Shown piece after piece: positions 1 to 64,000 of a stretch of DNA of 64,000 bases (position 1 is its first letter; every line of letters starts with the position of its first letter). This DNA comes from Celeribacter sp. HF31 (GTDB lineage: Bacteria; Pseudomonadota; Alphaproteobacteria; Rhodobacterales; Rhodobacteraceae). A program made the position numbers and the translations under genes. The notes under the pieces are model-generated. The model was not told where the DNA came from. It ran no database searches and saw only the letters and a program-made list of their open reading frames with translations. The stretch covers positions 434,001 through 498,000 of the forward strand of contig NZ_JAATOT010000002.1 of NCBI RefSeq assembly GCF_011806455.1, given 5' to 3'.

Positions 1-61
1 TCACCAAGGGCTGGGCGCGGGCCTTGGTCATCAGCTCTTGCAAGGTCTCTTTGGCAGACAT
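1..61 (-). CDS. Unidentified protein, N-terminus only
   Basis: A reverse-strand reading frame starts at ATG 61-59 and runs off the left window edge. It encodes MSAKETLQELMTKARAQPLV. An AGGA Shine-Dalgarno-like stretch sits about 8 bases upstream of the ATG, which supports this start. Twenty residues are not enough to name a family. It is divergent from the hydrolase gene that starts at 98. Confidence 0.4.
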   Translation of the reverse strand, partial: MSAKETLQELMTKARAQPLV

Positions 62-97
62 GGTGAAATCCTGTTGTTGAATGCCTATGTTAACCGG

Positions 98-805
98 ATG
101 ATACCGAAAGTGGAAACCGGCGCGCTGCGCCTCGCCTCATATAATCTGCGCAAATGCAAAGGCACGGATGGCAAGCGTGCGCCGGGGCGGGTGTTGGATG
201 TGATCAACAGCCTTGAGGCAGACGTCATTGCGCTGCAAGAGGCCGATCTGCGGTTGGGGCCGCGCCCCGCCGCGCTGCCGTCTCGGATGATCGACACGCA
301 TACAGAGTTCACCGCCCTGCCCGTCAACACCTCGCCGGTCTCCGTCGGCTGGCATGGCAATGCGATTTTGGTGCGCAAAGGGGCCTTGGTCGAGGCGGTG
401 CATCGTTTCGATCTGCCGGGGTTGGAGCCGCGTGGATCGGTGGCGGTGGATCTGCCAAACCTGCGCGTCGTGGGGGTGCATCTGGGCCTGTTGCGCAGCT
501 CGCGGCAGAAACAGCTTCACGCCATTCGTGCGCATCTGGCCAAACTCGACGACCGCCCCACCGTCATCTTGGGCGATTTCAACGAATGGTCGCGCACGCA
601 GGGCCTCGATCCGTTACGTGACGCCTTTGACATCCACGCGCCGGGACGCTCGTTTCACGCCTCGCGCCCGATGGCCGCGCTGGACCGCGTCGCCTTTACC
701 CCCGCGTTAGAAATGCGCGACGCGGGCGTGGCGGAGACGGTGTTGTCGCGCCAAGCGTCCGACCATTTGCCGATCTGGGCCGATTTGCGCCAGACAAGGC
801 CCTGA
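98..805 (+). CDS. Endonuclease/exonuclease/phosphatase (EEP) family hydrolase
   Basis: A 235-aa metal-dependent phosphodiesterase or nuclease of the EEP (DNase I-like) fold. Visible family motifs are the early Asn in ASYNLRK (about residue 16), the metal-binding Glu in LQEAD (about 48), the GDFNEW motif (159-164) and the C-terminal SDHLPIW motif (221-227) with the catalytic His. These four elements in this order define the fold. The substrate cannot be deduced: relatives act on DNA, sphingomyelin or phosphoinositides. There is no signal peptide. The ATG at 98 is preferred over upstream TTG 38, because 38 would overlap the start of the divergent gene and adds residues that do not belong to the fold. 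Confidence 0.85.
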   Translation: MIPKVETGALRLASYNLRKCKGTDGKRAPGRVLDVINSLEADVIALQEADLRLGPRPAALPSRMIDTHTEFTALPVNTSPVSVGWHGNAILVRKGALVEAVHRFDLPGLEPRGSVAVDLPNLRVVGVHLGLLRSSRQKQLHAIRAHLAKLDDRPTVILGDFNEWSRTQGLDPLRDAFDIHAPGRSFHASRPMAALDRVAFTPALEMRDAGVAETVLSRQASDHLPIWADLRQTRP

Positions 806-949
806 CAAGTCCCTGATCTGACGGGAAGTTTCCACGGTATCATGTCGTCTCTGCGAATGCGGTATGCGATAATCTGTGGTGCGCTTGTCGAGAAATCGTT
901 TTAAACCCGACCCAAGACGATTTTTACGGTTCCCTCTCGAGGCATTCCC

Positions 950-2215
950 ATGACCCTTCTGCAAATCACCTCGCTTCTGATCGTGCTCGCCGGCGCCTTC
1001 GGGGCGATCAATTATCTGTTTTTGAAACTCCCCTCCTCCATCGGCATTCTCGTCGTGGCGCTCATTGCCTCTCTCGCGGTGATCGGCCTCGACGTCATCT
1101 ACCCCGCCTCGCAGGTCGAAGAGACCATCCGCGCCGAGGTTCTGGCCTTTGATTTCTCCGACACGCTGTTGGAGGGCATGTTGGGGCTGTTGCTCTTTGC
1201 AGGCGCGTTGCATGTGAAGGTCTCCGATCTTCGCGCGCAATGGAGGCCGGTGTTTCTCATGGCAACCTTGGGCGTGGCTCTGTCCACCGCCGTGGTGGGC
1301 GCAGGCTTTAGCTGGCTGACCGGCATGCCCTTGTTGATCGCGCTGACCTTCGGGGCGCTGATTTCGCCGACCGATCCGGTGGCGGTTCTGGGCGTGTTGC
1401 GGCAGGCGTCTCTGCCGAAAAGCCTTGAGACCAAGATCGCGGGCGAGAGCCTGTTCAACGATGGCGTGGGCTATGTGGTCTATCTGGTGCTGGTTGGCCT
1501 GGCCTTTGCGGGCACGGGGCACGGCGATACGCATGGGAGTGAGAATGCCGTCGAAGGCGCGCTTTGGCTCTTTGCCCAAGAGGCCATCGGCGGTGCTTTG
1601 TTGGGTCTTATTCTCGGTTGGCTGACCTTCCGCGTGATGCGCCTCATTGACGACTATGCGCTTGAGGTGCTGATCACCTTGGGGCTCGCGTTCGGTGGCT
1701 ATGAGCTGGCGGTCGCGCTGCATGTCTCCGCCCCGATCATGGCGGTCTGCGCCGGGCTTTTGATCGGCGATGTGGGCGCGAGATACGGCATGTCCGAAGA
1801 AACCCGCCGCTATGTCGATGCCTTCTGGAAGATGATCGACGAGATCCTGAACGCCCTCCTCTTCCTGATGATCGGCTTCGAGGTCTTCGCCATCGCTTTC
1901 GAAACCTCTTCCGTCATCGCCGGCCTTATGGCCATCGTTTTGGCACTCGTCGCGCGGCTCACGGCGGTGGCGATCCCGGTTCTGATGCTCAAACCCTTCT
2001 CGGATTTCTCGAAAGGCACCATCCCGATCATGACCTGGGGCGGGCTCAAAGGCGGGATTTCCGTCGCCCTCGCCCTCTCCTTGCCCGACAGCGAATGGAA
2101 ACCGCTGATCCTGACGGCAACCTATATCGTGGTGGTCTTCTCCATCATCGTCCAGGGTCTCACCGTCGCCGCCGTCGCGAAACGTGTCGGCCCTGAACCG
2201 GAGTTGGATGTATGA
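950..2215 (+). CDS. CPA1-type Na+(K+)/H+ antiporter
   Basis: A 421-aa polytopic inner-membrane protein with about 12 hydrophobic segments, belonging to the monovalent cation:proton antiporter-1 family. The diagnostic ISPTDPVAV segment (139-147) and the downstream ESLFNDGVGYV segment (about 165-175) hold the Asp residues that carry cation and proton in NhaP/NHE-type exchangers. The short C-terminus lacks the RCK or TrkA-C domain seen in some relatives. Its stop codon overlaps the start of the next gene (ATGA at 2212-2215), so the two are translationally coupled. Whether it prefers Na+ or K+ cannot be seen. Confidence 0.9.
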   Translation: MTLLQITSLLIVLAGAFGAINYLFLKLPSSIGILVVALIASLAVIGLDVIYPASQVEETIRAEVLAFDFSDTLLEGMLGLLLFAGALHVKVSDLRAQWRPVFLMATLGVALSTAVVGAGFSWLTGMPLLIALTFGALISPTDPVAVLGVLRQASLPKSLETKIAGESLFNDGVGYVVYLVLVGLAFAGTGHGDTHGSENAVEGALWLFAQEAIGGALLGLILGWLTFRVMRLIDDYALEVLITLGLAFGGYELAVALHVSAPIMAVCAGLLIGDVGARYGMSEETRRYVDAFWKMIDEILNALLFLMIGFEVFAIAFETSSVIAGLMAIVLALVARLTAVAIPVLMLKPFSDFSKGTIPIMTWGGLKGGISVALALSLPDSEWKPLILTATYIVVVFSIIVQGLTVAAVAKRVGPEPELDV

Positions 2216-3045
2216 CGAAATACCTGACCTATGACGTCTTCACCGATCGCGCCTTTGGCGGCAATCCTCTGGCCGTGGTGCCCGAGGCGGCCCCCCTGCC
2301 CGAAGAGCAGCTGCAAAAGATCGCGCGCGAATTCAACTATTCGGAGACGGTGTTTCTCTATCCGCCCGAGGAGGCGGGGAACACCGCGCGGCTCAGGATT
2401 TTCACGCCGACGATGGAGGTGCCTTTTGCGGGGCATCCCACCATCGGTGCGGCCGTGGCGCTCTCTGAGATGGGCTATGGGCCGGAGTTGCGGCTTGAGT
2501 TGAAGGTCGGGTTGATCACCGCGACAGCCGCAGGTGGCAAAGCCGAATTCACCGCCACGCAGCCGCTTGAGACCCTCGCGCATCCTGAAGCGGCTCTGGT
2601 GGCCAAAGCGCTGGGATTGGCTGAGAGCGAGCTTGCATCCGCGCCTGTCATGGCGGGGATGGGGCTCGCGTTCACCTTCACGGAACTGACCTCGCGCGCG
2701 GCTTTGGCACGCATCACGTGCGACATCGCCAGTTTCCGCGAGGGCCATGCGCGCTACCCGATGGGCCTCGACTTTGCCCAAGTGCCCTATTGGCGCGATG
2801 GCGACACGGTTCACATGCGCATGTTTGCACCGCTCGACGACATTCCCGAAGATCCCGCGACGGGGTCTGCGGCGGCGGCCCTTGGGCGGCTCTTTCAGGA
2901 GCGCGACGGCGGCGACATCACCATGACAATTCACCAAGGCGACGACATGGGGCGTCCCTCGCGAATCTCGGTCCATGCCACCCCCGAAGGCGTCACCATC
3001 GGCGGTCAAGCGATCCGCATGATGGAGGGCACTCTGCTCGTTTAA
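2212..3045 (+). CDS. PhzF family isomerase/epimerase-like protein
   Basis: A 277-aa protein of the PhzF (phenazine biosynthesis-like) family, with a diaminopimelate-epimerase fold. Hallmarks are YDVFTDRAFGGNPLAVV at the N-terminus, the FNYSETVFL segment with the catalytic Glu45, the FAGHPTIGAA motif (about 73-82) and EDPATGSAAAAL (213-224). Length is normal for the family. No other phenazine genes are nearby, so this is a generic PhzF paralogue of unknown substrate. It is coupled to the antiporter by a 4-base overlap. Confidence 0.9.
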   Translation: MTKYLTYDVFTDRAFGGNPLAVVPEAAPLPEEQLQKIAREFNYSETVFLYPPEEAGNTARLRIFTPTMEVPFAGHPTIGAAVALSEMGYGPELRLELKVGLITATAAGGKAEFTATQPLETLAHPEAALVAKALGLAESELASAPVMAGMGLAFTFTELTSRAALARITCDIASFREGHARYPMGLDFAQVPYWRDGDTVHMRMFAPLDDIPEDPATGSAAAALGRLFQERDGGDITMTIHQGDDMGRPSRISVHATPEGVTIGGQAIRMMEGTLLV

Positions 3046-3052
3046 ATGGGGT

Positions 3053-3700
3053 TTAGGCGCTTGCGTCAGCGGCACCTTTGAGGATCAAGCGCGCAGCGGT
3101 GACAAAGGCCGCGTCGGGCTCAGAGGCGCCGTAAACCTGTTTCACATCTTCCGGCAACTCGTCGAAAAACGCGGGCCGTGCGACGGAGAGTTGTGCCGCG
3201 CCTTGCAGAGCCACGAACAAGGCATGCACCAGATCGAAGGCCTCGCCACTGCCCATCGCGCGCTCGGTGGCCATTTCGGTCGTCAGACGTGCGGCCTGCG
3301 CCCCGACTGCGCGTTTCGTGCGGATCAAAGCCTCGCGCGACAGGTTGGCTTCGATGATCGTGGTGAGCCGCGCCATCAACGGCAGGAACAGCGCATTCTC
3401 GCGCGCTTCCATCGACATCGCCCGGATCAATGCCTCATCCTCTCCGACATGAGGCAAAAGCGCGTCGACATAACCGCTCAGCCCCTCGACAAACAGCAGA
3501 GCAAAGACCTCTTCCTTGGTTTTCACATAGAGATAGAGCGTGCCCTTGGCGAGGCCCGCGCGTTTCGCAAGGCCGGACATGGTGACGCTCTCGAACCCGG
3601 ATTCGGCAATCATCTCACGCGCCGCCGACAGGACAACTGACCGCCGGTCAGTTTTCTCCTCCGCTGTTCTGGCTCTTTTTTTGTTTTCCCTCAAAGACAT
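3053..3700 (-). CDS. TetR family transcriptional repressor
   Basis: A 215-aa TetR-type regulator. The N-terminal helix-turn-helix is about residues 25-65, with MSGLAKRAGLAKGTLYLYVKT as the recognition unit; the rest is a variable ligand-binding domain. It is divergent from a short-chain dehydrogenase gene. The shared intergenic region carries two TGACNG-N-CGGTCA palindromes (3742-3756 and 3764-3778), which are the obvious operators. A third, perfect 19-bp copy lies inside this gene's own codons (3635-3653). I infer autorepression and control of the divergent SDR. The inducer is unknown. Confidence 0.92.
   Translation of the reverse strand: MSLRENKKRARTAEEKTDRRSVVLSAAREMIAESGFESVTMSGLAKRAGLAKGTLYLYVKTKEEVFALLFVEGLSGYVDALLPHVGEDEALIRAMSMEARENALFLPLMARLTTIIEANLSREALIRTKRAVGAQAARLTTEMATERAMGSGEAFDLVHALFVALQGAAQLSVARPAFFDELPEDVKQVYGASEPDAAFVTAARLILKGAADASA
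3635..3653. promoter_or_regulatory. Intragenic TetR operator-like palindrome
   Basis: A perfect 19-bp palindrome AACTGACCG-C-CGGTCAGTT lies within codons for TDRRS near the start of the tetR gene. Its TGACCG-N-CGGTCA core is the same as that of the intergenic operator at 3742-3756. It may be a third binding site (a roadblock or loop anchor) or a codon-level coincidence. Confidence 0.5.
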
Positions 3701-3741
3701 GTGACTTCACTTCCCGGATTCGCGCCGATCTCCCTTTACAA

Positions 3742-3778
3742 ATGACCGACGGTCATTAATTTAGTGACTGGCGGTCAT
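3742..3778. promoter_or_regulatory. Tandem TetR operators
   Basis: Two palindromic sites occupy the tetR-SDR intergenic region. Site 1 (3742-3756) is ATGACCG-A-CGGTCAT. Site 2 (3764-3778) is GTGACTG-G-CGGTCAT, with one arm mismatch. Their centres are 22 bp apart, about two helical turns, which places two dimers on the same DNA face. Confidence 0.75.
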
Positions 3779-3833
3779 TTACATGACAACCTTGTTGCAT
3801 ATCCCACGCCCAGAAGTCAAAGAAAGGTCCCTC

Positions 3834-4676
3834 ATGACAACCTCGCATCACGCCACAGGGCCGAAAAGGTCGGCGCCGAAAGTGATCCTGATCACCGGCG
3901 CCTCGTCCGGCATCGGCCAACAAAGCGCGCTCGATCTGATCCGCGAGGGCCACATCGTCTATGGCGCCGCCCGGCGGGTGGAGGCCATGGCCCCCCTCAT
4001 CGAGGCGGGCGGGCATACGCTTGCCCTCGATGTCACCGAAGACGCCAGCATGGTTGCCGCCGTCCAGCAGGTGATCGAGGCCGAAGGCCGGATCGACGTG
4101 CTGATCAACAACGCGGGCTACGCCACCTATGGCGCGGTCGAGGATATTCCGATGGAGACCGGACGCCGCCAATTGGAGGTCAACATCATGGGGCTGGCCC
4201 GCATGACACAATTGGTCCTGCCGCATATGCGCGCACAGCAAGCGGGGCGGATCCTCAACATCTCCTCCATCGGCGGCACGATCCACACGCCTTTGGGCGC
4301 CTGGTATCACGGCACCAAATTCTTTGTCGAAGGCTTCACCAACGCCCTGCGGCTGGAGGTTGAGGACAAGGGCATCCAGATGGTGCTGATCGCACCCGGG
4401 CTGATCGACACCGGCTTTTCCGAGGTTCTGACCAAAGAGTTGACTCGCAACGAAAAAGAACCCGCCTATAAGCCGCTCTACGATGGGCTGCGCAATGCAG
4501 ACGCCCAGGCCCAATCGGCGCCCGGCACCGTCTCGAAAGCGATTTCCAAAGCCATCTCGGCCAGACATCCCAAAACGATCTATCGCGCCGGGAAATATGC
4601 AAACCTGCTCTACGTCCTGCGCCGCCTGCTGCCGCATCGGGTCTTCGACAAGATGGTTCTGAGCATGGTCAAATGA
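3834..4676 (+). CDS. Short-chain dehydrogenase/reductase (SDR)
   Basis: A 280-aa classical SDR oxidoreductase with a Rossmann fold. Visible are the TGASSGIG dinucleotide-binding glycine motif (21-28), NNAG (92-95), the catalytic Ser at 144/145 in LNISSIGG, and the YHGTK catalytic Tyr158-Lys162 pair. The substrate is unknown. ATG 3834 follows an AAGAAAGG ribosome-binding site; an in-frame ATG at 3783 would place the start right at operator site 2 with no ribosome-binding site. It is divergent from the TetR gene and very likely its regulatory target. Confidence 0.9.
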   Translation: MTTSHHATGPKRSAPKVILITGASSGIGQQSALDLIREGHIVYGAARRVEAMAPLIEAGGHTLALDVTEDASMVAAVQQVIEAEGRIDVLINNAGYATYGAVEDIPMETGRRQLEVNIMGLARMTQLVLPHMRAQQAGRILNISSIGGTIHTPLGAWYHGTKFFVEGFTNALRLEVEDKGIQMVLIAPGLIDTGFSEVLTKELTRNEKEPAYKPLYDGLRNADAQAQSAPGTVSKAISKAISARHPKTIYRAGKYANLLYVLRRLLPHRVFDKMVLSMVK

Positions 4677-4713
4677 GACTCGAACGCCCACCCCCAAAAG
4701 CGCGAACCAACAA

Positions 4714-4730
4714 TTGCGAGTAAGTCGCAA
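4714..4730. promoter_or_regulatory. Candidate Fur-type box
   Basis: The inverted repeat TTGCGA-GTAAG-TCGCAA lies 66 bp upstream of the Fur-family gene. Its spacing and TTGCGA/TCGCAA arms resemble Fur-like boxes described in alphaproteobacteria, which suggests autoregulation. It lies upstream of the terminator at 4734-4762. Confidence 0.45.
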
Positions 4731-4733
4731 AAG

Positions 4734-4762
4734 CGGGCTGGACCAATCCGGCCCGTTTTTTT
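4734..4762 (+). terminator. Rho-independent terminator after the SDR gene
   Basis: The stem CGGGCTGG / CCGGCCCG (one G-U pair) with loop ACCAAT is followed by seven T. It sits between the candidate Fur box and the fur start codon. Confidence 0.7.
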
Positions 4763-4795
4763 ACCTTTGGGTCGAACACCAGAGCCGGAGCCCTC

Positions 4796-5206
4796 ATGAC
4801 AGACACGATCCTGATGCGTTGCGAGGCCAAGGGCCTGCGCCTGACCGAGCAACGCCGCGTCATCGCCTCTGTGCTCGAAGAGGCGGCGGATCATCCGGAT
4901 GTCGAGGAACTTTACGCCCGCGCCTCCGCCAAGGACCCGAAAATTTCGCTGGCCACGGTGTACCGCACGGTGAAGCTGTTCGAAGAGCGCGGCATTTTGG
5001 ACAAGCTCGAATTCGGCGACGGCCGCGCGCGGTACGAGCCGGCGGATCGGGCGCATCACGATCATCTGATCGACATGGAGACCGGGCAGGTCATCGAATT
5101 CGTCGACCCGGAGATCGAAGCGTTGCAGGAGAAAATCGCGGAGCGACTGGGGTTCGATCTCAAAGGCCATCGCCTTGAGCTTTACGGGGTGCGCAAGAAA
5201 GGGTGA
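4796..5206 (+). CDS. fur: Fur family transcriptional regulator (Fur/Mur-like)
   Basis: A 136-aa ferric/manganese uptake-type regulator. The winged helix is about 1-80, with ISLATVYRTVKLFEE as the recognition helix (50-64). The dimerisation and metal domain follows, with HHDH (87-90) as metal ligands. The C-terminal CxxC structural zinc pairs of many Fur proteins are absent; the only Cys is at position 9. In Rhodobacteraceae this single Fur-like protein often serves manganese (Mur) as well as iron, so the metal is not decided. The start is supported by a GGAG site before ATG 4796. A candidate box upstream implies autoregulation. It is distinct from Irr, which has a haem-binding HxH region. Confidence 0.85.
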   Translation: MTDTILMRCEAKGLRLTEQRRVIASVLEEAADHPDVEELYARASAKDPKISLATVYRTVKLFEERGILDKLEFGDGRARYEPADRAHHDHLIDMETGQVIEFVDPEIEALQEKIAERLGFDLKGHRLELYGVRKKG

Positions 5207-5328
5207 ACGCATCGCGACCTGGGGGTGAGTGGTTTCGCCCTCCCCCGTCTGCAGCTTTGTGGGCGTCACAGAGCTTGCCGCCTGTCCTCGCGACAGGGCA
5301 AGCTTCGGGAAAACACTCGGGACCCCTT

Positions 5329-7666
<2,338 letters not shown>

Positions 7667-7701
7667 GCGTACCGCCACATTTATGCCATAGAGATGAGAG
7701 A

Positions 7702-7729
7702 CTCCGGGAGCATTCGCCCGGAGTTTTTT
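7702..7729 (+). terminator. Enolase terminator
   Basis: The stem CTCCGGG / CCCGGAG with an 8-base loop is followed by six T. It ends one base before the ATG of the next gene. The GGAG at the end of the right arm (7720-7723) sits at Shine-Dalgarno distance from ATG 7731. Confidence 0.85.
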
Positions 7730-7730
7730 C

Positions 7731-8381
7731 ATGTTTGATTTCCTATCTTCTCTGATCCGACGCTTTAGGCGTCCCGGCTGGACACTGATTGACCCGCGCC
7801 CAATCCGTGAAGAGGCCCCTTACACCTTCAACATCCCCTCAAGCGATACACTTGCAAGTGTTGAAATCGGAGACTGCGTCAAGCTTATCTTCGAGGGTAC
7901 AGGCGGGGATGCTTACGATGTCGAACGTATGTGGGTCGAAGTAGACAGACGCGATGATCGTGGTTGGACTGGAAGATTAAGCAATGTTCCAGTCGGTCTG
8001 CGCGCCATTCAACTCCACGACACAATTCAATTTCAAGACTATCATATCATTGACGTGGACCCTTTGCGTCTCGAAGACGAGGACCCCGTCGCGCATGGGG
8101 CATATTTCGCACGCTGTCATGTCGCGAAGGATATTATAGATGGCAAGGATACGGTCCAGCGCATAGAGAGGCGCGAACCGCGCGCGCCAGATCCCGACAC
8201 GAACATTCAGGATACGGGGCTATTTCTCTTCGGTACGAAAGATACGCGACCAGAAGATATGGCCTATGTGGCTTTGGGCATCGTGTTGAATAGGGATGAC
8301 AGTATGTTGGACATCTTGATGGAAAACCGCACTTCCTTGCAGTTCCTGCGTGACGCTTCCGGCAGCTTTATCGCCAAATAA
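7731..8381 (+). CDS. DUF2314/DUF2185-like protein
   Basis: A 216-aa cytoplasmic protein. The segment ERMWVEVDRR...GWTGRLSNVP...DTIQFQDYHIIDV (about 65-110) resembles the DUF2314/DUF2185 fold also found in some polymorphic-toxin immunity proteins. The function is unknown. One sampled 60-base line has 29 G+C (48%), below the neighbouring core genes, which hints at recent acquisition. The only plausible ribosome-binding site is the GGAG in the terminator arm of eno. It is convergent with the next gene, with a two-base gap. Confidence 0.65.
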   Translation: MFDFLSSLIRRFRRPGWTLIDPRPIREEAPYTFNIPSSDTLASVEIGDCVKLIFEGTGGDAYDVERMWVEVDRRDDRGWTGRLSNVPVGLRAIQLHDTIQFQDYHIIDVDPLRLEDEDPVAHGAYFARCHVAKDIIDGKDTVQRIERREPRAPDPDTNIQDTGLFLFGTKDTRPEDMAYVALGIVLNRDDSMLDILMENRTSLQFLRDASGSFIAK

Positions 8382-8383
8382 GC

Positions 8384-8941
8384 TCACCCCTCCTGCGCCT
8401 GCTTCATCATCCGCTCATGCACTGGCACCATGCCGCGGGCAGCCATGTCAGAGACCTCGGCGGCATGAACATTAAGCGCGGTGACAATCTCCGGGTCATC
8501 CGAGGTTTGCACCACAACGATTCCCGCGTCCGTCACCTCAATCTCCGTTTCGATCGCGCCGGTGCGGTCGAAGAAAATGTCCAGCGTCGGGGATTGGATC
8601 ATGATCTGCGGATCGCGCCCTTCATCTACCCGTGCCGACATGCCGACCACATGGCTCACCAGCGCATCCATCACTTCCGGGTCCGAAGACCGTGTCACGG
8701 TGCGAATGCCGTTCGGCAGGTTTTCGACCTCGCGCGAGAGCGTGGTGAAATTCCGGAACATCACCTCCAGCTCGGCACTTTCCTGCAGCGTGGCGTCACC
8801 ACCGCGCAGTCCGGGCATAGTCACTTCATCGTGGCCAGTGCCATCCGCGCCATGCGTATGATCCATGGTTTGGGAAACGCCCATTTGCGCAGAAAACAAC
8901 AGCGACATTCCCAGAGCGATCGAAAGAGTGAAGGATTTCAT
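8384..8941 (-). CDS. Exported protein of unknown function
   Basis: A 185-aa protein with a clear Sec signal peptide (Lys, then a hydrophobic run, cleavage after about residue 23, SAQMGVSQ). The mature part begins with a His-rich stretch (MDHTHGADGTGHDE) that could bind metal. It is otherwise mixed alpha/beta with no catalytic motif that I recognise. It is expected in the periplasm. It ends convergent with the DUF2314-like gene and is divergent from the acetyltransferase. Confidence 0.7.
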   Translation of the reverse strand: MKSFTLSIALGMSLLFSAQMGVSQTMDHTHGADGTGHDEVTMPGLRGGDATLQESAELEVMFRNFTTLSREVENLPNGIRTVTRSSDPEVMDALVSHVVGMSARVDEGRDPQIMIQSPTLDIFFDRTGAIETEIEVTDAGIVVVQTSDDPEIVTALNVHAAEVSDMAARGMVPVHERMMKQAQEG

Positions 8942-9047
8942 ATCTGGGTCCTTTTTTGCCTATGCCACCTATAACACAGTCAGAAAAACGCGTGCATCAC
9001 GATGCTGCCAGCTTGTAAATCCCGCTCGGCTGCGTCACTTTCCATCA

Positions 9048-9674
9048 ATGATCAAGACCTCCCTCTCCAGCCCCCTCTCCAGCCCGCTCGAAGATGGCCT
9101 CCACGAGCTGCCCTCCGGCAAGCTCGCCGCCATTGTCACCTACCTCGAAATGGTCTCCCGACCTGCCCCACGACCTGCGCCGGCGCAGCCGGGCTTGGAG
9201 TTGATCCGCCATGAGGCGCCCGGTCTCGAGTGGTATCGCGCGCTTTATCGACGTGTCGGCGAGGATTGGCTTTGGTTTTCACGGATGTATATGGCGGATG
9301 ACGCGCTTGCCGCAATCCTGACCGACCCGAATGTCGAGGTCTATTCCGTGCGCAAAGACGGCGCGGACCTTGGCCTATTGGAACTTGATTTCCGCGACCC
9401 CGAGAACACCGAGTTGGCGTTTTTCGGGTTGGACGAAAGCCTGATCGGCGGCGGCACCGGGCGGTGGTTGATGGAACATGCGCTGGACAAGGCGTTTGCG
9501 CGCCCGATCAAGCGGTTCTTCGTCCACACCTGTACGCTGGACAGCCCGCAGGCCGTGGGGTTCTACATCCGCTCAGGCTTTACCCCCTACGCCCGCGCCA
9601 TCGAGGTGATGGACGATCCGCGCATGAATGGCCCGCTGGCGGAGACGGCCGCACCGCAGATCCCGATGATCTAA
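9048..9674 (+). CDS. GNAT family N-acetyltransferase
   Basis: A 208-aa acetyltransferase. The C-terminal half shows the GNAT core: LGLLELDFRD beta strand, the acetyl-CoA-binding segment LIGGGTGRWLMEHALDKAF (about 135-153, a degenerate Q/RxxGxG/A loop), and VHTCTLDSPQAVGFYIRSGFTPY, the typical D-P-x-A-xxFYxxxGF motif. The substrate is unknown. ATG 9048 is chosen because upstream in-frame codons overlap the divergent gene's coding and promoter region. Its TAA stop is contributed by the end of the repeat element at 9673. Confidence 0.85.
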   Translation: MIKTSLSSPLSSPLEDGLHELPSGKLAAIVTYLEMVSRPAPRPAPAQPGLELIRHEAPGLEWYRALYRRVGEDWLWFSRMYMADDALAAILTDPNVEVYSVRKDGADLGLLELDFRDPENTELAFFGLDESLIGGGTGRWLMEHALDKAFARPIKRFFVHTCTLDSPQAVGFYIRSGFTPYARAIEVMDDPRMNGPLAETAAPQIPMI

Positions 9675-9784
9675 GCGTTTTTCGTTTAATCTGACTCAGA
9701 TTGAGCGAAAAACGTTGCCACACTGAATTGATATTGCTCCGTTTCTCAAAAATTGAGTGCCCCGAGTTTTTTAGAAACGCTTTA
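9673..9784. repeat. Miniature two-hairpin element, copy 1
   Basis: A ~112-bp element, AAGCGTTTTTCG...GAAACGCTTTA, with two internal hairpins: a left one with TTTTTCG/CGAAAAA arms and a right one with TTTCTCAAAAA arms. It is nearly identical to the copies at 14494, 23541 and 34826. One A is missing at the left end. The element end overlaps the stop codon of the acetyltransferase. Confidence 0.85.
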
Positions 9785-9787
9785 AAG

Positions 9788-9817
9788 GCAAAAGGCCCCG
9801 CAATATTGCGAGGCCTT
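9788..9817 (-). terminator. Terminator of the glycine-zipper lipoprotein gene
   Basis: AAGGCC / GGCCTT arms enclose a nested CGCAATATTGCG palindrome. On the reverse strand the stem is followed by TTTT. It lies directly beside repeat copy 1. Confidence 0.65.
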
Positions 9818-9894
9818 CGAAAACAAACACTCTGTACAAGAAACCTGAGCACTGGTCACTTTACAAACTCATGAGGCAACTTGTGCCCGGCATC

Positions 9895-10170
9895 TTACGG
9901 GCATTTCGCCGTGTAATAGGTGCCGTCGCCGTTCGAATAGGCACAGGTCGCAGCGCTCGCATCCTTGGCGACCAGAGCGCCGGCAGCAGCGCCACCCAGC
10001 GTGGCCAGAACGGTCCATTCGTCACTGGAGCCCAGCGCATCGGCGGTGATGTAGCCCAGACCAGCACCGGCAGCAGCGCCGACGCCGGTGCTCATGTCGG
10101 TGTTGCTCATCTGACAAGCGGCGAGTGCGGGCGCGGCAAAGGCCATCGCCAAAAGGATTTTCTTGGACAT
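9895..10170 (-). CDS. Small glycine-zipper lipoprotein
   Basis: A 91-aa protein with a lipoprotein signal peptide (MSKKILLAMAFAAPALAAC, lipidated Cys19). A Gly/Ala-rich stretch follows (GVGAAAGAGLGYITADALG and LGGAAAGALV) of the glycine-zipper kind found in outer-membrane lipoproteins. The role is unknown, probably envelope structure or stress. A CGGGAG ribosome-binding site precedes ATG 10170. A second protein of similar design lies at 44441. Confidence 0.75.
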   Translation of the reverse strand: MSKKILLAMAFAAPALAACQMSNTDMSTGVGAAAGAGLGYITADALGSSDEWTVLATLGGAAAGALVAKDASAATCAYSNGDGTYYTAKCP

Positions 10171-10289
10171 GGAAGTCTCCCGTTGATCTTATTTCTGTGG
10201 GGTCAACGTCGGCCTCGCCGGAATGGTTCCTGAAAAACTGTCCTAAATGTGCAAATGCGTGAGCGAAAACGAGGTAAATATCTGAAATC

Positions 10290-10730
10290 ATGACAAAAGA
10301 AATGTCCGCAGACGAGATCATCGCAAAGCTGAACCTGACGCCCCACCCCGAAGGCGGGCACTATCGGCAAACCTGGATCGCCGAGACCGAAGGCGATGCG
10401 CGGGCCACGGGAACCTGTATCTATTTCCTGCTCAAGGCGGGCGAGCGAAGCCATTGGCACCGGGTCGATGCGACCGAGATTTGGCATTACTACGCGGGCG
10501 CGCCTTTGGTTCTGTCTCTGTCGGAGACGGAAGACGGCCCGGCGCGGGATTTGATCCTTGGGCCAAATTTACAGGCCGGAGAAGCGCCCCAACTCATTGT
10601 GCCGCCGCATCATTGGCAGGCGGCCAAGACGACCGGAGACTGGACGCTGGTCGGCTGTACGGTCTCGCCGGGCTTCCGGTTTGAAGGCTTTGAACTGGCC
10701 GCTGCTGATTTTGAGATTCCGCGCAGCTGA
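10290..10730 (+). CDS. DUF985 cupin-like protein
   Basis: A 146-aa single-domain cupin of the DUF985 family. The signature HPEGGHYRQTW (17-27), the SHWHRVDATEIWHYYAGAPL core (about 54-73) and VPPHHWQAA give the beta-barrel and probable metal ligands. The family has sugar-epimerase-like structure but no firmly assigned reaction. It is cytoplasmic and monocistronic. Confidence 0.85.
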   Translation: MTKEMSADEIIAKLNLTPHPEGGHYRQTWIAETEGDARATGTCIYFLLKAGERSHWHRVDATEIWHYYAGAPLVLSLSETEDGPARDLILGPNLQAGEAPQLIVPPHHWQAAKTTGDWTLVGCTVSPGFRFEGFELAAADFEIPRS

Positions 10731-10974
10731 TTAGGGCCAAGGCGAAGATAATTTCGGGTTACGGGGAATACTGTCGCATTTTTCCCCACAGATTTGGCAA
10801 AATGGTAAGGTTTTCCAGACTGGCTTAAAACTGACGTTGGGTTAACTTGAGCGCGTTAACCAGTGTCGGGGGGGGAACCAGTGACCACACGTTTTCCCAT
10901 TGTTTTGAGTTTTGGACCCGGCGGAGTTGCACCTCGCAAGCTGCCGGGTCTTGTTCTCCTCCCATTTTAACGCT
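10731..10974. other. Intergenic region with hairpins, no gene
   Basis: I see no convincing gene here. It holds an inverted repeat GTTAAC-N8-GTTAAC (10841-10860), a run of eight G (10868-10875) and a hairpin GACCCGGC / GCCGGGTC (10915-10950) followed by a weak T-rich tail. A small RNA or an anmK terminator is possible. Confidence 0.4.
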
Positions 10975-12084
10975 TCAGGCCTTGGCCAGATCAGGGCGCG
11001 AAATGCGCCCGCCCCCGATCGCGGCTCGCACGCCAGTCGTCATCGGCGCAGAGGTCGGCATCCCGTAGATGACCCGCACTGCGAGATAGGCAAAGGCCTG
11101 CGCCTCCAGCATATCGCCATCGAGCGCCACCTCTTCGACCGGCAGCACCGGACAATCCACCCCCGCCGCAATCATCGCCATCAGCGTCGCATTGTGACGC
11201 CCGCCGCCGGTGACATAGAGCGCCGTCGGCGGCTCCGGACAATGGTCCATGGCGCGCGCGACCGAAGCCGCGGCAAAGGCGGTCAGAGTGGCAGCAGCAT
11301 CGGCGTCGGACAGCGGTAGGGCGGCCTCGAGAACGCCGTGAAAATCGTTTCGGTCCAGAGATTTCGGCGGCATTTTGTAGAAATAGGGATGCTCAAGACC
11401 CTTGGCGACGATCTCCATATCCGGCACGCCTTTTGCCGCCAATGCACCGTCCGCATCATGGGTCTCGCCCCGGCGCGCACGCATCAGATCGTTCACCGGC
11501 GCATTCGCGGGGCCAGTGTCAAACGCCAGCAAAGCGCCGGGCGCTGCCGGGTCCTCCACAGAGGGATCGACCCAAGTGAGATTGCCGACGCCGCCGAGAT
11601 TGAGAAAGGCGACCGGCGCCTCCGCCCCGATATAGCGCGCCAAAGCGTGATGGTAGAAGGGCGCCAAAGGCGCGCCCTGCCCGCCCATCTCGACATCTGC
11701 GGACCTGAAATCCCAGACCACCGGCACGCCCGTGACCTCGGCCAAAACCGCGCCGTCGCCCGCCTGATAGGTCCGGCCCTCATCGGGGGCGTGGTTCAAG
11801 GTCTGGCCATGAAAGCCGATCAACTCAAAGCCCTCAAGCCCGGACAAGGCCTCGGCATGGGCCGTCTCGATCAGCTCGGTCAGCTCATGTGACGCCTGCC
11901 AGGTGCCAAGCTCCGCGCGGAACATCTCTTGTTCCGTCTCCGAATAGCCACGAAACGTGCTTTCGCCGAAGTCGAAAATCTCGACACCATCGGTGTTCAA
12001 AAGTGCCACATCCACCCCGTCCAATGACGTGCCGGACATACATCCGGCGGCCCAGATCGGAGACTTCTTACCCTGACGGCTCAT
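10975..12084 (-). CDS. anmK: Anhydro-N-acetylmuramic acid kinase
   Basis: A 369-aa kinase that phosphorylates and opens 1,6-anhydro-MurNAc to MurNAc-6-phosphate during murein recycling. The N-terminal [15 protein letters not shown] phosphate-binding signature (14-28), [11 protein letters not shown], the [13 protein letters not shown] segment and [13 protein letters not shown] place it in the ASKHA-fold AnmK family. It is full length. The start is ATG 12084, with AAGGGAAAGAG just upstream; the frame is open beyond it but overlaps tyrS. It is divergent from tyrS with 72 bp between starts. Confidence 0.95.
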
Positions 12085-12156
12085 CACACTCTTTCCCTTT
12101 GACGCGCAGCCCGATATATCAGGCCGCGCTGACCCTTTGAACGGAAAATGTGACAG

Positions 12157-13446
12157 ATGACCTACCATCCCAAATCGGAATTCCTGCGCGTGATCATTGA
12201 GCGCGGGTTCTTGGCCGATTGCACCAATTTGCAAGAGCTGGACGACGCGCTGAACAAGGGGATGGTGACCGCCTATATCGGCTATGACGCGACGGCCAAA
12301 TCGCTGCACGTCGGGCATCTGTTGAACATCATGCTGCTGCGCTGGTTCCAGAAGACCGGCAACAAGCCGATCACGCTCATGGGCGGCGGCACCACGAAAG
12401 TGGGCGACCCCTCTTTCCGCTCCGACGAGCGCCCTCTGTTGGGACCGGAGCAGATCGACGAGAACATCGCAGGCATGCAGCAGGTGTTCGATCGCTATCT
12501 GGACTACGCAGACGCAGGCAACACGCCCTCAAGTAGCGAAGCGGTAGGGCAAAATAATCTTGCGCTCATGCGCAACAACGCCGAATGGCTCGACAGCCTG
12601 AACTACCTCGATTTCCTGCGCGACATCGGGCGGCATTTCTCGGTCAACCGGATGCTGTCCTTTGAATCCGTGAAATCGCGTCTGGACCGCGAGCAATCGC
12701 TGTCCTTCCTCGAATTCAACTACATGATTTTGCAGGCCTATGACTTCCTGGAGCTGAACCGCCGCTACGACTGTCTCTTGCAGATGGGCGGCTCGGATCA
12801 GTGGGGCAATATCGTCAACGGCATCGACCTGACGCGTCGTGTGCTGGACAATGAAATCTACGGGCTGACCACGCCACTTTTGACCACCTCGGACGGGCGC
12901 AAGATGGGCAAATCCCAAGGCGGTGCCGTTTGGCTCAACTCCGAGATGCTCTCGCCCTATGAGTTCTGGCAGTTCTGGCGCAACACGACGGATGCCGACA
13001 CCGGCCGCTTCCTCAAGCTCTACACCGATCTGCCGGTCGAAGAGTGCGAGCGTCTCGGCGCACTTGAGGGTTCAGAGATCAACGAAGCCAAGATCATTCT
13101 CGCCAATGAGGTCACCACGCTTTTGCATGGCGCCGAGGCTGCGCAGGCCGCCGAGGCCACCGCGCGCGAGGTGTTTGAGAAAGGCGGCGTGGGCGATGAC
13201 CTTCCGACCGTGGACCTGGCGGCATCGGACATCGGCGACGGCATTTCCATCGTGCAATTGTTCGTCAAATCCGGTCTCGCCGACAGTGGCAAAGCGGCGA
13301 AACGCCTGTTTGCCGAGGGCGGCGCCAAGGTGAATGACGAAGATCACAAGGATGCGGGCCTTCTGGTGACCGCTGATATGCTCAAGGAGCCGATGAAGCT
13401 GTCGGCGGGCAAAAAACGCCACGCTTTGGTGGTCTGCAAGGGCTAG
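12157..13446 (+). CDS. tyrS: Tyrosyl-tRNA synthetase
   Basis: A 429-aa class I aminoacyl-tRNA synthetase (TyrRS). The HIGH-type motif HVGH is at 51-54 and the KMSKS-type motif KMGKS at 249-253. [12 protein letters not shown] is the tyrosine/ATP site, and a C-terminal S4-like RNA-binding domain (about 355-429) completes the protein. It is essential for translation. The gene is followed by a compact terminator and has only a weak ribosome-binding site. Confidence 0.97.
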
Positions 13447-13477
13447 AAACGGCTCCAAATCACGAGATGATCCAAAG

Positions 13478-13500
13478 CCGCGCAGCCTCTGCGCGGTTTT
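13478..13500 (+). terminator. tyrS terminator
   Basis: The stem CCGCGCA / TGCGCGG with loop GCCTC is followed by TTTT. Confidence 0.75.
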
Positions 13501-13561
13501 GTGATATTAAAATGCACTGATCTTCATGGATTTTTTCCGTTTTCAGGCGCAGAATACACGT

Positions 13562-14440
13562 ATGAAGAGAGTCGCTTTCCTCCCCCTTGCCTTGACCGGC
13601 GCCCTGATCGGCCTCGCCAGCACGGTGCAGGCGCAGTCCTTTGACGCGAGCCAATGGATCACCGGCGACGGCTGGATCGCGCTAGGTGCCTCGACGGTTG
13701 AGGGGCAAGACGCCTGGCTGGGCGGCGACGGCACATGGACGACCGCTTGGGACGGACTGGGGCTGACATTCGGGGCTTTTGGCACCCTGGGGCGCGAGCA
13801 CGAGACCTATGCGGCGTTGAGCTATAGCCTCAGCTCCGGCGCGCGGTTCGAGATCGGCAATCCGCGTCCGGCCTACGACCAATTCGCCCGTCCGCTGATC
13901 TCTGATGTGATGCTGCCGGAGGCGCTGAGGCGCACCGGCACGGGGTTTAGCCGGCTGACCGACGGCACGATCACCGAAGGCGAATACCTGCCCTATGGTG
14001 TGAGCTATCAGGCCGCAGGTGTGGCGACCTCGCTGCATTATGTCGACGAGTATGACGCCACGGTTCTGGGGCTTGGCGGCGGCTGGCAGAGCGGCGCGTG
14101 GCAGGTCGAGGTGGCGCTGGAATATGTCGATGGCGACACCAATGATGCCAATGCGAAACTGCAAGGCCGCTATGAATTGGGCGCGGGAGAGATGTCCGGC
14201 ACGTTGTCCTACAATGAGGCCAATGACGCCCCCGCCGCGGTAGAACTGGCCTATCGCCACCAAGTGACGGATCGGCTGTCCCTGACAGAATTGGTCTCTG
14301 TCCCGTTTGAAGAGCCCGAGGACGGCGTGGCGCTTTTGGGGGCGAATATTTACCTGCGCGGATCGACCTCTTTGGACCTGTCGGGCGGCTATGGCGCGGG
14401 GGATGGATTGGCCTCTGCGGCGGTGCGCTTCGAGTTTTAA
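13562..14440 (+). CDS. Predicted outer-membrane beta-barrel protein
   Basis: A 292-aa protein with a Sec signal peptide (MKRVAFLPLALTGALIGLAS...VQAQ). The mature region has alternating polar/hydrophobic strands, many Gly, Tyr and Trp, and a terminal Phe (AAVRFEF), the usual Omp85/BAM recognition end. It is likely a small porin-like or structural barrel in the outer membrane. I do not recognise a specific family. ATG 13562 is chosen so that the signal peptide is N-terminal; an ATG at 13526 would add 12 residues in front of it. Confidence 0.7.
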   Translation: MKRVAFLPLALTGALIGLASTVQAQSFDASQWITGDGWIALGASTVEGQDAWLGGDGTWTTAWDGLGLTFGAFGTLGREHETYAALSYSLSSGARFEIGNPRPAYDQFARPLISDVMLPEALRRTGTGFSRLTDGTITEGEYLPYGVSYQAAGVATSLHYVDEYDATVLGLGGGWQSGAWQVEVALEYVDGDTNDANAKLQGRYELGAGEMSGTLSYNEANDAPAAVELAYRHQVTDRLSLTELVSVPFEEPEDGVALLGANIYLRGSTSLDLSGGYGAGDGLASAAVRFEF

Positions 14441-14460
14441 ATCCGATATGCAGACATGAA

Positions 14461-14487
14461 AAAGGGCGCTGATGAGCGCCCTTTCCT
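14461..14487 (+). terminator. Terminator after the beta-barrel gene
   Basis: AAAGGGCGCT / AGCGCCCTTT stem with GATG loop, followed by a CCT-rich tail. It separates the barrel gene from repeat copy 2. Confidence 0.65.
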
Positions 14488-14493
14488 ATTCAT

Positions 14494-14607
14494 TAAAGCG
14501 TTTCTCAAAAACTTGAGGCACTCAATTTTTGAGAAACGCAGCAATATCAATTCAGTGCGGCAACGTTTTTCGCTCAATCTGAAACAGACTAAACGAAAAA
14601 CGCTTTA
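14494..14607. repeat. Miniature two-hairpin element, copy 2 (inverted)
   Basis: A 114-bp element with ends TAAAGCG and CGCTTTA, in the opposite orientation to copies 1 and 4. The hairpins TTTCTC...GAGAAA and CGTTTTTCG...CGAAAAACG are intact. It sits 7 bp beyond the stop codon of the cyclophilin gene at 14615. Confidence 0.88.
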
Positions 14608-14614
14608 TGCCATA

Positions 14615-15172
14615 TCAGTCGGTCACGGTGACGGAGGTCATCACATCCGGCTCACCGATGACGGCGCCGTTCGGGCCAGTGCCGCGTTTGATCTGATTGA
14701 CCACATCCATGCCCGACGTCACCTTGCCGACCACGGTGTATTGACCGTCGAGATGCGGCGCCGGCGCGAACATGATGAAGAACTGCGCATTGGCGGAGTT
14801 CGGGTTCTGGCTGCGGGCCATGCCGACGACGCCGGCATCAAAGGACTGGTCGGAGAACTCTGCCTTCAGATCGGGATAGGTGGAGCCTCCACGCCCGGCC
14901 ATCTGCATCGAGAAATCGGCCGCACCCATCTTGCCATATTGCACGTCGCCAGTCTGCGCCATGAAGCCATCGATCACGCGGTGGAACACGACATTGTCAT
15001 AGGCGCCCTCAGAGGCGAGTTTCGTGATCTGCGCGACGTGGCCCGGAGCGACATCGTCGAAGAGGTCGATATGGACGACACCATTGGCCTCGCCCGAGAC
15101 GGTGATGTCGAGACCGGTCGCGAAGGCCGGACCCGCCACCAAAGCGGCGATCAGGGTGAGCGACTTAAGCAT
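14615..15172 (-). CDS. Periplasmic cyclophilin-type peptidyl-prolyl isomerase
   Basis: A 185-aa cyclophilin with a Sec signal peptide (MLKSLTLIAALVAGPAFATG). The catalytic core VVFHRVIDGFMAQTGD (61-76, with Arg65, Phe69 and Gln73) and NPNSANAQFFIMF are intact. It should catalyse cis/trans proline isomerisation during periplasmic protein folding. Its ATG overlaps the last 8 bases of the upstream cytoplasmic paralogue, so the pair is co-translated. Confidence 0.93.
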   Translation of the reverse strand: MLKSLTLIAALVAGPAFATGLDITVSGEANGVVHIDLFDDVAPGHVAQITKLASEGAYDNVVFHRVIDGFMAQTGDVQYGKMGAADFSMQMAGRGGSTYPDLKAEFSDQSFDAGVVGMARSQNPNSANAQFFIMFAPAPHLDGQYTVVGKVTSGMDVVNQIKRGTGPNGAVIGEPDVMTSVTVTD

Positions 15173-15671
15173 CGGCGGCCACCTTCATGGAGATCATCGC
15201 ATCAGGATACATCGGCGGCTCGCCACGGGTGATCTTGTCGACAAATTCCATGCCGGAGATCACGCGGCCATAGACCGTGTACTGACGGTTGAGGAAGTGG
15301 TTGTCGGAGAAGTTGATGAAGAACTGCGAGTTGGCGGAGTTCGGGTTTTGCGCCCGCGCCGCCCCGATGGTGCCGCGATCATGCGGAATGCCGGAGAACT
15401 CGGCCGGAAGATCCGGCAGATCGGAACCGCCAGTGCCCGCACGACGCAGCTCGAAGTCTTTGTTCTGGTTGCCGAATTTCACGTCACCCGTCTGCGCCAT
15501 GAACCCGTCGATCACACGGTGGAAGACCACGCCGTCATAGGCGCCGGAGCGCGCCAGTTCTTTCATCCGCTCGCAATGTTTGGGCGCGATGTCGGGCAGA
15601 AGCTCTATGACCACCTCGCCGCTGTCCAGCGTGACGATGATCGTGTTTTCAGGGTCTTTGATGTCGGCCAT
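15165..15671 (-). CDS. Cytoplasmic cyclophilin-type peptidyl-prolyl isomerase
   Basis: A 168-aa cyclophilin without a signal peptide. The catalytic segment is VVFHRVIDGFMAQTGD (48-63) and the distal NPNSANSQFFINF segment is intact. It is the cytosolic partner of the exported paralogue immediately downstream, and probably a tandem duplicate. GGAG lies 6 bases before ATG 15671; the longer frame to 15791 has no ribosome-binding site and an unlikely N-terminus. It is divergent from pgk. Confidence 0.93.
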   Translation of the reverse strand: MADIKDPENTIIVTLDSGEVVIELLPDIAPKHCERMKELARSGAYDGVVFHRVIDGFMAQTGDVKFGNQNKDFELRRAGTGGSDLPDLPAEFSGIPHDRGTIGAARAQNPNSANSQFFINFSDNHFLNRQYTVYGRVISGMEFVDKITRGEPPMYPDAMISMKVAADA

Positions 15672-15873
15672 GAGTGGCTCCTCCGAATAGAAAACCGTGC
15701 ATGAGACGGTCGAAATTTTGCGCAGTTTAATCTGCGCGGGGGACAAGGGAAAGGCCGAACTCGTCGCAAGCCCGCCCATCTGTGCCCGCACGGCTCACGG
15801 CGGTTGACGAAGCGGTGATCAGGGTTCAAACAAGTGTCAGATGCCAAACCCTCCCCCGAAAGGATCGATTGCT

Positions 15874-17061
15874 ATGGCTTGGAAAACCCTCGATGATATG
15901 GATCTCGCCGGCAAGGTCGTGCTGACCCGTGTGGACATCAACGTGCCCGTGGCCGACGGCAAGGTGACCGACGCCACCCGGATCGAGCGGATCAAACCGA
16001 CGATCGACGATATTCTGGAAAAAGGCGGCAAGCCTGTGCTTTTGGCGCATTTCGGACGTCCGAAAGGTCAGGTTGTGCCGGAGATGAGCCTTGGACTGAT
16101 CAAGGACGCCGTCTCCGACGTGCTGGGCGTGCCGGTGAAATTTGCGAGCGACTGCATCGGCGGTCCGGCAAAAGAGGGTGTGGCGGAGCTTGGCGAAGGC
16201 GAAGTCTTGCTGTTGGAAAACACCCGCTTCCATGAGGGCGAAACCAAGAACGACGGCCAATTCGCCGCCTCTCTCGCCGCTCTGGGGGATGTCTATGTCA
16301 ACGACGCCTTTTCTGCGGCGCACCGTGCGCATGGCTCGACCGAGGGTGTCGCGAAACTCCTGCCTTCCTGCGCCGGTCGATTGATGCAAGCCGAGCTTTC
16401 CGCGCTCGAAGCCGCGCTTTCCACCCCCGAACGCCCGGTCGTGGCCGTGGTCGGTGGCGCGAAAGTCTCGACCAAGCTCGATCTTCTGGGCAATCTGGTG
16501 CGCAAGGTCGACTACCTGGTGATCGGCGGCGGCATGGCGAACACGTTTTTGGCCGCCGAGGGCGTCGATGTGGGCAAATCGCTTTGTGAGCATGATCTGG
16601 CCGACACCGCGCGCGAGATCATCAAGAAGGCCGATGAGGCCGGATGCGAGATCGTGCTGCCGGTCGATGTCGTCATCGCCCGCGAGTTCAAAGCCAATGC
16701 CGAAAACGAGGTTGTGCCGGTGACGGAATGCCCGGCGGATGCGATGATTTTCGATGCGGGGCCGAAATCGGTCGAACGCATCAGCGAGATCATCGCAGGC
16801 GCCAAGACCTTGATCATGAACGGCCCGCTCGGAGTGTTCGAGCTTGAGCCCTTTGGCAAAGGCACCTTCGCGATGATCGAGAAGATCGCAGAACAGACCA
16901 AGGCAGGCGCTTTGGTGTCCGTGGCGGGCGGCGGCGACACGGTGGCCTCGATCAACGCCTCGGGCCATGGCGCGGATTTCACCTATATCTCGACCGCAGG
17001 CGGCGCTTTCCTCGAATGGATGGAGGGCAAGGAATTGCCCGGGGTTGTGGCCCTCGGCTAA
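15874..17061 (+). CDS. pgk: Phosphoglycerate kinase
   Basis: A 395-aa glycolytic kinase (1,3-bisphosphoglycerate + ADP to 3-phosphoglycerate + ATP). The N-terminal [10 protein letters not shown] substrate motif (17-26), the [10 protein letters not shown] loop, the [13 protein letters not shown] segment and the C-terminal [11 protein letters not shown] nucleotide motif (about 349-359) are intact, giving the two-domain monomer. AAAGGA precedes ATG 15874. It is next to the class I aldolase gene but separated from it by a terminator. Confidence 0.97.
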
Positions 17062-17067
17062 GCGTTC

Positions 17068-17096
17068 AAGGCCCGCCGGATCTGGCGGGCCTTTTC
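17068..17096 (+). terminator. pgk terminator
   Basis: The perfect stem AAGGCCCGCC / GGCGGGCCTT with a 6-base loop is followed by a T-rich tail. Confidence 0.85.
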
Positions 17097-17327
17097 ATTT
17101 CTGCCCCCCCCGTGAGGCGATTTGCGCTGCATCAAGACGCTGCCGGGAAAAGCGGCGTAGCCTGCCATCCGACAAGACCTGTGAGCGCTACCTGTAAGAG
17201 AGTCCAGAACGTTAGCGCCACCAAGATTGCGACAGTCCGCCGGGCAAGGTAACTCGGTGGGTGAGAACTGAAAGCCCTCGGGACCGAGGGGGATTTGAGT
17301 CCAAAAGAGGCCAAGAAGAGGAATGAG

Positions 17328-18221
17328 ATGTCTATTCAAGAAATGACCGCCAAAATGGGCGAAGGCCAAGGCTTTATCGCAGCACTTGACCAATCGGGGG
17401 GCTCCACGCCCAAGGCGCTCAAACTCTACGGCGTCGAGGAAAGCGAATATTCCGGCGACGAAGAAATGTTCGACATGGTGCACGCCATGCGTTCGCGCAT
17501 CATCCAATCGCCGTCCTTCACGGGCGACAAGGTGATCGGCGCGATCCTTTTTGAGATGACCATGGACCGTGAAGTCGGCGGCAAACCGACCTCTTTGTTC
17601 CTCTGGGAAGACAAAGGCGTGGTGCCGTTTCTCAAGATCGACAAGGGTCTGGAAGCTGAGGCCAATGGCGTTCAGCTGATGAAACCCATGCCGGGTCTCG
17701 ACGATCTTCTGGCCCGCGCCGCCAAGCTCAAGGTCTTCGGCACCAAAGAGCGTTCGGTGATCAACGCCGCCAATCCGGAAGGCATCAAAGCCGTCGTCGA
17801 CCAGCAATTCGAAATCGGCGAACAGGTGATCAAAGCGGGCCTCATGCCGATCCTTGAGCCGGAAGTGACCATCACCATCGCCGACAAGGCCGAAGCCGAA
17901 GTCCTCCTGCGCGAAGAAATCCTCAAGCATCTCGACGCCATGGACGAGAGCAAACAGGTCATGCTGAAACTCTCCCTGCCGAGTGAGGCCAACTTCTACA
18001 AACCGCTGGTCGATCACCCGCGTGTGTTGAAAGTCGTGGCTCTGTCCGGCGGGTATGGTCGCGATGAAGCCAATGACATTCTGTCGAAAAACACCGGCAT
18101 GATCGCGTCTTTCTCGCGTGCTCTGTCGGAAGGCCTGAACGCCAAACAAAGCGACGCGGAATTCGACGCCACGCTGAAAGCCGCCGTGGACAGCATCCAC
18201 GCGGCCTCCATCGCCGGCTGA
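17328..18221 (+). CDS. Class I fructose-bisphosphate aldolase
   Basis: A 297-aa Schiff-base aldolase that cleaves fructose-1,6-bisphosphate to DHAP and glyceraldehyde-3-phosphate. FIAALDQSGGSTPKAL (14-29), PFLKIDKGLE, PILEPEVTI and VMLKLSLPSE mark the class I bacterial type of about 296 residues, with the Schiff-base Lys probably in MLKLSLP. It is metal independent, unlike class II enzymes. The ribosome-binding site GAGGAA supports ATG 17328. It is located after pgk, as in many relatives, and ends at a hairpin terminator. Confidence 0.93.
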   Translation: MSIQEMTAKMGEGQGFIAALDQSGGSTPKALKLYGVEESEYSGDEEMFDMVHAMRSRIIQSPSFTGDKVIGAILFEMTMDREVGGKPTSLFLWEDKGVVPFLKIDKGLEAEANGVQLMKPMPGLDDLLARAAKLKVFGTKERSVINAANPEGIKAVVDQQFEIGEQVIKAGLMPILEPEVTITIADKAEAEVLLREEILKHLDAMDESKQVMLKLSLPSEANFYKPLVDHPRVLKVVALSGGYGRDEANDILSKNTGMIASFSRALSEGLNAKQSDAEFDATLKAAVDSIHAASIAG

Positions 18222-18642
18222 TCCGCGCGTCACTCCAAAGTTTAGGGCGTCCCTCATCGGGGGCGCCCTTTTCGCGTGTATTCAGCCGCGAGGCCAAGGT
18301 GAGTCGCGCCATGGAAATCCCACCACAAGCCCGAAAGGGGTGGGAAAGATATGTGCATTTGCTCACTGGAACCCGGTCGGAAAAACCATGTAACACTTTT
18401 ACGAACATATATGCTGCATTTGCGAAATCACTTCGCCGTTTCATCAGCGTAAATCCGCATCCTGCGCGCAGAATCCCACTTGCGCGATGGACAAAAAAGG
18501 TCAAAAGGCGTTGAGATTAGGAGGAATTCCGCCCGCATTAAGCAGTATTCCGCCAGAGACACCCTATGATTGGCATTTTCTGCTGCACAGCAAAATTGAC
18601 GCCTTATTTACCCTCCAGACCCTGACATCACGGAGTGCCAGT
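18222..18642. other. Long leader region upstream of opgG
   Basis: A 421-base stretch without a convincing gene. It contains the aldolase terminator (18244-18272, AGGGCG... / ...CGCCCT), an inverted repeat TCCCACC / GGTGGGA (18318-18324 and 18339-18345), an AT-rich stretch around 18390-18420 that may hold the opg promoter, and an isolated AGGAGG (18519-18524) with no start codon at normal spacing. A frame open from 18487 is continuous with opgG but lacks a ribosome-binding site. Confidence 0.5.
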
Positions 18643-20319
18643 TTGACGATTCCCGCCGGTTCCGCCGCAACCCTTGAAACGCCCCCTGACAATCTGCGCC
18701 GCCGCCGGTTCCTCTCGGCCATGGCCGGCTCTGTTGCCCTCTCCGCGGTGATGCCCTCTTGGCTGATGGCGCAAGAGGCCGAAGCCCCCGCAACCGAAAC
18801 CCCGACAGAGGCCCCTGTTGTGGAGCCTGCCCCCGCAGAACCCGCCGCCCCCGAGTTCCCGCCCTTTAGCTTTGACGCGCTCTCTGAGGAAATGCGCAAA
18901 GCGGCCGGTGAGAATTGGCAAGAGGCGGAAAAGATCGAGGGCGCACTCGCAGGTCTCGATTACGACGCCTACCAACGCATCCGCTTCCGCCCCGACCATG
19001 CCCGCTGGCAGGACGAGGGTCAGGAATTCCGCCTGCACGCTTTCCACCTCGGATGGCTGTTCAAAGAGCCGGTGCATATTTTCGAGATCAAGGAGGGCCG
19101 TGCCCAGCCGATGGACTTCACCACCCATGATTTCGAATATGGCGGCAATGTCAGCGAGAAAATCCCCGAGGACACGCCGATGCCGGGGGTTGCGGGCTTT
19201 CGTCTGCACAACCCCCTCAACCGCGCCGATGTCTTCGACGAGCTGATCGCATTCCTGGGCGCAAGCTATTTCCGCGCCTTGGGTCGCGGCACGGTCTATG
19301 GCCTCTCGGCGCGGGGCCTCGCGGTCAACACCGCCATGCAGGGCGGCGAGGAATTCCCGCGCTTTACCGATTTCTGGATCGAACGCCCGATGCCGGGCGC
19401 CAATACGATCACGGTTTATGCCGCGCTGGACAGCAAATCCGTGACCGGTGCCTACCGTTTCGTCATCACCCCCGGTGAGGACACGGAGATGGAGGTCACC
19501 GCGCGGCTGTTCCTGCGCGAGAAAACCGACCAGATCGGCATTGCGCCTCTGACCTCGATGTATCTCTTCGGCGGCGCCGATCCGCGCGGCTTCGACGATT
19601 TCCGCGCCTCGGTGCATGACAGCGAATATCTCGTGCTCAACACGCGCGGTGGCGAGACCTTCCTGCGCGCTTTGAACAACCCGCCGCGTTTGGCGAGTTC
19701 TTATCTGGGCGCAGAGAACCCGCTGTCTTTCGGTCTTATCCAGCGCAGCCGGGATTTCGACGATTACCTCGACGCGCAGGCGCATTACGAACGCCGCCCG
19801 TCCTTGATGGTCGAACCGATTGGCGACTGGGGCAAGGGCACCGTGCGTCTGGTGGAGATTCCGTCGAAACTTGAGGGCAATGACAATATCGTCGCCTTCT
19901 GGGTGCCCGAGGGCAAAATGGAAAAGGGTGCGGCCCTTGAGTACGCTTACCGCCTGCATTGGGGCATGTCGCCGATCGGCGATCGCAGCGTCGATCGCGC
20001 CCGGATCCTGCGCACCCGTGTGGGCGAAGGCGGCGTGGCCGGCGTCGAACAAAAAAGCGACACCCGCAAATTCGTGATTGATTTCGAGGGTGGCATTCTG
20101 TCCTCGCTGCCCGCCGATGCCGTGTTGGTCCCGCAGGTCAGCAGCGGCCGCGGCGAGATCACGCAGGCCATTGTCAGCAAGGTCAGCGGCACCGATATCT
20201 GGCGTCTGGTGATCGAGGCGAAAACCGAGCCCGGAAATGTTGCGGAACTTAAAGCCGCCCTGACGGGTTATGGACAGACATTAACAGAAACCTGGCTTTA
20301 CCAATGGATGAGGGACTGA
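18643..20319 (+). CDS. opgG: Glucan biosynthesis protein G
   Basis: A 558-aa periplasmic protein of the OpgG/OpgD (MdoG) family, required for backbone synthesis or branching of osmoregulated periplasmic glucans. A twin-arginine signal is evident (LRRRRFLSAMAGS at 18-30, then a hydrophobic core to about residue 44). An Ala/Pro/Glu-rich linker and the MdoG domain (about 70-555) follow. I place the start at TTG 18643, because GGAG lies 6 bases upstream and this puts the Tat motif near the N-terminus. ATG 18487 would add 52 residues without a ribosome-binding site. It is the first gene of opgG-opgI-opgH-opgC. Confidence 0.9.
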   Translation: MTIPAGSAATLETPPDNLRRRRFLSAMAGSVALSAVMPSWLMAQEAEAPATETPTEAPVVEPAPAEPAAPEFPPFSFDALSEEMRKAAGENWQEAEKIEGALAGLDYDAYQRIRFRPDHARWQDEGQEFRLHAFHLGWLFKEPVHIFEIKEGRAQPMDFTTHDFEYGGNVSEKIPEDTPMPGVAGFRLHNPLNRADVFDELIAFLGASYFRALGRGTVYGLSARGLAVNTAMQGGEEFPRFTDFWIERPMPGANTITVYAALDSKSVTGAYRFVITPGEDTEMEVTARLFLREKTDQIGIAPLTSMYLFGGADPRGFDDFRASVHDSEYLVLNTRGGETFLRALNNPPRLASSYLGAENPLSFGLIQRSRDFDDYLDAQAHYERRPSLMVEPIGDWGKGTVRLVEIPSKLEGNDNIVAFWVPEGKMEKGAALEYAYRLHWGMSPIGDRSVDRARILRTRVGEGGVAGVEQKSDTRKFVIDFEGGILSSLPADAVLVPQVSSGRGEITQAIVSKVSGTDIWRLVIEAKTEPGNVAELKAALTGYGQTLTETWLYQWMRD

Positions 20320-20321
20320 CT

Positions 20322-20516
20322 TTGACGCGATCTTCTCAACAGACCGAATTGGATATGGGCAAAGATATGAACACCGACGCACATCTCGATGCGGCACAGG
20401 ACTGGTTGCCGCCCGAGGCGCCGCTTGAGATGCCGCGCCAGGTGCTTGAACGCGACAGCCGGCGGGCCGAATGGCCGCGCCTTCTGCGCCTGATCCTGCC
20501 CGGCAAAGCCGTTTGA
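20322..20516 (+). CDS. opgI: Small OpgI-like protein between opgG and opgH
   Basis: A 64-aa soluble protein encoded between opgG and opgH. It starts at TTG 20322 behind GAGGGA, two bases after the opgG stop; an ATG at 20304 overlapping opgG is the alternative. Composition is acidic in the middle and basic at the end (RRAEWPRLLRLILPGKAV), with no recognised domain. Rhodobacter sphaeroides has an opgGIH-opgC operon in which opgI is a small gene of unknown role. I assign the symbol by position only. It may be a detached counterpart of the N-terminal cytoplasmic region of longer OpgH proteins such as that of E. coli. Confidence 0.6.
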   Translation: MTRSSQQTELDMGKDMNTDAHLDAAQDWLPPEAPLEMPRQVLERDSRRAEWPRLLRLILPGKAV

Positions 20517-20533
20517 GGCCGAGAGAGCAGATC

Positions 20534-22342
20534 ATGTCATCTTCGCCTCGCAAGGCCGCGCGCAGGGCCCTGCCCGCTGATGCCCGCACCAAGCTGATCC
20601 GCACGCTGGCCCTGAGTTTCGCCCTCTTGGCGGCACTTGTGGCCTCGACGCTTTTGGCCGATGCCGCCATTCAGGACGGCGTCGATGTCTGGGACGTGGT
20701 GCGCGGGGTGTTGATCTTTGTCACCACCGCCTGGCTCGCCTGGGGGGCGACGCTGTCTTTCGTCGGCCTCGCGCCGCGCGTTGGCAAACGCCGCCCTGCG
20801 CCGGAGCTGCAATCCCCTGCCCCGCGTCTCGTCGTCTTGGTGCCGATCTGCAACGAGGACCCGGTGACGACCTTTGCCCGCATCGCGGCGATGGATCGTT
20901 CGATCCAAGCCGAAGGCTTGGCCTCCGACATCGCAATCCTGTCCGACACCCGCAACGAAGACTCCGCACTTTTGGAGCGTCAGACCTATCTGCGTCTGAT
21001 CCGCGAGACACATGGCGAGGGTCGGATTTTCTATCGTCGACGCGACGACAACCGGGGCCGCAAAGCGGGCAATATCGAAGAGTTCATCCGGCGCTCCGGC
21101 GGCGCCTATGATTTCGCGCTGATCCTCGATGCCGATAGCCTGATGGAGGGCCGCGCCGTGCGCGAGATGGCCGCCAAGATGCAGGCCGACCCGAAGCTTG
21201 GCCTCTTGCAAACCCTGCCGAAAATCATCGGCGCGCGGTCGTTCTTTGGCCGCGCCATGCAATTCGCCGCAAGCTTTCACAGCCCGATCTTCACCCGTGG
21301 CCTTGAGCGTCTTCAGGGCAACACAGGCCCATTTTGGGGCCATAACGCCATGGTGCGGGTCAATGCCTTTGCCGAAAGCTGCGCCCTACCGGAACTGGCC
21401 GGTCCGCCGCCCTTCGGTGGCCATATCCTGAGCCATGACTATGTCGAGGCCGCCCTTTTGGCGCGCGGTGGCTGGCGCGTGCAAGTCGATCACACCATCA
21501 GCGGTTCCTTCGAGGAAGGCCCGGAGAACATCCTGTCCTACGCCAAACGCGACCGCCGCTGGTGTCAGGGCAACCTGCAACATTCGCGACTTCTGCTGTC
21601 TCCCGGCATCGCCGGTTGGTCGCGGTTCGTGTTCTTGCAGGGCATTTTTGCCTATCTCGTCTCCGTGCTCTGGGCCGCCTTTCTGATCACCTCCGTGGTG
21701 GCGACGATCCTGGCCCCCGTGCCGAATTATTTCCCGGAGCCACATATGCTGTTTCCGGTCTTCCCGGACGACCGGACCAAGGAAATCACCGCGCTGATCG
21801 TCGGCATCATGGGGCTTTTGATCCTGCCGAAATTCGCCATTCTCTATGAGGCCTCGGGCACGCGGCGCACCGCGCGGTTTGGCGGCTCTGTTCGTGCGGG
21901 CTTTTCCGTTGTGGCCGAGATTTTGCTGTCCTCGCTGATTGCGCCTTTGATGCTGATGTATCAGACCAAGGCGGTGCTTCAGGTGCTCTCCGGCCGCGAT
22001 GGCGGCTGGCCCGCCAACCAACGCGGCGAAGGCGCTTTGAGCTTGATGGAAGGCTTCCGCGCCGGGCTTTGGATCATGCTTACAGGCGGCGCGGCGCTGG
22101 CTTTGGTGGCCCGTGTGGCGCCCGATCTGACGCTTTGGCTCCTGCCGGTCTGCTTGCCGATGCTGGCAGCACCTTTCCTGATCGCATGGACCTCGCGTCC
22201 GCTCACACATGCCCTGTTTCTGGTGCCCGAAGAGCGCCGCCCCGCCCCGGTGATCCGCAGCTATCGCGAGATCCTTGGCCGTTGGCAGGCGGAGCCGCGC
22301 GCAGATGTGGCAAGCCCGGAGGCGACCCATGTCCCGGCATGA
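20534..22342 (+). CDS. opgH: Glucan glucosyltransferase H
   Basis: A 602-aa inner-membrane GT2 glycosyltransferase that polymerises glucose for osmoregulated periplasmic glucans from UDP-glucose. Two N-terminal TM helices precede the catalytic domain, which shows VLVPICNEDP, DADS (near 198), SHDYVEAALL and the RRWCQGN (Q/RxxRW type) motif near 341. Several C-terminal TM helices follow. It is shorter than E. coli OpgH (about 850 aa) and lacks most of that protein's cytoplasmic N- and C-terminal extensions. The ribosome-binding site GAGAGAG supports ATG 20534. The 3' end overlaps opgC. Confidence 0.95.
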   Translation: MSSSPRKAARRALPADARTKLIRTLALSFALLAALVASTLLADAAIQDGVDVWDVVRGVLIFVTTAWLAWGATLSFVGLAPRVGKRRPAPELQSPAPRLVVLVPICNEDPVTTFARIAAMDRSIQAEGLASDIAILSDTRNEDSALLERQTYLRLIRETHGEGRIFYRRRDDNRGRKAGNIEEFIRRSGGAYDFALILDADSLMEGRAVREMAAKMQADPKLGLLQTLPKIIGARSFFGRAMQFAASFHSPIFTRGLERLQGNTGPFWGHNAMVRVNAFAESCALPELAGPPPFGGHILSHDYVEAALLARGGWRVQVDHTISGSFEEGPENILSYAKRDRRWCQGNLQHSRLLLSPGIAGWSRFVFLQGIFAYLVSVLWAAFLITSVVATILAPVPNYFPEPHMLFPVFPDDRTKEITALIVGIMGLLILPKFAILYEASGTRRTARFGGSVRAGFSVVAEILLSSLIAPLMLMYQTKAVLQVLSGRDGGWPANQRGEGALSLMEGFRAGLWIMLTGGAALALVARVAPDLTLWLLPVCLPMLAAPFLIAWTSRPLTHALFLVPEERRPAPVIRSYREILGRWQAEPRADVASPEATHVPA

Positions 22343-23543
22343 CATCGCGGTGCCGAATGAGTTGGCCCAGCCGGTGAAACGCCCGCGCGATCCGCGGATC
22401 GACGCGTTTCGCGGGCTGGCGCTCTTGATGATCTTCGTCGATCATTCGCCGCACAATCCCTTTGAATATCTCACCGTGCGCAACATCGGCTTTTCCGATG
22501 CGGCGGAGGCGTTTTTCATCATGTCGGGCGTCGCCGCTGGCCTGGCCTACACCGGCCGGTTTCAAGCCCGTCACGACAAAGGCCTGTGGCAGGCCGTGGC
22601 ACCGATGTGGAAACGCTCATGGACGCTTTATCTCGTGCAAATCCTGTTGACCTCTCTGGCCATCGCGATCTTTGCCGCGGGCGCCACCTGGTTCGGTGTG
22701 GATGAGTTGCTGACCAAGATCAACCTTAGGCAAGTGTTCAACAACACCGCCGAGGCGTTGATCGGCATTCCGTTGCTGGGGCATCAGCTGGGCTATGTGA
22801 ACATCCTGCCCGCCTATTCGGTGCTGTTGTTCTGTGGCCCCTTGATGATCCTCTTGGGGCTCTGGCGGCCGATGCTGCTCTTGGGGCTCTCGGCCGCGCT
22901 CTGGCTGGCGGCGGGGATTTGGCGGATCAACCTGCCGAATTATCCCAATCCGGGCGGCTGGTTTTTCAACCCTGTCGCTTGGCAATTCATCTTTGTCGTC
23001 GGGCTTTTGACCGGGATTTTCCTGCGTCGGGGCGAGCGGTTCGTGCCGAAAACGCCGTGGCTCTTTTGGCTCGCGACCGGTTGGCTCGCTGTGGTGCTGG
23101 CCTGGCGCTATGTGCCGGGGTTCGGGCCGTTCATGAACCATCAGATGGCGGTTCTGGGCAAGGCCGGCCTGCCGTTCAACATGGTGTCGCATGACAAGAC
23201 TTTCCTCGCCCTGCCCCGCATGACCCATGCTCTGGCGCTGGCCTATGTGTTGTCCTGCCTGCCTTGGGTGACGCGTCTGACCGGGTCGAAAGCGCTGTCA
23301 TTCTTGCGGCTCTTAGGGCGTCAGGGCCTTTTGGTGTTCGCGGCAGGTACGGTGCTCGCGCTCTTCAACCATGTGATCATGGGCTATTACGCGGGGGCCG
23401 ATTGGCTCGGATGGGCGCTCATGCCCTTGGGCGCGCTGATCCTCATTGCCGTGGCCTGGATGGGCGACATTCAGAAGACCGCGCAACGTCAAACGCCTGC
23501 GCGAAAGGCAGAAGTTGCAGCGCAGCCGATGCCCGCAGAATAA
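22329..23543 (+). CDS. opgC: OpgC succinyltransferase
   Basis: A 404-aa polytopic membrane protein (about ten TM helices) of the OpgC/acyltransferase-3 type. It adds succinyl groups to periplasmic glucans, making them anionic. The N-terminal DPRIDAFRGLALLMIFVDH motif with the conserved His is typical. ATG 22329 lies inside the last codons of opgH (14-base overlap) behind GGAGGCG. Its TAA stop is formed by the first bases of repeat copy 3. This completes the glucan operon. Confidence 0.92.
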   Translation: MSRHDIAVPNELAQPVKRPRDPRIDAFRGLALLMIFVDHSPHNPFEYLTVRNIGFSDAAEAFFIMSGVAAGLAYTGRFQARHDKGLWQAVAPMWKRSWTLYLVQILLTSLAIAIFAAGATWFGVDELLTKINLRQVFNNTAEALIGIPLLGHQLGYVNILPAYSVLLFCGPLMILLGLWRPMLLLGLSAALWLAAGIWRINLPNYPNPGGWFFNPVAWQFIFVVGLLTGIFLRRGERFVPKTPWLFWLATGWLAVVLAWRYVPGFGPFMNHQMAVLGKAGLPFNMVSHDKTFLALPRMTHALALAYVLSCLPWVTRLTGSKALSFLRLLGRQGLLVFAAGTVLALFNHVIMGYYAGADWLGWALMPLGALILIAVAWMGDIQKTAQRQTPARKAEVAAQPMPAE

Positions 23544-23655
23544 AGCGTTTCTCAAAAAACTTGAGGCACGCAATTTTTGAGAAACGCAGCACTATCCATT
23601 CAGCGTGGCAACGTTTTTCGCTCAATCTGAGTCAGATCAAACGAAAAACGCATTA
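23541..23655. repeat. Miniature two-hairpin element, copy 3 (inverted)
   Basis: A 115-bp element with left end TAAAGCG and right end CGCATTA (one change from CGCTTTA). Both hairpins are preserved, and its orientation matches copy 2. The leading TAA is the opgC stop codon. Confidence 0.87.
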
Positions 23656-23855
23656 ACGAGAACGTGCGCAAGGGCCGCGCACATTCCGTTTCAGCATTTT
23701 TTTGCAGATGATTCGTTTTTGGGATTCACAGGCCGAATCGCCTGTGGCATAAGAAGAGCACGGAGGGGTTCCGCCAAAGAGAACGCCCCGTGAGGCAGTT
23801 CAGGTGACCTGACCCCGGTCGGGCATCTTTCATACAAAAAGGTAAGAAGCCTATC
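23656..23855. other. ftsB upstream region
   Basis: Two hundred bases between repeat copy 3 and ftsB with no gene. It includes a T-run (23698-23704) and a GC-rich direct/inverted repeat cluster (GGCCGAATCGCCTGTGGC around 23732). I see no clear promoter; the ftsB promoter is presumably here. Confidence 0.35.
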
Positions 23856-24158
23856 ATGGCTCATCCGCGCAAACGCCCGTCGCTGACCGTGCTTCTGTAC
23901 GTCGGCGTGATGGTCACCCTCGGTGGCTATTTCACCTTTGCCTCCGTGCAAGGGGAATACGGGCTGTTTCGCCGCTTGCAGATCGAGGCAGAATTGTCCG
24001 AGTTGCAAGCGGTGAGCGGCAAACTGGACGAAGAGCTGGCCGTGATGCGCAACAAGACGCTGCGCCTGTCCGACAGCTATCTCGATCTGGACCTTTTGGA
24101 TGAGCAAGCGCGCGATGTTTTAGGCTATCTGCGCGCCGATGAAATTGTGATCCGCTGA
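23856..24158 (+). CDS. ftsB: Septum formation initiator FtsB/DivIC
   Basis: A 100-aa bitopic division protein: short basic N-terminus, one TM helix (about 10-30) and a periplasmic coiled coil (about 35-72), ending in the conserved DLDLLDEQARDVLGYLRADEIVI region that contacts the FtsL/FtsQ partner. AAGGTAAG precedes ATG 23856. In Rhodobacteraceae it usually sits directly upstream of pdhA; here three other genes lie between. Confidence 0.88.
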   Translation: MAHPRKRPSLTVLLYVGVMVTLGGYFTFASVQGEYGLFRRLQIEAELSELQAVSGKLDEELAVMRNKTLRLSDSYLDLDLLDEQARDVLGYLRADEIVIR

Positions 24159-24185
24159 CACCATCCCCTGCCCGAAAGGCAAAAG

Positions 24186-24803
24186 ATGACACAAAGCGTC
24201 AATGACACCCTATCCTATATGACCCGCCGCCGGATGATTTTGGGCGGCGCCGGGCTTGTGGCGTTGTCCGCCTGTGGCGGCGGCCGTGGCGGCGCGCCCG
24301 CGAACCCCGAGGATGCCTGTGCGATCTTCCGCGAGCGCCCGCATTACCAACGGGCGCTTGAGGCCTCCGCGCGCAAATGGGGTGTGCCAGTGCATGTGCA
24401 AATGGCTCTGATCTATCAGGAATCCACCTTCCGCGCGACCGCCCGCCCGCCGAAACGCTATGTCTTGTTCATCATCCCGAAAGGTCGGGCCAGCTCCGCG
24501 CGGGGCTATGCGCAGGCGCTCGACGGCACGTGGGACGACTACCGCAACGGCCCGGGCCGCGCCGGTGCCAGCCGCAGCAACATCCGCGACGCCACCGATT
24601 TCATTGGCTGGTATGTCTCGACCAACAACGCCGCATTGGGGATTTCGAATTCCGACGCCCGCAACAGCTATCTGGCCTATCACGAAGGCCGCACGGGCTA
24701 CCGGCGCGGCTCGCATAACGGCAAGACGTGGTTGTTGAACGTGGCGGATGGGGTGGCGACACGGGCGGCGCGTTATGAGGCGCAGTTGGGGTATTGCAGG
24801 TGA
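24186..24803 (+). CDS. Lytic transglycosylase-like lipoprotein
   Basis: A 205-aa protein with a lipoprotein signal (RRRMILGGAGLVALSAC, lipidated Cys near 29) followed by a lysozyme-like SLT domain. MALIYQESTFRATA holds the catalytic Glu of the SLT fold, and SSARGYAQALDGTWDDYR corresponds to the S-xx-GLMQ-xxxxT region. It should cleave murein glycan strands at the inner face of the outer membrane, or at the periplasmic face of the inner membrane. It is close behind ftsB (27 bases) and possibly co-transcribed with it. Confidence 0.85.
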   Translation: MTQSVNDTLSYMTRRRMILGGAGLVALSACGGGRGGAPANPEDACAIFRERPHYQRALEASARKWGVPVHVQMALIYQESTFRATARPPKRYVLFIIPKGRASSARGYAQALDGTWDDYRNGPGRAGASRSNIRDATDFIGWYVSTNNAALGISNSDARNSYLAYHEGRTGYRRGSHNGKTWLLNVADGVATRAARYEAQLGYCR

Positions 24804-24818
24804 CACCCTGAGGCGTCC

Positions 24819-25412
24819 TCAGGCCCCGCCCTCTACAGGGCTTGGGCCATAACGATTGTCTTTGCGCTCCCCATCTCGGGCGAGCCAGACGATACCGAGG
24901 ATGACGGCACCGAAGCACCCGAGCATTAAGAAAATGATGAGAATACCCGGCGGCTGCGGAACACGCACCGTTTCAGAGAGCCCCAGATTTGCCGCCAGGA
25001 TCTCGTCCGGGATCGGCACATCGGTAAGGAACCCGAAGAACGTGATGCTCGTCAAAGCAATCATCACTCCAGCGATCAAAGCAAGGTGCCAAGCGGCGCG
25101 ACCAGTATCATGCAGCCGCCTGCTTATGGCCGCAAGCCATGGGATGAGCACCACAGGGCCGAACAAGTTTGAAATCGGGCCAGCACCATATAGCGTCTTC
25201 GTCTGAAAACTCTGGGACATCCCTTTCGATGACGTGCTTACGACGAGACTAGTCTCGGTCACCGGTCCAAAAATGATTACATCGGCGACAGAGACCACAA
25301 TAGAGATAAGAAAAAGACCAAGGATGAATTTCCAAAACTCTTCGCGCGTGGCACGCCCCGAGAAGACGAAATATTTCCGAAACCCGACCTTCACGGCCTC
25401 AACAATTGTCAT
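24819..25412 (-). CDS. DUF805 family membrane protein
   Basis: A 197-aa inner-membrane protein of the DUF805 (YhaH-like) family. The N-terminal FRKYFVFSGRATREEFWKF is the hallmark, followed by four hydrophobic helices and a conserved RRLHDTGRAAWHLAL segment (about 115-129). The function is unknown. Its ATG overlaps the stop of the small upstream frame (ATGA), and AAGGA upstream gives a good ribosome-binding site. Oriented opposite to ftsB and pdhA, it looks inserted between them. Confidence 0.85.
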   Translation of the reverse strand: MTIVEAVKVGFRKYFVFSGRATREEFWKFILGLFLISIVVSVADVIIFGPVTETSLVVSTSSKGMSQSFQTKTLYGAGPISNLFGPVVLIPWLAAISRRLHDTGRAAWHLALIAGVMIALTSITFFGFLTDVPIPDEILAANLGLSETVRVPQPPGILIIFLMLGCFGAVILGIVWLARDGERKDNRYGPSPVEGGA

Positions 25413-25624
25413 TCCTTACCCCCAATCATGATTGCCCCAGCGTCGCGGACACAGATATCAAATCGGCATTCAAAAAACAGTTTCCTTCCAAGAAGAACTA
25501 TCGCCCCAAGACGTCGCGCAAAAGCGGAAATGACCAAGGTTGGTGCAATTTGAATCACAAAGGCACCCGCCATTCCCAAAACGCATAGCTGCCTCCCACA
25601 GTGCATATCAGAAAATCCGTGCAA
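25409..25624 (-). CDS. Small hydrophobic protein, TTG start
   Basis: A 71-aa predicted protein with one hydrophobic segment (LCVLGMAGAFVIQIAPTLVI) and a second, basic amphipathic part. No family is recognised. Support comes from a strong AAAGGAGGTGA ribosome-binding site 8-10 bases before TTG 25624, a TATGAT -10-like box upstream, and a 4-base ATGA overlap with the DUF805 gene. It could instead be a leader that couples translation to DUF805. Confidence 0.5.
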   Translation of the reverse strand: MHGFSDMHCGRQLCVLGMAGAFVIQIAPTLVISAFARRLGAIVLLGRKLFFECRFDICVRDAGAIMIGGKE

Positions 25625-25647
25625 TCACGGCTCACCTCCTTTATCAT

Positions 25648-25667
25648 ATAGTTTAACGCTAAACTAT
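25648..25667. promoter_or_regulatory. Perfect palindrome in the pdhA divergent promoter
   Basis: ATAGTTTA-ACGC-TAAACTAT, a perfect 8-4-8 inverted repeat, overlaps the likely -10 region of the divergent DUF805-side promoter and lies 30 bp upstream of pdhA. It looks like a MarR-type operator, but no regulator gene is adjacent. Confidence 0.6.
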
Positions 25668-25696
25668 TCGCTGCGAACCTTGGAGGAGGAGGCCGC

Positions 25697-26722
25697 ATGG
25701 CACCCCGGAAATCACCATCCAAACCAGCAAGCCAAGCCAACGTCTCTAAAGACGAGCTTCTTGCCTATTACAAAGACATGCTTTTGATCCGTCGTTTCGA
25801 GGAAAAAGCCGGCCAGCTTTATGGCATGGGCCTCATCGGCGGGTTCTGTCACCTTTATATCGGTCAGGAGGCCGTTGTGGTCGGTCTCGAAGCCGCCGCG
25901 AAAGAGGGTGACAAACGCGTGACCTCTTATCGCGATCACGGGCATATGCTCGCCTGCGGCATGGACCCGAACGGCGTGATGGCCGAGCTGACGGGCCGCG
26001 AGGGCGGCTATTCCAAAGGCAAGGGCGGCTCGATGCATATGTTCTCGAAAGAGAAGCATTTCTACGGCGGTCACGGCATCGTCGGCGCACAGGTGCCAAT
26101 CGGCGCCGGTCTGGCGTTTTCCGATAAATACAAAGGCAATGACAATGTGACCTTCGCCTATTTCGGCGATGGCGCGGCCAACCAGGGCCAGGTCTATGAG
26201 ACCTACAACATGGCCGAGCTTTGGGACCTGCCGGTGATTTTCGTCATCGAAAACAACCAATACGCCATGGGCACCTCGGTGGCCCGTTCGACCAAATCGC
26301 CGTCCTTGTGGGAACGCGGCGCGGCTTATGGGATCGAAGGCGAGGAAGTGGACGGCATGGACGTTCTGGCCGTGAAAGAGGCCGGTGAGCGCGCCGTGGC
26401 CCACTGCCGCGCGGGCAAAGGGCCGTATATCCTTGAGGTTAAAACCTACCGCTACCGGGGTCACTCCATGTCCGACCCGGCGAAATACCGGACCCGCGAA
26501 GAAGTGCAGAAAATGCGCGAGGAACGCGACCCGATCGAGGCCGTGCGGTCGATCCTTTTGACCGGCAACCACGCGACCGAGGACGATCTGAAGGCCATCG
26601 ACAAGGACATCAAGTCCGTCGTCAACGCCTCCGCAGAATTCGCGAAAGAAAGCCCGGAACCGGCGCTCGACGAGCTTTGGACCGACATCTACGCGGACGA
26701 AATTCCGCAGCACACCGCCTGA
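25697..26722 (+). CDS. pdhA: Pyruvate dehydrogenase E1 component, alpha subunit
   Basis: A 341-aa thiamine-diphosphate-dependent E1 alpha that decarboxylates pyruvate and, with PdhB, reductively acetylates lipoyl-E2. The ThDP/Mg2+ motif GDGAANQGQVYETYNMAELW...ENN (about 157-190) and the phosphorylation-loop-like YRGHSMSDPAKYR are present. GGAGGAGG precedes ATG 25697. It is the first gene of pdhA-pdhB-pdhC; lpd (E3) is not in the window. Confidence 0.97.
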   Translation: MAPRKSPSKPASQANVSKDELLAYYKDMLLIRRFEEKAGQLYGMGLIGGFCHLYIGQEAVVVGLEAAAKEGDKRVTSYRDHGHMLACGMDPNGVMAELTGREGGYSKGKGGSMHMFSKEKHFYGGHGIVGAQVPIGAGLAFSDKYKGNDNVTFAYFGDGAANQGQVYETYNMAELWDLPVIFVIENNQYAMGTSVARSTKSPSLWERGAAYGIEGEEVDGMDVLAVKEAGERAVAHCRAGKGPYILEVKTYRYRGHSMSDPAKYRTREEVQKMREERDPIEAVRSILLTGNHATEDDLKAIDKDIKSVVNASAEFAKESPEPALDELWTDIYADEIPQHTA

Positions 26723-26740
26723 TCCGGGGAGAACGACACA

Positions 26741-28117
26741 ATGGCAACCGAACTTTTGATGCCCGCCCTTTCTCCGACGATGGAAGAAGGCACGCTCGCG
26801 AAATGGCTCGTCAAAGAGGGCGACACCGTCTCCTCCGGCGACATCATCGCGGAAATTGAAACCGACAAGGCGACGATGGAATTCGAAGCCGTGGACGAAG
26901 GGATCGTTGGCAAGATCCTCGTGGCCGAAGGCACCGAGGGTGTGAAGGTCAACGAGGTGATCGCGGTGCTCGTGGAAGAGGGCGAGAGCGCGGACGACAT
27001 CGCGGCCCCTGCCCCCAAAGAGGACACGCCTGCTGAGGCAGACGCCACACATGACAGCGCCCCCGCCGCCGCCAAACCTGCGGCTCCGGTCGAAGTGGTC
27101 TCCAAAGCCTCCCCGGATTTCCCGGAAGGCACACCGATGAAGACCCAGACCGTGCGCGAAGCACTGCGCGACGCCATGGCCGAAGAGATGCGCCGCGACG
27201 AGACCGTCTTCCTCATGGGGGAAGAGGTCGCCGAATACCAAGGCGCTTACAAAATCTCCCAAGGCATGCTGGACGAGTTTGGTTCGAAACGCGTGATCGA
27301 CACGCCGATCACCGAGCACGGCTTTGCGGGCATTGCCACGGGGGCTGCGTTCGGCGGGCTGAAACCCATCGTCGAATTCATGACCTTCAACTTCGCGATG
27401 CAGGCCATCGACCACCTGATCAACTCCGCCGCCAAGACGCTTTACATGTCCGGCGGTCAGATGGGTGCTCCGATGGTGTTCCGGGGTCCGAACGGCGCCG
27501 CCGCCCGCGTGGGTGCGCAGCACTCCCAAGACTACGCCGCCTGGTACGCGATGATCCCCGGTCTGAAAGTGGTCATGCCCTACTCGGCTGCCGACTATAA
27601 AGGCCTGATGAAAACCGCGATCCGCGACCCGAACCCGGTGATCTTCCTCGAGAACGAGATTCTCTACGGCAAATCCTTTGAGGTGCCGGATCTCGAAGAT
27701 TTCACCATCCCCTTCGGCAAGGCGCGCGTCTGGCGCGAAGGCACGGATGTGACCATCGTCTCCTTCGGCATCGGCATGACCTATGCTTTGGAAGCCGCGG
27801 ATAAGCTCTCTGAGGAAGGCATCTCCGCCGAGGTCATCGACCTGCGGACGCTCCGCCCGATCGACTATGACACCGTGTTGGCCTCCGTGATGAAGACCAA
27901 CCGCTGTGTGACCGTCGAAGAGGGGTGGCCGGTCGGATCCATCGGCAACCACATCTCGTCTGTGATCATGCAGCGGGCGTTTGACTATCTCGACGCGCCG
28001 GTGATCAACTGTGCCGGTAAAGACGTGCCGATGCCCTACGCCGCCAACCTCGAAAAACTCGCGCTGGTGACCACCGACGACGTCGTGGCCGCCTGCAAAG
28101 AAGTCACCTACCGCTAA
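26741..28117 (+). CDS. pdhB: Pyruvate dehydrogenase E1 component, beta subunit with lipoyl domain
   Basis: A 458-aa E1 beta that carries an N-terminal lipoyl domain (1-80, lipoyl Lys43 in IETDKATME), joined by an Ala/Pro linker (about 85-125) to the transketolase-like E1 beta domain (about 130-458; [37 protein letters not shown]). The lipoyl-E1 beta fusion is typical of alphaproteobacterial complexes. The lipoyl domain is almost identical to that of pdhC downstream. Confidence 0.97.
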
Positions 28118-28129
28118 GGAGAACCCGTT

Positions 28130-29437
28130 ATGGCTATTGAACTTTTGATGCCCGCGCTGTCTCCGACGATGGAGGAAGGGACGCTGGCGAAATGGCTCGT
28201 GAAAGAGGGGGATGAGATTTCCTCCGGCGATGTGATCGCAGAGATCGAGACCGACAAGGCGACGATGGAATTCGAAGCCGTGGACGAAGGTGTCATGGGG
28301 AAAATCCTCGTGGCGGAGGGCACCGAGGGCGTGAAAGTGAACGCGCCGATTGCGGTGCTTTTGGAAGAAGGCGAAGACGCCTCTGCCGCCGAGAACGTCG
28401 GTTCCTCTGCGCCCGCTCCGGCGGCGGAAGAAGCGCCGAAAGCCGAAGCGGCGGCTCCGGCGCCCGCAGCGGCTGCGGCCCCTGCCCCGGCAGCACCCAA
28501 AGCGGCCTCTGGCGAGCGTATCTTTGCCTCGCCGCTGGCGCGTCGCATCGCCGCTCAGAAAGGTCTCGATCTGTCTGCGATTGCGGGCTCCGGTCCGAAA
28601 GGCCGCATCGTGAAAGCAGATGTGGAAAACGCCACAGCCGCGCCGAAAGCCGAAGCGCCGAAAGCGGCCGCTCCATCCCCGGCTGCCGCCGCAGCGGCGC
28701 CTGCTGGCCCGTCTGCGGATATGGTCGCGAAGATGTACGAGGGCCGCGAGTACGAGGAAATCAAACTCGACGGCATGCGCAAAACCATCGCCGCGCGTCT
28801 CACGGAAGCCAAGCAAACCATCCCGCATTTCTACCTGCGCCGCGACATTCAGCTCGATGCGCTGATGAAATTCCGCGCCGAGCTGAACCACCAGCTCACC
28901 GGCAAGGGTGTGAAGCTGTCGGTCAATGATTTCATCATCAAGGCCGTGGCCAACGCGCTGCAAGAGGTCCCGACGGCCAATGCCGTGTGGGCCGGTGATC
29001 GCGTGTTGCAGATGAAAGCCTCTGACGTGGCCGTCGCGGTCGCGATCGAGGGCGGGCTGTTCACGCCGGTGCTGAAAGACGCCGACATGAAGTCACTCTC
29101 GGCTCTGTCGAAAGAGATGAAAGACCTCGCGCATCGTGCCCGCGACCGCAAGCTTGCGCCGCATGAGTATCAGGGCGGCTCTTTCGCGATTTCCAACCTC
29201 GGCATGTTCGGCATCGACAATTTCGACGCCATCGTGAACCCGCCACACGCCGGTATTCTGGCGGTCGGCACCGGGGTCAAGAAACCGGTGATCGGCGAGG
29301 ATGGCGAGATCAAGGTCGCAACCGTGATGTCCGTTACCATGTCTGTGGATCACCGCGTGATCGACGGCGCGCTTGGGGCAGAACTGCTCAAAGCCATTGT
29401 CGAAAATCTGGAAAATCCGGTGGCGATGCTGGCGTAA
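28130..29437 (+). CDS. pdhC: Dihydrolipoamide acetyltransferase (PDH E2)
   Basis: A 435-aa E2 core of the pyruvate dehydrogenase complex. The lipoyl domain is 1-80 (Lys43), followed by an Ala/Pro/Glu linker, the peripheral subunit-binding domain (about 125-165, [16 protein letters not shown]), a second flexible linker and the catalytic acyltransferase domain with DHRVIDG near 407. It transfers acetyl from lipoamide to CoA. A GGAG site 12 bases after the pdhB stop shows tight coupling. A terminator follows. Confidence 0.97.
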
Positions 29438-29462
29438 TCGCAAGCTATATCATAGAGATACG

Positions 29463-29490
29463 AAAGGCCCTGCATGCGCGGGGCCTTTTG
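29463..29490 (+). terminator. pdh operon terminator
   Basis: AAGGCCC...GGGGCCTT stem with a TGCATGC-containing loop, followed by TTTTGCTT. Confidence 0.75.
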
Positions 29491-29506
29491 CTTAAGGGGT
29501 CATTGG

Positions 29507-29827
29507 ATGTTGAAATTTGTACTGGGCGCTGTTTTCGGAGCCGGTCTTTGTTACGCAGGGCTTGTGGCGGTCTCGCCCAATCCGATGGGGCCGCTCATGC
29601 GGTCCAAAGCAGGCGCAGAGGGGCAGCGTCTATTCGAGGGGCCGATGTGGCACAGCGATGAGCAAGGGCGGTATCAGCTTGCGGAATTCAGTGCCGTCCA
29701 TTGCGAACGGATCGGAATGGAACTGGTTGGGATCGAGATCAAAAGCCGCAAGGTTCTGGCCGATCTCTTGCCACCGAAAGCCCGGCTGATCTGCGCGCCC
29801 CTTGAGCGCGGAACGCCGTCACATTAA
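29507..29827 (+). CDS. Small membrane-anchored protein of unknown function
   Basis: A 106-aa protein with an N-terminal hydrophobic anchor or signal (MLKFVLGAVFGAGLCYAGLVAV) and a soluble C-terminal part with two Cys (HCERIG and LICAPLE). No family is recognised. AAGGGG lies 9 bases upstream of ATG 29507. It is convergent with cysE. Confidence 0.6.
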   Translation: MLKFVLGAVFGAGLCYAGLVAVSPNPMGPLMRSKAGAEGQRLFEGPMWHSDEQGRYQLAEFSAVHCERIGMELVGIEIKSRKVLADLLPPKARLICAPLERGTPSH

Positions 29828-29843
29828 ACCCGAAGAGCACGGG

Positions 29844-30662
29844 TCAGGCCTTTTCGCCGCGCGCGCCGATCAGTTGGTTCATTGAAATCGATGGCTGGGA
29901 ACAGCCCGCCTCGCCCACGACTTTGGCGGGGACCCCCGCAACGGTCGTGCAATGCGGCACATCGGCCAGCACCACGGAGCCAGCGGCCACGCGCGAGCAG
30001 TCGCCGATCTTGATATTGCCCAGCACCTTGGCGCCCGCACCGATCAGGACGCCGTCGCCAATTTTCGGGTGACGGTCCTCGTCCTCTTTGCCGGTGCCGC
30101 CAAGCGTCACGGAATGCAGGATCGAGACATTGTCGCCGATCACGGCCGTTTCGCCAAAGACCAGCGCATGGGCGTGATCGAGGAACAGCCCCTTGCCGAT
30201 GCGGCAGGCGGGGTGAATGTCGACGGAGAATTGCTCGGACATGCGCATCTGAAAGAAATAGGCCAGATCGCGACGCCCTTCGCGCCAGAGCCAATTGGAG
30301 ACGCGATGCGCCTGGATCGCCTGGAAGCCTTTGAAATAGAGCAAAGGCTGGATATAGCGATGGCAGGCCGGGTCGCGGTCGTAAACGGCGGCGATGTCGG
30401 CACGCGCGGCCTCGGAGAGCATCGGATCGCCCGAATAGGCGTCGTCGGCGATCTCGCGGATGAGCTGTTCGGACATCTCGGGAGAGGCAAGTTTCTGCGC
30501 GATCCGGTAGGCCAGCGCATCCTCCAAAGTCTCGTGATGCAGGATACAGGCATGGACCAACCCACCCAAGAGAGGCTCGGCCTCGACGGCTTGCCGCGCC
30601 TCGGAGACAACCTGGCTCCAGACGGGATCGAGTTCTTTCAAGGTGGTGCGGGTCTTGGCCAT
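29844..30662 (-). CDS. cysE: Serine O-acetyltransferase
   Basis: A 272-aa enzyme that makes O-acetylserine from serine and acetyl-CoA, the first step of cysteine synthesis. An N-terminal helical domain (about 1-135) is followed by a left-handed beta helix of hexapeptide repeats (about 140-245), including IGKGLFLDHAHALVFGE and HSVTLGGTGKEDEDRHPKIG, the CysE acceptor-site signature. AGGA precedes ATG 30662. It borders the GTA relic, a position seen for cysE in other Rhodobacteraceae as far as I recall. Confidence 0.95.
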   Translation of the reverse strand: MAKTRTTLKELDPVWSQVVSEARQAVEAEPLLGGLVHACILHHETLEDALAYRIAQKLASPEMSEQLIREIADDAYSGDPMLSEAARADIAAVYDRDPACHRYIQPLLYFKGFQAIQAHRVSNWLWREGRRDLAYFFQMRMSEQFSVDIHPACRIGKGLFLDHAHALVFGETAVIGDNVSILHSVTLGGTGKEDEDRHPKIGDGVLIGAGAKVLGNIKIGDCSRVAAGSVVLADVPHCTTVAGVPAKVVGEAGCSQPSISMNQLIGARGEKA

Positions 30663-30732
30663 GCGCTTGTCCTCTTTTTTCAGAGCTTACTATAGATAGT
30701 TCCGAATTCAAAAGCGCAAGAGTGTGAACATG

Positions 30733-30764
30733 CAAAAGCCCCCGCCAGTGTTGCACAGCGGGGG
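30733..30764 (-). terminator. Terminator at the 3' side of the GTA relic
   Basis: CCCCCGC / GCGGGGG arms with a 12-base loop. On the reverse strand the stem is followed by CTTTTGC. It lies downstream of the DUF2793 tail and upstream of cysE. Confidence 0.7.
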
Positions 30765-30791
30765 ATGTGATTGGTTGTGATCGAGAGAAGG

Positions 30792-31095
30792 TTATTCGGA
30801 GGGCAGCGAGAATTGCACGCAATGGATGGCGAGGCGGATCACCCCGCCCGCGTCGAAATCACCGCCCTCGCCGGTGAGGATCAGGTCCTCGGAGGCGTAA
30901 TAGGTCAAAGGCGTGCCGGTGAGACCGCGCAGCCAGCTGCCTTGTGAGAGCGAAAGACCTGACCCGTAGCGGTTCGAAGAGGCCGCCACACCCAGCGAAA
31001 AGCCCGTGAGCCCGGTGCCGGTGATGTCGGAGAGAACGCGCCCGGTGATACCATAGACCACGGATTGACCGGGGATACCCGCCCCTGATCGTAGA
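30792..31095 (-). pseudogene. C-terminal remnant of a DUF2793 gene (GTA-linked)
   Basis: About 100 in-frame codons (GIPGQSVVYGITGRVLSDITG onward, ending HCVQFSLPSE) resemble only the C-terminal end of DUF2793 proteins, which lie at the distal end of Rhodobacterales GTA clusters. The segment NRYGSGLSLSQGSWLRGLTG and TPLTYYASEDLILTGEGGDF match the usual tail. No start codon or N-terminal domain remains. The frame is overrun by the truncated terminase gene, which reads through it out of frame. Confidence 0.7.
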
Positions 31096-32239
31096 GTGCG
31101 GCCACCGGCTCCGCCCGCGCCGCTTTGCCACGCGTGGCCCGTACCGATTTATAGGGCACCAGAGGGTCGATCTGTCGGATCACGGTTTCCACCAGATCGC
31201 CGCCCTGGTTCACCTCCGCCACGATCTTATCCGCCTCCCAAGTCTTCAGCGCGTTGATCGCCGCCTCGGCCCAGACCGTGGGCGACGAGGCCGACACCGT
31301 CGCGTCCTCCAACACATAGGCGCACCAATCTTTCGGATCGCCCTTGGTCACCGCGCCGACCACGACAATCCCGCACTCATCCGAGCCCTTGTGCCCCGTC
31401 ACCGGCGGGTCCACCGCCACGACGATGCGATCCAGCACCGGCACGTCTTGCACCCGTGCAGCCTCGATCCGCGCCAAAGACCACAGCGCGCCCTCTTCTT
31501 CGTCCAAGAGCACACCATCCAATTCCTGCCGCCCCAGACGTGTGCCCGCGTAACGCGTCTTCACCTCTTCGAGGAAGGACGCCGCCAGATTGGCTGCGTT
31601 CGCCTCGGTCGGCGCATGGGTTGTCACAGTAGAACTGCGCTCCAGAAGCGCTTTCAAAATCGCCACATTCCTCGGCGTGGTCGTCACCACCGCGCGCGGG
31701 TCATCCCCGAGCCGCAGCCCGAATTGCAGCATGTCCCAGGCCTCCTGCGGCTTGCGCCATTTCGCCAGTTCATCGACCCAGGCCGCGTCGAATTGCGGGC
31801 CGCGCAAAGCCTCCGGGTCATTGCCGGAAAACACGGTGGCCTCCGCGCCGTTGGGCCACACCAATGTCCGCCGCGTGGCCACCCATGTCGGACGCCTGTC
31901 TGGCGACGAACAGGCCAAAATGCCACTGTCGCCAAACACCATCACCTCGCGCGCCTGATCATAGGTCTCGCCGATCAAAGCCACCCGTTTCGCGCGACCC
32001 GGTTGCGTCGCCCGGCTGCCCTCGACCATCGACCGGACCCATTCAGACCCCGCCCGCGTCTTGCCCGCGCCGCGCCCGCCCATGATCACCCATGTGCGCC
32101 AGTCGCCTTCCGGCGGCAATTGATGATCCAGCGCCCAGGCCTCGAACAGGTAAGGGAGCGCCGTAAGCGCCCCCTCCCCCAATGTGTCCAGAAACTCACG
32201 CTGTGTCTCTGGTGGCTCTGAGGCGAGCCAGCCGATCAA
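30905..32239 (-). pseudogene. Truncated GTA terminase large subunit fused out of frame to DUF2793 DNA
   Basis: The first ~390 residues are a GTA-type TerL: Walker A MGGRGAGKTRAGSEWV, Walker B-like FDAAWVDELAKW, and the nuclease Asp in VVAVDPPVTG. Homology stops at AALYDQGRV, about position 31077. The final 56 codons read the DUF2793 remnant in the wrong frame (Arg/Ser/Pro-rich, meaningless). The last nuclease segment (normally ending RLDALVWALTEL-like) is missing, so it should be inactive as a packaging nuclease. The start is uncertain: TTG 32239 fits the GTA family, and an ATG at 32311 would overlap gp1 by 116 bases. Confidence 0.85.
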
Positions 32240-32522
32240 GGATCTCAGATTTGGCGGCGTCAAAGTCGATCTCTCCGCCGCCGAGCTCTCCGCTTTTGCG
32301 TTTGTGCTCATCGAGACGTTTCCTTTCGTCGAATGAGGTGTTCAGCGCCTTGTTGAGATCCGCCATGTGCTTGGCGATGTCCTTCGCCGCCTCCGGATCT
32401 CCGGCCTGCACCCCGATAATGGCCTCGTTGACGGCCCCGATCGCCCGGAGCACGCTTTGGTCGGCAATCTTCACCAGATTGTCGAGCCCGTGTTCATCCC
32501 CCACAGATGAAGTCACTTTCAT
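32196..32522 (-). CDS. GTA small terminase-like protein (gp1)
   Basis: A 108-aa helical, charged protein immediately upstream of the terminase large subunit gene. Size, position and composition match ORFg1 of the Rhodobacterales gene transfer agent, the small terminase that lacks specific DNA recognition. Its frame is intact (no stop or frameshift), but with the rest of the cluster deleted it has nothing to package. Assignment rests mainly on position. Confidence 0.6.
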   Translation of the reverse strand: MKVTSSVGDEHGLDNLVKIADQSVLRAIGAVNEAIIGVQAGDPEAAKDIAKHMADLNKALNTSFDERKRLDEHKRKSGELGGGEIDFDAAKSEILDRLARLRATRDTA

Positions 32523-32801
32523 TGTCTTCGCCTCTCATGCTTGAGTGTTCTCCGCACGAGAAACGCGAGGTTTTCGGTGCCCCTCAGCACTTTGATGACC
32601 CGTCCAGGACCCCCTCAGGTCCCTTTCGCCTCATCCCCCACGCTTTCCAGCCAGACCACCCTGCGGCAAAACCCGTAAAATTGGTTAAAGCCTGCGCACG
32701 GGCAGCGGGTTTCAGAGTGCGTTAACCTTTTGCAACCGGGGCTGAGCGCCGTTCCCTCTTGAAATCGCGGTGAATTTTGCGCATCACCAAAAGGAACAGG
32801 G

Positions 32802-33587
32802 ATGAGGAAAATCATGGCCAGCGCCCTTCACGCCAAGCTCCACGCGCTCTATGAGGGCGATAGCGATCACGCGCATGTCTTTCGCTACGCGCTTTTGGCC
32901 TTCGATCTGGTGACCGTCCTCTTCGTCATCGTCACCTCTTTCTTCGCCCACCCGCTCTGGGTCGAGATCACCGATCTGGTCTTCGGCTTTCTGATCCTTC
33001 TGGATTTTTCCGCGCGGGTCTACGTCTCGGACCGCAAGCTCCATTACCTGACCCGCCCCGCGACCATCGCCGATGTCATCGCCATGGTCTCCTTTCTGGC
33101 GCCGCTCGCGGGCGAAGGTCTCGGTTTCCTGCGCATCCTGCGCACGCTCAGGCTCTTACACACCTATCAGCTGATGAACCGGCTGCGGCAGGACTTCAAA
33201 CTCTTCCGCAAACACGAAGAGGTCATCGTCGCCGCGATCAACCTTCTGGTCTTTATTTTTGTCACCACCGGGCTGATCTACGCGTTGGAGCACGGCCACA
33301 ACGAACATATCCGCAACTACGCGGATGCGCTCTATTTCACCGTCACGACGCTGACCACCACCGGGTTTGGTGACATCACCCTGCCCGGCACCACAGGGCG
33401 ACTGGTCTCCATCGCCGTGATGTTCTTTGGTGTCACACTGTTCCTGCGCCTCGCCCAAGTGCTCTTTCGCCCCACCAAAGTGCGCTACGAATGCGAAAGC
33501 TGCGGGCTCATGCTGCATGACGCGGATGCGACCCACTGCAAACATTGCGGCGCCGTGGTGCATATCCAGACCGAAGGCCTGCTGTAG
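32802..33587 (+). CDS. Voltage-gated-type potassium channel with C-terminal zinc ribbon
   Basis: A 261-aa inner-membrane cation channel with six hydrophobic segments (about 25-210). The selectivity filter TTTGFGDI (183-190) follows the pore helix YFTVTTL, and an Arg-rich S4-like segment (FLRILRTLRLLHTYQLMNRLR, about 107-127) is visible. Beyond the last TM, the cytoplasmic tail has two CxxC pairs (YECESCGLML and HCKHCGAVVH, about 230-252), a zinc ribbon. AAAGGAACAGGG supports ATG 32802. Confidence 0.88.
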   Translation: MRKIMASALHAKLHALYEGDSDHAHVFRYALLAFDLVTVLFVIVTSFFAHPLWVEITDLVFGFLILLDFSARVYVSDRKLHYLTRPATIADVIAMVSFLAPLAGEGLGFLRILRTLRLLHTYQLMNRLRQDFKLFRKHEEVIVAAINLLVFIFVTTGLIYALEHGHNEHIRNYADALYFTVTTLTTTGFGDITLPGTTGRLVSIAVMFFGVTLFLRLAQVLFRPTKVRYECESCGLMLHDADATHCKHCGAVVHIQTEGLL

Positions 33588-33623
33588 CGCCTCCGGCGGG
33601 AGTATTTTTCCCACAAAGGAAAC

Positions 33624-34814
33624 CTATTCGACGGCTGTGCCGAACAGGGTCACCATCGCCGCGATTCCGGTCACGGCGGCGAAAAAAGCGATGTGGATGG
33701 CTGATTTGCCAGCACGGCGTGCCAGCACCACCGCGATGGCGCCCTGCACCGTGTAATAGGCGGCAAAGGCCTTGGACGCCCAAGAGATGATCTGGAACAC
33801 GTCGAGGCCCCAGGTGATCAAGAGGCCCAAAGCGACCAGCCCGGCATAGCCGATCTTCACCGGCACGCGGCCTTTGGTCAGTTCCTCGACCAGCCCGCCC
33901 GCACCGGAAGTGTCCGCCACAGCCGCCGAGAATTGCGCAGCCAGGGCCGCGAGCACCAGCATCATCGGCAACACGGGTGCGACGATACGCATCATGTCGA
34001 TGATCGCCGTTTCAGAGGTCAAGATCTGTTCCGGGCGAAACACATAGGCCATGAGCAGCACGTAGGTCATGTAGATCGCCGTCGAGACCCATTGCGCGAT
34101 GCGCATCGAGCGGATGCGGGTCTTGGCGTCATATTCCTCGCCCAGATAGCGCGAAGTCTCGAACCCTTGTACCGTGACCAGGAGCCCGAACAACAGGCTC
34201 AGCGCAGGCCATCCCGTCAGGCTCGCGGGTGTGACGATCAACGTATTGCCGCTGGATTTCTCCGCGAAAAACCACGCCAAGCCGACCAAAAGCCCGGCAA
34301 TGATCGACAGTTTCAGCCCGACAGACACCTGCTCCAAACGCTCCAGCGCCGAAAACCCTTTGGTCCAGCCGGTGATCAGGATCACACCAAACACCGCAGT
34401 CGTCACCAGACGTGCGGCGAATGCCGTGTCCCATGGCGTCAGACTGACGGCAAAGGCGCCCAAAAGGTTGAGGTAATAGGCCACCGAAATCACATAGGCG
34501 AAGGACAAGACCCAAGAGGCCAGATGTTCGAGCCGACCGCTCAGCGCGTCATGTCCGCGCCCTTCCATAGCCGCGATATTGAACCGCACCGCAGCGCCGA
34601 TTGCATAGGCCACGAGACACAAAAGCGCCATTGCCAGCGGCGTCCAGGCGCCATAAGCCTCCGCCAGAATAGGCCCCAGCACCAGAAACCCCGACCCGAT
34701 GATCGAGGCCAAGGGCGTCATTGTCGCTTTCCAAAGAGGCGCACCCGCCAGCCGTGGCCAGCTCAACACCCCCGCCATCAAAAGCGTCATGGCAATAATG
34801 GCAATGGTGTCCAT
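33624..34814 (-). CDS. APC-superfamily permease
   Basis: A 396-aa polytopic protein with about 11 TM helices. The SIIGSGFLVLGPILAEAYG segment in helix 1 resembles the unwound GSG of LeuT-fold amino-acid/cation permeases. There are no soluble domains. The substrate is unknown. The ribosome-binding site AAGGACGAG begins within the end of repeat copy 4 (CGCTTTAAGGA), 12 bases before ATG 34814. It is convergent with the potassium channel gene. Confidence 0.75.
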   Translation of the reverse strand: MDTIAIIAMTLLMAGVLSWPRLAGAPLWKATMTPLASIIGSGFLVLGPILAEAYGAWTPLAMALLCLVAYAIGAAVRFNIAAMEGRGHDALSGRLEHLASWVLSFAYVISVAYYLNLLGAFAVSLTPWDTAFAARLVTTAVFGVILITGWTKGFSALERLEQVSVGLKLSIIAGLLVGLAWFFAEKSSGNTLIVTPASLTGWPALSLLFGLLVTVQGFETSRYLGEEYDAKTRIRSMRIAQWVSTAIYMTYVLLMAYVFRPEQILTSETAIIDMMRIVAPVLPMMLVLAALAAQFSAAVADTSGAGGLVEELTKGRVPVKIGYAGLVALGLLITWGLDVFQIISWASKAFAAYYTVQGAIAVVLARRAGKSAIHIAFFAAVTGIAAMVTLFGTAVE

Positions 34815-34825
34815 CGTCTCGTCCT

Positions 34826-34939
34826 TAAAGCGTTTTTCGTTTAATCTGAATCAGTTTGAGCGAAAAACGTTGCCACACTGAATTGATATTGCTCCGCTTC
34901 TCAAAAATTGAGTACCTCAAGTTTTTGAGAAACGCTTTA
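34826..34939. repeat. Miniature two-hairpin element, copy 4
   Basis: A 114-bp element TAAAGCG...CGCTTTA in the orientation of copy 1, with both hairpins perfect or nearly so. It lies between the mltG terminator and the permease start, only 11 bases from the start codon, so permease transcripts either begin inside it or carry it as a leader. Confidence 0.88.
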
Positions 34940-34946
34940 AAAAGCA

Positions 34947-34973
34947 AAAGGGCGCAGCCTCGCCGCGCCCTTT
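34947..34973 (-). terminator. fabF-mltG terminator
   Basis: AAAGGGCGC / GCGCCCTTT perfect 9-bp stem. On the reverse strand it is followed by TGCTTTTT, which runs into repeat copy 4. Confidence 0.8.
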
Positions 34974-34991
34974 CCATATCATATCAATGCC

Positions 34992-36167
34992 TTACTGGCT
35001 TGCGCGTTCGGCTTCGATCTCGCGCCATTTGGCGACATTGGCGTTATGCTCCACCAGGGTCTCGGCAAAGGCATGCCCGCCCGTGCCATCCGCCACAAAG
35101 AACAGATAGGGTGTCTCATCCGGGTTCACCGCTGCCTGCATCGCCTCAAGCCCCGGGTTCGCAATCGGACCCGGCGGCATACCCTCGATCACATAGGTGT
35201 TGTAAGGGCTGTTCGATTGCAGCTCAGACTGACGCAAACCACGGCCCAGAACGCCGACGCCATTGGTCACGCCGTAAATCACCGTCGGGTCCGTCTGAAG
35301 CCGCATACCACGACGCAGACGGTTCTCGAACACAGAAGCCACCTGACGGCGTTCTTCCGCCAGCCCGGTTTCCTTTTCAATGATCGAGGCCATGGTCAAC
35401 ATCTCTTCCGGCGTGTCAAACGGCAGGCCCTCGACCCGCGTCGCCCAGACCGTGTCGATCCGCTGCTGCTGCGCCGCTTCCATGCGGGCGATCAGATCGT
35501 CCACGTCAGAACCTTCGCGCACTTCATAGCTGTCGGGCGCCAACATGCCCTCTGCGGGCATCTCGTCCGCCTCGACAGAGCCGGTCATGAAATCCGCCGC
35601 CTTGAGGCTTTCGACGACGCGCCACACGGTCGTGCCCTCGGCCACCAACACGCGGTAGCGCGTGTCCGCTTCGGCGCGCACCTTGCTGTATTCCGCCGGA
35701 ACCTCCTGCACCTCGTCGCTCTCTGCGATGGGGTCGAATTCGGCGGTCTCGACATAGCTGCCGGTCTGCGGATCCAGCTCGCGCACCTGAATTTCGGCAC
35801 GGTTCACACCGATGCGATAGACCACTTCGGTGCCACAGGTCGACGCGCCGCCACGGGTGATCTGATCGATGATCTCCGCCATGGAAGCGCCTTCCTCAAC
35901 GAGGAAAGACCCGGCCTTAAGCTCTTGAGATTTCTCGCTATACTCGGCACCGATGCGGAAAATATGCGGGCTGGAAATCGCGCCTTGATCGGACAGATTT
36001 TCCGACACACGCCGCATGGTCGAGCCCGACGGCACGCGCAAACAGATCGCCTGATCGAGCGGACCTTGTGCAACAAATTCGCGCTTGCCCCAAGCAATCA
36101 CCCCCGCCAATGCGACGAGGGCGACGATGAAGAGGGTCAGCGCGTTGGAGGCGATGGATCGCCACAT
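34992..36167 (-). CDS. mltG: Endolytic murein transglycosylase MltG
   Basis: A 391-aa inner-membrane-anchored transglycosylase (YceG family) that cuts nascent glycan strands to end peptidoglycan chains. One N-terminal TM helix (about 8-26) and a LysM-like periplasmic region (about 40-190) precede the YceG domain. Its signature is IEKETGLAEERRQVASVFENRL (catalytic Glu) with QTDPTVIYG and SPYNTYVIEGMPPGPIANPG. It is one base from the fabF stop and co-transcribed with it, as is common in this family. Confidence 0.95.
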   Translation of the reverse strand: MWRSIASNALTLFIVALVALAGVIAWGKREFVAQGPLDQAICLRVPSGSTMRRVSENLSDQGAISSPHIFRIGAEYSEKSQELKAGSFLVEEGASMAEIIDQITRGGASTCGTEVVYRIGVNRAEIQVRELDPQTGSYVETAEFDPIAESDEVQEVPAEYSKVRAEADTRYRVLVAEGTTVWRVVESLKAADFMTGSVEADEMPAEGMLAPDSYEVREGSDVDDLIARMEAAQQQRIDTVWATRVEGLPFDTPEEMLTMASIIEKETGLAEERRQVASVFENRLRRGMRLQTDPTVIYGVTNGVGVLGRGLRQSELQSNSPYNTYVIEGMPPGPIANPGLEAMQAAVNPDETPYLFFVADGTGGHAFAETLVEHNANVAKWREIEAERASQ

Positions 36168-36168
36168 C

Positions 36169-37431
36169 TCAGCCGTCCACCTTTTTCAGAACCAGAGAGG
36201 CGTTGGTGCCGCCAAAGCCGAAGGAGTTCGACAGCGCCACATTGATCTCGCGCTCGCGTTTGGCGTTGGGGGCCAGATCGAGTTTCGGTTCCACGGCGGG
36301 GTTATCGAGGTTGATCGTCGGCGGCGCCACCTGATCGCGGATCGCCAGCACGCAGAAGATCGCCTCAACCGCCCCAGCCGCGCCCAAAAGGTGGCCGATG
36401 GAGGATTTCGTGGACGACATCGTGGCTTTCGGTGCCGCATCACCCAAGAGGCGTTCGACGGCGGCCAGTTCGATCGTGTCGGCCATGGTCGAGGTGCCAT
36501 GCGCGTTGATGTAGTCGATGTCCGACGGCTCGATCCCAGCACGCGCCAGAGCGGCCTGCATCGCGCGGAAACCGCCATCGCCATCCTCGGACGGCGCCGT
36601 GATGTGATAGGCATCGCCCGACAGGCCATAGCCCACGACCTCGGCGTAAATCTTCGCGCCGCGCGCCTTGGCGTGTTCGTATTCCTCGAGCACGACAACA
36701 CCTGCGCCCTCGCCCATGACGAAGCCATCGCGGTCGTCATCATAGGGCCTCGAGGCGTGGCTCGGATCGTCTTTACGCTTTGTGGACAAGGCTTTACAGG
36801 CGTTGAAGCCCGCAATGCCCAACTCGCAAATCGCCGCTTCCGCACCGCCCGCGACCATCACGTCGGCATCGCCATAGCCGATGAGACGCGAAGCATCGCC
36901 AATCGCGTGTGCCCCCGTCGAACAGGCCGTCACAACGGCGTGGTTCGGGCCCTTAAAGCCGTAGCGGATCGACACCTGACCGGAGATCAGGTTGATCAAC
37001 GAGCCCGGAATAAAGAACGGAGAAATCCGACGCGGGCCTTTTTCTTTCAAAAGCACCGCCGCATCTGCAATCGAAGACAGACCGCCGATACCGGACCCGA
37101 TCAAAACCCCGGTGCGCAGACGATCTTCCTCATCTTCCGGTTTCCAATCCGCATCCGTCAGCGCCTGTTCCGCCGCCGCAATGCCGAAGAGGATGAAATC
37201 ATCCACTTTCTTGCGCTCTTTGTTCGACATCCAGTCCTCGGGATTGAACGTCCCGTCGGTCCCGTCGCCGAATTTCACCTCACAGGCGTAATCGGTCGCC
37301 AAATGGCTCGCGTCAAACCGCTGGATCGTGCCAGCCGCCGATTGGCCGTCCAAAAGACGGCTCCATGTTTCCTCCACACCGCACGCCAGCGGCGAAACCA
37401 TTCCAAGTCCAGTGACAACTACTCGGCGCAT
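36169..37431 (-). CDS. fabF: Beta-ketoacyl-ACP synthase II
   Basis: A 420-aa condensing enzyme that elongates acyl-ACP with malonyl-ACP. The thiolase-fold catalytic triad is visible: Cys170 in VVTACSTGAHAIG, His in NAHGTSTMADTIE (about 308) and His in SSIGHLLGAAG (about 345). GAGGGG lies upstream of ATG 37431, and the longer frame has no FabF homology. It belongs to the fabD-fabG-acpP-fabF-mltG series, but a PilZ gene on the other strand separates it from acpP. Confidence 0.97.
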   Translation of the reverse strand: MRRVVVTGLGMVSPLACGVEETWSRLLDGQSAAGTIQRFDASHLATDYACEVKFGDGTDGTFNPEDWMSNKERKKVDDFILFGIAAAEQALTDADWKPEDEEDRLRTGVLIGSGIGGLSSIADAAVLLKEKGPRRISPFFIPGSLINLISGQVSIRYGFKGPNHAVVTACSTGAHAIGDASRLIGYGDADVMVAGGAEAAICELGIAGFNACKALSTKRKDDPSHASRPYDDDRDGFVMGEGAGVVVLEEYEHAKARGAKIYAEVVGYGLSGDAYHITAPSEDGDGGFRAMQAALARAGIEPSDIDYINAHGTSTMADTIELAAVERLLGDAAPKATMSSTKSSIGHLLGAAGAVEAIFCVLAIRDQVAPPTINLDNPAVEPKLDLAPNAKREREINVALSNSFGFGGTNASLVLKKVDG

Positions 37432-37584
37432 CCGTGCCCCCTCATTTTTCGTCTGCGTTTTCTTACACGGCTCCGCCCGGCGATGGAAGTCCGAGACGAG
37501 CTTTGCCACCAATTCGGCGGATGGTAACCAGATATTGAGGCTTGTGCGGTAATCAAGTGGGACTTGCAACCGACTGAAAGACCA

Positions 37585-38802
37585 ATGCCACCGCGTCACC
37601 TCCCCCTGTTCGGCATCTTACGCCTCTGTTTTGCGGCACTGGTCGGTGCGATTTGCGTGGCCCTTCCGAACATGGCCCGGGCCGATCCGTCCTGCGGGCT
37701 CGAAGACTGGCTCACCTCGCTCAATGACAGCGCCAATTCCTATGTCGCCGCACTTGGCAGCGCCTCCGAACACGAAGCCGCCCGGCAATTTCGCACCGAA
37801 ATGGAGCGTTACGACCGCGACCGACTTTTGAAACAAATCCGCGAGGCCGATCTGGGTCAGAACGAAAAAGCGCTGATGGACTATATCTCCTCGCGCCGCC
37901 ATCTCCTTGATTTACATGCCGGAAACTGGCCCGAAATGGCCGAACGCTATGGTTCGGATCCGCGTTTTAGCGCTCAGGCAAGCAATCTCGAACGCTACCT
38001 CACCGCCGTACCTTGCGATCCGACTGCCCCCGACCACCTCAATGCCGCAGAAGAAGATGAACAAAGTTTCATGGCGCGTCTAACGGGCGGCGTCGACGAA
38101 ATGATTTCCCTGCTCACCCCGGAGGAAGAGGCAGAACACACGCCTGAGCCCGTTGATCCAACGAATTTCGACGAATTCCGCCCTCAGACCTTTCCGGCTC
38201 AGGAAAGAGACACCGTGGCCCTCAGCCCCTCGGGCAACGTCGCTTTCGTCCTTGGGATTTTCACCTTTATCACCGCCATCACCTCTTGGGTCTGGATGCG
38301 CTATGGCATCGTGCAGCGCCGCGCCATTCGCTACCCCTGCAGTTTGCCCGTGATCGTTTTCGATGGAATCGTGCCCGTCATCGGCGAATATCTCGACATC
38401 AGTCAGATCGGTGCGAAAATCGAAACCGATCTCAACCTGTCCATTCGACAGAAAATCAAACTCACTTGCGGCCCGGTCGAGCGCAAAGCCAAGGTGATCT
38501 GGCGCAACAATCACTTTGTCGGCGTGAAGTTCGACCGAAGCCTGTCCGAGTTGGAAATGCGGTCGCTCCTAGGCCCCTACGCCGCACAAATCGCCGCCGA
38601 ACGCGAAGAAGCGCGACAAATGGGTCTGGACATTCCGCTCTCATCCTATGCCCCCGAGGGCTCCAAACCCGCATTGCAACAGGACGCAGTGCAACAGGAC
38701 ACTGCGCGCTCCGACGAAGAGGCTTTTGAGCCGGATGAACCGGACCCGGACCGGGAGGATATTGAAACGGCCAGGCAGGAGCCGCCCGAAGCGGCCGCCT
38801 GA
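37585..38802 (+). CDS. Membrane-anchored PilZ domain protein (probable c-di-GMP receptor)
   Basis: A 405-aa protein with a Sec signal (LPLFGILRLCFAALVGAICV...ARA), a periplasmic helical domain (about 35-215), a TM helix (VAFVLGIFTFITAITSWVW, about 222-240), and then a cytoplasmic PilZ domain (about 248-340). The c-di-GMP motif is intact: RRAIRYP supplies RxxxR, and DISQIGAKI supplies the D/NxSxxG part. The acidic C-terminal tail (about 365-405) is disordered. This topology suggests that c-di-GMP binding inside is relayed to the periplasm. The ATG at 37585 is preceded by GAAAGA; TTG 37564 is the alternative. It is divergent from fabF. Confidence 0.85.
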   Translation: MPPRHLPLFGILRLCFAALVGAICVALPNMARADPSCGLEDWLTSLNDSANSYVAALGSASEHEAARQFRTEMERYDRDRLLKQIREADLGQNEKALMDYISSRRHLLDLHAGNWPEMAERYGSDPRFSAQASNLERYLTAVPCDPTAPDHLNAAEEDEQSFMARLTGGVDEMISLLTPEEEAEHTPEPVDPTNFDEFRPQTFPAQERDTVALSPSGNVAFVLGIFTFITAITSWVWMRYGIVQRRAIRYPCSLPVIVFDGIVPVIGEYLDISQIGAKIETDLNLSIRQKIKLTCGPVERKAKVIWRNNHFVGVKFDRSLSELEMRSLLGPYAAQIAAEREEARQMGLDIPLSSYAPEGSKPALQQDAVQQDTARSDEEAFEPDEPDPDREDIETARQEPPEAAA

Positions 38803-38825
38803 CAGGCAAAGAAACGGCCAAAAGA

Positions 38826-38856
38826 AAACGGCGCCGCCCGAAGGACCGCGCCGTTT
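38826..38856. terminator. Bidirectional terminator between PilZ gene and acpP
   Basis: AAACGGCGC / GCGCCGTTT perfect 9-bp stem between convergent genes, with A-rich 5' and weak T-rich 3' flanks usable in both directions. Confidence 0.7.
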
Positions 38857-38911
38857 GAAATTCTGTCTCTGATCGGGCGCTGGTGGGCACCCTAACCCCA
38901 TAAGGGTCGGA

Positions 38912-39145
38912 TCAGGAGGCTTCGGTGATGAACTTCACCGCGTCGCCGAAGGTCTGGATGGTCTCGGCTGCGTCATCCGGGATCTCGATGCCGAACTCTT
39001 CTTCGAATGCCATGACCAGCTCGACGGTGTCGAGGCTGTCTGCGCCCAGATCGTCGATGAAGGACGCGGTTTCCGTCACTTTGTCTTCTTCAACGTCGAG
39101 GTGCTCGACAACGATCTTTTTCACGCGATCTGCGATGTCGCTCAT
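38912..39145 (-). CDS. acpP: Acyl carrier protein
   Basis: A 77-aa acidic four-helix protein that carries growing acyl chains on 4'-phosphopantetheine. The attachment site is Ser37 in [20 protein letters not shown] ribosome-binding site precedes ATG 39145. It lies 215 bases downstream of fabG, enough for an internal promoter. Confidence 0.98.
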
Positions 39146-39360
39146 GTTCTTTCCTCACAGTTTGGGGCCCGTTGCCCGCTTTCAGCTCTGGCCGCTCGGA
39201 CCACTCTTTCTACATGCAGGCGCCACAGGATCGTTTCAACCCTAAACTCCCACATGCCCACCGGCGTGAAATCGCCCGTGCTCAATCTGCGCTGCTCATA
39301 GCACAATCCTCCCCGGTGGCAAATGTTTTGTGACGCCACGTCCGAAAAGGCCTTATGCGC

Positions 39361-40104
39361 TCAGAGCATAGCCATCCCGCCATTCACATGCAGCGTCGTG
39401 CCGGTCGTGTAGCCCGCCTCTTGCGAGGCCAGATACACCACAGCCGCCGCGATCTCTTCCGGCGTGCCCATACGTGCGCTCGGGATCTGGGCGTTGATCT
39501 TCTCTTTCTGATCAATCGTCAGCTTGTCGGTCATCGCCGTCGCAATGAACCCCGGCGCCACGCAGTTCACCGTGATGCCGCGCGTTGCGACCTCATAGGC
39601 CAGCGATTTCGACATGCCGACCATGCCCGCTTTCGAGGCGGCATAGTTGCCCTGCCCCGGGTTGCCGGTCGCGCCGACGATCGAGGAAATATTCACGATC
39701 CGTCCCCAACGCGCCTTCATCATCCCGCGCAGCACGCCTTTACAGAGCCGCATCGTCGAAGTCAGGTTCACGTTCAGCACGCTCTCCCACTCGTCATCGG
39801 ACATCCGCATGAACAGGTTGTCGCGCGTGATACCCGCGTTGTTCACCAGAATATCGACCGAGCCCATCACTTCAGCGGCCTGTTTCGGCAGCGCCTCGAC
39901 GGCTTCCTTGTCGGACAGGTTGCACGGCAGCACATGCGCGCGCTCCCCCAGCTCCGCAGCCAGCGCCTCCAGAGGCTCCACGCGCGTCCCAGACAGCGCC
40001 ACAGTCGCACCCGCATCATAAAGCGCCTTGGCAATCGCGCCGCCGATGCCGCCGGACGCGCCTGTGATCAGCGCATTTTTACCAGTCAGATCAAACATTT
40101 CCAA
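39361..40104 (-). CDS. fabG: 3-oxoacyl-ACP reductase
   Basis: A 247-aa NADPH-dependent SDR that reduces beta-ketoacyl-ACP in fatty-acid elongation. The TGASGGIGG cofactor motif (15-23), NNAG (88-91), Ser140/141 in VNISSIVG, and the Tyr154-xxx-Lys158 pair (YAASK) are present. It is flanked by fabD and acpP, which makes the assignment as FabG rather than a generic SDR secure. Confidence 0.96.
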   Translation of the reverse strand: MEMFDLTGKNALITGASGGIGGAIAKALYDAGATVALSGTRVEPLEALAAELGERAHVLPCNLSDKEAVEALPKQAAEVMGSVDILVNNAGITRDNLFMRMSDDEWESVLNVNLTSTMRLCKGVLRGMMKARWGRIVNISSIVGATGNPGQGNYAASKAGMVGMSKSLAYEVATRGITVNCVAPGFIATAMTDKLTIDQKEKINAQIPSARMGTPEEIAAAVVYLASQEAGYTTGTTLHVNGGMAML

Positions 40105-40184
40105 TTCCTCCGAAGCTTACCACTTCTTTTGTCCATAAATATCCCGGGTGAACCGCGCCCATGGGCGCGGTGAGGGCAGAGCCC

Positions 40185-41114
40185 TTACCCTTTCAGCTTC
40201 GCGATGTCCTCAGGCGTGCCCACCGCACTGCAAGCGATGGATTTTTCAATCCGCCGCACCATGCCCGACAGAGCCTTGCCCGCGCCAATTTCCCACATCT
40301 CGGTGACACCTTCCGCCACCATATAGGCCACGGATTCGCGCCAGCGCACCGACCCGGTCACCTGTTCGACCAACAAGGCACGGATCAAAGCCGGATCGGT
40401 CACGGCAGAGGCCCGCACATTGGCCACCAAAGGCACGGCGGGCGTGTTAATCTCCACATCGTCCAAGGCCTCGGCCATCACATCCGCCGCAGGCCCCATC
40501 AGCGCGCAGTGGAAGGGCGCAGACACCGGCAAAAGCACGGCACGTTTCGCGCCCTTTTCCTTGGCGATCTCGACGGCGCGTTCGACGGCGGCCTTGTGAC
40601 CAGAGACCACAACCTGCCCCGGATCGTTGTCATTCGCGGCTTGGCACACCTCACCTTGAGCCGCCTCTTCCGCCACCTCTTTCACGGTCGCGAAATCCAG
40701 GCCCAGCAAAGCCGCCATGGCGCCGACACCCACCGGCACAGCTTTTTGCATCGCTTCGCCACGGGTGCGCAAAAGCCGGGCGGTGTCCGCCACAGAGATC
40801 GCGCCCGCCGCCGCCAAAGCGGAATATTCACCCAAGGAGTGCCCTGCGACGAACGCCGCATCGGTCACCGCAAAGCCTTCGGCCTCCAGCGCCCGCATCG
40901 CCGCCAAAGAGGTCGCCATCAGCGCTGGCTGGGCGTTTTGGGTGAGCGTCAGCGTCTCGATCTCGCCCTCCCAGATCAGCGAGGACAGGCTTTCGCCCAA
41001 GGCCTCATCCACCTCGTCGAACACGGCTTTCGCCGCAGGATAGGCCTCGGCCAGAGCCTTGCCCATGCCGATGGTTTGGGCGCCCTGCCCCGGGAAAACG
41101 AATGCGCGCGTCAT
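40185..41114 (-). CDS. fabD: Malonyl-CoA:ACP transacylase
   Basis: A 309-aa enzyme that loads malonyl onto ACP. The N-terminal FVFPGQGAQTIGMG motif (6-19), the GHSLGEYSAL nucleophile elbow with Ser93, and FHCALMGPAAD holding the catalytic His (about 203) are present. A GGAGGGG site 6 bases before ATG 41114 fixes the start. It is the first gene of the fatty-acid series here. Confidence 0.97.
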   Translation of the reverse strand: MTRAFVFPGQGAQTIGMGKALAEAYPAAKAVFDEVDEALGESLSSLIWEGEIETLTLTQNAQPALMATSLAAMRALEAEGFAVTDAAFVAGHSLGEYSALAAAGAISVADTARLLRTRGEAMQKAVPVGVGAMAALLGLDFATVKEVAEEAAQGEVCQAANDNDPGQVVVSGHKAAVERAVEIAKEKGAKRAVLLPVSAPFHCALMGPAADVMAEALDDVEINTPAVPLVANVRASAVTDPALIRALLVEQVTGSVRWRESVAYMVAEGVTEMWEIGAGKALSGMVRRIEKSIACSAVGTPEDIAKLKG

Positions 41115-41274
41115 GCTCGCCCCTCCAGCTGTCTCAATGTTGCAGACGGGTCTAACGGTCTCGCGCGCAGGCGGCAAGCCCGACATGAGCCAGACTGGGA
41201 CCCATCATGGACCCAAGGTCACTTTACCTGCCGCCTCCGCAGAGTGGGAGCGCCACATGCGATAGGTCGCAAGA

Positions 41275-41967
41275 TCAGCGCAGCGCGCGGGGCAGCGGTT
41301 TGACAGCCGCATTGCGCGACAAAGGACGGCGGCGCATCTCCGCGGTCTTGACCGGCGTCACAGACACCGAGGGCTCGGCGCGCAAATCCGTATTCAGATC
41401 GTACCAGAGCTCGCGCAGCACCTCTTCCTGGCCCTCGAACAGAGTCTCGATCTCGCCTTGCGCGCCAAACCGCACATCCAGATGTGTCGTCCGCCCCGGC
41501 ACCGGGCTGCGCCGCACGAACACCGATCCGATCTCGTCAAAGCCGATCACCGTATTCAGCCGCGCGTCATCACGCCGGTTCAACCAGACGACCCGAAGCT
41601 GATGGCGCTGCAGATCAACCTGAACTTCGCGATAAAGGCCCCGCTCCGCCAGATAGCCAAGGGTTAACCCGAAGACGCCAAGGAAAATCGACAGCCCCAT
41701 CTTGATGCCCAAAAGCCCAAGCGCGAAACTCGCCCCGGGCCAAAGCCAAAGACCGGCCATCGCCAAAAAGGCCAGAAACGACAACACACGCAGGCCAAGC
41801 TCCGCACGCGCCCGCACGGTGCAAAGCCCGTCCTGCTGCGACAGGCTATAGCCCCATGCCGTTTCGCGGCGATAGATGGTACCTTTGTCCTGTGTGATCT
41901 GGCGTTGCGCGCCCGCGTCTTGCTTCTGTCCGGAAGCCAAATCTGAAGACGGTGTCATTGCCTTCAT
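41275..41967 (-). CDS. Membrane protein of unknown function
   Basis: A 230-aa protein: polar N-terminus (about 1-55), two adjacent TM helices (about 60-105), and a soluble C-terminal domain rich in beta strands (YREVQVDLQRHQLRVVWLNRR...). No catalytic motif or family is recognised. The C-terminal ~35 residues are basic. ATG 41967 has an alternative at 41958. Confidence 0.6.
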   Translation of the reverse strand: MKAMTPSSDLASGQKQDAGAQRQITQDKGTIYRRETAWGYSLSQQDGLCTVRARAELGLRVLSFLAFLAMAGLWLWPGASFALGLLGIKMGLSIFLGVFGLTLGYLAERGLYREVQVDLQRHQLRVVWLNRRDDARLNTVIGFDEIGSVFVRRSPVPGRTTHLDVRFGAQGEIETLFEGQEEVLRELWYDLNTDLRAEPSVSVTPVKTAEMRRRPLSRNAAVKPLPRALR

Positions 41968-42097
41968 CCCTTGTCGTCATCTCATCCAAAGGTTGTAATG
42001 TTGGTTAATATGGGCGGGAATGTGGCCCACATACGGTGATTTCTTGCGACGCGCCCTTCCCCTTGCGTCAGCCCACCGAGAAAGCCCGAGTTTGTCC

Positions 42098-42125
42098 TTG
42101 AACCAAAGGCTCAAATGCGTATAAG
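42098..42125 (+). promoter_or_regulatory. Predicted promoter of the rpsF operon
   Basis: A -35 TTGAAC (42098-42103) and a -10 TATAAG (42120-42125) are separated by 16 bp and lie 110 bp upstream of rpsF. This is a good sigma-70 match in an otherwise geneless 267-bp interval. Confidence 0.55.
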
Positions 42126-42234
42126 GGCACATCCTTTCGCAAGACACTTATGAACCGCGCAGTCTCTCGTGGTCGGGCCGCGGAAGGTCAAATGCCCGTC
42201 CTATGAAATGCGCTTGAACATGATTGGAGCACCC

Positions 42235-42591
42235 ATGCCGCTTTACGAGCATGTCTTCATTGCGCGTCAGGACCTTTCCAACGCGCAGGCCGAAGGTCTC
42301 ATCGAACATTTTGGCACCGTCCTCGCCGACAACGGCGGGAAACTCGTCGAGCACGAGTACTGGGGCGTCAAAACGATGGCCTACAAGATCAACAAAAACC
42401 GCAAGGGCCACTACGCCTACCTGCGCACCGACGCCCCGTCGGAAGCCGTGCAGGAAATGGAACGCCTGATGCGTCTGCATGACGACGTGATGCGCGTCCT
42501 GACCATCAAGGTCGACGCCCACGAGGAAGGCCCCTCCGTGCAAATGCAGAAACGTGACGACCGCGAAGAGCGCCGTCCGCGTCGCAACTGA
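42235..42591 (+). CDS. rpsF: 30S ribosomal protein S6
   Basis: A 118-aa central-domain ribosomal protein that binds 16S rRNA with S18. MPLYEHVFIARQDLS at the start and the WGVKTMAYKINKNRKGHYAYL segment are characteristic. The C-terminal tail is basic and Arg-rich. TTGGAG lies upstream of ATG 42235; the frame is open further upstream without S6 homology. It is the first gene of rpsF-rpsR-rplI. Confidence 0.97.
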   Translation: MPLYEHVFIARQDLSNAQAEGLIEHFGTVLADNGGKLVEHEYWGVKTMAYKINKNRKGHYAYLRTDAPSEAVQEMERLMRLHDDVMRVLTIKVDAHEEGPSVQMQKRDDREERRPRRN

Positions 42592-42615
42592 TCTTGTTTG
42601 GAAAGGACCTAACCT

Positions 42616-42843
42616 ATGGCCGCTAAACCGTTTTTCCGCCGCCGCAAAGTCTGCCCGTTCTCCGGCGACAATGCACCCGCGATCGATTACAAAGACACCC
42701 GTCTTCTGCAGCGCTACATCTCCGAGCGCGGCAAAATCGTCCCGTCCCGCATCACCGCAGTCTCTGCGAAGAAACAGCGTGAGCTGGCCCGTGCCATCAA
42801 ACGCGCTCGCTTCCTCGCCCTGCTGCCCTACGCCGTGAAGTAA
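42616..42843 (+). CDS. rpsR: 30S ribosomal protein S18
   Basis: A 75-aa basic ribosomal protein. [22 protein letters not shown] and the conserved [20 protein letters not shown] region are intact. The single N-terminal Cys is of the C-minus type without a full zinc site. It lies 24 bases after rpsF with AAAGGA upstream. Confidence 0.97.
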
Positions 42844-42854
42844 GGAGTAAGCAC

Positions 42855-43466
42855 ATGCAAGTTATCCTTCTCGAACGCGTGGCCAAACTCGGCCAAATGG
42901 GCGATGTTGTGTCCGTCAAAGACGGCTACGCCCGCAACTTCCTGCTGCCGCAGGAAAAAGCGCTGCGTGCCTCTCAGGCAAACATCAAAGCTTTCGAAGC
43001 GCAAAAAGCGCAGCTCGAGGCCCGTAACCTCGAGACCAAGAAAGAGGCCGAAGCTCTGGCTGCGACCCTCGACGGTCAAAAGTTCGTCGTGATTCGCTCC
43101 GCCTCCGACGCTGGTGCTCTCTACGGCTCCGTCACGCCCCGTGACGCCGCAGACGCCGCCACCGAGAACGGCTTCACCGTCGACCGCAAACAGGTCGCTC
43201 TGAAAGCCCCGATCAAAGAGCTTGGCCTGCACGAGCTGCACGTCATCCTGCACCCGGAAGTCGAAGCCACGATCATCCTGAACGTCGCCCGCTCCACCGA
43301 GGAAGCCGAACTTCAGGCCGAAGGCAAATCCATTCAGGAGCTCGCCGCCGAAGCCGAAGCCCAGGCCGAATTCGAGATCGCTGAACTGTTCGACGACATC
43401 GGCTCCGCCGCGTCCGACGACGACGATCTGGCCGAAGCTGTCGAAGCAGAGGCCGAAGAAGAGTAA
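42855..43466 (+). CDS. rplI: 50S ribosomal protein L9 with acidic C-terminal extension
   Basis: A 203-aa L9. The N-terminal 23S-binding domain carries the signature [21 protein letters not shown] (about 14-34); a long central helix and the C-terminal domain extend to about 150. About 50 extra residues rich in Ala/Glu/Asp ([15 protein letters not shown]... to EAEAEEE) follow, absent in E. coli L9 (149 aa) but usual in this family. It is the last gene before a strong terminator. Confidence 0.96.
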
Positions 43467-43490
43467 TCTTCTTTCCGTTGCAAAATTCAA

Positions 43491-43515
43491 AAAGCCCCGC
43501 TCAGCGGGGCTTTTT
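43491..43515 (+). terminator. rpsF-rpsR-rplI terminator
   Basis: AAAGCCCCGCT / AGCGGGGCTTT stem with a one-base loop region (CTCAG turn), followed by TTTTTC. Confidence 0.85.
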
Positions 43516-43548
43516 CTTTGTCCAATGTCGCTCGGAAAACGCGGGCAC

Positions 43549-43767
43549 TCACGCCCCCTCATCATCCGGCACATAGCGCAGAATATCGCCGGGCTGACAG
43601 TCCAGCACCTTGCACAGCGCATCAAGCGACTGAAATCGCACACCTTTCACCTTGCCGGATTTGAACAGCGACAGGTTGGTCTCGGACAGCCCGATCGCCT
43701 GCGCCACCTCGCGTGACGACAGTTTGCGCTTCACCAACATCATGTCGAGCGTGATCTCAATCGCCAT
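43549..43767 (-). CDS. Small XRE/Cro-type regulator (YozG-like)
   Basis: A 72-aa single HTH protein. MLVKRKLSSREVAQAIGLSETNLSLFKSGKVKGVRFQSLDALCKVLDCQPGDIL is the compact HTH_26/YozG type that is often encoded beside DUF2975 membrane proteins. It lies 12 bases downstream of exactly such a gene, so the two form a small regulator-membrane operon. The targets are unknown. Confidence 0.85.
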   Translation of the reverse strand: MAIEITLDMMLVKRKLSSREVAQAIGLSETNLSLFKSGKVKGVRFQSLDALCKVLDCQPGDILRYVPDDEGA

Positions 43768-43779
43768 CTCACCCTGCCC

Positions 43780-44289
43780 TCAAAAGAATTCTTTGTTTTC
43801 CCGCTCGATCTCCGCCGCCTGACGAAACGCCCCGGCCAGCGCGATCAGAACGATGCCGATCACCAAGATGATCGCATCCAAATCAATCGGGAACCACTCG
43901 ATCTCCGGACGCTCCGCCTGTGGCACGTTCCAGACCATCGCAAACGGATAGACATAGGACAATATGGCAAAAACGGCCCAAAAGCCGATCAAATCACGCC
44001 CCGTACGGCTCAGCGCCCCGGTCAGCCCGTCAAAATCCCGATGACGCGCCGCCGCCAGCACCCGATGCATCGCCCAAAGCGCCGACAACAGGCAGAGCGC
44101 CAGAACTGCGAATAAGACAAACGCCCCGATCAGGATCGGCATGGGCGGTGGCGCGATCTCCACCGGCAGCCCAAGAATATCGAACAAAGGCGCCGGATCG
44201 CCAAAGAGCACCGACACCGTCACTCCCAAAAGCGCCGCCCCCGTCACCAGGGCGCAGGCCAACATCATCACGCGCGCAAAACTCTGCAT
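43780..44289 (-). CDS. DUF2975 membrane protein
   Basis: A 169-aa inner-membrane protein with four TM helices (about 8-30, 50-72, 98-118 and 138-158). The MHRVLAAARHRDFDG...LSRTGRDLIGFW segment between helices 2 and 3 fits the DUF2975 pattern. The family is regularly paired with a YozG-like HTH gene, which follows here. It may act as a membrane sensor or antagonist of that regulator; the function is not established. Confidence 0.75.
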   Translation of the reverse strand: MQSFARVMMLACALVTGAALLGVTVSVLFGDPAPLFDILGLPVEIAPPPMPILIGAFVLFAVLALCLLSALWAMHRVLAAARHRDFDGLTGALSRTGRDLIGFWAVFAILSYVYPFAMVWNVPQAERPEIEWFPIDLDAIILVIGIVLIALAGAFRQAAEIERENKEFF

Positions 44290-44310
44290 CTCTCTCTCCT
44301 GACTGTCCGC

Positions 44311-44373
44311 GATGATCTACCACAGATGAGATCATTTCGCGATGCGAAAATAGTTTTATGTTTTTCATAAAAC
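44311..44373. promoter_or_regulatory. Inverted repeats upstream of the DUF2975-HTH operon
   Basis: Two features lie in this AT-rich 151-base intergenic region: TGATCT-N10-AGATCA (44311-44332) and a perfect GTTTTATG-TTTTT-CATAAAAC (44353-44373). They are candidate operators for the downstream HTH protein. Confidence 0.45.
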
Positions 44374-44440
44374 ATTTTTCTTGATTCATAACAAGTCGCG
44401 TTTTATCCCCAGCCAAAGAAGCGACTCAAAAGGATATGAC

Positions 44441-44818
44441 ATGACCTTCCACAAAACCCTCCCGCTCTTCGCCATCACCCTTGGCCTGCTCGCGGCCTGC
44501 GACCGCCCGATGAACGAGCCTTACCTCTTCGACGGCCCAAAACCCGCAGGCTATGAAACCGATCTGGCGCAGTGCAAATCCATCGCCGCCAACTACAAAG
44601 CCGACGACATCACCGGCGCCGCCATCGGGGGCGCAGCCATCGGCGGTGTGTTGGGCGCAGTCGATGACAGCAATGACAATGAGCTTGAAGGCGCGCTTGG
44701 CGGCGCCGCGGCTGGCGCTTTGGTCGGCGCCTTGAGCGTTCAGGAAAAGGTCGGCGATGCCCGCCGCGACGTGGTCATCCGCTGCCTTCAGGGCCGCGGC
44801 TACAAAGTCGTCGGCTAA
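44441..44818 (+). CDS. Glycine-zipper lipoprotein
   Basis: A 125-aa protein with a lipoprotein signal (FAITLGLLAAC, Cys20). Two glycine-zipper helices follow (ITGAAIGGAAIGGVLGAV and ALGGAAAGALVGALS, about 65-105) and a Cys-containing tail (VIRCLQGRGYKVVG). It is probably an envelope lipoprotein of the outer-membrane glycine-zipper kind. AAGGA precedes ATG 44441. The stop codon TAA is shared with the end of repeat element 5. Confidence 0.75.
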   Translation: MTFHKTLPLFAITLGLLAACDRPMNEPYLFDGPKPAGYETDLAQCKSIAANYKADDITGAAIGGAAIGGVLGAVDDSNDNELEGALGGAAAGALVGALSVQEKVGDARRDVVIRCLQGRGYKVVG

Positions 44819-44931
44819 AGCGTCACGCCTTTAACGTGAGACATCAAATAAAGGCGAGGCGCGTGCAACGCGTATATTTTGCACAGCGCTCCGCCAAAAT
44901 CTGGGTCTCAGGTTTTTGGCGGAACGCTTTA
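44816..44931. repeat. Diverged two-hairpin element, copy 5
   Basis: A 116-bp element with the same ends (TAAAGCG...AACGCTTTA) and the same two-hairpin layout as copies 1-4, but different arm sequences: CGCCTTTA / TAAAGGCG in the left hairpin and CCGCCAAAA / TTTTGGCGG in the right. The leading TAA is the stop codon of the lipoprotein gene. Confidence 0.7.
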
Positions 44932-45042
44932 ACCCTTGCCGAATTGAGCGTATTTCCGCCAAACCAGATCACCGGGCGCGCTATTTGCTTGGCCTGCCCG
45001 GTGATCCATGGTGATTTGAGCAAAATTTTTTGGAGCCTTCCT

Positions 45043-45513
45043 ATGCCGTCGGTGACGCGTCGTTTTTTCCTGCTTGCCCCCCTCGCCCTCGCCGCCTGTG
45101 GCAACAAAGCCGAAGTCTCGCGCAACCGCCCTTTCGACCCGCCGCTCTACCCCAATGAGACGCCGGAACTGCGGGCGCTGATCAACAAATGGGCCGACCA
45201 TTACGAGATTCCGCGCGAGTTGATCCACCGTCAGGCGGTGCGTGAAAGCACCCACCGCCCCTGGGCGCGCAACGGCCCCTATTGGGGTCTGCTGCAAATC
45301 CTGCCGCAAACCGCCCGCACCATGGGCCACCGAGGTGCGGCCGAAGAGCTCTTGGACCCGAATGTGAACCTCGAATACGCCGGCAAATACCTGCGCGGCG
45401 CCTACCTTGTGTCCGGCGGCGACATCGACAGCGCCATGGGCTGGTACGCGCGTGGGTATTATTATGAGGCCAAGAAACAGGGGCTTTTGTACGAGACGGG
45501 GCTCAGGAGTTAA
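45043..45513 (+). CDS. Lytic transglycosylase (SLT) lipoprotein
   Basis: A 156-aa lipoprotein (signal RRFFLLAPLALAAC, Cys18) with a small SLT domain. RELIHRQAVRESTHRPWARNG has the catalytic Glu in RESTHR, then YWGLLQILPQTARTMG, and YAGKYLRGAYLVSGGDIDSAMGWYARG completes the lysozyme fold. It cleaves murein in the periplasm. GGAG lies 6 bases before ATG 45043, and the longer upstream frame runs through repeat element 5. It is convergent with the HTH gene. Confidence 0.88.
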   Translation: MPSVTRRFFLLAPLALAACGNKAEVSRNRPFDPPLYPNETPELRALINKWADHYEIPRELIHRQAVRESTHRPWARNGPYWGLLQILPQTARTMGHRGAAEELLDPNVNLEYAGKYLRGAYLVSGGDIDSAMGWYARGYYYEAKKQGLLYETGLRS

Positions 45514-45515
45514 GC

Positions 45516-45845
45516 CTAGAGAACATCTCCATTCATCCCTCTCAAACCACCTAAAATTTCAGATACACGTCCCGGATTGAGGTCCACAGCATCCGCTATT
45601 TCTTGCTGAGACAAACGTGTGTGCTGGGCCAATCGCAGAACAGCTTCAACTTGATCTGGTCGAGGAGCGGGATGTCGGGGACTTGTTCGTCGAGAAGAAC
45701 TTCGACGAGTCATATACGCATCTACAATATCATCGATACGATCAGCGTAAGTATCCTCTCCCTCTGCGCGCAAGTCAGAAGCAACCTCTTCTAATAGGCG
45801 TCGCGCTAAAGGGATATTGCTGCCATATCGCGGTCTTCTTCCCAT
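45516..45845 (-). CDS. Small HTH protein
   Basis: A 109-aa protein with a helical N-terminus (ARRLLEEVASDLRAEGEDTYADRIDDIVDAY), a basic Ser/Arg/Pro linker (about 45-65), and a C-terminal helix-turn-helix (LSQQEIADAVDLNPGRVSEIL, about 79-99). The HTH resembles that of resolvases and sigma-like regulators. No family is assigned. It is preceded by an AT-rich region and has lower GC than neighbouring core genes by eye. Confidence 0.6.
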   Translation of the reverse strand: MGRRPRYGSNIPLARRLLEEVASDLRAEGEDTYADRIDDIVDAYMTRRSSSRRTSPRHPAPRPDQVEAVLRLAQHTRLSQQEIADAVDLNPGRVSEILGGLRGMNGDVL

Positions 45846-45927
45846 TATTCCCCCCGAAATAAAATCAAAAAATGTGATGTCAATTTAGATCGGTAAGATA
45901 ATTTTATTTTTCAAGACCTCACAGCAA

Positions 45928-45960
45928 TAAAAAGGCCGCCTCGTTTCCGAAGCGGCCCTC
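45928..45960 (-). terminator. tig terminator
   Basis: GGCCGC / GCGGCC stem; on the reverse strand it is followed by TTTTTATT. It is located about 70 bases after the tig stop codon. Confidence 0.75.
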
Positions 45961-46031
45961 TGTCCCTCGCTCAAATCGCGAGATGCCTCTCTTGCAGGCC
46001 ACCCCAAAATGGGCTGGCCCGCCTTCGGGCC

Positions 46032-47360
46032 TTATTCGTCGTCGAGGCTCTCGACGGCTTTTTCCAGCTCTTCTTTCGAGACTTCTTTCTCGGTCAGTTG
46101 AGCGTTTTCGGCGATATAATCGACCACTTTGTCCTCAAACAGCGGAGCCTGAATCTGCTGACGCATCTGCGGGTTTTGCTGAACGAATTCAAAGAACTGA
46201 CGCTCCTGGCCCGGGTATTGACGCGCCTGCGTCATGACCGCTTGGGTGAACTCGGCGTCGGTCACCTGGATCTCTTGCTTCTGACCGATGTCGGCGAGCA
46301 GAAGGCCAAGGCGCACGCGGCGTTCGGCCAGCGTGTTGTGCTCATCGCTCACCTCGATTTCCGGGTGATCGTGACCGTGCACGTCCGGGTTTTCCTCGTG
46401 CCACAGCTGGTGCGCGATCTGTTTCGCTTCGGCTTCCACCAGGGACGGCGGCAGGTCGAAGGACACGACAGCGTCGAGCTGGTCCAGCAGGCCACGCTTC
46501 ATCACTGCGCGGGCGGCACCGGCGTATTCGGCCTCGAGACGTTCCGCGATCTGACCTTTCAGGGAGGCGAGATCTTCGGCGCCGAATTTCTTGGCCAGCT
46601 CGTCGTCGATGGCGGAGTCAGCCGGGGCTTTGACCGCTTTGACTTTGCATTCGAAGACGGCGTCTTTGCCAGCCAGGTTCTCTGCGCCGTATTCCTCGGG
46701 GAATTTCACTTCGACGTCCTTCTCGTCGCCCGCTTTCAGGCCCACGAGCTGCTCTTCGAAGCCCGGGATGAAGGAGCCGGAGCCCAGCACCAGCGGGTAG
46801 TCTTCAGCAGCACCGCCGTCGAAGGCTTCGCCGTCGACCTTGCCGAGGAAGTCGATCACGACTTGGTCGCCATCGGCCGCTTCGCCGTCTTTGTCTTCGA
46901 AGTTCTGCGCGGTGGCCGCGAGGTTTTTCAGAGCGTCTTCGATCTCATCTTCGCCCGCTTTGACGACGAGTTTCTCGAGCGTCACGGTGGAGAGGTCGGA
47001 TTCCGGGATCTGCGGCAGGGCTTCGTAGGTCATGGTGACGATGACATCGTCGCCCTCTTTCCACTCTTCGCCGCCTTCCATGGTGACATTCGGCTGCATC
47101 GCCGGTTTGTCGCCAGAGGCTTCGAAGTGATCGTTCATCGCGCCATCGACAGCTTCCTGCATGGCTTCGCCAAGAACACGCTGGCCGAATTGTTTTTTCA
47201 GGAGCGCCATCGGCACTTTGCCTTTGCGGAAACCCTTCATTTCGACTTCGGGTTGGGCTTCCTTGAGCTTGGTGTTGACTTTCTCGTCGAGCTCAGCGGC
47301 GGTGATGGTGATCTGATAGCCGCGCTTCAGACCTTCGTTCAGGGTCTCGGTGACCTGCAT
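46032..47360 (-). CDS. tig: Trigger factor
   Basis: A 442-aa ribosome-associated chaperone with prolyl isomerase activity. The N-terminal ribosome-binding domain includes the [17 protein letters not shown] signature (43-59). An FKBP-type PPIase domain follows (about 150-245; [21 protein letters not shown]), and the C-terminal helical arm domain extends to an acidic end (ESLDDE). Length is normal. It is the last core gene before the tRNA-Leu junction. Confidence 0.97.
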
Positions 47361-47734
47361 CTTGGCGTCCTTTTTACGTTCTTACGTCTCTTTTGGCCGC
47401 TGGACCGCGACCTGATAAATCAGACGCTCTTCTAGGGGCAGAATCCCTATCGTGCAAGGCTATTCCGCCTGTATTTACGCCTCTCTTTGGGCGAGGCCTG
47501 AGATGTGGAAAGAAAACACCCCGCATCTTCTTGTGCAAGAGCTGCCGGTGGAGGGGAGAGGCAAAGCTTAGCCCCAAATGCTCTCATCGTTTCTCCGAAA
47601 CGAATGCCGCATGCTCATATTCCGAGGACGTCGGCATCTTTGCTTTCGCAAAGAGCCATTGGTGCAGGTGAGAGGAAAATTCTCAAACCGGAACTGGCCT
47701 CAAGTAGCGCTCCGCGCGGTAGGCCAATTAAAGA
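47361..47734. other. Intergenic region between tig and the tRNA-Leu fragment
   Basis: A 374-base stretch with no convincing gene. It holds the tig promoter region, a hairpin GCCTC-TCTTTGG-GCGAGGC (47482-47500) and a block of weakly repeated GAGAGGAAA/GAGAGGCAAA motifs (47555-47675). Small reading frames here lack ribosome-binding sites. Confidence 0.4.
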
Positions 47735-47787
47735 TGGTGCGGGTGGAGGGACTTGAACCCCCACGCCTTGCGGCGCCAGAACCTAAA
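47735..47787 (-). tRNA. tRNA-Leu(UAG) 3' fragment, island attachment junction
   Basis: Read on the reverse strand, 53 bases match the 3' part of a bacterial tRNA-Leu(UAG): anticodon loop TTTAGGT, 3' anticodon arm TCTGG, variable arm CGCCGCAAGGCG, T-arm GTGGGGGTTCAAGTCCCTC, acceptor strand CACCCGC and ACCA. The 5' half (D-arm, 5' anticodon arm, acceptor 5' strand) is missing; the sequence diverges exactly upstream of the anticodon loop. This is the expected att remnant left by an integrative element, so it is not a functional tRNA. The intact gene should lie at the other end of the island, beyond the window. Confidence 0.85.
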
Positions 47788-47827
47788 TTTGAAGAATAAT
47801 TCGGACATTCAAACACTTAGCGAAAAA

Positions 47828-47963
47828 GTTTCGCAGGACATAGGCAGAACGCCTTGTGAACCTGCGAAACGCCAGCTTGGGGATGGATCAAAGAAAAACC
47901 CCGACGCGCTGGCAGGCGCAATCGGGGTTCAATGCTCTTGGAAAAGCATCCTGTGTGCCTATG
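47828..47963. promoter_or_regulatory. Inverted-repeat cluster, candidate oriT or regulatory region
   Basis: Three inverted repeats lie just inside the island junction: GTTTCGCAGG / CCTGCGAAAC (47828-47837 and 47861-47870, perfect), CATAGGCA / TGCCTATG (47839-47846 and 47956-47963), and AACCCCGA / TCGGGGTT (47897-47929). The last is a reverse-strand terminator, because T-run TTTTTC follows it. The region is 1 kb upstream of a MobV relaxase gene. Confidence 0.4.
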
Positions 47964-48017
47964 AGGTTATCACGCCTCGGGCTGCCCCTGCAACCTTTGC
48001 TATGACGGGAGGGTGCC

Positions 48018-48722
48018 ATGGCTGACCTCAACCGTTACGAATGGCTCAAGGCTGTGCTCCAACTGCCAGAGGTGGCCGCATCGACGAAAAATGTCGCAGC
48101 CGCCTTGGCGATTGAATTCGCCAATGACGAGACGGGCAAGATTTGTCCCGCGCTGACAACGCTGGCGGAGTATCTGAAGCTGTCCATTGCGACAATCAAG
48201 CGGGCGATCCGCGAGTTGGTCGCTTTGGGCTGGCTAGATCGTACCGAGGGGCGTGGGGCCGGAAACTTCACCCGCTACCTGCTGAAATCCCCCTGCAAAA
48301 TCATTCCGTTCCGTCACCGGAAAAAGGGTTCACAGCCGAGCCTTCAGGCGCAGGAAAAGGGGTCATATGTGCCCGAAAAAGGGGTCATGGGCGAGCCTTC
48401 CTATAAAGAACAATCCTTTGAACAAAAAAGCGCGGGCGGGCCGGATCGGCGGGATGGCAAGCCATCCGCCCCGCCGCGCGGCCCCGCATCTCCCGTGTTC
48501 GTTGCGCAGTCTTCATGGGCTGGGAAATGCTGGCGAGAGTTTTGCAGTAAAATGTTTGGGCGCGACCTGAATCGGCTGGTCGAGGAGATCAAACGGGAAG
48601 GTCAGAGAGGATATCTCTTGCCTTGTGCTCAGCCACCATGGCGACGTGCGGATTGGCCTGTGTTTCGGGCAAACCTTCTGGCTACCGGCTTTGGACAGCC
48701 CCAATCGAGGTCCGCAGCATGA
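48018..48722 (+). CDS. Winged-helix protein of a mobilisable element
   Basis: A 234-aa protein with an N-terminal winged-helix domain (about 20-95, TLAEYLKLSIATIKRAIRELVALGWL). A variable, Gln/Lys/Pro-rich linker holds three KKGS/EKGS/EKGV-like units (about 100-135). A C-terminal region with Trp residues follows. Proteins of this layout accompany relaxase genes on alphaproteobacterial plasmids and islands and may act in replication or transfer control. The exact function is unknown. It overlaps the next gene by ATGA. Confidence 0.65.
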   Translation: MADLNRYEWLKAVLQLPEVAASTKNVAAALAIEFANDETGKICPALTTLAEYLKLSIATIKRAIRELVALGWLDRTEGRGAGNFTRYLLKSPCKIIPFRHRKKGSQPSLQAQEKGSYVPEKGVMGEPSYKEQSFEQKSAGGPDRRDGKPSAPPRGPASPVFVAQSSWAGKCWREFCSKMFGRDLNRLVEEIKREGQRGYLLPCAQPPWRRADWPVFRANLLATGFGQPQSRSAA

Positions 48723-49036
48723 GTAAAGGCTACTTCAAGTCCTTCGTCCGCGCCGCGAACCTCTGGGCGGAATCGACGGGGAAATGGTGCACATCGGTGG
48801 CTGGTGAAGATCGCTTAGCAGCTATCTCCCATAGTCTCCTTCGCAAATCTCTTCCGAAGCGCCCCTCATATGGCTGGCGAAGGAATAGATTTGCAGCCGT
48901 CACAGGCGGCTTCGGTCCCGGTGGGACCGGCGGCATAGCCGCTAGCTGGGTGCAGGGGCGCAGCGCCTTGCCCGACGAGTTGTTTATCAACTCAATAGTC
49001 GGTCCATATTATGTTTCTTCGAACGAGGTTTTTTGA
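48719..49036 (+). CDS. Hypothetical protein in the mobilisation operon
   Basis: A 105-aa protein, basic in the middle (RKSLPKRPSYGWRRNRF) with a Gly-rich stretch (TGGFGPGGTGG). No domain is recognised. Its existence is supported by the ATGA overlap with the upstream gene and by placing its stop at the start of the relaxase gene. It may be an accessory DNA-binding protein for mobilisation; that is only inference. Confidence 0.45.
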   Translation: MSKGYFKSFVRAANLWAESTGKWCTSVAGEDRLAAISHSLLRKSLPKRPSYGWRRNRFAAVTGGFGPGGTGGIAASWVQGRSALPDELFINSIVGPYYVSSNEVF

Positions 49037-49038
49037 CG

Positions 49039-50445
49039 ATGTCTGGGCCTCAGTTTCTCCACATCCAATCCTATTCGCGGAAAGCAAATCCCGCTGGTCA
49101 GTCGGTGCTTCAGATACTTGGTGAGGCTGCCCGGCAACCAGAATATTCAACACATGTCGATAGTCCGAGGTCTCCCAAAATCATCTTTGGCGTGGCGCCG
49201 GATGAGGTGCAAGAAAAGCACGACGCGATGGTCCAGTCCCGCATCATCGAAGTCAAACTGGCGAACGGAAAGACTGCCAATCGCGGCATTCGAAAAGACC
49301 GACACACGCTGTTGACGGCGGTCGCGTCGTATCCGCTTCTGACCGGACAGGTAGCAGAAGGTTCGCCCGATCGCATGGCATATGAGCGGTGGATCGACCT
49401 GAACTTGAAGTGGCTACGCGACCAGTTCGGCGAGCGATTGGTTTCCGTCGTTGAACATGTAGACGAGGAACACCCCCATCTTCACGCATTCATCCTGCCT
49501 CTGGACGATCCGGATTGCATGGCGCGGCGGTTGAACCCTGCTTGGAAGGCCAAGGAAGAGACTGAGGCGTTGGCGAAGGTCAATGGTCAGAGCGCGAAGG
49601 AAGCGGTGAAGCTGGGCAATCGCGCCTACAAAGAAACAGGGCGTGACTTGCAGGATGGCTATTATGCGAAAGTCGGCTTGCCAGCTGGTCTAACGAGAAC
49701 TGGGCCGAAACGCGAACGTCTTAGTCGGCAGCAATGGAAGGCGCGGAAAGATGCAGCAAAGCTGACTGCGCGCATCAGTCAACAGATCGACGAGCGGCTG
49801 GAAGATGTTTTCGATGCGGAAGATGATTTGGAGCGGTCACTGGACGCCAAGGTGGAGGAGATCGCGGAAAAGCTCGACCTGGCGGATCAGTCGCTGGAAG
49901 AGGCGGAAGCGGATCGTGTAGAGGCGCAGCGTCTGCGCCAGCAGGCCGCGTGGGATGCAGAGAATGCCGAAGCGCGTATTCAGCAACGCCTTCACCAAAA
50001 GCAGGAGGAGCTTGAGGCCCTGCATCGGCAACAGCGCGAAGCGGAACGCGCCGACCTTCACCGCGCCCGGCAGGAGGCGGAACGGGAAGCCCGCCGCCTG
50101 CGTGATGCACAGGCGCAGCTCAACCAAGATCGGGCTGACGCGCTGCTCAATGCGGCGAAAGAGGCCGCGCACGTTGTTCTGGAGCTATTTCTTGGGGTGC
50201 TTGATGGTTCTGTGCGTCCAGATCCCGCCGACCCGAGAGTCTGGATCACCCGCGATGATGATCTTCGGGAGCGGGCGAAGAAGCTCAATCTTATTGAGTT
50301 GGTCAAAGACACGATGCAGGTTCTGCATGATGCGTGGACACAGCTCTGCGAACGGCTGTCGCCTCCCGAAGAGAAGGAGGTATCTGAGCAAATTGCAGAG
50401 CCGGTGAAAGCAGCGTTTCGCCAAGAGCCGAGTCATCAGCCATGA
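49039..50445 (+). CDS. MobV-family relaxase (plasmid mobilisation/Pre-type)
   Basis: A 468-aa relaxase. The N-terminal catalytic domain (about 1-200) carries the HUH-like motif HVDEEHPHLHAFILPLD (140-156), diagnostic of the MOBV/Pre class. A long charged coiled coil (about 240-380, Glu/Arg/Gln heptads) and a helical tail follow. It should nick oriT and pilot single-stranded DNA transfer with help from an outside conjugation system. ATG 49039 is chosen over the in-frame TTG 49033, which overlaps the stop of the preceding gene. It is coupled to the next gene by ATGA. Confidence 0.85.
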   Translation: MSGPQFLHIQSYSRKANPAGQSVLQILGEAARQPEYSTHVDSPRSPKIIFGVAPDEVQEKHDAMVQSRIIEVKLANGKTANRGIRKDRHTLLTAVASYPLLTGQVAEGSPDRMAYERWIDLNLKWLRDQFGERLVSVVEHVDEEHPHLHAFILPLDDPDCMARRLNPAWKAKEETEALAKVNGQSAKEAVKLGNRAYKETGRDLQDGYYAKVGLPAGLTRTGPKRERLSRQQWKARKDAAKLTARISQQIDERLEDVFDAEDDLERSLDAKVEEIAEKLDLADQSLEEAEADRVEAQRLRQQAAWDAENAEARIQQRLHQKQEELEALHRQQREAERADLHRARQEAEREARRLRDAQAQLNQDRADALLNAAKEAAHVVLELFLGVLDGSVRPDPADPRVWITRDDDLRERAKKLNLIELVKDTMQVLHDAWTQLCERLSPPEEKEVSEQIAEPVKAAFRQEPSHQP

Positions 50446-51098
50446 ATGAACTTGATGAGCGTCTTGCGAGGATACGGCGGCAAAAAGCGGAGGCCCGCGC
50501 CACGGCTGCGGATGATTTTGCGCAGCTGAATGAGGGGTTGACCGAGGCCCGAAGCAAGCTCGCGGAACTGGACGCTGCCCGGCAAACCCTTTCGGAGGCT
50601 GTCGAAGCTGCAAGCCGAAGGATCGCGACCCTTCGCCGCCGAGTGACTGTTGGTGTCGTTTTGGTCGCCCTCGTCGGAGCTTTGGTCTTGGCACTCGCTG
50701 GGGCGCTTGCAAGCCGTATGGTCGATGAAGCGCGAACCGAGGCAGTCCGTATCCGTACCGAGAACACCGGGGAGATTGCCGAGGCGCGGGCCGAAGGCGA
50801 AGCTGCTTTGCAAGCTCTCGAAGATCGGTTGGCTAGCCGTGAGACCGTGCTGACCGCCGAGATCGAGGCAATTGGTGCCGATTTGGCGCAGCTCGGTGCC
50901 GACCGCGATGCAGCGCGCGCCGATCTGGAACACTTTGCAGACCTGCGACGGCAAATAGGATTCGATTTGGTCCCCTACCGCAACCGTGTGGTGATCGTGG
51001 TGCCGCAGGGCGAAACCATCGCGCGCTGGAGCGCCCCCGGCCTGTCGGATCTTGCTCGCTACAATGGGCGGATGTTTCGCGTGGTGCAGGAGGACTAG
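50442..51098 (+). CDS. Coiled-coil membrane protein downstream of the relaxase
   Basis: A 218-aa protein: an N-terminal coiled coil (about 1-65), one TM helix (VGVVLVALVGALVLALAGALA, about 70-90), a second coiled coil (about 95-170), and a small beta-rich C-terminal part (VPYRNRVVIVVPQGETIARW). The 4-base overlap with the relaxase gene suggests a joint role, perhaps membrane anchoring of the relaxosome. No family is assigned. Confidence 0.65.
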   Translation: MNELDERLARIRRQKAEARATAADDFAQLNEGLTEARSKLAELDAARQTLSEAVEAASRRIATLRRRVTVGVVLVALVGALVLALAGALASRMVDEARTEAVRIRTENTGEIAEARAEGEAALQALEDRLASRETVLTAEIEAIGADLAQLGADRDAARADLEHFADLRRQIGFDLVPYRNRVVIVVPQGETIARWSAPGLSDLARYNGRMFRVVQED

Positions 51099-51145
51099 CG
51101 GATGTTAAGTATCGCTATCGCTGTCTCTATTTACCTGAATATGAA

Positions 51146-51217
51146 ATTACGGTCTAGCGTAAATATCATAAATTTACGTTGAAGCGTAATTCTCTTTGAT
51201 TTACGCTCTGCCGTAAA
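51146..51217. promoter_or_regulatory. Three evenly spaced HipB operators
   Basis: Three 18-bp palindromes fit [AT]TTACG-N6-CGTAA[AT]: 51146-51163, 51173-51190 and 51200-51217. Centres are 51154.5, 51181.5 and 51208.5, exactly 27 bp apart. The third ends 12 bases before hipB and abuts its AAAAGGAG ribosome-binding site. Confidence 0.8.
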
Positions 51218-51229
51218 AGGAGCCGCATC

Positions 51230-51475
51230 ATGGACCTCTCAGCCAGAACTGCCGAACAGATCGGTGAAGCGATCCGGCGCGCGCGCAAGGCGCGTGGCTG
51301 GACGCAGGGCGATATCAGCGCGCGCACCAATCTGCGCGTGGCGACGATTTCGTCGCTGGAAAACGGCGATGCGGGCACCAAGCTTTCAACGCTCTTGGCA
51401 GTCATGGCCGCGCTCGGGCTGGAGTTCCGACTAGTCGAACGCGGCGGCGCGGTCGAGATTGAGGACATCTTCTGA
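51230..51475 (+). CDS. hipB: HipB antitoxin (XRE regulator)
   Basis: An 81-aa HTH antitoxin. IGEAIRRARKARGWTQGDISARTNLRVATISSLENGDAGTKLSTLLAVMAALGLEF is a typical XRE domain of HipB proteins, with a short beta-forming C-terminus (RLVERGGAVEIEDIF). It should bind the three upstream palindromes and hold HipA inactive. Its stop overlaps the hipA ATG by one base (TGATG). Confidence 0.9.
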   Translation: MDLSARTAEQIGEAIRRARKARGWTQGDISARTNLRVATISSLENGDAGTKLSTLLAVMAALGLEFRLVERGGAVEIEDIF

Positions 51476-52764
51476 TGGCAAAACGCGGACGGAGCGGCAC
51501 GATGCAGGTGCTTTTGAACGGACGTCTGGTGGGGCATCTGCGCCTTGCCAGCTCCGGCGCGATCAGCTTTGCCTATGATCCGGGTTGGCTGGAGTGGGAA
51601 CATGCCATGCCGATCTCGCTGTCGCTGCCCCTGCGCGAAGAGGCACATCAGGGTGCGCCGGTCATCGCCTATCTGGAAAACCTTCTGCCCGACAATCAGG
51701 CGATCCGCGAGCGCGTGGCTGCGCGGGTGCGCGCGGGCGGCACCGATGCCTGGAACATGCTGGAGAAGATTGGGCGCGACTGTGTGGGGGCGTTGCAATT
51801 CGTCTCAGGTGAGGTGCCCGAGGCAGTCGGGCTGGAGGGGGAGCCGGTGACGGACGCCCAGATCGCCACCCTGCTGCGCAATCTGGCGAGCGCCCCGCTT
51901 GGACTCGACGAGGACGACGATTTCCGCATTTCCATCGCGGGCGCGCAGGAGAAAACTGCGCTGCTACACCACAACGGCGAATGGGTCCGGCCCTCGGGCC
52001 TGACGCCCACAACCCATATCCTGAAAACCCAGCTTGGCGTGATGCCGAACGGGATCAACCTGTCGGATAGCGTTGAAAACGAATTCTTCTGTATGAGCTT
52101 CTGCCGCGCCATGGGGGCGGATGTGGCCGAGGTCGAGATCGTCGATTTCGAGGATGTGCGCAGCCTTGTGGTGACACGGTTTGACCGGCGCTGGACCGCT
52201 GACGGGCGCTTGATCCGCCTGCCGCAGGAGGATTTTTGTCAGGCGCTTTCGGTACCGCCCAGCCAGAAATACCAGATGGACGGCGGGCCGGGGATCACCG
52301 AGGGCATCGGCCTGCTGGCAGGCAGCGATGACGCGCTGGCCGATCAACGCGCCTTCTTCCGCGCACAGGTGCTGTTCTGGCTTTTGGGCGCGACGGACGG
52401 CCACGCCAAGAATTTCAGCATCGCACTGCGTCCTGGCGGCTTCCGCATGACGCCGCTCTACGATGTGCTGAGCGCTGAGAAGGCCGTTGATGACGGTCAA
52501 ATCCGCCAGAACCGGATGCGCCTCGCTATGGCGGTGGAGGGGCATTATCGGATCAATGAGGTGGTGCCGCGTCACTTTCTGCAAGCCGCCAAGGCGGCAG
52601 GGTTCGGCGTAGCGCTGGCGGAGGAGGTGTTGGCAGAGGTTTCGGGGCGTGTGGAGGGGGCGCTGGCAGAAGCGCAGGCCACGCTGCCCAAGGGCTTCCC
52701 CTCCGCGCTGGCCGAGGTTCTCGCAAATGGCATTCGGGCACGGGTCGCCAGTTTCGACTTGTAA
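51475..52764 (+). CDS. hipA: HipA toxin (serine/threonine kinase)
   Basis: A 429-aa HipA-type kinase toxin of a type II system. The N-terminal Couple_hipA domain (about 8-105, VLLNGRLVGHL...PLREEAH) precedes the kinase domain. That contains the ATP-loop region SIAGAQEKTAL (about 153-163), the catalytic loop GATDGHAKNFS (about 305-315) with its Asp, and the metal-binding YDVLSA segment (about 326-331). All key residues are present, so it is likely active. E. coli HipA phosphorylates glutamyl-tRNA synthetase; the target here is unknown. Confidence 0.93.
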   Translation: MAKRGRSGTMQVLLNGRLVGHLRLASSGAISFAYDPGWLEWEHAMPISLSLPLREEAHQGAPVIAYLENLLPDNQAIRERVAARVRAGGTDAWNMLEKIGRDCVGALQFVSGEVPEAVGLEGEPVTDAQIATLLRNLASAPLGLDEDDDFRISIAGAQEKTALLHHNGEWVRPSGLTPTTHILKTQLGVMPNGINLSDSVENEFFCMSFCRAMGADVAEVEIVDFEDVRSLVVTRFDRRWTADGRLIRLPQEDFCQALSVPPSQKYQMDGGPGITEGIGLLAGSDDALADQRAFFRAQVLFWLLGATDGHAKNFSIALRPGGFRMTPLYDVLSAEKAVDDGQIRQNRMRLAMAVEGHYRINEVVPRHFLQAAKAAGFGVALAEEVLAEVSGRVEGALAEAQATLPKGFPSALAEVLANGIRARVASFDL

Positions 52765-52779
52765 TCCTCTTGGGCAGGT

Positions 52780-52825
52780 TGCGGAGATTATGGGGCCTAT
52801 TCTCCGCACCAGATGCGGAGAATAG
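52780..52825. repeat. Perfect inverted repeat after hipA plus a third half-copy
   Basis: CTATTCTCCGCA-CCAGA-TGCGGAGAATAG (52797-52825, 12-bp perfect arms). A further half-copy TGCGGAGATTA lies just upstream (52780-52790). No T-run follows, so it is a weak terminator candidate. The three-unit pattern recalls a recombinase binding site. Confidence 0.55.
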
Positions 52826-52829
52826 CGGA

Positions 52830-53045
52830 TCACTCCACGCCTTCTGCTGTGCCTGGTTGCTTCTCGAAAACCCGTCCGAGGTTCTTATAGCCCAGGTTAT
52901 CGACGGTGATGTTGCCGCACTTACAAGATGCCATGCCCTTCGTCGCCCCTTTCGGTGCTTTGTCCGCGTAGTGCCAGCTTTCCGCAATGGTGCCGCAGAG
53001 CGTGCATTTCACCCGGAATGGTTTGCTGAGGTTTGCTTTCGACAT
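52830..53045 (-). CDS. Small zinc-binding protein
   Basis: A 71-aa protein with CTLC near residue 14 and CKC near residue 43, four Cys arranged as a zinc knuckle or ribbon (VKCTLCGTIAESWHY...ASCKCGNITVDN). No family is assigned. ATG 53045 has a GGAC site upstream. It is the last gene of a reverse-strand cluster (53,045 to 54,415). Confidence 0.6.
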   Translation of the reverse strand: MSKANLSKPFRVKCTLCGTIAESWHYADKAPKGATKGMASCKCGNITVDNLGYKNLGRVFEKQPGTAEGVE

Positions 53046-53094
53046 ATCGGTCCTAAGTGGCAACAGATGGAGTTCTAAGCGCGAGCACAGCCGT

Positions 53095-53274
53095 TCATGG
53101 CGCGCCGTTCACGAACTCCTCTGCGGCCTGATTGAGCTGCGCCCAGTTTCGCACCCGTGCCTTCAACTCGGCAAGCCGTGCGTCTTCTGCCGGAGTGCGG
53201 AGGCGGTCGCAAAGGTCGGCCAGTTCCTTACGGTCGGCTTTGTGATCTGGGCTGTCGGTCCAGTGAGTTTCCAT
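53095..53274 (-). CDS. Very small helical protein
   Basis: A 59-aa highly charged protein, METHWTDSPDHKADRKEL... ending EFVNGAP, predicted to be helical throughout. AGGA lies about 10 bases before ATG 53274, within the end of the upstream gene. It is packed between the two zinc-ribbon genes on the same strand. No family is recognised. Confidence 0.5.
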   Translation of the reverse strand: METHWTDSPDHKADRKELADLCDRLRTPAEDARLAELKARVRNWAQLNQAAEEFVNGAP

Positions 53275-53286
53275 AAGAGGGCTATC

Positions 53287-53583
53287 CTATTCCTTGCGGT
53301 GCCAAATCACATCCGAGACGTCTACCTTGCGGGCCTTGAGCAGGAAGAAGACGCCCACGCCCACAAAAGGCATCCCCCACCAGTTCATGCTCTTGCCGTC
53401 TATGAACGTCAGCGCAAGCCCTATGAATATGACGACAGCCGCCGACCAGTAGACTTTCAGGCGCTTGGCCCATTCGGGTGTCGTGTCCTTGGTGGCCAGA
53501 CAGTTGGGGCAAACATCTGCCCGAACGTCCATCTCGGTGTAGCAAAACGGGCAGGTCTGGGTCTCAGATGCAGTGTCGGTCAT
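53287..53583 (-). CDS. Zinc-ribbon membrane protein
   Basis: A 98-aa protein: an N-terminal zinc ribbon with two CxxC pairs (TCPFCYTEMDVRADVCPNCLA, Cys about 11, 14, 25 and 28) followed by two TM helices (about 44-61 and 68-82). The ribbon would face the cytoplasm. The role is unknown. It is four bases from the neighbouring exported-protein gene. Confidence 0.65.
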   Translation of the reverse strand: MTDTASETQTCPFCYTEMDVRADVCPNCLATKDTTPEWAKRLKVYWSAAVVIFIGLALTFIDGKSMNWWGMPFVGVGVFFLLKARKVDVSDVIWHRKE

Positions 53584-53587
53584 GGTG

Positions 53588-54415
53588 TCACAGATCCATA
53601 TCGGCGGGCGCGACCGGCGTGTCGTCCGTCAGCGCTTCCATGATCTGACGGTCCACCTCGGCCACATGCTGGCGGATCAGGTCGAAATCGGTCAGCGAAA
53701 AGCTGATTGTCGAATTCTGCGCGCCACCGTTGAAGCCGACCGAGAACAGCGCTGTGCACCCCGGCATGATCTGCGTTTCGCGGTGCTGGCGGAAACGGTA
53801 CTCGGCATCGCCACTGAAACCGCCTGAACAGGGCCGATACTGCGTCGTCTTGCGGGAACCAAAGCGGTCAACTGTCGTGATCTCGTGCAGCGGCTGACCG
53901 TCAAGATCGGGAATAAAGCCCTCATCTCCCCACGCCCAGGTCGCACCATAAGCCGTGCGTTGCGACGGCGGGCCGTAGCGCTCCTCCAACTGCGCGATCA
54001 GCGCGGCAGGCTCTGGCAGGTTCTCATTCGGCTCGCGCATCGTGCGCCGGATTTGCAGCACCCGCCCTCCCATGGCCTCGGTCGCCAGCGTGGCGGTGAT
54101 CTCGGTATAGGGATCGCGGCCCATGCGGGTGTGCAGCCCCACGCCTTGCGTTACCAGCTTCTGGTCGAAGGTCAGGGCAAAGGCGCGCCCCTCGCCATTC
54201 TCGACCCGCAGAGCGACCTGTTCGGGCACGAGGACCAGCATCATCCTCTCGCCGAACATGCTGGCCGCCTCCATCGCCTCCGCACCCGGCTGAATATCGA
54301 GGATGGCGTAGGGGTAAGGGCGCGGCTCAGGGGTGAGCGTTTCGGTCAGGTGATCTTGGGCGTGGACGGAAAGGGGCAGGAATACGGTGAGGGCGGCGAC
54401 TACAAATCTCTTCAC
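53588..54415 (-). CDS. Exported protein of unknown function
   Basis: A 275-aa protein with a Sec signal peptide (MKRFVVAALTVFLPLSVHAQ) if GTG 54415 is the start; ATG 54451 would put 12 extra residues before it. The mature region has two Cys (RPCSGGFSG and MPGCTALF) that may form a disulfide, and a helical C-terminal end. It is probably periplasmic. I recognise no family. Confidence 0.6.
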   Translation of the reverse strand: MKRFVVAALTVFLPLSVHAQDHLTETLTPEPRPYPYAILDIQPGAEAMEAASMFGERMMLVLVPEQVALRVENGEGRAFALTFDQKLVTQGVGLHTRMGRDPYTEITATLATEAMGGRVLQIRRTMREPNENLPEPAALIAQLEERYGPPSQRTAYGATWAWGDEGFIPDLDGQPLHEITTVDRFGSRKTTQYRPCSGGFSGDAEYRFRQHRETQIMPGCTALFSVGFNGGAQNSTISFSLTDFDLIRQHVAEVDRQIMEALTDDTPVAPADMDL

Positions 54416-54487
54416 GTCTTCAAATTCTCCACAGAAATATGCAACCCGCATCAGCCTGCGCGGGCAATCAGAAAATAACCCAAAATG

Positions 54488-54531
54488 GGATAATTCTCAA
54501 GCGGGATTATCCGAATTCCGGATTTATTCGG
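54488..54531. promoter_or_regulatory. Operator-like repeats upstream of the XRE pair
   Basis: GGATAAT-N11-ATTATCC (54488-54512) and the overlapping CCGAAT-N9-ATTCGG (54511-54531) lie just before the first XRE gene and in the promoter of the divergent exported-protein gene. Confidence 0.5.
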
Positions 54532-54538
54532 AGTTCAA

Positions 54539-54790
54539 ATGATGGGAAGAACCTTGCGCAGTCCGGGCCACTTGGCCCTCATGGCGGCGCTGAAACAGGC
54601 ACGACTGAACGCAGGGCTGACACAGACCGAGTTAGCAGACCGCCTCGAACGGCCTCAGTCCTTCGTAGCCAAATACGAGAACGGTGAACGGAAGGTGGAG
54701 GTCGTCGAATTCGTCCAGATCGTGAGAGCGATTGGATGCGATGGTCGTATGATCCTAGACGATGTTGCGCGTGCGGAACTGGGTGCATGA
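54539..54790 (+). CDS. XRE family regulator
   Basis: An 83-aa HTH protein: LMAALKQARLNAGLTQTELADRLERPQSFVAKYENGERKVEVVEFVQIVRAIG is a complete XRE domain (about 14-68), with a short C-terminal tail. The two Met codons at 54539/54542 are both possible starts. Its 3' end overlaps the next HTH gene by 29 bases, and it lies directly downstream of paired inverted repeats that it may bind. Confidence 0.8.
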   Translation: MMGRTLRSPGHLALMAALKQARLNAGLTQTELADRLERPQSFVAKYENGERKVEVVEFVQIVRAIGCDGRMILDDVARAELGA

Positions 54791-54995
54791 TACAGTCGAG
54801 GATTTCGGGAAGCGCCTGCGCGAGCTGCGCAAGGCACAGGGCTATTCACAGGAAGGCTTTGCCCTGACCGTGGAGCTTGACCGAACCTATATCAGCGGGA
54901 TTGAACGCGGGGAACGGAATCCGGGTCTTAAGACGATCCTGAGGATCGCCGAGGCGCTCGAGGTGCCTGTGGCGGAACTGTTCAGTGCGGGATGA
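54762..54995 (+). CDS. Second XRE family regulator
   Basis: A 77-aa HTH protein (FGKRLRELRKAQGYSQEGFALTVELDRTYISGIERGERNPGLKTILRIAEALEV, about 15-67) of the XRE type common beside restriction and defence genes (C-protein-like). The first codon is uncertain: ATG 54762 lies inside the upstream gene in another frame, and GTG 54783 is an alternative nearer the HTH. Confidence 0.8.
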   Translation: MLRVRNWVHDTVEDFGKRLRELRKAQGYSQEGFALTVELDRTYISGIERGERNPGLKTILRIAEALEVPVAELFSAG

Positions 54996-55065
54996 CGTGA
55001 ACGGCCCATAGCCGCCATTGCCCATAGCCCAAAATGCAGCATTGCAGCTTACGCAAAGCAGCCGT

Positions 55066-55764
55066 TCACTTTACCGCAGATTTCAAGCTCATCCGCTTCT
55101 TTAGTGCCGTTGCAACCTCTGGCTTCAATTCAATCTTTGAGATGAGCTCAGAGAAACTATTTCCGTTGTAAATGCCGTAGTCCTTGCGCGCAGTTTCTTC
55201 GATGCTGATCCTCCAGTTTTCAGCATCAAGAATAATGCTTCCAGCGTCAAATAGTCGATGTAGGTCTGCGCGGAGAGGGATACCATTCCAAGCCTCATCC
55301 CCACCACCGCAAGATACAGGTATTATGTGCGCGGCCTCCAATACTGCCAAGGTCTCGCATCCAGAAATCAGACAACGCGCACCAAACATCTCGAATACCT
55401 CACGTCGAAACTTAGCTTGCCGTGGCCGCTGCCAGACTTCGGCTAGTCTGCGTTGCCGCTCTGCTGCGATCTCAGCCTCGTTGCTCGCATTTTCGATCAG
55501 TTGAAACCCAAGTTTCTCGAAGTACTTTCGAAAAACGTTTGTGATAGGGTTATCGGTCATGGGATTTCCGGCGAGCTCATTAGCAAGACGACCTAATGGC
55601 TTCACAGGGTAAGCCACACCTTCATGCATTAAGAAGCCGGTACTGGACTTTCGCATCTGCCCATTTGGCTTGGGATAATTTTCATACAGCCAAGCTAGCC
55701 CTTCGGCTTTCACACGGTCGATGGCCTCTTCGGCTTGATTTCGATCAAAGGTCAATTCGGTCAT
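55066..55764 (-). CDS. HNH endonuclease
   Basis: A 232-aa protein. The C-terminal HNH_2-type domain (about 125-205) reads RCLISGC...LEAAHIIPVSCGGGDEAWNGIPLRADLHRLFDAG, with catalytic His in AAHIIP, Asn in WNGI and His in DLHRLFD; zinc-like Cys pairs are partly present. The N-terminal ~110 residues (YPVKPLGRLANELAG...NVFRKYFEKLGFQL) are probably a DNA- or modification-recognition domain. ATG 55764 is preferred to TTG 55800. It is a candidate restriction enzyme located at the edge of the large-gene cluster. Confidence 0.8.
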   Translation of the reverse strand: MTELTFDRNQAEEAIDRVKAEGLAWLYENYPKPNGQMRKSSTGFLMHEGVAYPVKPLGRLANELAGNPMTDNPITNVFRKYFEKLGFQLIENASNEAEIAAERQRRLAEVWQRPRQAKFRREVFEMFGARCLISGCETLAVLEAAHIIPVSCGGGDEAWNGIPLRADLHRLFDAGSIILDAENWRISIEETARKDYGIYNGNSFSELISKIELKPEVATALKKRMSLKSAVK

Positions 55765-55917
55765 CTTATCAGTATCATCCCTCAAACTTGCTGATCGCAA
55801 AACTATCGTAACCTTGCTCTGGTGATAATCCCTGAGCGAAGGCTACTTCGGCCCAAACTAGACCATTACCCTAGCATCAAAATGCTGCAGCGCTACTCTC
55901 GAAAGCGTACATCCATA

Positions 55918-58900
55918 TCAAGGGTGCCAGCGCTCACCCACAGCGGCCTGCTCGTCTTCTCGACGGGCATCCCATTCATACCCTTCAGCAATTGATATGA
56001 GGCTTTCCGACAAACGGGGGTGGGAGTTTCCATATCTAGCAGCAAGCTCTCGATAACGCTCGGCAAGCCTGCGTTCTTGCGCTCCGCCATCATACGGGCT
56101 GCGCATCGTTACACCACGCGCATTGCGAACCCCCATACAGAACCGCTCCCTTAGTCCAGCAGATTCAGAGCCATCTAGGCAGTCCAAGATGACATCTGGC
56201 AACCAGTCGTCCCAGGGCCGTCTCCTCGCCATCCGCGCGAGCAGGGCTCCTAGATGGGTTTCGGCGAATTCCTTGCGGTCAGCATCTCTAGCAAGTTGAA
56301 ATGCACTTTCCATCCAGGCGTTGAATTGATCAGATGAAACTTCACCATCCTCGTCGGTACCAGGAACAGCATTCCACCCCTGAAGCGAATGGTATGCTAA
56401 GTCGGCTAAGAACTCTTTTTTCTCTGCAGAAAGCTCTTCTCGCTCCGGTTCATCTGCACCATCCCGACGACGGTAACGCCAGCAAAGTAGCTCAGCAAAG
56501 AGATTGGGGTCACGAGCAAGCTCTCGGTGCAATGCCAGCGTTCGTTCGTTATCTCGATGGCCGTGTGGGCACAAAAGTTTGACGAAGGGCAGTTCTAGGT
56601 TGGCGATTTGAGCATTAGTTATAGCTTCGTCTTCATGAAGGAACTTAAATACTTCATCTAACTCGTAAGAGCTTGGAAGCGGCCCATCCAGCTCCTCTCC
56701 GCGAGCAATTGCTTGCAGGGCATCCACCCAATGGGTGGCTGAGATTTTGTGTTTCCACAAACAAACGGCTGAGAATGCGGATCTCGGCCTCTGGTATTCG
56801 AGAAGCTTTGTAACGGCGTATTCTACTTCGTCGGATGGGGTGTCACTCCAGATACGAATTGATGCCGAATTCCAGAAGGCAGCCGCAACATCATCCCCGA
56901 GGCTTTCCGCGACTTTCCAGCCGACTGAACGCCCCGGAAGGTGTTCCGCAAACCTCTGGCGGACCGCTTTACCTTCAAGAGCTCCTTGTTCCTTCAGGCT
57001 ATCGGCCACGGCGGCAAGGTCGACCCACCCTGCACTCGAAAGCAGTTGCCGCAGGAAAGCATTGGACTGATCATTTTCCTCGGTGCGCAGCGCAGCCGAG
57101 ACCCAGTGGGTCGACGTTTCCATTGCCGCATCTTGCGGTACCAAGACTAGAGCTACCAGGTCGGGTTGCTTCACGCTAAGCGCAAACGGAAGAACGGCTT
57201 GATCTCCCAATTGCTCCCTTATTTCAGCGATAGAGTTTCTGCGGCGTTCTTCGACAAGTTCGTTTTTCTCCTGCCATGACAAGCGCCCATTTTCATCGTC
57301 TTCCACCAGAGCGCGCCACTCAACGTGGGAGCTTTCAAACAGCCAACGGTGGCGAGCAGTCGGCGACTGAGGGGTCAACACCTCTTCCATACGTCTAAGC
57401 GCTGCTGCTAATTGTTCGTCTTCTTTTCCGTCCTGATATGCGCGAAGAACATCGCGCCGACGAAGGTTGTGCCGAAGATCGGCTTTGTCCTCATCGGTTG
57501 CTGTCTTTGACCAGTTCTCGACTTCGACTACTAACCGAGTCAGGTCATCAGGATGAAGACGTGTCGCAATTTCCAACAGCCGTTCAAGTTCCACCTGATC
57601 AAAGGGAGCCATGTCCAGTAGCAGGCGGCTGGCTTCAACCGCCGATGCGCGGACATCCGCATCTGTCGGTGACGGCACTTCTGCATCCAATGCTCGCCAT
57701 TGCGGCCTCGCGGTGCGTGACGCGAAATTTGGACCACCTCCTGGAAGAAGAGAGATGCAGACGTCCATCACAGGGTGGCGGAACTGTGCAGACAAGCGCC
57801 GTAAGACAGTCGTCCTTTCCGTGGCGCTAAGAGCGGTGGCAGGCAACCAAGCTCTGAACAGCGCACGGGCCGTTAATTTCGGCGAGTTCGAAACATTGTC
57901 TTCCACCTCCAAACGGCGAAGCCCAAAGACTATCTTTGCAACACGTGAAAAGTGAACTGGATGCCAGGCCAAAAGCTCAAGCGCCCAAAGCAAATTTGTC
58001 CGTAAGCACTCACCGCTTACGATGCCTTCAGTGGTTCCCATAATGGCGCGTATGGCCGGTTCCGGCTCTCTAAGCTCAGCTTCGAGGCAATCTAGGAACG
58101 CAGATGGCGATGCCTCCGCCAATGCACGCAAATGCCCCCGGATGGAAAGCCAACGTTCTTCATCTGCACCTTGCATTAGGGACCTAACGACTTCCCCAGC
58201 ACGGTATGCGAGATCAACTTCCAACCTGTCACCGCAGATTTCTGCACCATGAACGGATAGAATGCACAACGCGTCGCCGAGACCGGAAAGCAGGGCTCCC
58301 GAAAAACTTCGCGCGTGCCCCAAAACATTGGCCATGTACCACTGATCTTGAGGTAGGTCTAAGGCGGGGTCTCTATCGCCCAGCAACTCCGGCAAGAGTT
58401 GAAAGAAGCGGTCCAAATCGTCTCTACTTATGTAATGCCCTACGGCAAAAAGCGCGTCGATTTGTGATACAACGACATTCACATGCCCATAGCGCGCAAT
58501 TGGTGCGTCGTTCAGAGCGAGCAGTTCGTCTCGAACTGTATCTACTTCACCATCCCGAAAATCACCTAATAGCTGTAAAATTGTGCTATCATCCAGGTTC
58601 TCGCGCTCGACCCAAGAGCCTGCCACTGCAAACGGGAGAACACTTTTTGCCGCTGCGCGATCTCTAACCCAACTAGGCCGCCGAACCTCAGGATCATCGG
58701 AGAGCTGACGCCGCAATACAGGAACAGAATGGCCAACTTTGATGGAGAGGTTGTCCGCGTCATCACGCGATAGCCCCATGCTCTCAAGTTCAGCGCGAAA
58801 GGTTTCTGAGGGCACGTGCGAAAGCAGCAACGCCTCCCTGACGTCTAAACGCCCCTTGGAATAGGCACGGACAATCGTCAAATTTCGTCGATCACCAAAG

Positions 58901-59709
58901 TCTAGCTCCTCCCCATCTTCGACATCCGCAACGACAATAAGGTGGTTTGCGCTCGTAGGAATTCTGACATCGCGAGATGTGGCAATAACTGTCTTATCGA
59001 GGAGATCGAGGGCATCGGCTTCGATCATCGTCGCAACGACAAATGCAACGGCCTCCCGTCTATCGTCAGCTTGAACCGGGACTATCGGCTCTCGGTCACG
59101 AAGCTTCTGCAACAACACGCTCTGCTCGTTGTGTCGCCTAGAAGAAACAAGCTTGATGGACAATGGCGGCACCGAAGCTGTCGCCCAACTATTCCACCAT
59201 TCGTGAGGTGTCTTCAGCCCAGGCCAGGTGACACCCAGCTTTTCACCCAGCCAACGGGCCGTCGCAGGCGCTTCTTCCAGCCAAGTTTCAAGGTCTATGG
59301 CGTCGAACGCCTCAACGGTCGCCCAAGCGCCTTCACCACGACGCTCTTCAAGCCAGTCTTCTTTTCCGTTCCACCTCCTCGGCGTCACGAAGACGAATGC
59401 GCTATTCTCTCGCTGGTCTTTCGGCGTTGAGTCAGTTCTCTTTAGATAATCACCATCGGCTTTACTTCGAGGGTCTACATTACAACCCATTTCCCATACG
59501 CTTCTACCTTCCGGCACCCAAACAGTAGCGGCTTCACATTCAACTTGACCGTCAAGCCCAGGCAAATCGACCGCCTCGTTTCCGGGAAAGCGCATCGAGA
59601 CAAGGGATTTCGCGGTCTCTCCAATCAGGCGACGAATAAGTATTGGTAGGTTGCTACGGCATTCGTGGCGGCCGGCCCATTGGCGTATTGCAGTTTCATC
59701 AACCGGCAT
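55918..59709 (-). CDS. Giant Mrr-like nuclease protein with degenerate NTPase region
   Basis: A 1,263-aa protein. The head (about 30-165) looks like an Mrr/PD-(D/E)xK nuclease: FPGNEAVDLPGLDGQVE with Asp53, SVWEMG with Glu73, DPRSKADGDY with Lys83, then FVFVTPRRW (105-113) and DLETWLE. A region about 180-340 has the length and strand order of a STAND-type NTPase, but where a Walker A loop is expected the sequence reads VPVQADDRREAVAF (210-223), with no GKT/S. The remaining ~900 residues are helical with no motif and look like HEAT/TPR-type sensor repeats. Nuclease plus NTPase-like plus repeats is the layout of anti-phage sensor-effectors. GAGG before ATG 59709 sets the start; the frame is open to 59910. 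It is divergent from the membrane gene at 60131. Confidence 0.7.
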   Translation of the reverse strand: MPVDETAIRQWAGRHECRSNLPILIRRLIGETAKSLVSMRFPGNEAVDLPGLDGQVECEAATVWVPEGRSVWEMGCNVDPRSKADGDYLKRTDSTPKDQRENSAFVFVTPRRWNGKEDWLEERRGEGAWATVEAFDAIDLETWLEEAPATARWLGEKLGVTWPGLKTPHEWWNSWATASVPPLSIKLVSSRRHNEQSVLLQKLRDREPIVPVQADDRREAVAFVVATMIEADALDLLDKTVIATSRDVRIPTSANHLIVVADVEDGEELDFGDRRNLTIVRAYSKGRLDVREALLLSHVPSETFRAELESMGLSRDDADNLSIKVGHSVPVLRRQLSDDPEVRRPSWVRDRAAAKSVLPFAVAGSWVERENLDDSTILQLLGDFRDGEVDTVRDELLALNDAPIARYGHVNVVVSQIDALFAVGHYISRDDLDRFFQLLPELLGDRDPALDLPQDQWYMANVLGHARSFSGALLSGLGDALCILSVHGAEICGDRLEVDLAYRAGEVVRSLMQGADEERWLSIRGHLRALAEASPSAFLDCLEAELREPEPAIRAIMGTTEGIVSGECLRTNLLWALELLAWHPVHFSRVAKIVFGLRRLEVEDNVSNSPKLTARALFRAWLPATALSATERTTVLRRLSAQFRHPVMDVCISLLPGGGPNFASRTARPQWRALDAEVPSPTDADVRASAVEASRLLLDMAPFDQVELERLLEIATRLHPDDLTRLVVEVENWSKTATDEDKADLRHNLRRRDVLRAYQDGKEDEQLAAALRRMEEVLTPQSPTARHRWLFESSHVEWRALVEDDENGRLSWQEKNELVEERRRNSIAEIREQLGDQAVLPFALSVKQPDLVALVLVPQDAAMETSTHWVSAALRTEENDQSNAFLRQLLSSAGWVDLAAVADSLKEQGALEGKAVRQRFAEHLPGRSVGWKVAESLGDDVAAAFWNSASIRIWSDTPSDEVEYAVTKLLEYQRPRSAFSAVCLWKHKISATHWVDALQAIARGEELDGPLPSSYELDEVFKFLHEDEAITNAQIANLELPFVKLLCPHGHRDNERTLALHRELARDPNLFAELLCWRYRRRDGADEPEREELSAEKKEFLADLAYHSLQGWNAVPGTDEDGEVSSDQFNAWMESAFQLARDADRKEFAETHLGALLARMARRRPWDDWLPDVILDCLDGSESAGLRERFCMGVRNARGVTMRSPYDGGAQERRLAERYRELAARYGNSHPRLSESLISIAEGYEWDARREDEQAAVGERWHP

Positions 59710-60130
59710 GGTGACCTCATTGGGCTTGGGACTCTGTTCAGCCCAGAGTAAGCGTTTGAGTTGATTTGGTGCAATGCGCCCGGTGAGAGTAAAGTCTGCT
59801 TTGTGGGAGTGCGGATGAAAATCTTGCGCTTGCAGCGAATGGCCGGAATTCGCCCTTATTTTTCGTCGAATTTGATACCCTAAGCCGCCTTTCGGGCTCA
59901 AGTTTCTCACTGCAACGCGGCGTCAGAGAAGCGTTCGCTCGTCCACGTCGGCATGCTTTTGCTAATTGACTTCGAGATTAGCCAGCAGAAACTGAAGCAG
60001 GCAGGTTATTGGGAAACTAGGGGTACCTCAATTTGAGGGATGATCTATTCTAGTTGGTGGACCACTTTCAGAGGCACACTTTCGGCAGCACGTCACAAAG
60101 TCCAACATTTTCACTTTTACAGAATCGAGA
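59710..60130. other. Divergent promoter region between the two giant genes
   Basis: A 421-base region without a convincing gene. It contains a small palindrome CCTCA-ATT-TGAGG (60027-60039), AT-rich stretches near 59850 and 60100, and a GCCGCCTTTCGGGC hairpin (59884-59897). The promoters for both giant genes must lie here. No clear operator is seen. Confidence 0.4.
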
Positions 60131-63100
60131 GTGGGGGCAAAATCCAAACATTACAATTGTTGGATCAGTACTTTGAGACATTCGAAAAAACTCTATCGCC
60201 TACTCTTTGGGATTCTGTCTGCTTTGCTTGTGGCCGTTCAAGTTTCAGCCGATGAGTGGAATTGGCCCGTAGAAGAACTTGAATATCTTTCAGCCGAACA
60301 ATCCACACCCAATAATTCACAGAATTTCGGTGCTTACCATTTCAGCCGAGCGCTATACTTGAATATCTTTTCAAAGCTGGAAGAAATCGATCCGAAGCCG
60401 AACAACCCTGCTTATTTGAATGAGTACTGTGACGTCTTAACGGGAGAATTCGAAGCTGCTGAAGAGGATCTTGCATTGGTTGCTGGTGCGGTCATGGGTC
60501 GAGTGTATAACGGTAGCCGATGGACGTTAAATTCAAGTGATATCCCGGCCGTATTCAGCCCCATTTCAAACATATGGGACAGCGTGGAAGAAGGCGACCA
60601 TCCTGCTCTAAAGGCACTTGGCTCGATGGTTAAGCACTATGCGGAAGCGAAGTCAATTTTCTCATTTGCGGTTGATAGTTGTGATTTACTCAAAAGAGAT
60701 GGGTATCTATTCGAGTCTTCCCGCCTGGAGATCTCGGGCAACCAGTTCGGCGCGGTATCAGAGATTTTGCAAGCTCCCGAACAGCTTTCAAAATTTAGAA
60801 CTTTTGCTCAAAACTGGATTTCACAACTTCCAACAGCCGAATATTTGGAAATGGGCATACCCGCCGGTATCTACCACTTCAGCGACGCTGAACGGCTAGA
60901 GGATCAGACCGATTCTGATCAGAACTACCTCGGTCTCCCCCAGCGAGTTGATCCGAATAGGGCCGTGTATGAATATGTGTGCGATAGGCCGGATTCGGGA
61001 CATGAGTTTGAATGTCGTAACGTAGAACCGTTAGGCGCGGAAAAGCTGCTAGTCCAATTATTGGAAAGCACACCCACGATAGGGCTTTATGCCAATGACG
61101 AATTTTTATCGCGAGTTTTGGCACAATATTCGGCACTCTACGGAACCGCCCCCAAAACTCTTAGTTTTAAAAATTTGGCCATAAACATCGATCTAACGGA
61201 AAGTGGGATAGTTATTCCGTCCATTGAAATCCATGGTGTTGTTAGTGGCTCAATTTTCTTTCTACCAAGCAACTTCAATGAGATTGAAGTATCTAGATCG
61301 ATAGTTCATGACTTGAATTCAGAACGGTTTGATGTCGATGAGAACAAGGCATCGCCTATGAACTTCAGCGTGACCGAGACCCAAATGGGTTTTCTGAATT
61401 CAGACAACCTCAAAGCAAGCACGGTTTACATCCGAGGTGTCACGGGCATTCAGCAGTATCTTATCAAAAAACTTTCAGATTTCGACCCTCACTCGTTCGG
61501 CGATCCAACCCAAGACCAATCCTTATGTGCAGGAGAGGACGCGCAAACAGGCCAACAGTTGGGCGCTAGATTATCCATCGAAAACGCACATTTCGAATGG
61601 TTCACGATGCGAGACAGCTCCATTTGCTCTTTGGACTTGGAGGGCTCGAAGACCGAGTACGATGTGGAAATATCGAACACACGGGTCGGGCAAGCTGTCT
61701 ATTTGTCCTCCGCAAAAGCTCGAGGATTCGATCTTGAGAAAATTACCGGAGTAAGACCGGAAAGGACCGAAGAAGATGATAGCAGCTTTCCAATTCTAAA
61801 CATGTATGATGCGGACGTGGAGGAAGAAATCAGCCTCTCGGACATCACCGGATTTCACGACATCCGCCTGAGAAAAACAACGTCAAGCGTCATTAGGATC
61901 AACCGTGGCCACATATCCGGCACTATGAACTTGTGGGGAGCTAAAGCTTCACAATTATTTCTAGACAATTTCAACATCGATGAGACTCTATCTTTTTGGT
62001 ACGCTAACATCGATGCAATTCAGCTTGGCGGTGAGGACGGTGAAATCGCCAAAATCGCGCGCATCGAGGCGCCGCATCTGCGCTCACAACTTCAATTAAA
62101 CCTAGGTGACCTTGAGACAGAATTTCTTGATTTTTCCAATGCTCAAACGGGTCACCTGAGATTTACATGCGTAAAGGTGTCAGGTCCGGTCTACATGACG
62201 GACGTTCGCAACGACGAAGTTGTTTGGTTGGATCGCGTAAATGCTAAAGGTGCGTACTTCGGTGGCCTACACTCCCCCAAACTTTACACGCACTATAAAC
62301 CTCAAACGTCGACCGGCGCCGAGGACATGGATAGCGCGAATGAAAAGGGCGATCAGCAAGAAGAAAGCGATGCCGAAAGCAATACCCGTTCCGTTTCAAA
62401 ATCTGCGGAACACTGTGCAAACCTAGAAAATCGATTTGGCGTTCTTCATCTAGAAGAAAGCCAAATAGAAATCGCACAAATCAATGTAGAAATCAGCCAT
62501 CAATTGATATTGAATCGCGCCAAGATCGGCAGCTTAACCATGGTACACGCCCTCAGTAAAATTTCGGAAAATGCCTATCTCAATTTCCGCCAAGCGACGA
62601 TCGGCTCAATTCTTTTACCGAAGGACTATTTTGGAAAAAACGGAGCGGGAAAGCGCCCATTCTTGGATGTAACGGGAGCTGATATTGGCTTCTTCCAAAT
62701 TGCCAGCGCCCAAGATGAGTCTTCTACCGGTATGAGGGATGGTGCCTTGATCCCTGTAAATCTGGAAGAGATTATAAAACAAAATTCAAGGGACGCGAAG
62801 CTCTACGATGCCTTCTTATTTGACAGTCTTCTCCCCGCGCTGCGCCAATCCCCGGAGTTTTACTCAACCGCGGAGTATAACGCGGAAACCTACGCTATCG
62901 TCCGAAACTCCCTGCAACGACTGGGATTATTCGACCTGTCGCGAAAAATCGCGATCGAACAAAACGATCACTATCGAGCTGCCACGAACGAAAGAGCAAC
63001 AAAAGTCATTTACGGTTTGGGTCGCGCGCTTACACGGTACGGTTATGAGACCTATCGAGCGGTGTTCTACTTGCTTGGCCTTTGGCTGGCCGGTTTCGCA

Positions 63101-63388
63101 GTCTTACTGCTGGACCAGATTCTGATGCTTAGAAAACAAGATGGAAAACTGCATCGACCCAAATTGTGGGAAGCACTCAACAAATGCGTGTTTTATAGTC
63201 TGGACAGAACAGTTCCAACGCTAGTGCTCGACGAAGTATTTAATTCTCCGGCGACCAGCGGCGACCGCCCCTACAGAGCGCGCACTCAAACCAGTGCCTG
63301 GGTGATTTCAGTGTTGTATATCCAGCGCATGCTCGCGTTTTTGGTTATAGCATTCGCCATCGGAGGCCTGTTCAATGTGTACCAATAG
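60131..63388 (+). CDS. Giant membrane-anchored protein of unknown function
   Basis: A 1,085-aa protein, if started at GTG 60131. The N-terminal hydrophobic segment (LLFGILSALLVAVQVSA, about 25-41) is a signal or anchor. A long, probably extracytoplasmic region follows (about 42-960) with many short beta-like units (for example LFLDNFNIDETLSFWYANIDAIQL and similar), suggesting a beta-helix or pentapeptide-type solenoid. An acidic low-complexity insert lies at about 740-765. At the C-terminus two TM helices (about 975-998 and 1057-1082) flank a conserved-looking segment FYSLDRTVPTLVLDEVF. Two sampled 60-base lines have 27 and 28 G+C (45% and 47%), well below the core. The start is uncertain, with only a weak upstream GAG. 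I cannot assign a function. Confidence 0.65.
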   Translation: MGAKSKHYNCWISTLRHSKKLYRLLFGILSALLVAVQVSADEWNWPVEELEYLSAEQSTPNNSQNFGAYHFSRALYLNIFSKLEEIDPKPNNPAYLNEYCDVLTGEFEAAEEDLALVAGAVMGRVYNGSRWTLNSSDIPAVFSPISNIWDSVEEGDHPALKALGSMVKHYAEAKSIFSFAVDSCDLLKRDGYLFESSRLEISGNQFGAVSEILQAPEQLSKFRTFAQNWISQLPTAEYLEMGIPAGIYHFSDAERLEDQTDSDQNYLGLPQRVDPNRAVYEYVCDRPDSGHEFECRNVEPLGAEKLLVQLLESTPTIGLYANDEFLSRVLAQYSALYGTAPKTLSFKNLAINIDLTESGIVIPSIEIHGVVSGSIFFLPSNFNEIEVSRSIVHDLNSERFDVDENKASPMNFSVTETQMGFLNSDNLKASTVYIRGVTGIQQYLIKKLSDFDPHSFGDPTQDQSLCAGEDAQTGQQLGARLSIENAHFEWFTMRDSSICSLDLEGSKTEYDVEISNTRVGQAVYLSSAKARGFDLEKITGVRPERTEEDDSSFPILNMYDADVEEEISLSDITGFHDIRLRKTTSSVIRINRGHISGTMNLWGAKASQLFLDNFNIDETLSFWYANIDAIQLGGEDGEIAKIARIEAPHLRSQLQLNLGDLETEFLDFSNAQTGHLRFTCVKVSGPVYMTDVRNDEVVWLDRVNAKGAYFGGLHSPKLYTHYKPQTSTGAEDMDSANEKGDQQEESDAESNTRSVSKSAEHCANLENRFGVLHLEESQIEIAQINVEISHQLILNRAKIGSLTMVHALSKISENAYLNFRQATIGSILLPKDYFGKNGAGKRPFLDVTGADIGFFQIASAQDESSTGMRDGALIPVNLEEIIKQNSRDAKLYDAFLFDSLLPALRQSPEFYSTAEYNAETYAIVRNSLQRLGLFDLSRKIAIEQNDHYRAATNERATKVIYGLGRALTRYGYETYRAVFYLLGLWLAGFAVLLLDQILMLRKQDGKLHRPKLWEALNKCVFYSLDRTVPTLVLDEVFNSPATSGDRPYRARTQTSAWVISVLYIQRMLAFLVIAFAIGGLFNVYQ

Positions 63389-63590
63389 CAGAATAGCTTT
63401 TCCCCTCCTCAAGACACTGAAAGCTACAGTTGATGCTTGGTACGAGGTGAATAAATGCCACTAACTTTGCTGCTCGGCGGCCGGTGCCTATCAGCGCTTT
63501 CACATAAATAAGGGAACGGGGCGCTGAACGCCCGCTTTGCTTCCGAATGGAGACTTTCAGTCAAGACGCGGCGAATGTCCGCATTCCGCC
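63389..63590. other. Spacer between the membrane gene and the Res fragment
   Basis: About 200 bases between convergent genes. I see no gene or clear terminator. Confidence 0.4.
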
Positions 63591-63998
63591 CTATCTCCCT
63601 AAAGCCGCCATCACTTGCACCCGTACCTCCTTCGGATCGCCGCGTTCCATCGTCGCCATAACGAAGACAGCCTTGCCCCCTGACGCCTTGGCCCACTGCT
63701 GGCCGATCAGCTCCTTCTCGCGGCTGTCGCGGCTTTCTTCCGGAGACAACTGCTTGCCCTTGTATTCGACCACCAAGAGATGGCCATCCTCCATGACGGC
63801 CACGAAATCCGGGTAGAACTTGTCGGTTGAGGTCGGCAGCGAGAACGAGTTTGGATGCCTGCTGACGTTGCGGGTCCAGTATTTCAGGCCCGGCAAGGCA
63901 TCTAGCGCCAAGGCGCATTTGACCTCTTCGCCGCCATCCTTGCTGTCGAAGGTCGGCACTTCGTCCGGTCCCATGAAGTGCCGGTTGAACTTGTACAT
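63591..63998 (-). CDS. Type III restriction enzyme Res subunit, C-terminus (partial)
   Basis: The last ~135 residues of a reverse-strand gene that continues past the right window edge. The segment KFNRHFMGPDEVPTFD...GEEVKCALALDALPGLKYWTRNVSRHPNSFSLPTSTDKFYPDFVAVMEDGHLLVVEYKG matches the C-terminal PD-(D/E)xK endonuclease of type III restriction (Res) or related DEAD-box restriction subunits, with Asp in YPDFV and Glu-x-Lys in VEYKG. The helicase domain and the Mod subunit should lie beyond 64,000. The M at 63998 is probably an internal residue. Confidence 0.8.
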   Translation of the reverse strand: MYKFNRHFMGPDEVPTFDSKDGGEEVKCALALDALPGLKYWTRNVSRHPNSFSLPTSTDKFYPDFVAVMEDGHLLVVEYKGKQLSPEESRDSREKELIGQQWAKASGGKAVFVMATMERGDPKEVRVQVMAALGR

Positions 63999-64000
63999 GC

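What the first reader, a model, noticed from the sequence alone, without database searches (positions are those of the whole stretch)
9673..34939. Family of ~114-bp two-hairpin elements with TA-type ends (copies at 9673, 14494, 23541, 34826)
Four intergenic copies, two in each orientation, align along their whole length with few differences, most of which keep the hairpins paired. Ends are TAAAGCGTTT and AAACGCTTTA, an imperfect terminal inverted repeat bounded by TA. Inside are two hairpins separated by a constant linker containing TTGCC...CTGAAT. There is no coding capacity. The TA borders and terminal repeat suggest a non-autonomous miniature element moved by an IS630/Tc1-type transposase, comparable in kind to Correia elements. 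Four copies in 26 kb implies a high genomic copy number.
Basis: partly seen in the sequence, partly recalled or inferred. Interest (0 to 1): 0.8.

Follow-up and report, generated by a model that had tools for sequence, protein, structure and literature searches.

The report
IS630-derived two-hairpin mobile DNA repeats
These short repeats in a bacterium of the genus Celeribacter look like gene-less jumping DNA whose two ends match those of a known family of jumping genes (IS630), which would explain how a puzzling class of repeats, marked by a cell-cycle methylation site, spreads through bacterial genomes.

Summary
The four copies (9672-9784, 14494-14607, 23541-23655, 34826-34939) are real, and a fifth, diverged relative lies at 44816-44931. 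The host belongs to Celeribacter and has about 30 full copies. The IS630-MITE reading is supported: TA at both ends, Y-TA-R targets, six clean empty-site junctions in sister species, 15 identical copies over two species. A profile of IS630 ends from outside the genus recognises 32 of 40 ends of the repeats. No DDE_3 (IS630) transposase was found in the host; two congeners have it.

The anatomy is that of the Caulobacter/Brucella CIR repeats (two arms, linker, CcrM site GANTC at one loop), whose mobility was left open. New here: GANTC sits at exactly positions 23-27 of the transposase-side end in 28 of 29 alphaproteobacterial IS630 and at the same offset in 51 of 68 distinct type A repeats, so the CcrM motif is best read as inherited from the IS630 end. 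Also, 50 of 94 elements supply the stop codon of a neighbouring gene, against 99 of 659 control sites. Methylation control of movement is inferred, not shown.

The parts
9672..9784 (+). type A element, copy e1 (hairpin 1 first); its first bases TAA end the ORF 8865-9674
   Evidence: the place is not a clean empty site in G007 and G001
14494..14607 (-). type A element, copy e2, between ORFs 13526-14440 (+) and 14615-15172 (-)
   Evidence: absent at the orthologous place in G001 and G017 but with an imprecise junction
23541..23655 (-). type A element, copy e3; single-TA empty site in G001 and G017
23541..23543 (+). terminal TAA of e3 = stop codon of ORF 22275-23543; the empty sites also read TAA at this place
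34826..34939 (+). type A element, copy e4; also present at the orthologous site in G007, empty with a single TA in G017
34829..34871 (+). hairpin 1 of e4: one IS630-like end followed by its near-complement
34848..34852 (+). GAATC (GANTC, CcrM recognition sequence) at offset 23-27 of the element end, at the apex of hairpin 1
   Evidence: same offset in IS630 left ends
34872..34894 (+). linker between the hairpins (TTGCC...CTGAAT)
34895..34934 (+). hairpin 2 of e4

Best explanation
The repeats are miniature non-autonomous elements (MITEs) of the alphaproteobacterial IS630 group (ISRm2011-2-like). Each consists of the two ~28-bp IS630 ends, every end continued by a near-complement of itself so that it folds into a hairpin, joined by a ~23-nt linker. 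An IS630 transposase acting in trans binds both ends, cuts next to TA and inserts the element into a Y-TA-R target, which ends up flanking it as TA on both sides. Because YTAR contains the stop codons TAA and TAG, and the element begins with TAA on either strand, insertion into a gene's own stop codon leaves the protein unchanged; about half of the copies sit there. One end, the counterpart of the transposase-side end of IS630, keeps the CcrM methylation sequence GANTC at positions 23-27 in most type A copies, now exposed at the hairpin apex. Shown: anatomy, TA ends, target, empty sites, end similarity, fixed GANTC offset in IS630, stop-codon placement, identical copies. Inferred: movement by IS630 transposase in trans; CcrM methylation as a brake that couples movement to replication, as Dam does for Tn10 and Tn5.
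For: Empty sites with one dinucleotide: e4 in G017, e3 in G001 and G017 (single TA); two G007 copies against G001 (CA, TT) and one G001 copy against G007 (TC), exact length (6 of 26 printed alignments). Target: C/T before the left TA in 61 of 67, A/G after the right TA in 62 of 67 (13 of 80 copies without TA at both called ends set aside); autonomous IS630: C/T in 38 of 38 and A/G in 36 of 38 loci, loci holding the same copy not removed. 15 identical copies, 4 in G000 and 11 in G007, while six of seven flank alignments between these genomes are 92-95% identical and one 87%. IS630 in G008 (1057 bp) and G004 with TAAAGCGTTTCGG ends bounded by TA. Positions 8-28 of 32 of 40 ends (20 elements) reach p <= 1e-3 among 11,629 TA-starting 28-mers with the better of two profiles from 26 IS630 outside Celeribacter. 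GANTC at 23-27 of the transposase-side end in 28 of 29 distinct IS630, 0 of 29 at the other end; same offset in 51 of 68 distinct type A sequences and 6 of 18 other elements. Stop codons: 50 of 94 against 99 of 659; IS630 itself 10 of 14 coding frames.
Against: No DDE_3 match in G000, G007 or G001, the genomes with most copies; with another IS630 family model G000 has one weak match (E 9.4e-5). e1 and e2 do not give clean empty sites. An apparent single-TA empty site in G000 (against L126) continues with TAAAGCGTTT and may be a deletion footprint. GANTC is not better conserved than the rest of type A (columns 0.99, 0.90, 0.84, 0.94, 0.94 against a mean of 0.957), is absent from e2 and e5 and from 12 of 18 elements of other types, so selection on it in the MITE is unproven. 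Eight of 40 ends miss the profile cut: both ends of L190 and one end each of L186, L195, L219, L223, L237 and e5. In type A the GANTC end scores higher with the right than with the left IS630 profile (36.7 against 32.4).
Confidence: 0.84

Rival explanations
1. REPIN-like elements: two inverted palindromes moved by a RAYT (Y1 tyrosine) transposase.
For: Two hairpins in inverted arrangement, intergenic, many copies.
Against: No Y1_Tnp match in G000, G007 or G001 and matches in only 3 of 20 congeners; TA at both ends with single-dinucleotide empty sites, and IS630-like ends.
Confidence: 0.03
2. MITEs moved by a different TA-duplicating transposase, for example an IS of the kind of Brucella IS711, which also uses YTAR.
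For: IS711 is reported to duplicate TA at YTAR (passages); no DDE_3 transposase found in the host genome.
Against: 28-bp end similarity to IS630 with an independent profile; autonomous IS630 with the same ends and target in the same genus. Ends of IS711-like elements were not examined here.
Confidence: 0.1
3. A host-functional structured RNA (terminator, mRNA stabiliser or RNase III site) kept at 3' ends of genes rather than a selfish element.
For: Stems keep pairing while changing sequence between types: in an alignment of 9 sequences 91.0% of 278 cells pair and the covariation score 0.241 is reached in 0 of 500 shuffles, a number that the tool says is not a probability. The hairpin-1-first strand folds better in 66 of 68 distinct type A copies, which descend from few ancestors. 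35 of 79 flanking gene pairs are convergent against 12 of 51 pairs in the window, by a crude gene caller.
Against: Patchy presence and empty sites; no orientation bias relative to the gene read into the element: 27 left and 25 right ends at stop codons, 22 and 20 for type A alone. The two roles can coexist.
Confidence: 0.15
4. The paired arms are kept because each end carries two inverted transposase-binding sites that change together when transposase specificity drifts; no RNA role is needed.
For: The inner arm of each hairpin is a near-complement of the IS630-like end; some related eukaryotic transposons carry two binding sites per end (recalled, from no call).
Against: The strand difference in fold stability is not predicted; pairing extends towards the hairpin apex.
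Confidence: 0.35

Closest known systems
CIR (Caulobacter CcrM-associated intergenic repeats, Chen and Shapiro 2003; known here from passages of the reviews PMC2229807, and PMC10969869)
   Same: About 110 bp, two long inverted repeats forming two arms joined by a linker, GANTC at the terminal loop of one arm, TA at the termini, intergenic, alphaproteobacterial.
   Different: For CIR the review lists no terminal repeat, an unknown target duplication and an open mechanism of mobility; here terminal repeats, TA targets, empty sites and matching IS630 ends are shown. Sequence identity with CIR1-4 was not tested (the original paper is not held).
RUP of Streptococcus pneumoniae with IS630-Spn1 (passages)
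   Same: 107-bp non-autonomous element, TA targets, ends like those of an IS630 element, many intergenic copies.
   Different: No arm-linker-arm fold or GANTC is described for RUP in the passages seen; other phylum.
ISRm2011-2 / ISRel6 group of IS630 (named plasmid copies)
   Same: TA-bounded ~28-bp ends with GANTC at offset 23-27 on the transposase side; 1057 and 1051 bp.
   Different: Autonomous; end hairpins of the MITE kind were not looked for.
Correia/NEMIS and ERIC elements (table in PMC2229807)
   Same: TA at the termini, small, stable folds.
   Different: According to the review they fold by pairing of the 5' with the 3' end, whereas here each end folds on itself.
RIME1 (Rhizobium) and Bru-RS1 (Brucella)
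   Same: Size and large palindromes (recalled, from no call); association of Bru-RS1 with IS711 seen in passages.
   Different: Sequences not compared here.

Membership tests
MITE of the IS630 family | no coding capacity, 100-200 bp, multicopy | tested here: met
   about 110-117 bp, about 30 full copies in G000; 39 forward and 39 reverse end matches in G007
MITE of the IS630 family | TA target with duplication | tested here: met
   3 single-TA junctions and 3 exact-length junctions with a mutated dinucleotide among 26 alignments; e1 and e2 not clean
MITE of the IS630 family | terminal repeats match an autonomous IS630 | tested here: met
   32 of 40 ends at p <= 1e-3; not met by L190 (both ends) and by one end each of L186, L195, L219, L223, L237 and e5
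MITE of the IS630 family | cognate transposase in the same genome | tested here: not met
   no DDE_3 match in G000, G007, G001; present in congeners G004 and G008. Not a defining feature, since movement in trans can precede loss
MITE of the IS630 family | mobilisation by the transposase shown | not testable with these tools
   needs a transposition assay
CIR repeats | two arms plus linker, about 110 bp | tested here: met
CIR repeats | GANTC at the terminal loop of one arm | tested here: met
   51 of 68 distinct type A at offset 23-27; only 6 of 18 elements of other types, e5 not among them
CIR repeats | intergenic only | tested here: inconclusive
   7 of 82 type A copies flagged by a crude ORF test as possible gene interruptions; not followed up
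CIR repeats | sequence homology to published CIR1-4 | not testable with these tools
   original paper not held
REPIN | RAYT (Y1) transposase in the genome | tested here: not met
   no Y1_Tnp match in G000, G007, G001; 3 of 20 congeners have one

The most novel reading that the evidence does not exclude
Alphaproteobacterial IS630 elements and their CIR-type MITEs are gated by the cell-cycle methylase CcrM: the GANTC at positions 23-27 of the transposase-side end is fully methylated for most of the cycle, and only the hemimethylated copies left behind the replication fork can be expressed or bound. This would be the alphaproteobacterial counterpart, evolved separately, of Dam control of Tn10 and Tn5. 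It would also explain the CIR 'CcrM motif' that has had no assigned role.
Probability: 0.4. Interest if true: 0.85.

Novelty: new member of a known kind. Interest (0 to 1): 0.64.

Why it matters
The CIR repeats of Caulobacter and Brucella were named after a CcrM site without a known role, and the review seen here (passages) says more information is needed on how they move. The Celeribacter families offer both a mover (IS630) and an origin for the motif (the IS630 end), and turn 'does CcrM time transposition?' into a direct experiment. Landing in a stop codon while restoring it would also explain how such elements spread in compact genomes with little harm.

Tried and rejected
RAYT/REPIN: Y1_Tnp searched in 20 congeners, 3 with matches, none in the three copy-rich genomes. 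Rfam: no family. Plasmid and phage collections for type A: no match; e5 in plasmids: no match. Pattern TAAAGCGTTTCV shows no pair of ends at IS length in G000 or G007 but uncovered the parallel MITE types. The covariance model found nothing in 21 named loci of other alphaproteobacteria and other bacteria. A class-wide search with it (1 of 385 genomes, the host) is uninformative as a negative, because only 9 candidates per genome were scored; the family-wide BLAST search (4 of 394, host included) scored only 2 per genome. GANTC as a selected site inside type A: not supported. Control for GANTC outside Alphaproteobacteria: 39 non-alpha loci, 28 with a called end pair, 1 of 28 with GANTC at 23 (L336); none of the 28 has a TA[AG]AGC head, so lineage and host are confounded. 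In one search none of 5 named non-alpha copies has GANTC at 23, among them Deinococcus QL22 with a TAGAGC head. In one search, 88 loci were given, 81 had a tblastn hit, 39 passed the end filter (29 distinct, 10 duplicates) and 42 were dropped for other heads, poor repeats or missing ends; 10 of the dropped rows also show GANTC at 23 of the called left end, one of them (L261) with a miscalled end. The filter demands TA[AG]AGC, so invariance of that head is by construction. The gene-context script is crude (a spurious ORF overlaps e2).
Full report
Observation. The four repeats are real and align over their full length. Exact spans are 9672-9784 (+), 14494-14607 (-), 23541-23655 (-) and 34826-34939 (+). 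Each has two hairpins and no Rfam match. The genus is Celeribacter by inference: a protein beside e2 finds C. naphthalenivorans EaN35-2 at 86% identity on a contig of 586,654 bases, the same length as contig C2 of congener G001.

Distribution. Of 41 genomes searched, 8 of 20 congeners (host included) have a match and 0 of 21 others; two of these 8 (G005, G015) have a single weak match. G007 gives 39 forward and 39 reverse matches of the end pattern. In 394 genomes of the family, with only 2 candidates scored in each, 3 genomes outside the genus have weak, partial matches; two of these lead to elements of the same architecture with other stems (L216/L219 in G312 and L218/L220 in G415). A named example is on a Roseovarius sp. 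Pro17 plasmid, NZ_CP141180.1:8306-8420.

A superfamily held together by structure. Searching for the end TAAAGCGTTTC uncovered other families in the same genomes. They share ends, arm length and linker position, but the stems differ and remain paired: counted outward from the stem base on 17 elements (L186 and L190 left out), 252 of 272 and 228 of 238 cells pair (each structure came from its own sequence, which favours pairing). In a 9-sequence alignment without any type A member, 91.0% of 278 cells pair, the covariation score is 0.241 against a shuffled mean of 0.082 (0 of 500 reach it), and sliding the partners by one to three columns lowers pairing to 46% or less. A covariance model from that alignment finds all four type A copies of the window (E 2.2e-12 to 3.4e-8 in 1.16 Mb) and a fifth element at 44816-44931; it finds nothing in 21 named loci.

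Mobility. Type A copies have C or T before the left TA in 61 of 67 and A or G after the right TA in 62 of 67 (13 of 80 set aside). Copy e4 is shared by G000 and G007 and absent from G017, where a single TA remains; e3 is absent from G001 and G017, again with a single TA; three further junctions between G007 and G001 have the exact length with one mutated dinucleotide. These are 6 of 26 flank alignments printed; one more (L126 against G000) has the exact length but may be a deletion footprint, and the other 19 are imprecise, more diverged or unrelated. e2 is absent elsewhere but the junctions are untidy, and at e1 the relatives carry other bases. Fifteen copies are identical letter for letter, 4 in G000 and 11 in G007, while six of seven flank alignments between these genomes are 92-95% identical and one 87%; this points to recent movement, perhaps with transfer between species. 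In this subfamily the first 13 bases of the two ends are perfect inverted repeats. A 51-bp single-hairpin remnant occupies the site of one G000 copy in G001.

The mover. No DDE_3 match exists in G000, G007 or G001, but G008 has ten and G004 three, fragments included. G008 copies of 1057 bp start TAAAGCGTTTCGG on both sides, and a G004 copy nearly so, bounded by TA; the transposase is an IS630-family protein. Named and unnamed alphaproteobacterial IS630 elements (ISRm2011-2, ISRel6, Roseovarius, Paracoccus, Azospirillum and others) have ~28-bp ends of the same layout. With profiles from 26 of them outside Celeribacter, positions 8-28 of 32 of 40 ends of the repeats reach p <= 1e-3 among 11,629 TA-starting 28-mers, taking the better of the left and right profile; the background still contains some of the elements, which makes it conservative. 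The misses are both ends of L190 and one end each of L186, L195, L219, L223, L237 and e5. In the 6 non-type-A elements with GANTC at 23-27, that end scores higher with the left and the other end with the right profile, GANTC itself contributing; in type A the GANTC end scores higher with the right profile.

The CcrM site. In 29 distinct IS630 with confidently called ends (39 of 81 rows passed, 10 of them duplicates), GANTC lies at positions 23-27 of the transposase-side end in 28 and at that place of the other end in none. The free base is A 22, G 2, T 2, C 2 times; the other four positions are 28-29 of 29, while positions 7-22 have 11-20 of 29 for their commonest base. The same offset carries GANTC in 51 of 68 distinct type A sequences, never in their other end, and in 6 of the 18 other elements listed. 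The apex GANTC of these CIR-like repeats is therefore best read as part of the IS630 end. That CcrM methylates it and that this matters for movement is inference: by analogy with Dam control of Tn10 and Tn5 (summarised in PMC5390034, passages) and with an essential CcrM reported in Paracoccus aminophilus, of the same order (PMC3925955, passages). Against it, the site is not better conserved than the rest of type A, and outside Alphaproteobacteria the control is confounded by different end types. CcrM itself was not searched for in G000.

Stop codons. Of 97 elements, 94 had enough flank; in 50 the terminal TAA is in frame with a coding frame that runs into it, against 99 of 659 YTAR control sites outside genes (948 sites, 289 inside genes set aside; odds ratio 6.4, Fisher p 5e-15; copies at orthologous sites are not independent, and genes were judged by codon usage). 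Two elements do so on both sides; 6 have a frame in another phase only and 38 none. Over 185 ends, frames run in with phase 0, 1 and 2 in 52, 8 and 3 cases, and the two ends are used equally, 27 and 25. Autonomous IS630 show the same trend, 10 of 14 frames in phase 0 in 33 copies. In the window, e3 and e5 lie so; the empty relatives of e3 read TAA there.

Known or new. The anatomy is that of the CIR repeats, known here from passages of reviews; the original paper is not held. For CIR the review lists no terminal repeat, an unknown duplication and an open mechanism. Ten literature searches were made, among them CcrM or GANTC with IS630 or transposases, CcrM with transposition, MITEs with stop codons, Celeribacter with MITEs, and alphaproteobacterial IS630 MITEs. 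None of the listed titles and abstract beginnings, and none of the passages I saw in six papers, describes the link of GANTC to IS630 ends or the stop-codon landing. The library holds open-licence papers only.

Noticed in passing
window 44816-44931: A fifth element of the same architecture with diverged stems and GAGAC instead of GANTC; both ends form stop codons.
   Followed up: partly
L190 (G017), L186 (G004): Odd relatives: a 111-bp element with the same ends but another interior, and a 68-bp form.
   Followed up: no
L153:16225-16275 (G001): Solo 51-bp hairpin at the orthologous site of a full G000 copy (L003), explicable by deletion between GCGTTT direct repeats.
   Followed up: partly
L231 (G000:C9, about 331081) against L126 (G007): The site lacking the element in G000 reads TAAAGCGTTTCC from the single TA on; it may be a deletion footprint rather than a virgin site.
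   Followed up: no
L202 (G007:C1:492900-494600): About 1.26 kb of other sequence lies at the orthologous place of e2 in G007.
   Followed up: no
window 14615-15172 and 15165-15791 (-): Two adjacent related ORFs, by my reading cyclophilin-type peptidyl-prolyl isomerases (repeats D5, D6).
   Followed up: no
window 26741-26985 and 28130-28374: 83% identical repeat at the starts of two neighbouring ORFs, by my reading lipoyl domains of pyruvate dehydrogenase subunits.
   Followed up: no
L336 (non-alpha) and L334 (alpha): A second IS630 end type (TAGTGCA...) that also has GATTC at position 23, once outside the Alphaproteobacteria.
   Followed up: no
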